The translations under genes were made by a program, and so were the position numbers. The notes under the pieces are model-generated. The model made no database searches. It was not told the DNA's origin and was given only the letters and a program-made list of their open reading frames with translations. Shown one piece after another: positions 1 through 34,073 of a DNA stretch of 34,073 nt (its first letter is position 1; each line of letters begins with the position of its first letter). The stretch is from Lachnospiraceae bacterium A4 (lineage in GTDB: Bacteria > Bacillota > Clostridia > Lachnospirales > Lachnospiraceae), in assembly GCA_000403215.2 (NCBI GenBank), contig KE159546.1:1-34073 (forward strand), read 5' to 3'.

Positions 1-13
1 AATGATGTATCAA

Positions 14-33
14 ACATGGTGCTAGCACCATGT
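14..33. repeat. 20-bp perfect palindrome, copy 1
   Basis: The sequence acatggtgctagcaccatgt is its own reverse complement. Exact copies lie at 6827-6846 and 21886-21905, and a 16/20 match at 19552-19571. There is no T-run, so a plain terminator is unlikely. In every case it sits at an edge of the right-hand cargo slot of an element. Its function is unknown. Confidence 0.9.
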
Positions 34-62
34 AATAAGAGCAGATAAGGAGAAAAGTATTT

Positions 63-84
63 TGGTGCCGAAACGGTGCCAAGA
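63..84. promoter_or_regulatory. Candidate integrase arm-binding repeats, upstream element
   Basis: Two GGTGCC-containing repeats are spaced exactly 11 bp apart, tggtgccgaaa then cggtgccaaga. The same pair occurs at 21935-21956, and a related pair at 12155-12176. Paired repeats near element ends are typical of arm sites bound by the N-terminal domain of Tn916-like integrases. The assignment is an inference. Confidence 0.6.
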
Positions 85-182
85 AATCATGCAAATAAAA
101 ATACGCTACACAAAAACAACGATTTTACGCTGTTTTCCGCAATAAAAAGTATAGAAAATACCACAAAAAACGCTATTCAAAT

Positions 183-238
183 ACCGTGAGGGTGGTAGGA
201 CTGTTGGGTCTGGTCGTGTGGCTACGATTATTGAATAA
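183..238 (+). pseudogene. 3' end of tuf, copy 1, with att core 183-198 (left end of element A)
   Basis: The 18 codons from 185 to the TAA at 236-238 read REGGRTVGSGRVATIIE, the conserved C-terminus of elongation factor Tu. No upstream tuf sequence is present here, because the DNA to the left is the right end of another element. The core accgtgagggtggtag at 183-198 is shared exactly with 12015-12030 and 22055-22070. Synonymous differences from copy 3 are more numerous than from copy 2. This fits copies 1 and 2 having been brought in by elements and copy 3 being the displaced native end. Confidence 0.88.
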
Positions 239-260
239 TCATTAAAAAGCTTGATTTTAT

Positions 261-292
261 GGGGTTTTCCGAGAAATCGGAAAGCCCTTTTT
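261..292 (+). terminator. Rho-independent terminator after tuf copy 1
   Basis: A GC-rich stem (tttccga pairing with tcggaaa, extended by ggg/ccc) with a GAAA-type loop is followed by a run of five T. It lies directly behind the tuf stop codon, so an inserting element delivers both a new EF-Tu tail and a terminator. Confidence 0.85.
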
Positions 293-320
293 GAAACTTT
301 GAATTTAGTAAAAGAGCGTC

Positions 321-342
321 TTTGGTTCTAATTTGGTTCTAA
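321..342. promoter_or_regulatory. Candidate integrase arm-binding repeats, left end of A
   Basis: The 11-mer TTTGGTTCTAA is repeated twice in direct tandem. The GGTTCTA word recurs with the same 11-bp spacing at the right end of A (11895-11916). The first GGTTCTA begins 141 bp from the start of the att core, the same distance as the GGTGCC repeat in element B. Confidence 0.65.
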
Positions 343-390
343 ATTTTTTGCTATAGGTTTTAAACTGGGAATAGGAGATGAAAAAGTAAA

Positions 391-1218
391 ATGAATTACT
401 ATTCTGCTTTAATTAAATCGGGAAAGATTCTTGAAGGATATTTTGAACAAAGTAAAAATATATTACATAATGGCAGTAAAGGTACAGTAAGAGAAAATAT
501 TGTCAATAAAGTTATCAGACCTTTTTTGCCGGCTTGTTATGGATTGTCAGGTGGGGAGGCATTTGATAGTGAAGGAAATACAAATAAACAGTTAGATTTG
601 GTGGTGTATGATAGCGTTTTTTCGTACATAATTCCGTATATAGATAATTACATACAATTTCCCTGTGAATCCATTTATGGAAATATAGAAATCAAGTCAT
701 TTTTGAATAAAGATGAGTTAATGAAAGCTATTGATAATATTAAGTCAATGAAGAGTCTTAAGCGTGAAGGAACGCATTCGTGGACTGTGACACCATTAGT
801 TTCTATTAAAATTAATGGGTTACCAGATAATACAGATAGAAATCCATATTTTGGTATAATTTTTGCTTATGATAGTGTAGAAGCGTTAACAGTTTTGAAT
901 TATTTGGAAAACTTAGATATACCATCAAATCTTTTGCCTAATGCTATTGTTTTATATAGTAAAAGAACTATTATTTTTCAGGCAACAGATAGTAATATTG
1001 AAGGGTTTCCCAGTAATGATTTTAACAAATATGTTATGCTTAATTGTGGTGAAGAAACATTAGCGGTTTTTATTGGTTTATTGATTAATTTTACTAGATA
1101 TTCGTTACTTTGGGTTGCTGATGTTCCTAAAGAAATTAATAAGGCGTTAGAACGCATACTGAATGACAATATACGAAATAAGAGTATAAAGGAAATTTCG
1201 GTATTAACGAATAAATAA
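391..1218 (+). CDS. DUF6602-type putative nuclease (left-slot cargo of A)
   Basis: The 275-residue protein looks like the DUF6602 family. A helical N-terminus ends in a GTVREN segment (E35), followed by QLDLVVYD (D69) and GNIEIKS (E100, K102). The spacing of E, D and E-x-K matches the PD-(D/E)xK nuclease fold, so a DNA-cutting defence effector is plausible but unproven. No signal peptide or membrane segment is seen. It stands alone, reading away from tuf and converging on the XRE repressor. Its 70-75% AT content is higher than the backbone's. The start is ATG 391, with a weak purine-rich site (ggagatgaaaaag) upstream. Confidence 0.6.
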   Translation: MNYYSALIKSGKILEGYFEQSKNILHNGSKGTVRENIVNKVIRPFLPACYGLSGGEAFDSEGNTNKQLDLVVYDSVFSYIIPYIDNYIQFPCESIYGNIEIKSFLNKDELMKAIDNIKSMKSLKREGTHSWTVTPLVSIKINGLPDNTDRNPYFGIIFAYDSVEALTVLNYLENLDIPSNLLPNAIVLYSKRTIIFQATDSNIEGFPSNDFNKYVMLNCGEETLAVFIGLLINFTRYSLLWVADVPKEINKALERILNDNIRNKSIKEISVLTNK

Positions 1219-1331
1219 ATGTTTGTGCTTTGATAATTATAGTTATTAAATCTATTATTTTGAGGGGAAAGAGAATTGATTCAGCAATGAATTAATTTCT
1301 TTCCCATACTTGATTAGAGAGATGCACAGCT

Positions 1332-1832
1332 TCAATAGTTCTCTACCGGAATATTAAATGAATTCATCAAACTGTCTATCCATATATTGTATTCGTCACT
1401 GTCAATTTTTTCAGTTTCCAATTCTTTGTTCAATTCGTTCCAACGAGATATAAGAGATGCAATCTGTGGACTTTCTATGTTAATAGATGCCACTAAGCGT
1501 CTAGTAGCAGTATTGACGGAAGTGGAACATTCTACAGGAATACCAGCTCGTATCAATTCCATGATTACCTTTAAAATATCTGAATATGTGTTAATGCTCA
1601 ATTCTTCGTTGGGTTTAATCGTATATCCAAAAAATAATTCTTCTTTAATGCCAATAATAGAACAGAATTTTTGTATTACTTCCATAGGCGGTTCGCTATA
1701 ACCGTTTTCGTAATTAGAATAAGTCGGAACAGACAGTTCCAACTTCGCAGCCATTTCTTTTTGAGACATATCAGCTCCCATACGAAAGGACTTCAAACGT
1801 TTATCTACATGTAAATAATGTGCTATTCGCAT
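1332..1832 (-). CDS. XRE-family repressor of element A
   Basis: The 166-residue protein has an N-terminal Cro/CI-type helix-turn-helix at about residues 12-65 (SQKEMAAKLELSVPTYSNYE), followed by a helical C-terminal region. It is transcribed divergently from the excisionase-integrase operon across an AT-rich intergenic region, the usual layout for an element's lysogeny-style repressor. I infer that it controls excision and mobilization. The equivalent in B (14334-14816) sits in the same place but is only distantly similar, so the two elements probably respond to different signals or operators. Confidence 0.82.
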   Translation of the reverse strand: MRIAHYLHVDKRLKSFRMGADMSQKEMAAKLELSVPTYSNYENGYSEPPMEVIQKFCSIIGIKEELFFGYTIKPNEELSINTYSDILKVIMELIRAGIPVECSTSVNTATRRLVASINIESPQIASLISRWNELNKELETEKIDSDEYNIWIDSLMNSFNIPVENY

Positions 1833-1917
1833 ATTCTCACCTCACATTGGATTTTTAATTATTATACCACGATTTCAACAAAAATAAATAAAAATATTCA
1901 TATTTTAATATTTTTGC

Positions 1918-1946
1918 TTGAAATATTTAAAAACAGATATTATGAT
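1918..1946 (+). promoter_or_regulatory. Promoter of the A xis-int operon
   Basis: TTGAAA at 1918-1923, a 17-bp spacer and TATGAT at 1941-1946 form a good sigma-A promoter 56 bp upstream of the excisionase start. AT-rich dyads surround it (for example aatattcatattttaatatt just upstream) and could be operators for the divergent XRE repressor, but I cannot define one precisely. Confidence 0.65.
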
Positions 1947-2001
1947 AAAAATACAAGAAATTAAATATTTCTATTAAAATTCAAATTGTAAGGAGGGTTA
2001 T

Positions 2002-2196
2002 ATGAAGTCAAATTACATGATGGATGCGGAAGATGTGGCTAATGAGTTGGGAATTTCTAAAGGACATGCTTATAAGGTCATTCGTCTGCTTAATGGAGAG
2101 TTGGAGAAATCTGGCTTTATTATTGTGGCAGGGAAAGTTCCCAGAGCATTTTGGGAAAAGAAGTTCTACGGTTATGAAACAGTACAGACAGCATAA
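2002..2196 (+). CDS. Excisionase-like HTH protein
   Basis: This 64-residue protein is nearly all one winged or MerR-like helix-turn-helix (AEDVANELGISKGHAYKVIR). Size, position directly before the integrase (13-bp gap) and resemblance to B's copy at 15062-15256 indicate a recombination directionality factor. Such factors bend DNA at the element ends and favour excision. ATG 2002 is preceded by a strong AAGGAGGG site 4 bp upstream. A second ATG at 2017 is possible. Confidence 0.75.
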   Translation: MKSNYMMDAEDVANELGISKGHAYKVIRLLNGELEKSGFIIVAGKVPRAFWEKKFYGYETVQTA

Positions 2197-2209
2197 GGAG
2201 GGAAAACAG

Positions 2210-3295
2210 ATGCCAGCATATAAGGATGAAAAAAGGAATACTTGGCTAAGCCTGTTCTACTATGAGGATTGGCAGGGCAACAAGAAGAAAAAGCAGAAAC
2301 GTGGGTTTAAAACAAAGAAAGAAGCGTTGGAGTGGGAAAATAATTTCAAATTATCCGCTAATGCCAATATGGATATGGCTTTGGGAGCATTTGTTGAGAT
2401 TTATTTTCGTGATAAAGAGGGCGAGTTGAAGGAGCGTTCAATCAAGAATAAAAGGTACATGATAGAAGCGCATATTCTTCCTTACTTTGAAAATAAGAAA
2501 ATGAATGAGATTACTCCGTCAGATATTATCCAGTGGCAGAACGCAATGAGGGAAAAAGGGTATGCGCAGACCTATCTTCGCATGGTGCAAAATCAGATTA
2601 CTGCCTTATTCACTCATGCAAGCAGTATTTACAATTTGGCGAATAATCCATGTAAGAGAGTGAAAAAGATGGGAAAGCCAGATGCGGATAAGCTGGACTT
2701 TTGGACAAAAGAGGAATACGACAAGTTTATCAGTACGATTGAGGTTGAAAGCCGCTATTACGTGATTTTTGAAATTTTGTTCTGGACGGGAATTAGGGAA
2801 GGCGAACTACTTGCCTTAACAAAATCGGACGTAGATTTTCAGAACAACCGTATGAGTATCACAAAGACCTATTATCGGACGGAAAGGCGAGATGTGATTA
2901 CTGCCCCTAAAACGGAACAATCTGTGCGAGTAATCGAATTGCCGGAGTTCTTAACACAGGAAATAAAAGAATATGTAGATAAGTTATATGAATTGCCGGA
3001 TGATGAGCGCATTTTCCCTATTGTTGCAGAAGCATTACAGCATAAATTGAAGCGGCAAGCGGAAAAGGCAGGAGTGAAAAAGATACGTGTCCATGATATT
3101 CGTCACAGCAGTGTAGCGTATCTTATCAATCAGGGGATACAACCGTTGATTATCAAAGAACGGTTAGGGCATAAGGATATTAGAATCACTTTAAATACTT
3201 ATGGGCATTTGTATCCTAACCAACAAAGGCAAGTGGCGGATATGTTGAACCAACAAAAAATAAGCCCTAACAGCGGCAACTGTCAGGACTTATGA
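2210..3295 (+). CDS. Tyrosine integrase of element A
   Basis: This 361-residue site-specific recombinase has three parts: an N-terminal arm-binding domain (about residues 1-50, a lysine-rich KKKKQKRGF hairpin), a SAM-like core-binding domain (about 55-165), and a catalytic domain. Catalytic signatures are TGIREGELLAL (first Arg), HDIRHSS (His and Arg), ERLGHKDI (His) and the TYGHLYP tyrosine. I chose ATG 2210 because AAGGAGGG precedes it, although the frame is open to 2024 and overlaps xis there. It is similar to B's integrase along its length, with more divergence in the arm-binding domain. That fits the different arm repeats of A and B. Predicted role: integration and excision at the tuf 3' end. 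Confidence 0.93.
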   Translation: MPAYKDEKRNTWLSLFYYEDWQGNKKKKQKRGFKTKKEALEWENNFKLSANANMDMALGAFVEIYFRDKEGELKERSIKNKRYMIEAHILPYFENKKMNEITPSDIIQWQNAMREKGYAQTYLRMVQNQITALFTHASSIYNLANNPCKRVKKMGKPDADKLDFWTKEEYDKFISTIEVESRYYVIFEILFWTGIREGELLALTKSDVDFQNNRMSITKTYYRTERRDVITAPKTEQSVRVIELPEFLTQEIKEYVDKLYELPDDERIFPIVAEALQHKLKRQAEKAGVKKIRVHDIRHSSVAYLINQGIQPLIIKERLGHKDIRITLNTYGHLYPNQQRQVADMLNQQKISPNSGNCQDL

Positions 3296-3303
3296 TAACT
3301 GGA

Positions 3304-3348
3304 AAACCTCTGTTATCAGTAATCACAATACAAGTATAACAGAGGTTT
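3304..3348 (+). terminator. Conserved hairpin between int and the RepA-like gene
   Basis: A perfect 13-bp stem, aaacctctgttat at 3304-3316 with its complement at 3336-3348, encloses a 19-nt loop. T-rich sequence follows only after about 17 nt, so it may be a partial terminator or attenuator. The same hairpin, with one G-U change, lies at 16368-16412 in B at the same place. That argues for a function such as separating integrase and replication gene expression. Confidence 0.7.
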
Positions 3349-3386
3349 CTTCTAACGACAATAATTTTTTAGCAATGGAGGGTATG

Positions 3387-4367
3387 ATGGAAGAAACAAA
3401 AACAGGGTTACAGATGATAAAAATGTCGGAAATACAGTCGCAGGAAGTTTCTTGGCTGTGGTATCCGTTTATCCCTTATGGCAAGCTGACAATCATTCAA
3501 GGCGATCCGGGTGATGGAAAAACAACGCTTGTGCTGAATATAGCGGCGAAACTATCAAAGGGAGAGGGGCTAGACAGTGAGATGAAATTATCTGAGCCAA
3601 TAAATGTAATTTATCAGAGTGCGGAAGATGGTTTGGCAGATACAGTTAAGCCGAGATTGGAGCTGGCAGGGGCAGATTGTGAGAGGATATTGGTTATTGA
3701 TGAAAAGGAAAAATCTCTATCTATGGTTGATGAACGATTGGAAAGGGCGATTGCACAGACGAAAGCAAGAATGTTGATTTTAGATCCGATACAGGCATAT
3801 CTTGGCGGCGGTATGGATATGAACAGAGCAAATGAAGCAAGGGATATGACAAAGAAATTGGGAGCATTAGCAGAGAAATATCAGTGTGCAATCGTTCTTA
3901 TCGGTCACATGAATAAAGCAGCAGGAAATAAGGCTGCGTATCGGGGCATGGGTTCGATTGATTTCCTTGCAGTAGCAAGAAGCGTATTATTGGTTGGCAG
4001 GGTTGAAGGAGAACCCAATATTAGAGCAGTAGTGCAAATAAAAAATAATCTTGCAGCATTCGGACACCCGAAAGCATTTGCATTGTCAGAGGACGGTTTT
4101 CAATGGCTTGGGGATTATGAGATTACGGCTGATGAAGTCTTAGGCGGCATTACCCCAAAAGCAAATAAAATGGAACAGGCGAAGCGATTGCTTAGGGAAC
4201 TGGCTTTGACTTCTGATACAGTTCAGAGCAATGAGATTTTTGATATGGCGGACGAGCAGGGAATTTCAAAGAGGACATTGGAAAATGCAAAAAGGGAGTT
4301 TGGCATTCGGGCGAAGAAAATAAACAATTCTTGGTATTGGGAATTGGACAAGGTAAAGCCGGAATAA
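3387..4367 (+). CDS. RepA-like AAA ATPase (replicative helicase type)
   Basis: The protein resembles the RepA/AAA_25 hexameric helicase family of mobilizable plasmids. Walker A is GDPGDGKTT at about residues 39-47, Walker B lies around MLILDPIQAYLGGG, and a sensor segment reads IVLIGHMNKAAG. The C-terminal 70 residues look like a winged-helix domain (SNEIFDMADEQGISKRTLENA). I place the start at ATG 3387 (MEETKT). GGAGGG lies only a few bases upstream, and B has the same start with the same spacing, while the upstream ATG 3375 contains this site. Predicted role: replication of the excised circular element, with the inverted repeat just downstream as a possible origin. Confidence 0.8.
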   Translation: MEETKTGLQMIKMSEIQSQEVSWLWYPFIPYGKLTIIQGDPGDGKTTLVLNIAAKLSKGEGLDSEMKLSEPINVIYQSAEDGLADTVKPRLELAGADCERILVIDEKEKSLSMVDERLERAIAQTKARMLILDPIQAYLGGGMDMNRANEARDMTKKLGALAEKYQCAIVLIGHMNKAAGNKAAYRGMGSIDFLAVARSVLLVGRVEGEPNIRAVVQIKNNLAAFGHPKAFALSEDGFQWLGDYEITADEVLGGITPKANKMEQAKRLLRELALTSDTVQSNEIFDMADEQGISKRTLENAKREFGIRAKKINNSWYWELDKVKPE

Positions 4368-4376
4368 AAGGAAGAA

Positions 4377-4455
4377 CGCAACAATGCAGACTATAAAGAT
4401 TTTGCGGAGATGGATATTGCAAGGTTGCAAAATATATAGACGTTGCATTGTTGCG
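4377..4455. repeat. Candidate replication origin or regulatory inverted repeat, element A
   Basis: A perfect 12-bp inverted repeat (cgcaacaatgca at 4377-4388, complement at 4444-4455) brackets 55 bp containing two TTGCAA motifs 8 bp apart (attgcaaggttgcaa). B has the same arrangement at 17448-17540. The position directly after the RepA-like gene and before oriT suggests an oriV or a strong RNA structure. Nothing here proves either. Confidence 0.45.
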
Positions 4456-4536
4456 GACTTGATTGAGATGTGCTTTCGCATAGATGAAATGAGTAGATGA
4501 ACAGGCTAAACTATTTGCCAGCGTAAGCGTGGCAAT

Positions 4537-4640
4537 GCCCCCGGCAGGGCGCAAAGGCACTTTTGATAGAGCGTAGCCTGTCGAAAGTGCTTTTGCGTTA
4601 CTTTCGCAGAAAGTAACAAAGGCTGTGCCTGTCGGCACAA
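4537..4640 (+). other. oriT of element A
   Basis: This non-coding block lies directly upstream of the relaxase gene. A hairpin with arms gcaaaggcactttt (4551-4564) and gaaagtgcttttgc (4582-4595) is followed by the dyad gttactttcgcagaaagtaac, then acaaaggct and another small hairpin (tgtgcc-tgtc-ggcaca). The 88 bp from 4537 to 4624 are identical to 17612-17699 in element B, although neighbouring DNA has diverged. Stem-loops preceding a MobV gene are the usual oriT layout. The nick site probably lies by the second dyad but cannot be fixed by eye. Confidence 0.78.
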
Positions 4641-4677
4641 AATATGACAAGTAAAGAAGATAGGAAGGGTGAGATTA

Positions 4678-6048
4678 GTGGAGAGGACAATTAGCGGCAT
4701 GATGGGAAAAGGTTCTGTCAGTCATAATACGAGAACTTTCAGTGCAAAGAATGTGGATAAGGAGAGAACCAAATATAATGTGGAGTTCTGTCATTTGGAT
4801 ATTAAAAAGGTATATCACGAATTATTTGATGATGCGTTGGAGCGTTACAATGCAAAGCAGAAACGGAGTGACCGGAAAATTGACAATTATTATGAGAAGA
4901 TAAGGCAGAGCAAGCAGGAGAAGTTATTTCATGAAGTTATTCTTCAGATTGGAAATAAAGATGATACGAATGCGAAAAGCGAAGAAGGGCAGCTTGCAAA
5001 GGAAATATTGATAGAGTTTATGGAAGATTTTCAGAAAAGAAATCCGAATCTATATGTGTTTTCGGCGCATCTGCATATGGATGAGGAAACGCCACACGTT
5101 CATATTGATTTTGTTCCTTTTATCCGTAACAGCAAGCGTGGACTTGATACGAGAGTATCACTGAAAGGCGCACTGGCAGAGCAGGGATTTAAAGGCGGCA
5201 CAAGAAGCGCAACGGAGTGGAATCAATGGATGGAGTCAGAAAAACAGGAACTCTCAAAAGTGGCGGAAAGGTACGGTGTGCGGTGGAAACAGTTAGGAAC
5301 GCATAATAAGCATTTATCTGTACTGGATTTTGAAAAGCAGGAGAGAGCAAAAGAAGTCGCAACATTGGAAAAGGCGGTATCCAGTAATAAAGCGGAATTA
5401 TCCCACATTATTTATCAGCAAGTCTTGGCTGAAAATGAAATAGAGAAGATAAAGCTGGAAAATGAAGTATTTAGGCAGGAAACAACGGAACTTTCCGCAA
5501 CAAATGATTTATTAAGGGAGCAGACGGATGGATTGATGGAGAATAGAGAAAAGCTGATGTCTGATAATAAAACATTGGAACAGCTACAGAAAAAGTTGCA
5601 GCAGGATATTGAGAAAATGGCTGATTCTAAAGTGACATTGGAACGTAACATACATGCCTATGATGAAGATGCAAAATGGCAGTTGCCGGAGCCGGCTGCT
5701 TTAATGGGCGCAAAGGCTTATCGGGAAAAGAACGCTATGCCACTTGTGGAAAGGCTGAAAGAAATTGTAAAAAGTCTTACAATAAAATGTGTCAACCTTA
5801 TGGATCAGATAAAGCAGTTAAAAGCAAAGGTCACGAAACAGGCAGAGGATATTGACTTCTATAAAAGTAAGGTACATCAGCAGTATGTAAAATTAGAACA
5901 GTTGCAGGAAAAAGCGGATGATTTTGAGCGTGTGAAACAATATGTCGGGGTAGACAAAATTGATATTATTGTGACAAATGCAAGGGAATTGGAACAAATC
6001 GCACAGATTGAAAAACAGCAGAACAGAACGTATGGAGTGGGCAGATAA
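4678..6048 (+). CDS. MobV-family relaxase (Mob_Pre)
   Basis: This 456-residue mobilization relaxase would nick oriT and pilot the strand. Motif I, VSHNTRTF, has His16 in the place of the catalytic His of pMV158 MobM. The metal-binding motif HLHMDEETPHVHIDF is at about residues 131-145. Residues about 210-400 form a long coiled coil. The frame is open to GTG 4669, but GTG 4678 has a GGAAGGG site 8 bp upstream and matches the start of B's relaxase (KRTIS against ERTIS). oriT lies directly upstream. It could act on both A and B, whose oriT blocks are identical. Confidence 0.9.
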   Translation: MERTISGMMGKGSVSHNTRTFSAKNVDKERTKYNVEFCHLDIKKVYHELFDDALERYNAKQKRSDRKIDNYYEKIRQSKQEKLFHEVILQIGNKDDTNAKSEEGQLAKEILIEFMEDFQKRNPNLYVFSAHLHMDEETPHVHIDFVPFIRNSKRGLDTRVSLKGALAEQGFKGGTRSATEWNQWMESEKQELSKVAERYGVRWKQLGTHNKHLSVLDFEKQERAKEVATLEKAVSSNKAELSHIIYQQVLAENEIEKIKLENEVFRQETTELSATNDLLREQTDGLMENREKLMSDNKTLEQLQKKLQQDIEKMADSKVTLERNIHAYDEDAKWQLPEPAALMGAKAYREKNAMPLVERLKEIVKSLTIKCVNLMDQIKQLKAKVTKQAEDIDFYKSKVHQQYVKLEQLQEKADDFERVKQYVGVDKIDIIVTNARELEQIAQIEKQQNRTYGVGR

Positions 6049-6064
6049 GAAAGGACGGATTGAT

Positions 6065-6436
6065 ATGATGGATAACGGAAATTGGGGCGGACAGTATTAT
6101 ATGGAGGATATTATAGGCTGTGAATACAACATGGATAACGGTTATGTAGAGGTTTATTATTCTGACGGTAATGTTTTGCGGTTGAAATGTGAAGAAATAG
6201 AAGCCAGTCTGCGCACTACAGAACAATCGCTTGCGAAGCTGCATAAGTTGTTGGATAGCAAGCCGATTGAATATGTTGCAATGGCGTTGTCGGGAGAACT
6301 GCAAGTCTATTGTGACATAGAGGCAGATATGGTAAAAGGTATGTTTGGCACGATTGTTCAAGGCTATTTGAAACAAGGATACAATAAGGCTATGGCAGAA
6401 GCGTTAGCGAGAGAATTTTTCAGATATGAAAGTTGA
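6065..6436 (+). CDS. DUF6061-like small protein
   Basis: The 123-residue protein begins near GCEYNMDNGYVEVYYSDG, which resembles the DUF6061 family found in Lachnospiraceae mobile elements. I chose ATG 6065 because the longer open frame to 5978 lies inside the relaxase gene, and a purine-rich site (agaaagga) precedes 6065. It ends inside the start region of the next gene. Element B lacks this gene, so it is not essential to the backbone. Function unknown. Confidence 0.6.
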   Translation: MMDNGNWGGQYYMEDIIGCEYNMDNGYVEVYYSDGNVLRLKCEEIEASLRTTEQSLAKLHKLLDSKPIEYVAMALSGELQVYCDIEADMVKGMFGTIVQGYLKQGYNKAMAEALAREFFRYES

Positions 6437-6443
6437 GGGGAAC

Positions 6444-6758
6444 ATGACGGATACAGAGAAAAAAGTAATGGTGCGTTTATGCACGAAGATTTTGACAGAA
6501 ACAGAACTTTACGAAATGGATATGGAAGTAAGGAATTTAGTGGATTGGATATGTGTTTCGGAACAGATGAAAGAAAATAACAATAGAATCCGCAGTCTGA
6601 CAGGGGAATATAAGCAGATAGAGCCGGAATGTCGGGAGGGCATCAGAGAAAAGCTAGAACGCATGAAAAAACTGTGTGAGGAGCGTAATAGTTTGTACGA
6701 AAAGCAGAATGAGTTAAGGGGGCAGAGGGAGAAATTGGAGAAGAGTTTTGTGAGATAA
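6444..6758 (+). CDS. Small coiled-coil mobilization accessory protein
   Basis: The 104-residue, mostly helical, charged protein (REKLERMKKLCEERNSLYEK) is closely similar to 19102-19416 in B, which lies at the same place after the relaxase gene. ATG 6444 follows TTGAGGGGAAC, a good ribosome site. It overlaps no other gene once this start is used. It could be a MobC-like helper or a relaxase partner. I do not recognise a characterised family. Confidence 0.6.
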   Translation: MTDTEKKVMVRLCTKILTETELYEMDMEVRNLVDWICVSEQMKENNNRIRSLTGEYKQIEPECREGIREKLERMKKLCEERNSLYEKQNELRGQREKLEKSFVR

Positions 6759-6783
6759 CAAGAGATAGAATGCAAAAGCAAAG

Positions 6784-6812
6784 GGCAGGCAAGTATAACC
6801 TGCCTTTTCTTT
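6784..6812 (+). terminator. Terminator ending the A mobilization operon
   Basis: GGCAGG at 6784-6789 pairs with CCTGCC at 6799-6804 across a 9-nt loop and is followed by TTTTCTTT. It marks the end of the conserved backbone and the start of the right cargo slot. Confidence 0.8.
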
Positions 6813-6826
6813 AGTAATATTTTATA

Positions 6827-6846
6827 ACATGGTGCTAGCACCATGT
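6827..6846. repeat. 20-bp perfect palindrome, copy 2
   Basis: It is identical to 14-33 and 21886-21905. Here it lies 15 bp after the mobilization operon terminator, at the left edge of A's right cargo slot. Confidence 0.9.
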
Positions 6847-6934
6847 AGGCAATGGGGTATTAAAGGAAATCATTTTAAACAAATTCAAAAGAAAAATGAA
6901 TTTCCTATAGGCGATTGAATAAATCAAAAATGAA

Positions 6935-6963
6935 TTGAAAATATCAATAAAATTTGGTACAAT
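6935..6963 (+). promoter_or_regulatory. Promoter of the restriction cluster
   Basis: TTGAAA at 6935-6940, a 17-bp spacer and TACAAT at 6958-6963 lie 44 bp upstream of the small regulator gene at 7007. Confidence 0.65.
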
Positions 6964-7006
6964 AAGGAAGAAATAGAGAAAGAGTTTCATATAGGTGTAA
7001 GTTGTG

Positions 7007-7234
7007 ATGAAAGTAAATTATAATAAACTATGGAAATTGTTGATAGATAAGGGAATGAGTAAAACGCAGCTTAGAGAACAAACTGGCGTTACTACAAACA
7101 CAATTGCAAAAATGGGAAAGAATGAAAATATTTCTACAGAAGTCATTTGTAAAATTTGTAAGGCATTGAACTGTCAGATTACCGATATAATGGAACTTGT
7201 TGAAGAAGATGAAGAAATATTTAATGTGTCCTGA
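7007..7234 (+). CDS. Small XRE regulator, probable restriction controller
   Basis: This 75-residue protein is essentially one Cro-type helix-turn-helix (SKTQLREQTGVTTNTIAK). Its size and position, just before a methylase and endonuclease pair, suggest a C-protein-like controller that times methylase and endonuclease expression. A 7-bp inverted repeat, tgtgtcc/ggacaca, overlaps its stop codon and the -35 box of the next promoter, giving a likely operator. ATG 7007 is preferred to GTG 7004. It could instead be a generic repressor. Confidence 0.65.
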   Translation: MKVNYNKLWKLLIDKGMSKTQLREQTGVTTNTIAKMGKNENISTEVICKICKALNCQITDIMELVEEDEEIFNVS

Positions 7235-7266
7235 TAATTGGACACAAAGTGTGCTAGTATTATTAA
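7225..7266 (+). promoter_or_regulatory. Operator and promoter of the C5 methylase gene
   Basis: The inverted repeat TGTGTCC (7225-7231) and GGACACA (7240-7246), with an 8-bp spacer, overlaps the -35 box TTGGAC (7238-7243). A 17-bp spacer leads to TATTAA (7261-7266), and ATG 7285 follows an AAGAGG site. A protein bound to the repeat would block the -35, fitting control by the regulator encoded immediately upstream. Confidence 0.55.
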
Positions 7267-7284
7267 AAAAGAAGAGGTAATCAT

Positions 7285-8319
7285 ATGTTTTATACAATTG
7301 AATTGTTTGCTGGTGCTGGTGGACTTGCGTTAGGAATTGAGAAAGCAGGATTTGAAACGCTTGGACTAATTGAATTTGATAAAGATGCGTCAGATACATT
7401 GAGAAGAAACAGACCTAATTGGAATGTCATTCATGATGATATTGCAAATATTTCTTGTTTGGATTTGGAAAAATATTTTCATATACAGAAAGGAGAACTG
7501 GATTTACTTTCTGGAGGGGCACCTTGTCAGGCGTTTTCATATGCAGGGAAAAGGTTGGGATTGGAAGATGCCAGAGGGACGCTTTTTTACCATTATGCGT
7601 TATTTTTACAGAAGTTGCAGCCGAAGATGTTTCTGTTTGAAAATGTTAGAGGATTGCTTACACATAATCACGGAAATACATATAAGACGATGTTAAGTAT
7701 TTTTGCAAAGGCAGGATATACAATTGATAAAAAAGTATTGAATGCGTGGGATTACGGAGTCCCTCAAAAGAGAGAGCGTTTGATTACAGTCGGAATAAGA
7801 AATGATTTAGTAGACAAAACAGAATATGTATTCCCCAAACCTCATGACTACAAACCTGTATTGAAAGATGTTTTGTTAGATTGTCCAGATAGTCCATATA
7901 TTCCATATGGAGAAAAAAAGAAAAAGATATTTGAAATGGTTCCGGCAGGTGGATACTGGCGAGACATTGATCCAAATGTGGCAAAAGAGTATATGAAAAG
8001 CTGTTGGGAAATGGAGGGCGGACGTACCGGAATATTACGGAGAATGAGTTTAGATGAGCCGTCATTAACTGTATTAACATCGCCGTCTCAAAAGCAGACG
8101 GAGCGTTGCCACCCATTGGAGGCAAGACCTTTTACGATAAGGGAAAATGCAAGGTGTCAGACTTTTCCAGATGAATGGGAATTTTGTGGAAATGTTTCAT
8201 CTCAGTATAAACAGGTGGGAAACGCAGTGCCAGTTAATTTGGCATGGGATATTGCAACAGAAATACATCGTTCACTTGAGATATTGGCAAAAAAAGAGAA
8301 AATCAGGGAGGCAATGTAA
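7285..8319 (+). CDS. DNA (cytosine-5) methyltransferase
   Basis: The 344-residue enzyme transfers methyl groups from SAM to cytosine C5. Visible motifs are I FAGAGG (residues 8-13), IV GGAPCQAFS (catalytic Cys at about 81), VI ENVRG (about 119), VIII QKRERL (about 160) and X GNAVPVNLA near the C-terminus. It precedes an Eco47II-family endonuclease with a 5-bp gap, so the two form one type II system. If the endonuclease assignment is right, the target would be GGNCC. The target recognition region lies at about residues 180-290. Size is normal and no motif is missing. Confidence 0.95.
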   Translation: MFYTIELFAGAGGLALGIEKAGFETLGLIEFDKDASDTLRRNRPNWNVIHDDIANISCLDLEKYFHIQKGELDLLSGGAPCQAFSYAGKRLGLEDARGTLFYHYALFLQKLQPKMFLFENVRGLLTHNHGNTYKTMLSIFAKAGYTIDKKVLNAWDYGVPQKRERLITVGIRNDLVDKTEYVFPKPHDYKPVLKDVLLDCPDSPYIPYGEKKKKIFEMVPAGGYWRDIDPNVAKEYMKSCWEMEGGRTGILRRMSLDEPSLTVLTSPSQKQTERCHPLEARPFTIRENARCQTFPDEWEFCGNVSSQYKQVGNAVPVNLAWDIATEIHRSLEILAKKEKIREAM

Positions 8320-8324
8320 TCGTA

Positions 8325-9224
8325 ATGAGTTGGTCGTTGGATTTTATATCGGAAGAAAATTTTATTAAGCATGTAGGAGCAACGATAGAAAAGTATGGTG
8401 AGAAACTTGAATCCTATGACGTGAAGCGTTTTAACAAAAATATCATTGACCCTATCAAACTGATTTTCGATAAAACGGTATATCAGACTTCGTGGGAAGA
8501 AATGGTAGGTAATGAAATATTTCGTCAGCGTGACAAGTCAAATAATAATGACATAGGTTACTTTCATCAAAGGATATTTCAGTATATAGATAAATGCAGA
8601 GTGCCGGAGAATGGGAAAGAAGGTGGCTGGGATGTAATTTATCAAAACGAGGACGGAATCGTGTTGCCGGATGGAGATGTGGTTCATACAGTATATGTTG
8701 AAATGAAAAATAAGCATAATACAATGAATTCAGCTTCGGCAGGTAAAACATATATTAAGATGCAAAATCAGTTATTAAGTGATGACGATTGCGCTTGTTT
8801 TTTGGTAGAAGCAATTGCCCAGAAGTCACAAAATATAAAGTGGGAAACTACGGTAGACGGAAAGCGTGTTTCCCATAAAAGAATAAGACGAGTAAGTTTG
8901 GATCAGTTTTATGCAATTACAACTGGGGAAGATAATGCTTTTTATAATATGTGTATGGTTCTTCCAAATGTAATTGAAAAGGTGGTAAAGCAGGATGGAA
9001 CGGTTCAAATTCCGCATGATACTGTTTTGCAGGAATTGAAAAATATTGCGGATATGTCAGGTAGAGAGACAGAAGATATGGCAATGGCTATTGCTGTATA
9101 TATGTTAGGGTTTAATTCTTATTTGGGGTTTTCGAGTTTGGTAGGAAATGATAAGAACAGGACTGCGAATGAGAATTATTTGAAACGGATTTATGCCTAT
9201 GCGAAAGGTCTAAGTGAAAAATGA
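8325..9224 (+). CDS. Eco47II-family type II restriction endonuclease
   Basis: The 299-residue protein resembles the Eco47II family (RE_Eco47II), whose type member cuts GGNCC. Residues D103 (GWDVIY), E126 and K128 (VYVEMKNKHN) fit a PD-(D/E)xK catalytic site. Also visible is NEIFRQRDKSNNNDIGYFHQ at about residues 63-82. It starts 5 bp after the methylase stop and is probably co-transcribed with it. Specificity is inferred from family resemblance only. Confidence 0.85.
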   Translation: MSWSLDFISEENFIKHVGATIEKYGEKLESYDVKRFNKNIIDPIKLIFDKTVYQTSWEEMVGNEIFRQRDKSNNNDIGYFHQRIFQYIDKCRVPENGKEGGWDVIYQNEDGIVLPDGDVVHTVYVEMKNKHNTMNSASAGKTYIKMQNQLLSDDDCACFLVEAIAQKSQNIKWETTVDGKRVSHKRIRRVSLDQFYAITTGEDNAFYNMCMVLPNVIEKVVKQDGTVQIPHDTVLQELKNIADMSGRETEDMAMAIAVYMLGFNSYLGFSSLVGNDKNRTANENYLKRIYAYAKGLSEK

Positions 9225-9283
9225 GTTGATTAATAGCTAACATATGTACTGTGATAAAGTTCATATATAAAGGAGATAAGACA

Positions 9284-11860
9284 TTGTTTGAACATGGAAT
9301 GGACATTATTCGGGCAGATTTTCACTTGCACACGAATCAGGATAAAGAATTCAAATACGATGGAGCAGATTATGTGAATGATTATGTTAACGAATTAATT
9401 AAGCATGAAATTCGTGTGGGCGTTATTACAAATCATAATAAATTTGATCTGGAGGAATATAAAGCATTGAAGAAAGCAGCAAAAAGGAAAGATATTTTTT
9501 TGCTGCCGGGAGTAGAGTTGTCAATTAAACAAGGGGCAAATGCGGTACATTCTCTTATAGTGTTTAATCCAGACGAATGGCTCAAAAATAGTGAAAATCA
9601 CATATCTAAAATTATTGATGCTTTTTTCTTGGGAATAAGTAATGCTGAAAATGAGAATACAAGTACAAATGAGGATTTATTAACATGTATTCAAAAACTA
9701 AATTCTATGGCAAAAGACTATTTCATTATCTTTGCACATGTTGAACAAAAAAGTGGATTTTTAAAAGAATGTAAAGGTGGATTGATTGAATCATTAGCGC
9801 AAAAGAAAGAATTCAGGGAAAGGGTTATTGGTTTTCAAAAAGTAAGAACGAGAGATTTGCAAAAAAATGCAAAAGATTGGATGGGATATGAGGTTGCAAA
9901 TGTAGAGGGGTCTGATCCGAAAACTATAGAAGAAATAGGAAAAGGCACACAACGAACTTATATAAAAATAGGGGAATATTCTTTCAATTCAATCAAATAT
10001 GCATTGAAAGATTTTAGAAACCGCATTTTTACAGAGCAAGGAATAATAAGTCATGGATACATTAATAGCATGAAATGTCTAGGTGGAAAATTAGATGGAC
10101 AAGAATTTTTTCCCTCGGTTGCGTTAAACACATTTATTGGAATTAGAGGTAGTGGAAAATCTTCTGTTTTAGAAGTAATGAGATATGCATTGGATTTGGA
10201 ACCAGCAACAGATACTGAGTATAAAAATTCACTTGTTAAATCGGTACTAGGGTCGGGCGGACAGGTTTTATTATCTGTTGTTGATAGACATGGAAAACAA
10301 TATCAAATAAAAAGAATACTTAATGAGGCAGTATCTATTGTAGATGAGAACAACATGACGTTACCCATAGGAGTAGGTGCTATACTAAATAATCCATTAT
10401 ATTTTGGGCAAAAAGATTTGGCTTTGACACGTGCCGGTTATGAATTGGAACTGCTTAATAGGCTTGTGGGGAAAGAAGTAAGTGATTTTTCAGAAAATTT
10501 AACTATAATAACTAATGAATTGAGCGAAAATATAAAAAAGTTGTTATCTGTTTCAAGTATTCCGGAACGGATAGCGGAAATAACGGATAAGAATGCTGAG
10601 ATAGAACACAAGTTAAAGATTTATAAGGAGAAGGGAATTGATTCTAAACTAAAAAAACAAACATCATGCAATGATGATTTGGTCAAGATAGATACAATAT
10701 ATCAAAAAACCAAAAATATAATAGAGTCTTTAGAGAATGCGTATAGTGATGGAGATGTCCAAGGCATTTCTTTAAGTGATTACCAATCGGAATTTAATCA
10801 AGATATTTTTCAAGAAGCAAAGATACTAACGGATAAATCTATTGAATTTTTGGGAAGCTTGAAAGATTTGGTGAAGCAATTAATTGCAAATTTAGGCGCT
10901 CTTAATGAGGTTAAGCAAAGGTTGCTTGATAGAATAGAGTCACTTAAAGAAGAATTTGCCCAAATTAAACGTGAAATTAATGATGACACGATAGATTTGG
11001 ACAGCTTTGTATCATATCAGAAAATGTATACATCAAATGAACGTGAAATAGAATCACTTAAGGAGGTTCTCAAAGATAAGGCTAAAATAGAAGCTAAAGT
11101 GAAAAAATTGATTGATAGTCGTAATGAAATGTTAAATAAATCATATCAATCATATGCAGCAGAGATAAGACATATTAATGAAAGTCAAAGCGAATTAAAC
11201 ATTATTATAGAATTTAAAGGGAACAAAGACATTTTTAGAAATGATTTACAAAAAGCATTTAAAGGTACGGGAATATCAGAAATTAAATACAAAGAAATAT
11301 CAGAACAGTTTTCAGACTTTGTTTCAATATTAGAAGATTATTTTTTGGGAGGTGGGAAGAAAATAAAAGGAATGTTGACTGATAATGTATGGGGCAAGGT
11401 TTCCGATAAGATAGAACATAATTTCGCAGAGTATGTAAAACTATTTTGTCCCGATTCAATTAAAATTTCATATCATGGTAAGTTATTGAGTAGACACTCC
11501 ATTGGTCAAAGGGCTTCGGCATTAATATTATTTATTTTGACGCAACAAGATAGTGACGTTATTATAATTGACCAGCCAGAAGATGATTTAGACAATCAAG
11601 TGATTTATAAAGAATTAATACAAACAATTAAACAAAAAAAGGCAGATATGCAATTTATTTTTGCGACACATAATGCTAATATTCCTGTGCTGGGGGATGC
11701 TGAAAAAATTATTACAACTATTTACGATGGTGATACAGGAAAAATCGAAATGAATCAGGGAACGATAGATTCTTCTAGTAGTCATAAAGCAATAGTAGAT
11801 ATTATGGAAGGCGGAGAAGAAGCATTTAATCGTCGAAATGAAATTTATACATCATGGTAA
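9284..11860 (+). CDS. PHP-domain and SMC-like ATPase fusion (TrlF-like)
   Basis: The 858-residue protein starts with a PHP phosphoesterase-like domain (ADFHLHTN at about residues 11-18, then VITNHNKFD and LLPGVELS with metal-ligand His and Glu). An ABC/SMC-type ATPase follows: Walker A GIRGSGKSS at about 286, a long coiled coil at about 410-700, a signature-like segment RHSIGQRASALIL, Walker B VIIIDQPEDDLDN and the FATHNANI His switch. It resembles proteins annotated as TrlF-family. I chose TTG 9284 because AAGGAG lies 8 bp upstream; GTG 9251 has no such site. Placement behind the restriction system suggests an added anti-phage nuclease. The substrate is unknown. Confidence 0.78.
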   Translation: MFEHGMDIIRADFHLHTNQDKEFKYDGADYVNDYVNELIKHEIRVGVITNHNKFDLEEYKALKKAAKRKDIFLLPGVELSIKQGANAVHSLIVFNPDEWLKNSENHISKIIDAFFLGISNAENENTSTNEDLLTCIQKLNSMAKDYFIIFAHVEQKSGFLKECKGGLIESLAQKKEFRERVIGFQKVRTRDLQKNAKDWMGYEVANVEGSDPKTIEEIGKGTQRTYIKIGEYSFNSIKYALKDFRNRIFTEQGIISHGYINSMKCLGGKLDGQEFFPSVALNTFIGIRGSGKSSVLEVMRYALDLEPATDTEYKNSLVKSVLGSGGQVLLSVVDRHGKQYQIKRILNEAVSIVDENNMTLPIGVGAILNNPLYFGQKDLALTRAGYELELLNRLVGKEVSDFSENLTIITNELSENIKKLLSVSSIPERIAEITDKNAEIEHKLKIYKEKGIDSKLKKQTSCNDDLVKIDTIYQKTKNIIESLENAYSDGDVQGISLSDYQSEFNQDIFQEAKILTDKSIEFLGSLKDLVKQLIANLGALNEVKQRLLDRIESLKEEFAQIKREINDDTIDLDSFVSYQKMYTSNEREIESLKEVLKDKAKIEAKVKKLIDSRNEMLNKSYQSYAAEIRHINESQSELNIIIEFKGNKDIFRNDLQKAFKGTGISEIKYKEISEQFSDFVSILEDYFLGGGKKIKGMLTDNVWGKVSDKIEHNFAEYVKLFCPDSIKISYHGKLLSRHSIGQRASALILFILTQQDSDVIIIDQPEDDLDNQVIYKELIQTIKQKKADMQFIFATHNANIPVLGDAEKIITTIYDGDTGKIEMNQGTIDSSSSHKAIVDIMEGGEEAFNRRNEIYTSW

Positions 11861-12014
11861 TTTGAGGTGCGATTGAAAATGTTGCTATGGTGGCGTGGTT
11901 CTATTTTGGTTCTAAAAAATTTGAAAACCTCAAATAGTATGGCTAAAATAGGAAAATATAAACACAAAATCCAATAAAATATATGAAAAAACATTGTAAT
12001 TATGTTCCCTACGA
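11861..12014. other. Right end of element A with arm repeats 11895-11916
   Basis: There is no gene. Two GGTTCTA words at 11897 and 11908 are 11 bp apart, matching the left-end repeats of A at 321-342. The last one begins 107 bp before the att core. This matches the right end of B, where the corresponding distance is 108 bp. The A/T-rich sequence between the repeats and the core is unlike that of B. Confidence 0.65.
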
Positions 12015-12070
12015 ACCGTGAGGGTGGTAGAACGGTTGGTTCTGGTCGTGTGGCTACGATTATTGAGTAA
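12015..12070 (+). pseudogene. 3' end of tuf, copy 2, with att core 12015-12030 (A/B boundary)
   Basis: Codons from 12017 to the TAA at 12068-12070 give the same EF-Tu tail, REGGRTVGSGRVATIIE. The sequence differs synonymously from copy 1 at four codons and from copy 3 at more. The preceding DNA is the right end of A, so no tuf body is present. It is the left end of element B. Confidence 0.88.
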
Positions 12071-12092
12071 TTGGTAAAAAGCTAGATTTTAT

Positions 12093-12124
12093 GGGGCTTT
12101 CCGAGAAATCGGGAAGCCCTTTTT
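12093..12124 (+). terminator. Rho-independent terminator after tuf copy 2
   Basis: A GGGCTTTCCGA / TCGGGAAGCCC stem with a GAAA-type loop is followed by five T. It is nearly the same as the terminator at 261-292 and unlike that after tuf copy 3. Confidence 0.87.
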
Positions 12125-12154
12125 AAAATTTTGCAGTAGTGAAAATGTGTAAAG

Positions 12155-12176
12155 CGGTGCCAAAACGGTGCCGAAA
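12155..12176. promoter_or_regulatory. Candidate integrase arm-binding repeats, left end of B
   Basis: cggtgccaaaa and cggtgccgaaa lie in direct tandem with 11-bp spacing. The first GGTGCC begins 141 bp from the core start, exactly as the GGTTCTA repeat does in A. A matching pair is at 21935-21956. Confidence 0.65.
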
Positions 12177-12339
12177 ATATATAAATTGTAAAATTATATT
12201 TTATGGGTTATGATAATTCCTCTTTATCGTATAAATACTTATATTTTCCCCTGTTAAAATAAAAAATACAACATATATGATGATAAAGCTAGTTAAACTA
12301 TAAAAATAACAAATTGATACGAAAAAGCAATAATAACTA

Positions 12340-12368
12340 TTGACAAAAACTGGGAAAAATTATATGAT
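12340..12368 (+). promoter_or_regulatory. Promoter of the B left cargo ATPase
   Basis: A consensus TTGACA at 12340-12345, a 17-bp spacer and TATGAT at 12363-12368 precede a GGAAGGAG site and ATG 12392. This looks like a strong constitutive promoter. Roughly 160 bp before it (12177-12339) are AT-rich with no gene seen. Confidence 0.8.
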
Positions 12369-12391
12369 AAGACAAGGAAGGAGAAATTAGC

Positions 12392-13678
12392 ATGAATAAC
12401 GTTGCATTGAAATCTTTATCAGTAGAAAACTTTGCATCTTTTGCAGATAGAGTTACTTTTACAACAGAGGTAGACAGTAGTAAAAAGGAATATTTAGAAA
12501 ATACTTTTGAAAGAGGAGATTCAAGATTTAATAAAGTGTCCTTCCTTTATGGAGCAAATGGTTCGGGAAAAACTTTTTTCTGTAAAATTATTAGAGAGAT
12601 ACAGCGTTTATTGAATTTCTCTCCTTTAATTGCAATGAATGATACTCAGATACTTTCTTTGCCACAATTCAAGGGGTTTAATGTTCCGATTAATGCATTT
12701 GCATTTGACACCGAGTATCAGGAAAAGCCAACTAAATTTGAGATAGAAATTGTGGTAGAGGAAGTTACATATCATTATGATTTTTCGATTCTGAATAAAA
12801 AGATACAATCAGAGTGTTTGACTAAAAGATATCGGAGAACAGAAAAACTTATCGAAAGAGTTTCTCCAGCTTTTAAAGATATTATGTTACGTTCTGATTT
12901 GAGAGATTTTGAAAATACGAAGCAAGTAGTAAAAGAAGAGGCACTTTGTTTACCTGTGGCAGCACTATTAAATAATTCGCTGGCATCTAAAATTGTTTCG
13001 GCAATAAAAGAGATTCAGGTTGTTAGTATGACAGCAGCTAGATTAAATCCAACTAAATCAAAAGCATCTTTTTCAGATGAGCGTTTAGGGAAGTATATCA
13101 ACATACTTAAAAAGGCAGATCCTACCATTCGGGATATACGGGTATCATTTGAGGAAGAGGAGATTGCCAGACAGAGGATTGAGGATGATGATTTTGAGAA
13201 TAGGGAAATAATAGCAACGAAAACGAGGGTTGGTGTAGATACAAAACATGCAGTTTTTGAAAATGGAAAAGAAACAAGTAGTACACCAATTACGTTTTTT
13301 GCCGATGAATCACTGGGAACAGTAAAATTGTTTACAGCATTACCATATCTTTATAATATCTTAGAATCAGGAGGAGTCTTGGTTATTGATGAATTGGAGA
13401 ATGGTTTGCATCTTTCTTTAGCAAAAGAAATTATTGGTCTTTTTACTAATGAGGAAAGCAATCCGAACAATGCACAACTTATTTGTACATCTCATCAGCC
13501 GCTATTATTAGATGGAACATATCGACGAGATCAGGTTTGGATTGCTTGTAAAGATTTTTGTGGGAAGAGTATATTACATAGAATGAATGAAATTAGGTCG
13601 TCTCGTGCAAAAATAAATTTGGCAAATAAAATTATTGAAGGTGCATTTGGATGTAATCCAGAAAGATTTTTTGATTAA
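12392..13678 (+). CDS. AAA ATPase of the OLD/RloA-like group (left-slot cargo of B)
   Basis: The 428-residue ABC-type ATPase has N-terminal LSVENFASFADRVTF, Walker A GANGSGKTF at residues 54-62, Walker B VLVIDELENGLH at about 330 and a His-switch CTSHQPLLLD. This resembles AAA_15/AAA_21 ATPases in defence loci such as AbiL or RloA. No RloB-type partner is next to it. Instead a zinc-ribbon peptide and a DUF2188 protein follow in the same direction after 230 bp. Whether they act together is unknown. It has its own strong promoter. Confidence 0.7.
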   Translation: MNNVALKSLSVENFASFADRVTFTTEVDSSKKEYLENTFERGDSRFNKVSFLYGANGSGKTFFCKIIREIQRLLNFSPLIAMNDTQILSLPQFKGFNVPINAFAFDTEYQEKPTKFEIEIVVEEVTYHYDFSILNKKIQSECLTKRYRRTEKLIERVSPAFKDIMLRSDLRDFENTKQVVKEEALCLPVAALLNNSLASKIVSAIKEIQVVSMTAARLNPTKSKASFSDERLGKYINILKKADPTIRDIRVSFEEEEIARQRIEDDDFENREIIATKTRVGVDTKHAVFENGKETSSTPITFFADESLGTVKLFTALPYLYNILESGGVLVIDELENGLHLSLAKEIIGLFTNEESNPNNAQLICTSHQPLLLDGTYRRDQVWIACKDFCGKSILHRMNEIRSSRAKINLANKIIEGAFGCNPERFFD

Positions 13679-13704
13679 AATTACACATGTAGAAGGAAGA
13701 GAAA

Positions 13705-13728
13705 AACACCGAGATGTGTCTCGGTGTT
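13705..13728 (+). terminator. Hairpin after the B ATPase gene
   Basis: A perfect 10-bp stem (aacaccgaga / tctcggtgtt) with a 4-nt loop lies 26 bp after the ATPase stop codon. No clear T-run follows, so termination would be weak. A second dyad (cgac...gtcg around gaagcttc) follows at about 13737-13758. The rest of 13729-13908 shows no gene that I can support. Confidence 0.45.
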
Positions 13729-13908
13729 CTGCTGGACGACAGAAGCTTCAGCCGTCGATATAATAAATTAACCGTTTATAGTGTATCACGCTTTTTTGCT
13801 GATTGCAATAAGAAATCTGTGTCTAGAAAGGTGAAAAAAGGCAGACTATTTCTGAAGATGTGATGAATATAGATGTAACTGTAAATTTGAATGAAAAGGA
13901 GATTCACT

Positions 13909-14016
13909 ATGAAAATAAAGTATACATATTATCGATGTAAATGTGGAAGGAAGCTTATTCCAGTAACAAATCCTTCTAAATGTCCATATTGTGGACGTAT
14001 AACGCGTTTGAAATGA
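13909..14016 (+). CDS. 35-residue zinc-ribbon peptide
   Basis: This very small gene encodes a CxC...CPYC zinc ribbon (YRCKCGRKL and SKCPYCGRI), giving four cysteines in two knuckles. ATG 13909 follows AAAAGGAG at a good distance, supporting real translation. Its stop overlaps the ribosome site of the next gene (GAGGTGG), indicating translational coupling. Such ribbons bind nucleic acid or partner proteins. Its role here is unknown. Confidence 0.65.
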   Translation: MKIKYTYYRCKCGRKLIPVTNPSKCPYCGRITRLK

Positions 14017-14030
14017 GGTGGCATAAATAT

Positions 14031-14255
14031 ATGGGAAAGAATCAACATGTAACACCGCATCCGGATGGTGGGTGGCAAGTGAAAGGCGAAGGGAATGTGA
14101 GAGCAACAGTTCGCACCAGTACACAAAAAGAAGCAATTGATATTGCTCGTAATATTTCGAGTAATCAAGGGTCTGAATTGGTTATACACAGACCCAATGG
14201 TCAAATTAGAGATAAGGATTCACATGGACGGGATCCTTTTCCGCCAAGAGGTTAG
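14031..14255 (+). CDS. DUF2188-domain protein
   Basis: The 74-residue protein (HVTPHPDGGWQVKGEGN..., TQKEAIDIARNI, HRPNGQIRDKDSHGRDP) matches the DUF2188 pattern of a beta-hairpin, helix and HRPdGrI-type tail. ATG 14031 follows GAGGTGG, which overlaps the end of the zinc-ribbon gene. It is followed by a strong terminator. The family is widespread in bacteria without a settled function. A link to the upstream ATPase is only contextual. Confidence 0.75.
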   Translation: MGKNQHVTPHPDGGWQVKGEGNVRATVRTSTQKEAIDIARNISSNQGSELVIHRPNGQIRDKDSHGRDPFPPRG

Positions 14256-14281
14256 CTATAACTTGAATAATACACAAAAAT

Positions 14282-14319
14282 GGTTCTGAGACTTTGAGGA
14301 AGTCTTAGAACCGTTTTTT
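14282..14319 (+). terminator. Strong terminator closing the B left cargo
   Basis: A 13-bp stem (ggttctgagactt / aagtcttagaacc, one G-U pair) with a 5-nt loop is followed by six T. It lies between two converging genes and may act from both sides. Confidence 0.88.
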
Positions 14320-14333
14320 AATTACAAATGGGA

Positions 14334-14816
14334 TTACCAACCTTTTATTTGCTTTATCTGTTCTGCCCGTTCTTGGTCTTTGTGATACTGTAATTTGAAT
14401 TGTATTGTTTCTACCACTTCTTTTCTTGCTTCGTCATCTAGCTGATAAAATAAAGTCAACAGATTATCCACATCGGGCATACTGTTTTTCCCAAACAGAT
14501 ACATAAGCGGATATAGGGAATTTTTCAGATATACCTTTACCCGGTTTCCGTCAAGAGCGCCATTCAGTCCATCGGGGAGCGTGGGATATATTTCTTCTTC
14601 GGTAATAGCGCCGGAGAACGGACTGGCGGCGCAAATCTCATTCACATTAATTTCTAATTCGTTTGCCAACCGCAAGGCAAAGTCAAATCGGATATTGGAA
14701 TCCTTTTGAATAATGGAATACAGTGTTGTAGCACTAATTCCAGTAGCCTTTGCAATCTGACGGACATTTGTGTTCTTACTGTCAAGTATTTCTTTCAGTT
14801 TCTTTCCATCGCCCAT
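14334..14816 (-). CDS. XRE-family repressor of element B
   Basis: The 160-residue protein has an N-terminal helix-turn-helix (NVRQIAKATGISATTLYSII, about residues 16-35) and a helical C-terminal half. It is divergent from the xis-int operon. Two perfect TACGAAATTCGTA palindromes in the intergenic region flank the operon promoter and are its probable operators. It is not obviously homologous to A's repressor outside the HTH. Confidence 0.85.
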   Translation of the reverse strand: MGDGKKLKEILDSKNTNVRQIAKATGISATTLYSIIQKDSNIRFDFALRLANELEINVNEICAASPFSGAITEEEIYPTLPDGLNGALDGNRVKVYLKNSLYPLMYLFGKNSMPDVDNLLTLFYQLDDEARKEVVETIQFKLQYHKDQERAEQIKQIKGW

Positions 14817-14924
14817 AGTGACCTCCTATTTTCATATGTTGAATAATTACGAAAAGCATAAATCCTATTTATCATCATACCACATATACGAAAAACATTA
14901 AAGAGAAAAATAAAAAAATGCAAA

Positions 14925-15003
14925 TACGAAATTCGTAAAAATATTTTTACGAAGTGTTGACATTATTTGGATAAGGTGCTAATATGAATATACGAAATTC
15001 GTA
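14925..15003 (+). promoter_or_regulatory. Promoter and twin operators of the B xis-int operon
   Basis: The 13-bp palindrome TACGAAATTCGTA occurs at 14925-14937 and 14991-15003. Between them lie TTGACA (14957-14962), a 17-bp spacer and TAATAT (14980-14985). An additional half-like TACGAA occurs at 14948 and others near 14848 and 14887. The second palindrome covers the predicted transcription start, so binding there should block transcription. The repressor encoded at 14334-14816 is the obvious candidate. Confidence 0.78.
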
Positions 15004-15061
15004 CAACGACGAAATACAAATAGTGTAACGAATTTCTAAAAGGGGAAAGGAGGACAAACGT

Positions 15062-15256
15062 GTGGCAAACTACCGTTATATGTTGAGTGCGGAAGATATA
15101 GCCAAAGAGTTAAATTGTTCAAAATCTCATGCCTACAAGATTGTAAAAGAACTGAACAAGGAACTTGCAGGACAGGGGTATATTACAATGGCAGGACGTA
15201 TTCCGAGGGCGTTTTGGGCAAAGAAAATGTACGGTTATGAGTTATCAATAAGCTAA
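15062..15256 (+). CDS. Excisionase-like HTH protein of element B
   Basis: The 64-residue helix-turn-helix protein (AEDIAKELNCSKSHAYKIVK) is the counterpart of 2002-2196 in A. Both end in a conserved RIPRAFW or KVPRAFW, KK-YGYE tail. The start is GTG 15062 with AAAGGAGG upstream. It lies 18 bp before the integrase gene and would act with it in excision. Confidence 0.75.
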   Translation: MANYRYMLSAEDIAKELNCSKSHAYKIVKELNKELAGQGYITMAGRIPRAFWAKKMYGYELSIS

Positions 15257-15274
15257 GGAAAGGAGCGTGGCGGT

Positions 15275-16351
15275 ATGGCTTATAAGGAGAAAGACACAAA
15301 AAAGTGGTCGGCGCAATGGTTTGAAACAACGGCAAAAGGAGAGAAGAAAAAGCGAAGAAAGAGGGGATTTGAAACAAAAAGAGAAGCGTTAGAGTATGAG
15401 CGGCAAAAGAAATTGAGCAGCAGCCGAAGCATGGATATGAAGTTGAGTGAATTTATGGAGGTCTATTTTGAGGATAAGCAGAATGAATTGAAAGACCGCA
15501 CCATGAAGAATAAACGGTATATGATGGAGCAACACATTATTCCCTACTTTGGCGAACAAATGTTGAGTGAGATTACCGCTTCACAAATCATACAGTGGCA
15601 GAACGAAATGCAGACAAAGGGATTTTCGGAAAGCTATTTAAGAATGATACAAAATCAGTTGACCTGTATATTTACTCATGCGTCACGCATTTATGATTTG
15701 CACACAAATCCATGTAAGAAAGTGAAGCGCATGGGAAATTCCGATTCAAGAAGTTTGGACTTTTGGACAACAGAGGAATATCAGAGATTTATTCAGACGA
15801 TAGAGCCGAGAACACGATACTATTTAATCTTTGAAATCCTCTTTTGGACGGGCTGTAGGATTGGCGAATTATTGGCTTTGACAAAGGGCGATATTAGTTT
15901 TGAAAATAACCAAATCAGCATAATCAAAACTTATTATCGTACTGGCAGACAGGACGTTATTACAGAACCGAAAACAAAGCAGTCTGTAAGAACCGTTGAA
16001 ATCCCGGAGTTTTTGAAAAAGGAAATTAAGGATTTTGTTGACGGTCACTATGGTATGCCGGACGATGAAAGACTTTTCCCAATCGTGCAGGAAGCGGTTC
16101 AGCATAAAATGAAACGCCAAATTGCGAAAGCCGGAGTGAAGAATATCCGGGTACATGACCTTAGACATTCTCATGTAGCTTACTTAATCAATAAGGGCAT
16201 AGAACCACTTTTGATAAAAGAGAGAGTAGGGCACAAGGATATTCGCATTACGTTGAATACCTACGGACATTTATATCCTAATCAGCAACGGAGAGTGGCA
16301 GACTTACTTGACAATGAAAAAGGAAATAGCCCCGACAGGGGCAACTGTTAG
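15275..16351 (+). CDS. Tyrosine integrase of element B
   Basis: The 358-residue recombinase has the same domain order as A's: arm-binding N-terminus, core-binding domain and catalytic domain with TGCRIGELLAL, HDLRHSH, ERVGHKDI and TYGHLYP. Much of the catalytic half is shared with A. The first 50 residues are clearly more divergent, in line with the GGTGCC rather than GGTTCTA arm repeats at B's ends. AAAGGAG precedes ATG 15275. Predicted target is the same 16-bp tuf core. Confidence 0.93.
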   Translation: MAYKEKDTKKWSAQWFETTAKGEKKKRRKRGFETKREALEYERQKKLSSSRSMDMKLSEFMEVYFEDKQNELKDRTMKNKRYMMEQHIIPYFGEQMLSEITASQIIQWQNEMQTKGFSESYLRMIQNQLTCIFTHASRIYDLHTNPCKKVKRMGNSDSRSLDFWTTEEYQRFIQTIEPRTRYYLIFEILFWTGCRIGELLALTKGDISFENNQISIIKTYYRTGRQDVITEPKTKQSVRTVEIPEFLKKEIKDFVDGHYGMPDDERLFPIVQEAVQHKMKRQIAKAGVKNIRVHDLRHSHVAYLINKGIEPLLIKERVGHKDIRITLNTYGHLYPNQQRRVADLLDNEKGNSPDRGNC

Positions 16352-16367
16352 AGCTGTGATAACTGGA

Positions 16368-16412
16368 AAACCTCTGTTATCAGTATCCACAATACAAGTA
16401 TAGCAGAGGTTT
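16368..16412 (+). terminator. Conserved hairpin between int and the RepA-like gene, element B
   Basis: aaacctctgttat at 16368-16380 pairs with atagcagaggttt at 16400-16412 (one G-U). It is the counterpart of 3304-3348. The change preserves pairing, which supports a function as structure. Confidence 0.7.
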
Positions 16413-16450
16413 CCTCCAGTGACAACGATTTTTCAGAAATGGAGGGCATT

Positions 16451-17428
16451 ATGGAAGAAACAAAAACAGAATTACAGTTGATTAAATTGTCAGAAATACA
16501 GTCGCAGGAAGTTTCTTGGCTGTGGTTTCCCTTTATCCCTTATGGCAAACTGACAATCGTACAAGGCGATCCGGGGGACGGAAAGACAACATTTATACTC
16601 AATATAGCGGCGAAGCTGTCTAAGGGAGAGAGTTTAGACGGAGGAATGAATTTTACAGAGCCTTTGAATGTAATCTATCAGAGTGCGGAGGACGGTCTTG
16701 CCGATACGGTAAAGCCCCGATTGGAACAGGCAAAGGCAGACTGTGAGAAAATCTCGGTCATTGATGAACAGATAAAATCCCTTTCCATGATAGATGAACG
16801 CTTGGAAGAAGCTGTTATAAAAACAGGTGCAAAGCTGTCGATTTTAGACCCGATACAAGCCTATTTGGGCGGTGGCATGGATATGAACCGGGCAAACGAA
16901 GCAAGGGACATGACAAAGAAGTTGGCGGCATTGGCAGAGAAATACCAGTGTGCGATTGTCCTTGTCGGGCATATGAACAAAGCGGCAGGAAATAAGGCGG
17001 CATACCGGGGAATGGGTTCGATTGATTTTTTTGCAGTCGCTAGAAGCGTTCTCTTAGTCGGCAGGGTTGAGGGAGAAGAAAATATAAGGGCTGTGGTGCA
17101 GATTAAAAACAACCTTGCGGCGTTCGGACACCCGAAAGCATTTGCACTGTCGGAGGAAGGTTTTCAATGGCTAGGGGATTATGAGATTACGGCTGATGAA
17201 GTGTTAGGCGGCATTGCCCCGAAAGCAAATAAAATGGAACAGGCGAAGCGGTTACTCCGGGAACTGGCAGAAACAAACAACGCCATGCAGAGCAATGAGA
17301 TTTTTAATCTAGCGGACGAACAGGGCATATCAAAGCGGACACTGGAAAATGCGAAGAAGGAGTTGGGTGTCCGGGCAAAGAGGATAAACAATACATGGTA
17401 TTGGGAACTGGATAAAATCAGACAGTGA
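16451..17428 (+). CDS. RepA-like AAA ATPase of element B
   Basis: The protein is closely similar to 3387-4367 over its whole length. Walker A is GDPGDGKTT at about residues 39-47, the Walker B-like segment LSILDPIQAYLGGG, sensor IVLVGHMNKAAG, and a C-terminal winged-helix-like segment. The start at ATG 16451 (MEETKT) has GGAGGG 4 bp upstream and matches A. Expected to drive replication of the circular form, with the 17448-17540 repeat as a possible origin. Confidence 0.8.
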   Translation: MEETKTELQLIKLSEIQSQEVSWLWFPFIPYGKLTIVQGDPGDGKTTFILNIAAKLSKGESLDGGMNFTEPLNVIYQSAEDGLADTVKPRLEQAKADCEKISVIDEQIKSLSMIDERLEEAVIKTGAKLSILDPIQAYLGGGMDMNRANEARDMTKKLAALAEKYQCAIVLVGHMNKAAGNKAAYRGMGSIDFFAVARSVLLVGRVEGEENIRAVVQIKNNLAAFGHPKAFALSEEGFQWLGDYEITADEVLGGIAPKANKMEQAKRLLRELAETNNAMQSNEIFNLADEQGISKRTLENAKKELGVRAKRINNTWYWELDKIRQ

Positions 17429-17447
17429 CGGACAGGCAAGGTAACAG

Positions 17448-17540
17448 CGCAACAATGCAGGGTATTAGAATTTTGCAGTCTTGGAATTGCGTTCTTGAAG
17501 ATTGCAAGGTTGCAAATATTATAGACATTGCAATGTTGCG
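17448..17540. repeat. Candidate replication origin or regulatory inverted repeat, element B
   Basis: cgcaacaatgca at 17448-17459 faces tgcaatgttgcg at 17529-17540 (one mismatch). The inner sequence again carries attgcaaggttgcaa. The arms match those of A while the DNA between has diverged. Confidence 0.45.
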
Positions 17541-17611
17541 GTGTTGGGAGAAAGCCGGGAAGCGGCAGTATCAAGGCGGCGAAAAGCCGCCCACCGTCCG
17601 CAGGACGGAAA

Positions 17612-17720
17612 GCCCCCGGCAGGGCGCAAAGGCACTTTTGATAGAGCGTAGCCTGTCGAAAGTGCTTTTGCGTTACTTTCGCAGAAAGTAACAAAGGCTA
17701 TGCGCCGTATCCGGCGCTCA
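17612..17720 (+). other. oriT of element B
   Basis: Positions 17612-17699 are identical to 4537-4624 in A over 88 bp: hairpin, then the gttactttcgcagaaagtaac dyad, then acaaaggct. A different downstream hairpin follows (gcgcc-gtatcc-ggcgc). A small hairpin, ccgtcc-gca-ggacgg, lies just before it at 17594-17608. The conservation against a diverged background marks the functional oriT. Confidence 0.78.
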
Positions 17721-17749
17721 TTATCCGATAAGGAAGAAAGGAAGTTTTA

Positions 17750-19080
17750 TTGAAACGGACTATCAGCGTTATGACAGGGAAAGGCTCTGTCAACCATAAC
17801 AGCAGAAAATTTCACGCAAAGAACACTGACCCGGAGCGGAGCTGTCTGAATGTGGAATACTGCAATGAAAATATCAAAGATGTATACCACGAATTATTTG
17901 ATGAAGCACTTGCCCGGTACAATGAGAAGCAGACCAGAAGTGACCGCCGGATTGATGATTATTATGAAAAAATCTGTTCCGGCAAACAGGAGAAGCCATT
18001 CCATGAGATTATTTTGCAGATAGGCAATAAGAACGATATGGGAGCAAAGACGGAGGACGGACAGCTTGCGGCAAAAATACTTGATGAATATATGCAGGAC
18101 TTCCAACGGCGCAATCCTACACTAAGAGTATTTTCGGTACATCTCCATATGGACGAAGCTACGCCACATCTGCATATAGATTTCATACCCTATACGACTG
18201 GAAGCAAGCGGGGACTTGAAACAAGGGTATCATTAAAAAAGGCACTGGCAGAACTTGGCTTCAAAGGCGGCACAAGGAGCGAAACAGAGCGCAATCAGTG
18301 GGTAGCGGCAGAGAAAGAACAGCTTGCGGAGATTATGTTACAGTATGGTATTTTTTGGATTTTGAGAAGCAGGAACGGCAGAAAGAAGTTGCAGAACTGG
18401 AACAGACAATCTCCGGCAGTAAAGAGGAATTATCCGATATTCTTCATCAGCAGATAGCGGCAGGACAGGAAACGGAACAGATACGCAAGGAGGGCGAAGC
18501 GATCCGGCAGGAAGTATCGGAACTTACCGCTACAAATCTTCTTTTGAAAGAACAGACGGAAATATTGGCAGAGGATAAAGAAAAGCTGTTATCCGAAAAT
18601 GAAAAATTGGAGAAACAGCAGAAAAAGTTACAGCAGGACATTAACAAAATGGTACAGTCAAAGGAAGTTATGGAGCGCAATATACACGCCTATGATGAAG
18701 ATGTGAAATGGCAGTTGGCAGAGCCGGGGGCATTGATGAGTGCAAAGGCATACCGGGATAAAAAGGCTTTACCGCTTGTGGAGAAATTGAAAGAGGTCGT
18801 TAAAAATCTGACTGTCAAATGCGTACAGCTTACGGAGCAGGACAAGAAGCTGACCGCCAAAGTGGACGGGCAACAAAAACAGATTAGCCACTTGACGGAT
18901 AAGGTCATGGAGCAGAGCGACACCATAGACCGATTGCAGGAAAAAGCGTCTGATTTGGGACGTTTGGAGCGTCATTTAGGCAGGGAACAGGTACAGTCGA
19001 TTGTGGAACGGTCAAAGGCATTAGAGCAGGCAGAGCGGGCGAATAAACGCCCGAAACGTGCCTTTGAAATGAACCGATAG
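17750..19080 (+). pseudogene. MobV relaxase gene of element B, frameshifted
   Basis: The first frame, from TTG 17750, carries an intact N-terminal relaxase domain: motif I VNHNSRKF and HLHMDEATPHLHIDF. After about residue 203 (LQYGIFW) it leaves the frame used by A and stops at 18457 after an unrelated tail. The coiled-coil C-terminal half continues in another frame, from about 18347 (LDFEKQERQKEV) to 19080. Alignment with A shows a net loss of about 40 bp near 18345, which removes the segment equal to RWKQLGTHNKHLSV and shifts the frame. The 235-residue product keeps the catalytic His residues, so partial activity is possible. Confidence 0.85.
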
Positions 19081-19101
19081 GAAAGAGAGGATTGATTGGA
19101 T

Positions 19102-19416
19102 ATGACGGATATGGAAAAGAAAGTTATGATACGGCTGTGTGCTAAAATCGTAGCAGAAACAGACCTTTATGAAACGGACAAAGAAGTGCAAAATCTGATA
19201 GACTGGGTATGCCTGTCGGAGCAGATAAAAGAAAACAACAATATAATCCGCAATCTGACAGGGGAATATAAAAAGATTGAGCCGGGTTATAGGGAGGGAG
19301 TGTGGGAGCAGTTGGAACGCATGAAAGAACTCTGCAAAGAGCGCAATAATCTTTATGAGAAACAGAACGATTTGAAAGGGCAGAAGTGGAGAATAGAGAA
19401 ATCATTAGAACGATAA
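19102..19416 (+). CDS. Small coiled-coil mobilization accessory protein of element B
   Basis: The 104-residue helical protein is the counterpart of 6444-6758 in A, with the same start (MTDMEKKVMIRLC) and the same charged C-terminal helix. ATG 19102 matches A. A TTG at 19096 with GAGAGG 5 bp upstream is an alternative start. It is intact although the relaxase gene before it is broken. Confidence 0.6.
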   Translation: MTDMEKKVMIRLCAKIVAETDLYETDKEVQNLIDWVCLSEQIKENNNIIRNLTGEYKKIEPGYREGVWEQLERMKELCKERNNLYEKQNDLKGQKWRIEKSLER

Positions 19417-19457
19417 GAAATGTGGGGCGTGGCGGTTACCATGCCCTTATTTTATGG

Positions 19458-19571
19458 TGGAAAATAGAGGATAGAAGTGGTATAATTAAATCAGTAAATT
19501 ATCTTATGAATAATACTGGTATTTTTAATTATTTTTTTAGTAGTGTTTTGCACATGTTGCTGTCGCCATGT
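19458..19571 (+). other. Junction between B backbone and right cargo, with a degenerate palindrome
   Basis: This is non-coding. An extended -10 box (TGGTATAAT, 19478-19486) with a weak -35 could start the cargo transcript. A T-rich stretch after the dyad cagta...tactg follows at about 19492-19534. At 19552-19571 the sequence acatgttgctgtcgccatgt matches the 20-bp palindrome at 16 of 20 positions. It occupies the same place as the perfect copy at 6827 in A. Confidence 0.5.
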
Positions 19572-19629
19572 TTTTGAAGGAACAAAAGAGTGGAAAGCAT
19601 ACATGTAAGAATGTTGATGGAGGGAAAGT

Positions 19630-20400
19630 ATGCAAGATTATGAAAAGTTTAAGCAAATTTATGTTGAAATAGATGAGCTAATAAAAAAACAAGTTACATC
19701 AGAAGATGCTGAATTTATTACATGGCATACAAAGGCAGAGAGATTTATTAGAAAGAAATACGGAGAATATTCAGAATTCAAGGCGTTTTCTGATATAAGT
19801 TATTCTTTAATGGTATATACGTTTGAAGATACTCATTCTGATTATGTAGAGGCTTGTCGGAATGGATTAGAGGAAACAAAAGCCATTTTTAAAGTTTATT
19901 TAGATGAAATGGAAGAAGAAACAGAAACAGTAAATAAACCTACATTAATGAATGAATGTAGGTTGGAATATTCCAAAGTGTTTATTGTTCATGGACATGA
20001 TGGGGAACTTAAAGAATCTATTGCACGTTTGATTGAAAGGCAAGGTATAAAAGCGATTATATTAAATGAGCAAACAAATAGAGGCGCAACAATTATAGAG
20101 AAGTTTGAAAGAAATAGTGAAGTTGCTGCTGCTATTTGCTTGTTTACAAAAGATGATATGGGTAAGGCAATGAATGATACTGATTATCAAGCAAGAGCGA
20201 GACAAAATGTCGTATTTGAAGCAGGGTATTTTATGGGCAAATTAGGGAGAAAACATGTGATAATGATTGCAGATGAAGATATTGAAATACCATCTGATTT
20301 GCAGGGAGTTGTTTATACAAATAGTTCATATTGGCAAGTAGAAGTTTTAAAAGAATTGAAAGAAATTGGTTTTTGTATTGATATGAATAAAGCGTTTTAG
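19630..20400 (+). CDS. TIR-like protein (predicted NAD-consuming defence effector)
   Basis: This 256-residue protein has an N-terminal helical region (about 1-105) and a C-terminal domain of the TIR-like nucleotide-binding type (CAP12/Pycsar TIR family). Signatures are SKVFIVHGHDGELKESIARL (about 115-134), NRGATIIEKFE (about 150-160), ARARQNVVFEAGYFMGKLGR (about 188-207) and IPSDLQGVVY (220-229). Relatives degrade NAD+ when triggered by phage infection. No cyclase gene lies next to it. The start is ATG 19630 with GGAGGG upstream. It is AT-rich compared with the backbone. Confidence 0.82.
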   Translation: MQDYEKFKQIYVEIDELIKKQVTSEDAEFITWHTKAERFIRKKYGEYSEFKAFSDISYSLMVYTFEDTHSDYVEACRNGLEETKAIFKVYLDEMEEETETVNKPTLMNECRLEYSKVFIVHGHDGELKESIARLIERQGIKAIILNEQTNRGATIIEKFERNSEVAAAICLFTKDDMGKAMNDTDYQARARQNVVFEAGYFMGKLGRKHVIMIADEDIEIPSDLQGVVYTNSSYWQVEVLKELKEIGFCIDMNKAF

Positions 20401-20470
20401 AAATTTTAATAATAAGTCAAAAACTTTTGCGAAATGTAGTAAGCGAGCAGTAATAGGGGGCAATTGGTAA

Positions 20471-21610
20471 TTGTATAGTAAATCAGAAATATTATCTGGT
20501 ACAAAGTTTGGTGCATTAACAGTTATAAAACGAGCAGATGATTATATTAGTCCAAAAGGGCAACATGAAAAGAGATATTTATGTCGGTGTGAGTGTGGGA
20601 GAGATTATATTACTCGTGGAAGTTGGCTAAAAAGCGGTAAATCTAGTTGCTGTAATCAATGTAGTAAGATAAAAATTAGTTTGAAAAGAACAAGAGATTT
20701 ATCAAATTGTCGATTTGGTCGTTGGACTGTGATAGAAAAGGCGGAAACAGAGAAGTCAGGGAGTTATTGGAAATGTCGTTGCGATTGCGGAAATGAAAAA
20801 ATAATAAGAGGAACTTCATTAACCTCTGGAAATTCGGTGTCTTGTGGCTGTTATGCACTGGAAAAGTTAAGAGAAGAGCGAATGCTTAATTTAGTAGGTG
20901 AAAAATTTGATAGATTGACTGTCTTATGTCAAGTAGAGGATTTTGTTAGTCCTATAAATGGAAAAAGACGTAGTCGGTGGAAATGTCAATGTGATTGTGG
21001 AAATATTATATATGTGAATGGAACAGACTTAACATCAGGAAATACACATTCTTGCGGTTGTTATAAACTAGAAAGGACCAGTGAAACTCATTTTCAGGAT
21101 ATATCTGGTCAAAGATTTGGTATGTTGCTTGTGTTAAGGCGAGTGGAGGATTATATAACATCTGAAAATGGGAGAGCAAGACCACAATTCTTATGCCAGT
21201 GTGATTGTGGAAATCAAAAGATAATTCAGAAAGATAGTTTAATGAATGGAACAATTTCTTGTGGTTGTTTAAATTCACGTGGAGAGCGAGAAATTGCAGA
21301 ATTTTTACGAAAACATAATATAAGGTATGAGATTCAATATGGTTTTCCTGATTTGGTTGGCGGTTTACCTTTGAAATTTGATTTTGCATTATTTAATGAA
21401 AATGAGGAATTAGTAGCGTTAGTGGAATACCAAGGAGAACAGCATTTTGAGGCTGTTGAATTTTTTGGTGGTGAAAAAAAGTTTGAGCGACAGAGAGTGA
21501 ATGATGAGATGAAACGCTCTTATTGCAAAAATAAGGGGATACGGTTGATTGAAATACCTTATTGGGAAAGTGTGGATAAATATTTAAAATCCTTTATTAA
21601 AAATAAATGA
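20471..21610 (+). CDS. Four-zinc-ribbon protein with a C-terminal PD-(D/E)xK-like endonuclease domain
   Basis: The 379-residue protein has four repeats of about 65-70 residues. Each has a G-x-x-F/W-G/D-x-L/W-T/L-V strand, a CxCxCG knuckle (positions about 38, 102, 172, 242) and a closing Cys cluster (SCGC in repeats 2-4). The C-terminal 110 residues hold REIAEFLRKHNIRYE, LKFDFALF (D304) and LVEYQGEQHF (E319, Q321), like Vsr/DUF559-type nucleases and some phage homing endonucleases. Multiple ribbons would read a long DNA site. It starts at TTG 20471 with AGGGGG upstream. It may be a homing endonuclease or an anti-phage nuclease. Confidence 0.65.
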   Translation: MYSKSEILSGTKFGALTVIKRADDYISPKGQHEKRYLCRCECGRDYITRGSWLKSGKSSCCNQCSKIKISLKRTRDLSNCRFGRWTVIEKAETEKSGSYWKCRCDCGNEKIIRGTSLTSGNSVSCGCYALEKLREERMLNLVGEKFDRLTVLCQVEDFVSPINGKRRSRWKCQCDCGNIIYVNGTDLTSGNTHSCGCYKLERTSETHFQDISGQRFGMLLVLRRVEDYITSENGRARPQFLCQCDCGNQKIIQKDSLMNGTISCGCLNSRGEREIAEFLRKHNIRYEIQYGFPDLVGGLPLKFDFALFNENEELVALVEYQGEQHFEAVEFFGGEKKFERQRVNDEMKRSYCKNKGIRLIEIPYWESVDKYLKSFIKNK

Positions 21611-21885
21611 AAGAAATAAATGAACTTAAAATTAAATAGACTATTTTTGATTATTTAGATATGAATTTTGTTCTAACATTATGTTTTTCAAATGGGGTGT
21701 TGAGTTAGGAAGTGTTGATATATATTAATAGAAGCATAATAACGGCAAAAATTAGCAAGCTATAATAAATGATGTAATTGAGGTAAAAATAGGCGTGTAT
21801 TTGTATAAGACATAAATAAGTGCAGAATAGTAAAGAACACGTTGAAAAAACGATAACAAATGTTTTTCCTATAATGATGTATCAA

Positions 21886-21905
21886 ACATGGTGCTAGCAC
21901 CATGT
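21886..21905. repeat. 20-bp perfect palindrome, copy 3
   Basis: It is identical to 14-33 and 6827-6846. Here it is at the right edge of B's right cargo slot, about 275 bp after the endonuclease gene. Confidence 0.9.
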
Positions 21906-21934
21906 AATAAGAGCAGATAAGGAGAAAAGTATTT

Positions 21935-21956
21935 TGGTGCCGAAACGGTGCCAAGA
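21935..21956. promoter_or_regulatory. Candidate integrase arm-binding repeats, right end of B
   Basis: tggtgccgaaa and cggtgccaaga have 11-bp spacing. They are the counterpart of 12155-12176 at B's left end. The last GGTGCC begins 108 bp before the core. Confidence 0.65.
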
Positions 21957-22054
21957 AATCATGCAAATAAAAATACGCTACACAAAAACAACGATTTTAC
22001 GCTGTTTTCCGCAATAAAAAGTATAGAAAATACCACAAAAAACGCTATTCAAAT

Positions 22055-22110
22055 ACCGTGAGGGTGGTAGAACAGTTGGTTCTGGTAGGGTTGCTACTAT
22101 CATTGAGTAA
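22055..22110 (+). pseudogene. 3' end of tuf, copy 3, with att core 22055-22070 (right boundary of B)
   Basis: Codons 22057-22110 again give REGGRTVGSGRVATIIE and stop. After the core the codons differ from those of copies 1 and 2 (agg-gtt-gct-act-atc against cgt-gtg-gct-acg-att), and the following terminator is also different. I infer that this is the original chromosomal tail, pushed downstream by the insertions. The DNA beyond 22166 is not recognisably core chromosome, so this is not certain. Confidence 0.85.
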
Positions 22111-22132
22111 TTACAATTTATTCAGTAAAATC

Positions 22133-22165
22133 AAGGCTTTCGGGGATTTCTCCGAAAGCCTTTTT
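22133..22165 (+). terminator. Rho-independent terminator after tuf copy 3
   Basis: AAGGCTTTCGG pairs with CCGAAAGCCTT around an 8-nt loop, with a T-run of five. It is distinct in sequence from the terminators at 261 and 12093. Confidence 0.9.
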
Positions 22166-22240
22166 AAATAAAGAATAACTTAGTGGGTTGCCTGTGCTTC
22201 TATAATGCTTCTAAAATATTTGGAAATGGATTAGCCTTTT

Positions 22241-22891
22241 TCATTGTAAGTACATCTGGTTGTACACGTTATTTACTGCTTCAGCATAGAGAGAATACGA
22301 ATGTTTCCCTTTTCCTTCATTGATATCTTTCAGTTTTCGATATTCTTCGCTAATATACGCCCAGCCGCCATTTTTCCCAAGAATATCATGCATCTTTTCC
22401 TCTATACCAGAATTTATGGAACGAAAAACAAATTCATATACCTTACGTTTCTTATCATTTCTCAAATAGTAATAGCCATTATTTACACTGTAATCCGCAT
22501 AATAGATAATGGCAAAATCACAACTGCGCAATATTTTCTTTTGCTTTCTATCAATGACCTTTATTGTAATAGCAGATGTCGAATCCTTTGGTGATGAATA
22601 TGGCGTTCCTTTCACAGCTTCTTTAAATGCATCCATGAACCCTTGCTTTACAACCATATCCTTACTATTATACATATCTCCCCAACGCTGGATAATCAAA
22701 TTATAATCAAAATCATATCCGCTATTTCCACCACGGATTCTAGTTACAAGATGTCTTTTCCCACTTCCGATTAGTTGAAACTGAAAAGTCAGCCCATACG
22801 TTTTACGCATCTCATTTTGAACTCTCTTAATAATTTCTTCAAGTTCTTTTCTGACAGAGGCATATTCGGATTTTTTTACATATTCATACAT
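22241..22891 (-). CDS. Nucleotidyltransferase-fold protein, orphan
   Basis: The 216-residue protein shows a polymerase-beta-type nucleotidyltransferase pattern: IGSGKRH (G42-S43), GYDFDYNL (D60, D62) and RSCDFAII (D125). These could be the three metal-binding acidic residues. A helical N-terminus precedes the domain. I chose the start at 22891, since AAAGGAG lies about 10 bp upstream. The frame is open 18 codons further. There is no partner gene in the same direction, so a CBASS cyclase or MNT-type role is not supported. Its promoter and AT content look self-contained. Confidence 0.55.
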   Translation of the reverse strand: MYEYVKKSEYASVRKELEEIIKRVQNEMRKTYGLTFQFQLIGSGKRHLVTRIRGGNSGYDFDYNLIIQRWGDMYNSKDMVVKQGFMDAFKEAVKGTPYSSPKDSTSAITIKVIDRKQKKILRSCDFAIIYYADYSVNNGYYYLRNDKKRKVYEFVFRSINSGIEEKMHDILGKNGGWAYISEEYRKLKDINEGKGKHSYSLYAEAVNNVYNQMYLQ

Positions 22892-22948
22892 ATATTTATA
22901 TCTCCTTTCGCCCATGCCTCCATACAATCTTGATAATTGTATCATTAT

Positions 22949-22976
22949 AGAATATCATATTTTCGTTGATTGTCAA
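22949..22976 (-). promoter_or_regulatory. Promoter of the nucleotidyltransferase-fold gene
   Basis: On the minus strand, TTGACA (complement of 22971-22976), a 16-bp spacer and TATTCT (complement of 22949-22954) lie about 58 bp upstream of the start codon. A TATAAT further along gives a less well spaced alternative. Confidence 0.5.
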
Positions 22977-23019
22977 TATGCAAATTTGATGTTTTATAAT
23001 ATTGTCAATTCTAAAACTT

Positions 23020-23136
23020 TTATCCCAGCAATTCTTTGTTTTTCTGAATATATTCTTTCCAAACTGCTTCTCGGTCTTTCTTGTGCGTGTTCTCGTATTT
23101 TTCGGTATATTCATCATGCAGTTTCTTTAACTGTTT
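23020..23136 (-). pseudogene. C-terminal tail of an unidentified gene
   Basis: The minus-strand reading gives a charged helical tail (KQLKKLHDEYTEKYENTHKK, then AVWKEYIQKNKELLG and stop at 23020). Its composition is that of a real protein end, but there is no start codon with a ribosome site. Coding similarity seems to stop where the parM fragment begins on the other strand. This looks like a deletion or recombination junction near 23130-23155. The original gene is not recognised. Confidence 0.4.
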
Positions 23137-23682
23137 CGTAAGGAGAGATATCATGTGCATCTGTGCGGTGCAGAGGTGTTCCCGCAGGGATTTGCCGCGA
23201 TTGTTAATTTGGGCGCAATGCGGGGGATGAATATGCTGGCAGACATTGGAAACGGTACCATGAACGTGATGCAGATCATTGATAACAGGCCATTGGAAAA
23301 GAGCCTTGTGACAGATAAATTTGGCGTGGGTATCTGCATGAAGGAGATACAGAAAGAGTTGTCAAAAGAAAATGGTGAAGATATTCCCGAAATGCTGATT
23401 GAACCGCTTCTCTGGAATGGAATACAGGGAAGAACAGATGTTACGGCTGTAAAAGTAGAGCGTATAGCAAAACAGTATGCAGAAAATATTAGAAAGCGTT
23501 TGGTTGATTACGGCTATAAAGAAGGATTGGTGCATTTATATGTGATTGGCGGAGGTGGATGTCTGCTTCGGAATTACACAGAATTGGCAGGTAAAGCGGA
23601 AGTTACTTTTATTACTGATATTTGTGCCAATGCAAAGGGGTATGAGTATCTTGCGGCACAAAAACAGCGCAGACAGAGGTAA
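23131..23682 (+). pseudogene. parM-like actin ATPase, N-terminus deleted
   Basis: The open frame after the TAA at 23128-23130 encodes about 183 residues that resemble the C-terminal part of ParM/StbA plasmid segregation actins: VFPQGFAAIV, the phosphate-2 motif MLADIGNGTMNVMQI, VGICMKEI and the late VIGGGGCLLRNY. The N-terminal ATP-binding half is absent. GTG 23155 follows AAGGAGAGATATC, so a fragment could be translated, but it cannot form a working filament. The intact parR-like gene follows, which shows that a plasmid-type segregation operon was once here. Confidence 0.7.
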
Positions 23683-23686
23683 TGCC

Positions 23687-24133
23687 ATGAGGAAAACTTA
23701 TAAATGCAGTAATATAAAATTCTGCATGGAAGATGAAAACCAGCGCAGGACTTGGGAATATTTACAGGGAATAACGAGAAGGGACGGTTCTTACGGGAAG
23801 ATACTTTCTGATGCGTTTGTTGCGGTTCTTGACAGCAAGAATGAAATAAGAGCAGATAAACCGGAAGAATTACTTACTCTTTCATTAGAACAGTCAGAAC
23901 ACGAATTTGAACAGTTTGAAGAAATATTTGCGAGGGTGCTGGAAGCTAAGTTTCGGAGTTTACAGGTAATTTTGACAGAACATATGGAAAAATGCTTTCA
24001 GGAACATACTTCAGATTTTCAAGTAGGCGCGGTTAAGGCAGCGGAAATGACTGACAGTAATGAATTAAGGCAGACGCATGAGGTAGAATTATCCGAGGAT
24101 ATGATGGCGTTTGCCTTTACAATGGGTGAATAG
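23687..24133 (+). CDS. ParR-like partner of the parM fragment
   Basis: The 148-residue protein starts 4 bp after the parM stop, the usual position of the ParR/StbB DNA-binding adaptor. The N-terminal half (IKFCMEDENQRRTWEYLQGI, YGKILSDAFVAVL) fits a ribbon-helix-helix-like segment, and the C-terminus is acidic. I chose ATG 23687 because the longer frame lies inside parM. The assignment is mainly from context. Confidence 0.5.
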   Translation: MRKTYKCSNIKFCMEDENQRRTWEYLQGITRRDGSYGKILSDAFVAVLDSKNEIRADKPEELLTLSLEQSEHEFEQFEEIFARVLEAKFRSLQVILTEHMEKCFQEHTSDFQVGAVKAAEMTDSNELRQTHEVELSEDMMAFAFTMGE

Positions 24134-24260
24134 GCGGTTCCGAATTTATATATTCGGTACCCATTTCCGAAAAGGGAGCTTACGGAAAGGTTCCGAAAAG
24201 TATTTATTCGATACTGTCCCCCAAAGCGAATGACGGCGGCTTTTTGCCGGAATGAGTAGT

Positions 24261-24461
24261 TTGTCGAATGTTCTTTTCGACAGACTATGGATGCCGTCAG
24301 GCAACCGTGTTTGCCAAAGGCAAAAACTACCCTCGGAGAGCGCCTTACTTCTGATGCGTATGTGTCAGAAGTAATAAGGCGTTACTTTTGTCAAAAGTAA
24401 CAAAATGCTGTGCCAGTGAAAACAAGCGACGCAAGGCGGCATTTGTTTTCACTGGCACAGC
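24261..24461 (+). other. oriT of the third mobile region
   Basis: The stretch 24134-24515 has no gene but is rich in dyads: tgtcga/tcgaca near 24262-24281; gccttacttctga (24342-24354) facing tcagaagtaataaggc (24365-24380); the palindrome gttacttttgtcaaaagtaac (24381-24401), then aca; and a perfect 19-bp stem at 24407-24425 / 24443-24461. The order hairpin, gttacttt dyad, acaaa, hairpin is the same as in the A and B oriTs. The relaxase gene follows at 24516. Upstream, at 24140-24210, TTCCGAA/TTCGG words repeat and may be partition or replication sites. Confidence 0.68.
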
Positions 24462-24515
24462 AGCGATAAATGCGAAGCATTTAGAGCAATATTTAAGACG
24501 GAAGGGAGGCAGAAA

Positions 24516-25877
24516 ATGGCGGGAAGAACCATATCTTTCCCGAAAGGCGATGGCAGTCTGGCGCACAACAACAGGGAATTTATAGCAAATAATGTCTGTC
24601 CGGAAAGGACAGGCTGGAACAAAACATATATCAGGGAATCCATAGCAGATGCTTATGAAAAATGCTTCGGGGAGGCTGTCAGGGAATATAATGCAGGGCA
24701 GAAACGCAATGACAGAAAAATCAGTAATTATGTGAAAAAGATAGAAAATTCCGATAACGGGGAGAATGTGTTTTATGAAAATATTGTACAGCTTGGCACA
24801 AAGTACGATACGCCTGTTGTGGATGAAGATGGAAATCTGACAGAGGCGGCAAAAGAGGCAGTTGATTTGTTGGACGAGTATGCAAGAACTTTTCAGGAAC
24901 GAAACCCTAATTTACATTTATTTAATTGTGTCCTGCATCTAGACGAGGCAACGCCGCATCTGCATATAGACTATATCCCTGTGGCAGACGGATACAAAAA
25001 GGGCATGAAAACAAGGAACAGCATTTCCAAAGCCCTTCAGCAGATGGGATTTGAAAAAGGAAAAGGCAGGTATGACAATGAGGTAATTGACTGGGAGGCA
25101 AGAGAGCGTGATTATTTAATGGATTTATGCCGGGAGCGTGGAATAGAGGTAGAAATCAAAGGAGATAAGCGCGATAATCTTACTCTGCCGGAATACAAAG
25201 CGGTAATGCGGAAAGTAGAGTGTCTTGAGGCAGAGGCGGAAAAGCTGGATAAGCAGAATGAAACTTTGGAGCAGTGTAATGGAAGTTTGCAGAAGCGGGC
25301 ATCTGACCTACATGGTCAGGTGCAGGAAATGGAAGTACATAACAAGGAATTGGTTTTGCAGGCACAGGAGCTTACGGAACAGATTGAGGAAGCAGAGGCG
25401 AAAGAAAAAGCGGCGCAGGAGGTTCTTGCCAAACATGATTTAAGGGCAGATACATTTCAATCGATTTCAAAGGAAGTGGCGGCGGAAACAAAAAATATGA
25501 AAAGCGCTGCCGTTCCGGTAGCTAATCTTTTCAGTAGCGAGGAATATGTCAAAGTGAAGAAAAGCGACTGGAATAAAATACTGGATGCTTTTAATAAGGC
25601 AGTATCAAGAAATCATCTTTTGGAAAAGTATGAGAAGAAGATATCAAATTTGGAGAAGAAGATAGCTGTGCTTACTGAGCAAGTCAAAAAATTAAAACGG
25701 TTTGTAGCATCAAGGGGACTTGGAAAGGCGTTTGTGGAATTTGTAAAATCACTTGCGCCAAAGACAATGAAGCAGAAGCTGGAAGATGCAAAAGTGGATG
25801 CGGATGAACACAACCATCAGAGAAAAAATTCACAGGTATTGCCGGAAAAGAATAAACGGTGGCAGCAGGAAATGTAG
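24516..25877 (+). CDS. MobV-family relaxase of the third region
   Basis: The 453-residue protein has motif I SLAHNNREF, the metal motif LHLDEATPHLHIDYIPV at about residues 146-162, and a long coiled coil from about 230 to 310. It belongs to the same superfamily as the A and B relaxases but is well diverged from them. ATG 24516 has GGGAGG upstream. Its oriT lies immediately before it. With the parMR remnants it suggests a mobilizable plasmid or IME origin for this region. Confidence 0.88.
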   Translation: MAGRTISFPKGDGSLAHNNREFIANNVCPERTGWNKTYIRESIADAYEKCFGEAVREYNAGQKRNDRKISNYVKKIENSDNGENVFYENIVQLGTKYDTPVVDEDGNLTEAAKEAVDLLDEYARTFQERNPNLHLFNCVLHLDEATPHLHIDYIPVADGYKKGMKTRNSISKALQQMGFEKGKGRYDNEVIDWEARERDYLMDLCRERGIEVEIKGDKRDNLTLPEYKAVMRKVECLEAEAEKLDKQNETLEQCNGSLQKRASDLHGQVQEMEVHNKELVLQAQELTEQIEEAEAKEKAAQEVLAKHDLRADTFQSISKEVAAETKNMKSAAVPVANLFSSEEYVKVKKSDWNKILDAFNKAVSRNHLLEKYEKKISNLEKKIAVLTEQVKKLKRFVASRGLGKAFVEFVKSLAPKTMKQKLEDAKVDADEHNHQRKNSQVLPEKNKRWQQEM

Positions 25878-25903
25878 ATTTTATGGAAAGAGAGGAATAG
25901 TGA

Positions 25904-26257
25904 ATGAACATAACCTATGAAAAATGTGAAGATTATTTGATTCCGAATTTAATTCCCGATCCAGAGCCGGAAGGAGAGTTAAGGAAATTCGGATTGATGC
26001 GGAAACATTATCTGAAAGAGTACAAGAGAGGGATTTATTCAGGCTTGTTACTATCTGGCGAATTAATGAAACATCTGCTCATGATACAGGAACAGGCAGA
26101 GGAAAGATTTGATTTGCTGGTGCAGCAGATGGCAGAGAGGGAGGAAGTGACAGAGCAGTTAAAGGAAAGCAATCAGATGCTTTGGGTGCGGAGAATGAAT
26201 TGCATTAGAGCGAGGGCAGAGGAGATTGTGGGGGAAGAAATCATATACATATTATAA
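25904..26257 (+). CDS. TnpV family protein
   Basis: The 117-residue protein is recognised from its overall pattern (DYLIPNLIPDPEPEG, LRKFGLMRKHYLKEYKRGIY, SGLLLSGEL, WVRRMNCIRARAEEIV). It matches the TnpV family first named in the Tn4451 group of mobilizable transposons. Function is not known. It lies 26 bp after the relaxase gene. Confidence 0.8.
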   Translation: MNITYEKCEDYLIPNLIPDPEPEGELRKFGLMRKHYLKEYKRGIYSGLLLSGELMKHLLMIQEQAEERFDLLVQQMAEREEVTEQLKESNQMLWVRRMNCIRARAEEIVGEEIIYIL

Positions 26258-26264
26258 AGATTGG

Positions 26265-26289
26265 AATGGGACGGGTAAACTGTCCCATT
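26265..26289 (+). terminator. Possible terminator after tnpV
   Basis: AATGGGAC and GTCCCATT form an 8-bp stem around a 9-nt loop just after the tnpV stop codon. Only a modest T-rich tail follows. Confidence 0.5.
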
Positions 26290-26383
26290 TGTAAGTTTTA
26301 TGCAATTTTAAGAAGAATCTAAATGACAATTTGGATATTTTGTAGTAAAATTAGTTTGGAAAATTATGCAAGGAGGTTGTCTT

Positions 26384-27716
26384 ATGATTGACAACAAGAA
26401 AGAACAAGAGCGAGATGAGCTTCACCGTACCATATGGAATATGGCAAATGACCTTAGAGGTAGTGTAGACGGTTGGGATTTCAAACAGTATGTGTTAGGT
26501 ATGCTGTTTTATAGATATATTTCGGAGAATTTTGTTAAATTTGTAAATGCAGGAGAGGTAGAGGCAGGCAACGACAATTTTGACTATGCAAAGTTAGATA
26601 ATGAAATTGCAGAGGAAGCAAGGGAGGATTTGGTGCAGTCAAAGGGATATTTCATTCTGCCAAGCCAGCTATTTTGTAATGTGAAAGAGAAAGCACCAAA
26701 CAATGAAAATTTGAACGAAACATTGGAAAGTGTATTTAGAAATATAGAAGCTTCCGCACAGGGACATGACAGCGAGGATGACTTCAACGGATTATTTGAT
26801 GATATTGATGTAAATAGTAATAAATTGGGTGGCACTGTAGCTAAGAGAAATGAAAAACTTGTTAAGCTCCTGAACGGTGTTGCGGAGATGAAGTTAGGGG
26901 ATTATCAGGATAATACCATTGATGCATTTGGTGATGCGTATGAGTTTTTAATGGGAATGTACGCTTCCAATGCAGGAAAGAGTGGCGGGGAGTATTATAC
27001 GCCGCAGGAAGTTTCGGAGCTTCTTACAAGAATTACGGTATTGGGAAAGAAAGAGGTCAACAAGGTTTATGATCCGGCTTGTGGGAGCGGTTCGCTTTTA
27101 CTGAAATTTGCAAAAGTTTTGGGAAAGGAAAATGTGCGTCAGGGATTTTTTGGACAGGAAATCAATATTACGACTTATAATCTTTGTCGTATCAATATGT
27201 TTCTGCATGATATTGGATATGAAAAATTTAGTATTGGTCATGGAGATACTTTGACAGAGCCTTTACATTGGGATGATGAGCCATTTGAGGCGATTGTTTC
27301 CAATCCTCCATACTCTATCAAATGGGAGGGTGATGATAACCCGATTCTTATTAATGATGAGCGTTTTTCTCCCGCTGGTGTGCTTGCGCCGAAATCAAAA
27401 GCGGACTTAGCGTTTATCATGCATTCCTTGTCATGGCTTGCGACAAATGGAACAGCAGCTATCGTATGTTTTCCCGGTGTCATGTATCGTGGCGGTGCGG
27501 AGCAGAAAATCCGTAAATATTTGATAGACAATAACTATGTGGAATGTGTGATACAGCTTCCAGATAATCTTTTCTTTGGGACAAGCATTGCTACCTGTAT
27601 TATGGTGTTGAAAAAGAACAAGGTGGAAAATAGTACATTATTCATTGATGCTTCTAAGGAATGTGTGAAAATTACGAATAATAATAAGCTGACTGAGGAA
27701 AATATTCAAAATATTT
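26384..27716 (+). pseudogene. hsdM (type I methyltransferase), N-terminal part, split by an IS
   Basis: Encodes about 444 residues of a type I restriction-modification adenine methylase: N-terminal helical domain ([20 protein letters not shown]), SAM motif [10 protein letters not shown], catalytic NPPYSIKW and the conserved [22 protein letters not shown] 26384 follows AAGGAGG. The gene is interrupted after 27716. The frame runs on into the insertion and stops at 27799 after a foreign tail. Joining 27716 to 29390 restores a perfect frame of 522 residues. The truncated form keeps the catalytic motifs but lacks the C-terminal helices that bind HsdS. Confidence 0.93.
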
Positions 27717-27844
27717 CCACCTGTGCGGTTGCAATATGGCTAGGAGCGGCAATAAAGCAACAGAAATATAATTCCCATATTCTTCCATCTGCGTTATAAT
27801 GATTTCATAGTATTGCTGACAGCATGAACGGAGGAGTATTTGGG

Positions 27845-28105
27845 ATGAAAGTAAAATTTACTGCTGAAATCATAGATGATGATGGAAACGTAGTTGGAAA
27901 ACGCACCAGTGAGGAAGGGGGCATACCTTCCATGGAAACATTTGATATTTCCACCAGGGAAGGATTCTTAAGGGATTTCGACCTGCTGGAAAAGGCGGTA
28001 CTGAAAGCAAGGAACCAGATCGGGGCAGATGCTGCAGATGAGATCCTTAAGGGTACGCAAAAAAAAACTGCGGATCCCAGAACCGGGAAAGAGAGACAGC
28101 TGTAG
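27845..28105 (+). CDS. IS upstream frame of the transposase
   Basis: The 86-residue frame (MKVKFTAEIIDDDGNVVGKR..., LRDFDLLEKAVLKARNQIGA) ends shortly after a run of nine A at 28059-28067. The main transposase frame is open across the same run. A -1 slip there would join the two into one protein, a usual mode of IS control. GGAGTATTTGGG precedes ATG 27845. Alternatively, the A-run may be an inactivating indel. Confidence 0.6.
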   Translation: MKVKFTAEIIDDDGNVVGKRTSEEGGIPSMETFDISTREGFLRDFDLLEKAVLKARNQIGADAADEILKGTQKKTADPRTGKERQL

Positions 28106-28137
28106 AGTCTGAACTTGGCAGGATCCCTGTCTGTCTC

Positions 28138-29343
28138 ATGGATGATATGGCGCAGTCCCTACAGCCGAAAGAAAGGGTCTGCAGTACCGGGTATATGGAA
28201 CTGTCCTGCAGGCTCTGTACAAAACTCAGTTACCGGAATGCGACAGAAATGATCAATCTTTTTCAGCACCGTGAAGCCGGTGAGACCATAAAACTGCGCA
28301 CTCTTTCCGACAGTGTGGAGCGTGTCGGGGAACAGATATCTGCCAGGCTGGAAGAGATGACGCAGAAGGTCCTTAAAATGTACGGGTTTGACAGTGAGAC
28401 CGGCCGCCCCATGGAAGGGGTCTGTCTTTCTGCCAGCATCACCTCCCCTGCCATCCCGGAAAAGACAGAAGCTGACATACAGGCAGTGGACATCATTATT
28501 GATTCAGCCAACGCATCCCGTGATGAAAAGATACCGTTCACGGCGGAAGAGCTGGATATGGAGACCTCACCATTGGAATGTGTGTATGTATCCATAGACG
28601 ATGTGGGGGTAAAACATCAGAAGGACTCGCGCAGCCAGGGAACGGAAAAGAATGCAAAGTATGTGGAAAACACAGTGGTTCATATCCAGTATGGACAGGA
28701 CACATATGCCCTGACAGCGTGCGGCATGAAAAACGCAATGAAAGCAATGCTGGCATTCCTGGTTTTCAATGGGCTGCTGCAGAACAGGCTGGTGTTTTTT
28801 ACAGATGGTGCAAGGAATATCAAAAGCAGCATTGAGGAAATGTTCCCGTTCCATCCATATACTGTGATCCTGGATTGGTACCATTTAAAGAAAAAGTGTC
28901 AGGAACTGCTGAGCATGGCGGTAAAAGGGAAGGACATGCGGAATAAGACCCTTGAAAAGCTGCTGCGGATTCTGTGGGTGGGAGATGTAAAAAACGCGGT
29001 AAGATATCTGGAATCTTTACCGTCTCCTGTAATAAAAAATCAGAAATGGCTTGATGAACAGATAAACTATCTGAAACGGAAAGAATACAGCATAACCTGC
29101 TATGCTGTGAGGGCAGAACTTGGTCTGCGCAATTCCAGCAATCCTGTGGAAAAAGAAAATGACATGCTGGTGGCACAGCGCCAGAAACATAATGGCATGT
29201 CGTGGTCAAAGAATGGGAGCAGTGCCCTTGCTGCTATTGAAATGGTCTATCAGAATAAATATGAGGATATCTGGTTCCAACATGGGCAGATTTCTTTTGT
29301 AATGCCCAAAAAAGAAACGGATTCATTGGATCTGTGCGCCTAA
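28138..29343 (+). CDS. IS transposase, ISKra4-like DDE type
   Basis: The 401-residue protein contains likely catalytic acidic positions in YVSIDDVGVKHQ, FFTDGARNIKSS and VILDWYHLKKKC, and a C-terminal HNGMSWSKNGSSALAAI. This resembles ISKra4 and, more loosely, UPF0236/ISLre2 transposases. The frame is open upstream to the A9 run, so the ATG at 28138 may not be the true start. A fused product with the 27845 frame seems more likely. Family placement is tentative. Confidence 0.7.
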   Translation: MDDMAQSLQPKERVCSTGYMELSCRLCTKLSYRNATEMINLFQHREAGETIKLRTLSDSVERVGEQISARLEEMTQKVLKMYGFDSETGRPMEGVCLSASITSPAIPEKTEADIQAVDIIIDSANASRDEKIPFTAEELDMETSPLECVYVSIDDVGVKHQKDSRSQGTEKNAKYVENTVVHIQYGQDTYALTACGMKNAMKAMLAFLVFNGLLQNRLVFFTDGARNIKSSIEEMFPFHPYTVILDWYHLKKKCQELLSMAVKGKDMRNKTLEKLLRILWVGDVKNAVRYLESLPSPVIKNQKWLDEQINYLKRKEYSITCYAVRAELGLRNSSNPVEKENDMLVAQRQKHNGMSWSKNGSSALAAIEMVYQNKYEDIWFQHGQISFVMPKKETDSLDLCA

Positions 29344-29389
29344 TTTTGTGGTATAGTTATAAAATCTAACCGCACAGGTAGAATTATTT

Positions 29390-29625
29390 TGACGGCATAT
29401 GAGAAAAGAGAGAACAAGCAATATTATGCAGCAGTAGTGGAAAGTGATAAGATTGCGGAGAATAGCTATAATCTTTCGGTCTCGTCCTATGTGGAGCAGG
29501 AGGATATAAGAGAAAAGATTGATATTGTGAAATTGAATGCGGAAATTAAGGAGATTGTAGCGAGAGAAGAAAAGCTTCGGGCGGAAATTGATAAGATTAT
29601 TGCGGAAATTGAGGAGAGCGTATGA
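29390..29625 (+). pseudogene. hsdM C-terminal part beyond the IS
   Basis: It continues the split hsdM in frame (LTAYEKRENKQYYAAVV, NLSVSSYVEQEDIREKID, and a final coiled helix ending IAEIEESV). A TTG at 29389 would allow translation only without a ribosome site. Its stop overlaps the start of rhuM by 4 bp (ATGA). Confidence 0.9.
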
Positions 29626-30632
29626 AAGAGTTTCCATTTTTGATATATGCGGTTGAAGATAGTGACATAACGGTAAATGTTATTGTTAAGGATGAAACGA
29701 TATGGCTTTCTCAAAAAGGGATGGCGGAATTATTTGGGTGTAGTTCTGATAATATTTCACTCCATTTGAAAAATATTTTTTCAGAGGGAGAATTGAAAAA
29801 AGATTCAGTTACCGAGAAATTCTCGGCAACTGCCAAAGACGGTAAAAGTTACCTTACTCAGTTCTATTCGCTTGATGCTATTATTTCAGTAGGCTACCGT
29901 GTCAATTCCAAGAGAGCGACAGGCTTTCGGATATGGGCAACAAAGGTATTAAAGGAATACATGATAAAAGGTTTTGCTCTCGATGACGAACGATTAAAGC
30001 AGGGCAAGACGGCTTTCGAAAAAGATTACTTTAAAGAGCTGCTTGAGAGAGTTCGCTCCATACGCGCAAGCGAACGGCGTATCTGGCAGCAGATTACTGA
30101 TATTTTTGCAGAGTGCAGCATTGATTACGACAAGGATTCTCCTACAACGAAAATGTTTTATGCGATGGTTCAGAATAAATTTCATTATGCGATTACGAAG
30201 CATACGGCAGCGGAAATTATTTATAATAAGGCAGACCATAAAAAAGAGCATATGGGGCTTACTACATGGAAAAATTCACCTGATGGGCGTATTTTGAAAT
30301 CGGATGTCACAATCGCCAAGAATTATTTGGACGAAAAGCAAATCCGTCAGTTGGAACGGGCGGTGACAGGGTATTTTGATTACATAGAGGATTTGATAGA
30401 GCGTGAAAACACGTTCACTATGGAGGAATTTTCAGCCAGCGTCAATGAATTTCTTGCTTTCCGCCGATATGAAGTTTTACCGGATAAAAACAAAGGAAGC
30501 GTTTCAAGGCAGGAAGCATGGGATAAGGCACATAAGGAATATGATATTTTCAACAAGACACAGGTAATATACTCTGACTTTGACGATATGGTCAGGGAAC
30601 TGTTGGGAAAGAAGGGAGATGCGGATGAATAG
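29622..30632 (+). CDS. RhuM family protein
   Basis: The 336-residue protein matches the RhuM (virulence protein) family: VNVIVKDETIWLSQKGMAEL, then YRVNSKRATGFRIWATKVLKEYMIKGFALDD and a Fic/Doc-like C-terminal region with helical repeats. RhuM genes are often embedded in type I restriction loci between hsdM and hsdS, as here. Their molecular role is unclear, though a toxin-like or DNA-binding role has been suggested. ATG 29622 is coupled to the hsdM stop. It overlaps the hsdS stub by 8 bp. Confidence 0.88.
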   Translation: MKEFPFLIYAVEDSDITVNVIVKDETIWLSQKGMAELFGCSSDNISLHLKNIFSEGELKKDSVTEKFSATAKDGKSYLTQFYSLDAIISVGYRVNSKRATGFRIWATKVLKEYMIKGFALDDERLKQGKTAFEKDYFKELLERVRSIRASERRIWQQITDIFAECSIDYDKDSPTTKMFYAMVQNKFHYAITKHTAAEIIYNKADHKKEHMGLTTWKNSPDGRILKSDVTIAKNYLDEKQIRQLERAVTGYFDYIEDLIERENTFTMEEFSASVNEFLAFRRYEVLPDKNKGSVSRQEAWDKAHKEYDIFNKTQVIYSDFDDMVRELLGKKGDADE

Positions 30633-30693
30633 GTTAGAAGAGCTGATACAGGAGCTTTACCCGAATGGGGTGGAGTATAAAAGGCAGCAGTAG
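30625..30693 (+). pseudogene. hsdS stub
   Basis: Encodes MNRLEELIQELYPNGVEYK and a few further residues, the typical start of a type I specificity subunit, then stops. All target-recognition domains are missing. The sequence passes straight into a second hsdM tail, at a point where gcagcagtagt is shared with hsdM. This suggests recombination. Confidence 0.75.
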
Positions 30694-30874
30694 TAGCAAA
30701 TGTTGAAATTGTGGAAAATAGATATAATTTTCCGTTTTCATTTTATGTGGAGCAGGAGGATACAAGAGAGAAGATTGATATTGTAAAACTGAATGTGCAA
30801 ATTAAGGAGATTGTAGCGATGGAAAAAAACTTAGGATGGAGATAGATAAAATTATTGCAGAAATAGAGGTGTAA
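30684..30874 (+). pseudogene. Second, diverged hsdM 3' end
   Basis: The segment reads AVVANVEIVENRYNFPFSFY, VEQEDTREKIDIVKLNVQIKE and so on, parallel to the real hsdM tail at 29430-29625 but with many substitutions. A one-base loss near 30820 breaks the frame before the ending DKIIAEIEV-stop at 30874. It is a remnant of another type I system, fused to the hsdS stub. Confidence 0.78.
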
Positions 30875-30875
30875 A

Positions 30876-31394
30876 ATGATTATTCAACTTGTTCAGGACA
30901 TAAGAAAGGCATTAGAAAATAATTTGTATTTTGTGGCATTAAGTTCAGCACTGACATTACCTGATATTTGTGGAAAAGCCGCTTATCCAGAGGAATCAAG
31001 TAGCCGAAGGAGGTATATTTCTTGGTATGATGAAGAAATAGGGAAATATGAGAAGAATCCAGAGGATAAGGAAAATATGCCATATTTATCAGGAGAAGTA
31101 ATCTATAGTTTGAGATGTTCATTATTGCATGAGGGGAATCCTAACATGAATAATGATAGCTTAAGAGCAGATCTTCCGATTGATCATTTTTCTTTAGTCA
31201 TAGAAAAGGCTAAGCCGTTTGATATTTATTCAGATTCCAGTTCGATATCAAATTTTGGAGATAAGAATATTCGGGAATATAGTATGAATGTAAGAAGAAT
31301 ATGTATGATACTATGCAATGTTGCAGAATCATATTATAAGGAATATAAGGATAAATTTCATTTTAACTATGAAATATTGATTGGGATGAGGTGA
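30876..31394 (+). CDS. HEPN-motif protein associated with a type I restriction locus, C-terminus frameshifted
   Basis: The 172-residue helical protein contains LRCSLLHEGNP, with R80 and H85 forming the R-x4-H motif of HEPN ribonucleases. Other fixed points are LTLPDICGKA, RRRYISWYDEE and MPYLSGEV. I recognise the pattern from hypothetical proteins near hsd genes. Near the end the frame shifts: from about 31375 another frame reads DWDEVTSHLPSIDMEKV and continues to 31468, suggesting that a base was lost. The motif region is intact. It may be an RNase toxin, but this is inference. Confidence 0.6.
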   Translation: MIIQLVQDIRKALENNLYFVALSSALTLPDICGKAAYPEESSSRRRYISWYDEEIGKYEKNPEDKENMPYLSGEVIYSLRCSLLHEGNPNMNNDSLRADLPIDHFSLVIEKAKPFDIYSDSSSISNFGDKNIREYSMNVRRICMILCNVAESYYKEYKDKFHFNYEILIGMR

Positions 31395-31517
31395 CATCTC
31401 ATCTTCCGTCAATTGATATGGAAAAAGTTATTAATGAATTAGCAAAAAGTTGTGAAGAACTTTGTTAAGAAAGCTTCCTGTATACTTTAAATAGGTCAAG
31501 AGATTGACACAAAAAAA

Positions 31518-31585
31518 TACCTCAAGTAAATTTAGATTATTACTGACCCAGCAAGTTGGTAAAATCTAAAGAATACAAGAGGTAT
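31518..31585 (+). ncRNA. Structured leader upstream of the IS110 transposase
   Basis: Nested complementary segments are visible: atacctc (31518-31524) with gaggtat (31579-31585), and tttagatt with aatctaaa inside, closing a loop with ttac/gtaa. The structure ends a few bases before ATG 31591. It may be an end structure of the element, a leader controlling translation, or part of a guide RNA. Confidence 0.45.
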
Positions 31586-31590
31586 CTAAA

Positions 31591-33018
31591 ATGAATGTTA
31601 AAGGAACAAAAAAGAAAAATCAAGTAGTAACAGCAAATATTTTTGAGCAGCAGGAGCTTTTGAAAAAGGCGGAGGCGATCAAAGAAAGTCTTACAGCTTC
31701 AACCTGGCGTGAGTTGGAAACCAATGGTAAGTTTGATAAAAACGAAAAACTCTCCTTTATCAGTGATGACATGCTTATCTTAGGATGCGATGTGGGCAGT
31801 GAAACACACTATATGAGAGCAATCGATACCAGGGGAAGGGAACTCAGTAAGTCCGTATATTCATTCAACAATGATTCTGAGGGGTTTCAGAGTGCAAAGG
31901 AGTGGGCAGTACAGATAGCTGCTGAACATAATAAGAGCCAGATAGTACTTGGCTTAGAGCCGACCGGCCACTACTGGTTCTGCCTTGCGGCATGGATGAT
32001 TTCAAATGGGATCAGCGTTGTTCAGGTAAATCCTTATGCTGTGAAGCAGACAAAAGAGGTTGAAGATAACAGCCAGATGAAGGATGACAGGAAGGATCCG
32101 AAACTGATAGCAAATCTTGTGAAGGATGGCAACTTTGGTATGCCATACCTTCCGGAAAAACTTTATGCGGAGCTTCGCAGGTTATCGATGTTCAGAGATC
32201 AGCTGAATGAGGACAGAATCCGGACAATCAACCGGATGCACAGAGAGATGAAGATATATTTCCCGGAGTATAAGGATGCGTTGGGAAAAGTCGATGGCGC
32301 ATTTAGTCTGGAACTGCTGAGACAGGATCCATTCCCGGATGACCTGATATCACTTGGTGAAGATGGAATAAGAAAAATCTGGCATGACGCCAGGCTTAGA
32401 GGACGCGGCTACAGCAGAGCAGGAGAAATCTTACAGTATGCGAAAGTAAGTGTCGGGATTAAGGATGGAGCCATTGCAGGCAAGGCAGCTGTAAAGTGGT
32501 TTGTACAGAAAATCCTGGAACTGGATGCCGAACTTGCTGTCATAGAGAATCAGATCAACCAGAAATGTCAGGAAATACCGCATGCCGGTAACATTCTAGA
32601 GATATCAGGAATCGGAGAAAACATACTTTCCGGAATCCTTGCAGAGATGGGGGATATTTCGAGATTTGATGATGTTAAGGAAATACAAAAATTAAGTGGA
32701 TTAGGTCTTGTGGCATGCAGCTCAGGAAAGCATAAAGGAGAAACCAGAATCAGCCACAGAGGACGCAAACGGCTCAGATATTGGTTATTCCAGGCGGCAA
32801 AGTCAGCAGTGGCCCATGCGGAGGAATTCAAAGAACTCCATATATACTATACGACACGAGCCGATAATCCACTGAAAAAGATGCAGTCATTGATTGTGAT
32901 AGCCTGCAAACTTCTAAGGATAATCTACACGATTCTGAAGAAAGGTATAGTTTATGATCCGAAGAAGATGTTGATGGACATCAGGCGTGTGGAAAAGAAG
33001 GAAGCGATTGTGGCATAA
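31591..33018 (+). CDS. IS110-family transposase
   Basis: The 475-residue DEDD recombinase has N-terminal RuvC-like residues D67 (LGCDVGSETHY), E123 (GLEPTGHYWF) and D166/D169 (DDRKDPKL). A coiled middle region follows, then a C-terminal Transposase_20 domain with helix-hairpin-helix ISGIGENILSGILAEMGDIS. The ACSSGKHKGETRISHRG segment holds the likely catalytic serine. Both domains look complete. IS110-family enzymes use a bridge RNA encoded in the element's non-coding end. The long downstream region fits that. Confidence 0.93.
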   Translation: MNVKGTKKKNQVVTANIFEQQELLKKAEAIKESLTASTWRELETNGKFDKNEKLSFISDDMLILGCDVGSETHYMRAIDTRGRELSKSVYSFNNDSEGFQSAKEWAVQIAAEHNKSQIVLGLEPTGHYWFCLAAWMISNGISVVQVNPYAVKQTKEVEDNSQMKDDRKDPKLIANLVKDGNFGMPYLPEKLYAELRRLSMFRDQLNEDRIRTINRMHREMKIYFPEYKDALGKVDGAFSLELLRQDPFPDDLISLGEDGIRKIWHDARLRGRGYSRAGEILQYAKVSVGIKDGAIAGKAAVKWFVQKILELDAELAVIENQINQKCQEIPHAGNILEISGIGENILSGILAEMGDISRFDDVKEIQKLSGLGLVACSSGKHKGETRISHRGRKRLRYWLFQAAKSAVAHAEEFKELHIYYTTRADNPLKKMQSLIVIACKLLRIIYTILKKGIVYDPKKMLMDIRRVEKKEAIVA

Positions 33019-33041
33019 TACAGTCAGGAGCATCCTATATT

Positions 33042-33400
33042 CCAGAGCCCTGCCGGGTTGCGGATGATTCCGAAATCGGGCAGGGTTCTGGAAAGAAACC
33101 CGATAAGGATGGAGTACTACAGGTACTGCATTAGTACAAAGACCAGCTGAACGAGGCGGGGTGATGCGTCCACGGAATATCCATCCCCTGTGGAACAGGC
33201 AGGTTAGTAAAATCAAAATACAAACAAGAGCTGTAGCCTGCAGTAGTTGTCTCCGTAGGGCATGACCCTGTTAGAAAGCTTAGCGGGCACTCGGTGTATG
33301 AACAGGTGGGACGAAGGAAGTTGGTACGCGATACCATTAGACACGGAAGGTTCACCATCATAGTTAACAGAGGATTTATAGCCTTTATAAAGCGAAACAA
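33042..33400 (+). ncRNA. Candidate bridge RNA region of the IS110 element
   Basis: It lies downstream of the transposase gene and has no open reading frame that looks real. A strong stem, ccagagccctgcc (33042-33054) with ggcagggttctgg (33079-33091), encloses an inner hairpin cgga-tgat-tccg. A further pair, tccac/gtgga, lies near 33169-33195, and several shorter stems follow. GC content is higher than the DNA on its right. The layout is like the non-coding ends of IS110/IS1111 elements that encode bridge RNA. Guide loops and RNA limits are not determined. Confidence 0.5.
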
Positions 33401-33420
33401 TAGGACGCTTTATAAACTAT

Positions 33421-33755
33421 ACCCTTATTTAACTATTCAGTACAAGATACAATGACTGTCATACACTTTTGGCTCTGTTTTATGAGGTAAAAATTTAAAG
33501 AAAAGTCTGTAAAATCAATAATTTAGGACTTGACATTATAGGAAGGATAAAATGTTATTTTGTTTACTTATGGTCTATAATATATGTATTGATGATATTA
33601 AATTTAAGTAAACAGAAAGTTCCAAATACTCTTTTTTGTAATGATTACATTTAGTACTATCTTAGTTATTGGCATTATAATGTTTAGAGATAGAATAGGA
33701 ACAATACATGCTAGATTTTTATTAGTTAGTATTTCTTTTACACGACTTTACAACT
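33421..33755. other. AT-rich non-coding stretch
   Basis: No gene that I can support is seen on either strand. A TTGACA at 33531 lacks a well placed -10 box. Only short frames occur, without convincing ribosome sites or recognisable products. Confidence 0.6.
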
Positions 33756-34073
33756 TTATAAATGATACCCTTGTTGCTGAATCAACTGTTTTAGGGCATT
33801 AATTATTGTATTTGATTTTATGCGGGTTTTGATATTTTCCACGAAAATGGCATAAAATACCTGTTCCCGGATCTGTCCGCTAAGAGCAAACCGAAACTCC
33901 TGTACGCTTTCTGCGCGGTATTTTGAAAATGCCTCATCCTGATATGGCAGTATTTTCATGGCACAATAGGCGACGTTTATCAGATTGACCAGCATTTCAA
34001 TCCCTTTACGGCTCCGCACCATGTAACTGCATAATGACCAGAATGTTTTCTGTTCATAGTAACTGACTTCAAT
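33756..34073 (-). CDS. C-terminal part of a DDE transposase (runs off the window)
   Basis: The minus-strand frame is open from the window edge and encodes 105 residues to the stop at 33756: EVSYYEQKTFWSLCSYMVRS, RKGIEMLVNLINVAYCAMKI, and a final helix ending LIQQQGYHL. The pattern resembles the C-termini of IS4-type transposases, after the last catalytic residue. The N-terminal catalytic part lies to the right of the window. Family placement is tentative. Confidence 0.6.
   Translation of the reverse strand: MEVSYYEQKTFWSLCSYMVRSRKGIEMLVNLINVAYCAMKILPYQDEAFSKYRAESVQEFRFALSGQIREQVFYAIFVENIKTRIKSNTIINALKQLIQQQGYHL

What the first reader, a model, noticed from the sequence alone, without database searches (positions are those of the whole stretch)
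183..22110. Tandem stack of mobilizable elements in the 3' end of tuf (EF-Tu)
Three copies of the last 18 codons of tuf occur at 185, 12017 and 22057. All encode the same peptide, all begin with the same 16-bp core and all are followed by a terminator. The two intervals between them are complete integrase-bearing elements in the same orientation. I infer that the elements use the tuf 3' end as attB and carry their own synonymous tail plus terminator so that EF-Tu stays intact. An essential, highly expressed translation gene is an unusual target compared with the common tRNA and ribosomal-protein sites.
Basis: partly seen in the sequence, partly recalled or inferred. Interest (0 to 1): 0.85.

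Follow-up and report, generated by a model that had tools for sequence, protein, structure and literature searches.

The report
Mobilizable elements stacked in EF-Tu gene
A family of small mobile DNA elements, some carrying anti-phage genes, inserts at the very end of the gene for the essential translation factor EF-Tu in gut Lachnospiraceae, supplies a replacement gene end, and can pile up there in a row.

Summary
Three detached copies of the tuf 3' end (17 codons, stop, terminator) at 185, 12017 and 22057 bound two integrative and mobilizable elements (E1, E2). The genome's one intact tuf is the last gene of another contig, which ends 44 bp past the stop; its last 95 bp equal the 12017 copy. 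Of 77 loci found by integrase similarity alone, 70 hold a tuf tail on the same strand, 55 joined to intact tuf; the 7 misses are 6 short contigs and L024. A second, convergent integrase clade uses the same site. Arm-type repeats at fixed spacing and an oriT-like hairpin beside the relaxase gene support real elements. Window cargo has many matches to anti-phage defence models. Corrections: the left-most element is not shown joined to tuf; bases 1-184 are the right end of another E2-like element. The genome has six tail copies, counting tuf's own. Across relatives the 16-bp core shrinks to about CGTGARGG. Tails are only weakly linked to the element they sit in and look mosaic, which I cannot fully explain.

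The parts
1..184 (+). Right end of a further E2-type element (GGTGCC arm pair at -121/-110 from the core); the window starts at the contig start
   Evidence: 198 bp identical to 21873-22070; arm pair at the same spacing as E2's right end
185..238 (+). Detached tuf tail 'B' (17 codons + stop); left boundary of E1; core CGTGAGGG
242..300 (+). Region of the terminator stem-loop behind tail B
   Evidence: z -3.8
321..341 (+). E1 left arm-type repeat pair TTTGGTTCTA, 11-bp period
391..1218 (+). DUF6602 / NucC-like PD-DExK protein (cargo)
1332..1832 (-). HTH regulator of E1
2002..2196 (+). Small ORF before the integrase, excisionase-like by position only
   Evidence: family not tested
2210..3295 (+). 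E1 tyrosine integrase (Arm-DNA-bind_4, SAM_3, Phage_integrase)
3375..4367 (+). AAA_25 RepA-like ATPase
4534..4628 (+). Candidate oriT: 95-nt hairpin-rich sequence just before the relaxase gene
   Evidence: 98% identical to 17609-17703; beside a relaxase match in 42 of 44 matches; DNA fold z -4.5
4669..6048 (+). Mob_Pre (MOBV-type) relaxase
6426..6758 (+). Small conserved ORF behind the relaxase (mobC-like by position only)
   Evidence: D2; no Pfam match above its cut-off
7285..9224 (+). Type II R-M: C5 methylase + Eco47II-type endonuclease (cargo)
9251..11860 (+). PHP + AAA protein; PADLOC matches to Ppl (4.8e-28) and PDC-M49A (9.4e-18) (cargo)
11896..11914 (+). E1 right arm-type repeat pair TGGTTCTA at -121/-110
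12017..12070 (+). Detached tuf tail 'A' = E1/E2 boundary; identical to the 3' end of the intact tuf on contig C3
12072..12132 (+). Region of the terminator behind tail A
   Evidence: z -4.6
12155..12172 (+). E2 left arm-type repeat pair CGGTGCC
12392..13678 (+). AbiLi-like AAA_21 ATPase (cargo)
14334..14816 (-). HTH regulator of E2
15275..16351 (+). E2 tyrosine integrase
16439..17428 (+). AAA_25 RepA-like ATPase of E2
17609..17703 (+). Candidate oriT of E2
17750..19080 (+). Relaxase region of E2, in two overlapping ORFs (probably inactive)
19630..20400 (+). CAP12/Pycsar-type TIR protein (PADLOC PDC-S35) (cargo)
20471..21610 (+). DUF2726 protein, no PADLOC match (cargo)
21936..21952 (+). E2 right arm-type repeat pair GGTGCC at -121/-110
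22057..22110 (+). Detached tuf tail 'N' = boundary of E2 and the decayed element E3
22112..22172 (+). Region of the terminator behind tail N
   Evidence: z -6.1
22195..22213 (+). E3 left arm pair TGCTTCTA; matching right arms lie on contig C8 at -122/-111 from the tail at C8:13135
24516..25877 (+). E3 Mob_Pre relaxase; no integrase match in 22057-34073
26366..27799 (+). E3 type I methylase HsdM (cargo); HsdS/HsdR-like genes on contig C8

Best explanation
E1 and E2 are integrative and mobilizable elements whose tyrosine integrases recombine a short core (about CGTGARGG) at the start of the last 17 codons of tuf. The element brings a copy of those codons plus stop and terminator. So integration splits tuf but rebuilds a full EF-Tu reading frame at the left junction and pushes the former tail and terminator to the right junction. 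Because every junction keeps the core, further elements insert at the same place, giving a head-to-tail stack. Excised circles would be moved by a helper conjugation system through the MOBV relaxase and the adjacent oriT-like hairpin. In this genome much of the cargo matches anti-phage defence models. Shown: anatomy, target, arm-type repeats, stack, cargo homology. Inferred: excision, transfer, restored expression, the exact strand-exchange position.
For: 70 of 77 integrase-retrieved loci hold a same-strand tuf tail, 55 of them joined to intact tuf; 28 have tails on both sides; 0 on the opposite strand. In 120 family genomes all 8 listed integrase matches of 495 bits or more lie within about 10 kb of a tuf tail, and 1 of 54 weaker ones does (places compared by eye). 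Tree of 115 integrases: the tuf label needs 3 changes. In 33 tail-to-tail intervals the best period-11 repeat of the right end lies at -121 to -127, scoring 8/8 in 28, 7/8 in 1, 6/8 in 3, 4/8 in 1 (shuffled left-end segments average 4.9). E1 and E2 each carry the same motif at both ends. Candidate oriT beside a relaxase match in 42 of 44 matches. Six tail copies in the own genome, tuf's own included. The sole tuf ends 44 bp before its contig end with a 95-bp overlap to tail A. Cargo matches.
Against: No excised circle, empty site or transfer was observed; three empty-site searches found none. tuf and the window lie on different contigs. Tail codons are only weakly linked to the 3' flank, which a single fixed crossover at the left of the tail does not predict. 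Left-end arm repeats were clear in only 21 of 33 intervals, and in two of those (L041, L042) they do not resemble the right ones; same-element ends match only slightly better than different-element ends (14.7 against 13.8 of 19). E2's relaxase is broken. L024 has 10 kb upstream and no tail.
Confidence: 0.93

Rival explanations
1. The tuf fragments are captured cargo or remnants of old tuf duplications, and the integrase has another target.
For: tuf body and window are on different contigs.
Against: 65 of 77 loci have the tail upstream on the same strand, 55 as the end of an intact tuf; fixed spacing of right arm repeats to the tail; weaker integrase relatives are rarely near tuf.
Confidence: 0.03
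2. The window's order (E2 end, E1, E2, E3) reflects an assembly or population mixture, for example a circular E1+E2 composite or an amplified E1-E2 unit, rather than a chromosome with two E2 copies. (This concerns the order only and is compatible with the best explanation.)
For: The contig starts inside an exact copy of E2's right end (198 bp) and C3 shares exactly 95 bp with tail A, as at the ends of repeated assembly nodes.
Against: Other genomes also show a second integrase or a second tail in a row, so stacking itself is not an artefact.
Confidence: 0.35
3. Tail mosaicism arises from RecA-type recombination or gene conversion among repeated tails, not from the integrase.
For: 174 of 190 site pairs show all four combinations (recurrent synonymous change can also do this); flanks at both ends stay element-specific.
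Against: 54-60 bp is short for homologous recombination (recalled); tails within one locus are not strongly homogenized (6.9 against 9.2 differences of 54).
Confidence: 0.5
4. The elements are satellite prophages rather than mobilizable elements.
For: Integrase plus small regulator and defence-like cargo also fits phage satellites (recalled).
Against: Relaxase and oriT-like hairpin; no phage structural or packaging family in the Pfam scans of 30 window proteins.
Confidence: 0.02

Closest known systems
Integrative and mobilizable elements of streptococci and other Firmicutes (PMC5357655, PMC5704250; passages seen)
   Same: Site-specific tyrosine integrase, relaxase without a conjugation machine, insertion into conserved genes, tandem accretion with decayed elements.
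   Different: The target genes in the figure legend of PMC5357655 (ebfC, guaA, maff2, rpsI, rplL, rpmE, rpmG, rumA, snf2, tatD, traG) do not include tuf. Here a MOBV relaxase goes with an AAA_25 ATPase.
SGI1 at the 3' end of thdF (trmE)
   Same: 3' end of a conserved gene as target; tandem arrays reported (PMC5704250 passage).
   Different: Other target gene; a different mobilization system (recalled).
IME_Rho_tet of gut Firmicutes (PMC12904643; passages)
   Same: Gut Firmicutes IME with relaxase and cargo.
   Different: Serine recombinase, maff2 ORFs as commonest target, tetracycline resistance cargo.
dusA-targeting integrase family (PMC4482086; abstract start in the listing)
   Same: An integrase family defined by one conserved translation-related target gene.
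   Different: Site lies within the 5' end of dusA; relation of the integrases was not tested.

Membership tests
Integrative and mobilizable element (IME) | Own site-specific integrase | tested here: met
Integrative and mobilizable element (IME) | Relaxase gene | tested here: met
   E1 intact; E2 in two ORFs, so met for E2 only as a probable remnant
Integrative and mobilizable element (IME) | No own mating-pore genes | tested here: met
   No T4SS family among Pfam matches of the 20 scanned proteins of E1/E2; short ORFs were not scanned
Integrative and mobilizable element (IME) | oriT | tested here: inconclusive
   Conserved 95-nt hairpin beside mob; nicking not tested
Integrative and mobilizable element (IME) | Site-specific integration between direct repeats with the target restored | tested here: met
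   no empty site seen
Integrative and mobilizable element (IME) | Excision and mobilization in trans | not testable with these tools
   needs experiments
CIME (cis-mobilizable remnant), for E3 | att sites kept, integrase lost | tested here: inconclusive
   Left arms and tail in the window, right arms and tail at C8:13135; no integrase match in window 22057-34073; but C8 and C20 are not joined in the assembly and a relaxase gene remains

The most novel reading that the evidence does not exclude
The last 17 codons and terminator of an essential gene, tuf, form a recombining cassette shared by a community of elements and hosts. Integration and loss rewrite the synonymous sequence of the host's EF-Tu end, and strand exchange is not confined to one short core but can fall anywhere in the 54-60 bp shared segment, so tails become mosaic and only weakly linked to host and element.
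Probability: 0.25. Interest if true: 0.8.

Novelty: new variant of a known kind. Interest (0 to 1): 0.62.

Why it matters
It adds one of the most expressed essential genes to the list of integration targets and shows that its 3' end can be supplied by mobile DNA. In the genome studied, the tuf stack holds matches to several anti-phage systems. The integrase family has a short target conserved across many genera, possibly useful for genetics in poorly tractable gut bacteria. It also bears on use of the tuf 3' end as a species marker. The weak link between tail and element poses a testable question about where strand exchange, or later recombination, falls.

Tried and rejected
Cargo-capture reading rejected. 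A tail fixed to its element was tested and not met: 28 pairs with a 3' flank above 93% identical differ at 0-12 of 54 tail bases, mean 6.3 (my mean of the list; 3 pairs identical), against 9.2 between loci in general. A tail fixed to its host was not met either, though the link to the adjacent 54 bases of the tuf body is moderate (r 0.34 against 0.46 for the control). (integrase codons at least 0.95 identical, tail 0.63, 5 pairs) is weak evidence, since the ungapped 3' flanks of those pairs are also only 0.63 identical on average. Tail hypervariability was dropped: tuf body codons are about as variable (means near 0.64 against 0.60). Partial tails that would reveal other crossover points: none found with my pattern. 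Empty-site searches: none (only 1, 7 and 2 genomes were held). Spread beyond the family: none of 397 other phylum genomes at E <= 1e-125. Paper searches: I saw listings only, several of them capped (25 of 47, 25 of 40, 20 of 110); no listed title or abstract start names tuf as an integration target, and 'tuf' occurs 0 times in the 14 papers. In some searches my E1 integrase query was one base out of frame; the tree is discarded and was redone. The counts rest on tail positions relative to the best integrase match, which that error moved by a few bases at most.
Full report
Observation. The three tuf tails, their common start, terminators and the two integrase-bearing intervals are as described. 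The 16-mer is found three times in the genome.

Where tuf is. The window begins at base 1 of contig C20 (51,054 bp). A search with the EF-Tu family found one match over its cut-off, C3:209413-210597, and C3 ends at 210641. C3's last 95 bp are identical to window 12017-12111, and the match starts exactly at the core. The first 198 bp of the window equal 21873-22070. The simplest order is tuf, tail A, E2-like element, tail B, E1, tail A, E2, tail N, E3. That places an unassembled second E2 copy next to tuf; a composite circle or mixed population would give the same contigs. This step is inference. A degenerate tail pattern shows six copies in the genome: tuf itself, three in the window, and C8:13135 and C8:46832.

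Target. I searched one genome per species with the aligned integrases only. 224 candidate stretches encoded a relative, the best 80 were kept, giving 77 loci; by NCBI names 65 of the 77 are Lachnospiraceae, 4 of other families, 8 without a family. Of the 77, 55 have intact tuf upstream on the same strand, 10 a detached tail upstream, 5 a tail downstream only, 7 none; 28 have tails on both sides; none has a tail on the other strand. The 7 are L036, L039, L040, L049, L054, L056 (short contigs) and L024. The distance from tail to integrase in the 65 runs from 1.05 to 8.2 kb, median 1.5 kb. In 120 family genomes, 62 integrase matches were listed at E <= 1e-70. All 8 of 495 bits or more, from 6 genomes, have a tuf tail within about 10 kb; of the 54 at 398 bits or less, one does (places compared by eye; the pattern found a tail in 84 of 120 genomes, so some could be missed). 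That one, in G024, is a convergent integrase that ends within about 100 bp of the tail. Two more convergent ones are in L137 and L086, and a fragment 45% identical to G024's stands at C8:46951-47589. So at least two integrase clades use the site; on the tree of 115 the tuf label needs 3 changes, 7 rows of unknown site left out. Of 30 loci fetched for relatives of the G024 integrase, 2 show a tuf tail in the fetched flanks, G024 itself included, so most of that wider group seems to go elsewhere. Among 398 genomes of the phylum only the own genome matched at E <= 1e-125.

Ends. The detached tails that my pattern finds all start with CGT, and the sequence to the left is element-specific. Right ends of one type are followed by tails that can differ from the ninth base on, so the shared start is about CGTGARGG. 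In 33 tail-to-tail intervals (near-duplicates such as L041/L042 included) the best period-11 repeat of the right end lies at -121 to -127 from the core, 8/8 in 28. At the left end 21 of 33 score 7/8 or 8/8 at +134 to +152; 12 do not. The motif differs between types: TGGTTCTA in E1, GGTGCC in E2, TGCTTCTA in E3, TGGCTCTA in others. Over all 33 intervals, the two ends of one element match only slightly better than ends of different elements (14.7 against 13.8 of 19). E3's left motif is in the window and its right motif lies before C8:13135, so E3 seems to have been split between contigs; C8 and C20 share a 2.1-kb stretch at 99.95% (C8:912-3011; a transposase-like ORF, family not tested). Some intervals, such as L026 and L050, carry different motifs at the two ends and may be composites.

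Contents. 32 distinct tail-to-tail intervals (35 less 3 duplicates) measure 4.6-17.7 kb; most run regulator, integrase, RepA-like ATPase, relaxase, with further ORFs near both ends. A 95-nt sequence before the relaxase gene is 98% identical between E1 and E2. It lies beside a relaxase match in 42 of 44 matches over 92 records, with 94.7-97.9% identity even where the relaxase match is 59% identical to E1's (L068, L072, L073). No shuffle of 200 folds as well. I take it as a candidate oriT. Copies of 76-98% identity also sit on own contigs C14, C21, C37 and C38, which carry weaker integrase relatives, and a short weak match on C24. This suggests that one mobilization module travels with several integration modules. 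Of the 7 E1/E2 cargo proteins scanned, 6 match PADLOC models (type II methylase and endonuclease, Ppl/PDC-M49A, AbiLi, PDC-S35 TIR, NucC-like); the DUF2726 protein does not. In E3, HsdM and RhuM-type proteins match and the ORF at 22241-22945 does not. On C8 there are matches to type I R-M, AbiLi/AbiLii, PglZ, BrxL and PDC-S02. L101 and L102, intervals behind tuf without a close integrase relative, were read from their ORFs; the two L101 proteins tested match type II R-M models, the one L102 protein tested matches none. Scans of 102 cargo proteins from the window and related elements show methylases, restriction enzymes and AAA_21 among the 25 commonest families, each in at most 7 members. The share of cargo with any defence match was not given by these lists, so I make no claim about it.

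Tails. If the element always carried its own tail, tails should follow the 3' flank. They do so only weakly. L023 and L027 share 140 of 140 flank bases and differ at 10 of 54 in the tail; 28 pairs with flanks above 93% identical differ at 0-12 of 54, mean 6.3, 3 of them identical, against 9.2 between loci in general. For 57 tuf-joined tails the distance correlation is 0.20 with the farther tuf body, 0.34 with the adjacent 54 bases of the body, and 0.09 with the adjacent 3' flank, against 0.46 and 0.62 for control segments. For 51 detached tails it is 0.11, 0.10 and 0.16, against 0.75 and 0.56. Tail halves correlate 0.15-0.18. These are weak but nearly all above zero by permutation (p 0.002-0.02; one, tail 3' half with flank, p 0.45). 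In tails from records whose titles do not say MAG, uncultured or isolate the pattern holds with fewer data: 23 tuf-joined, 0.29 and 0.19 against 0.58 and 0.70; 20 detached, 0.15 and 0.13 against 0.73 and 0.51. Of 190 site pairs 174 show all four combinations, which recombination or recurrent synonymous change can cause. The tail thus looks like a mosaic that exchanges with breakpoints near both ends and inside. RecA-type recombination among repeated tails is the conservative explanation; a strand exchange that spreads over the shared segment is the bolder one.

Known or new. IMEs at conserved genes with tandem accretion are known (PMC5704250 and PMC5357655, passages). tuf is not in the target list seen there, 'tuf' and 'elongation factor' do not occur in the main text of PMC12904643 or PMC6907783, and the listings of seven full-text searches show no title or abstract start naming it. 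Curated lists such as FirmiData were not seen. I file this as a new variant of a known kind.

Noticed in passing
window 4534-4628 and 17609-17703: 95-nt hairpin-rich sequence, 98% identical between E1 and E2 although the relaxase matches are about 67% or less identical; candidate oriT, also on own contigs that carry non-tuf integrase relatives.
   Followed up: partly
window 17750-19080: E2 relaxase region is split into two overlapping ORFs, so E2 may depend on another element's relaxase.
   Followed up: no
L100 6832 (C8:46832): This tail copy has one amino-acid change (VDTIIE), as expected for an old remnant no longer under selection.
   Followed up: no
L098 about 3600-4100 (C8): Long QTDR-coding simple repeat with a stretch of N at the end of an HsdS-like ORF; might be a phase-variable specificity gene.
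   Followed up: no
L101 and L102 (G025, G106): Intervals directly behind tuf without a close relative of the integrase; L101 carries type II R-M matches, the one L102 protein tested in PADLOC has none.
   Followed up: partly
L080, L089: Intervals in which the integrase sits at the right end next to the detached tail instead of near the left end.
   Followed up: no
window 28138-33018: UPF0236-like ORF (below its Pfam cut-off) and an IS110-family transposase inside the decayed third element.
   Followed up: no
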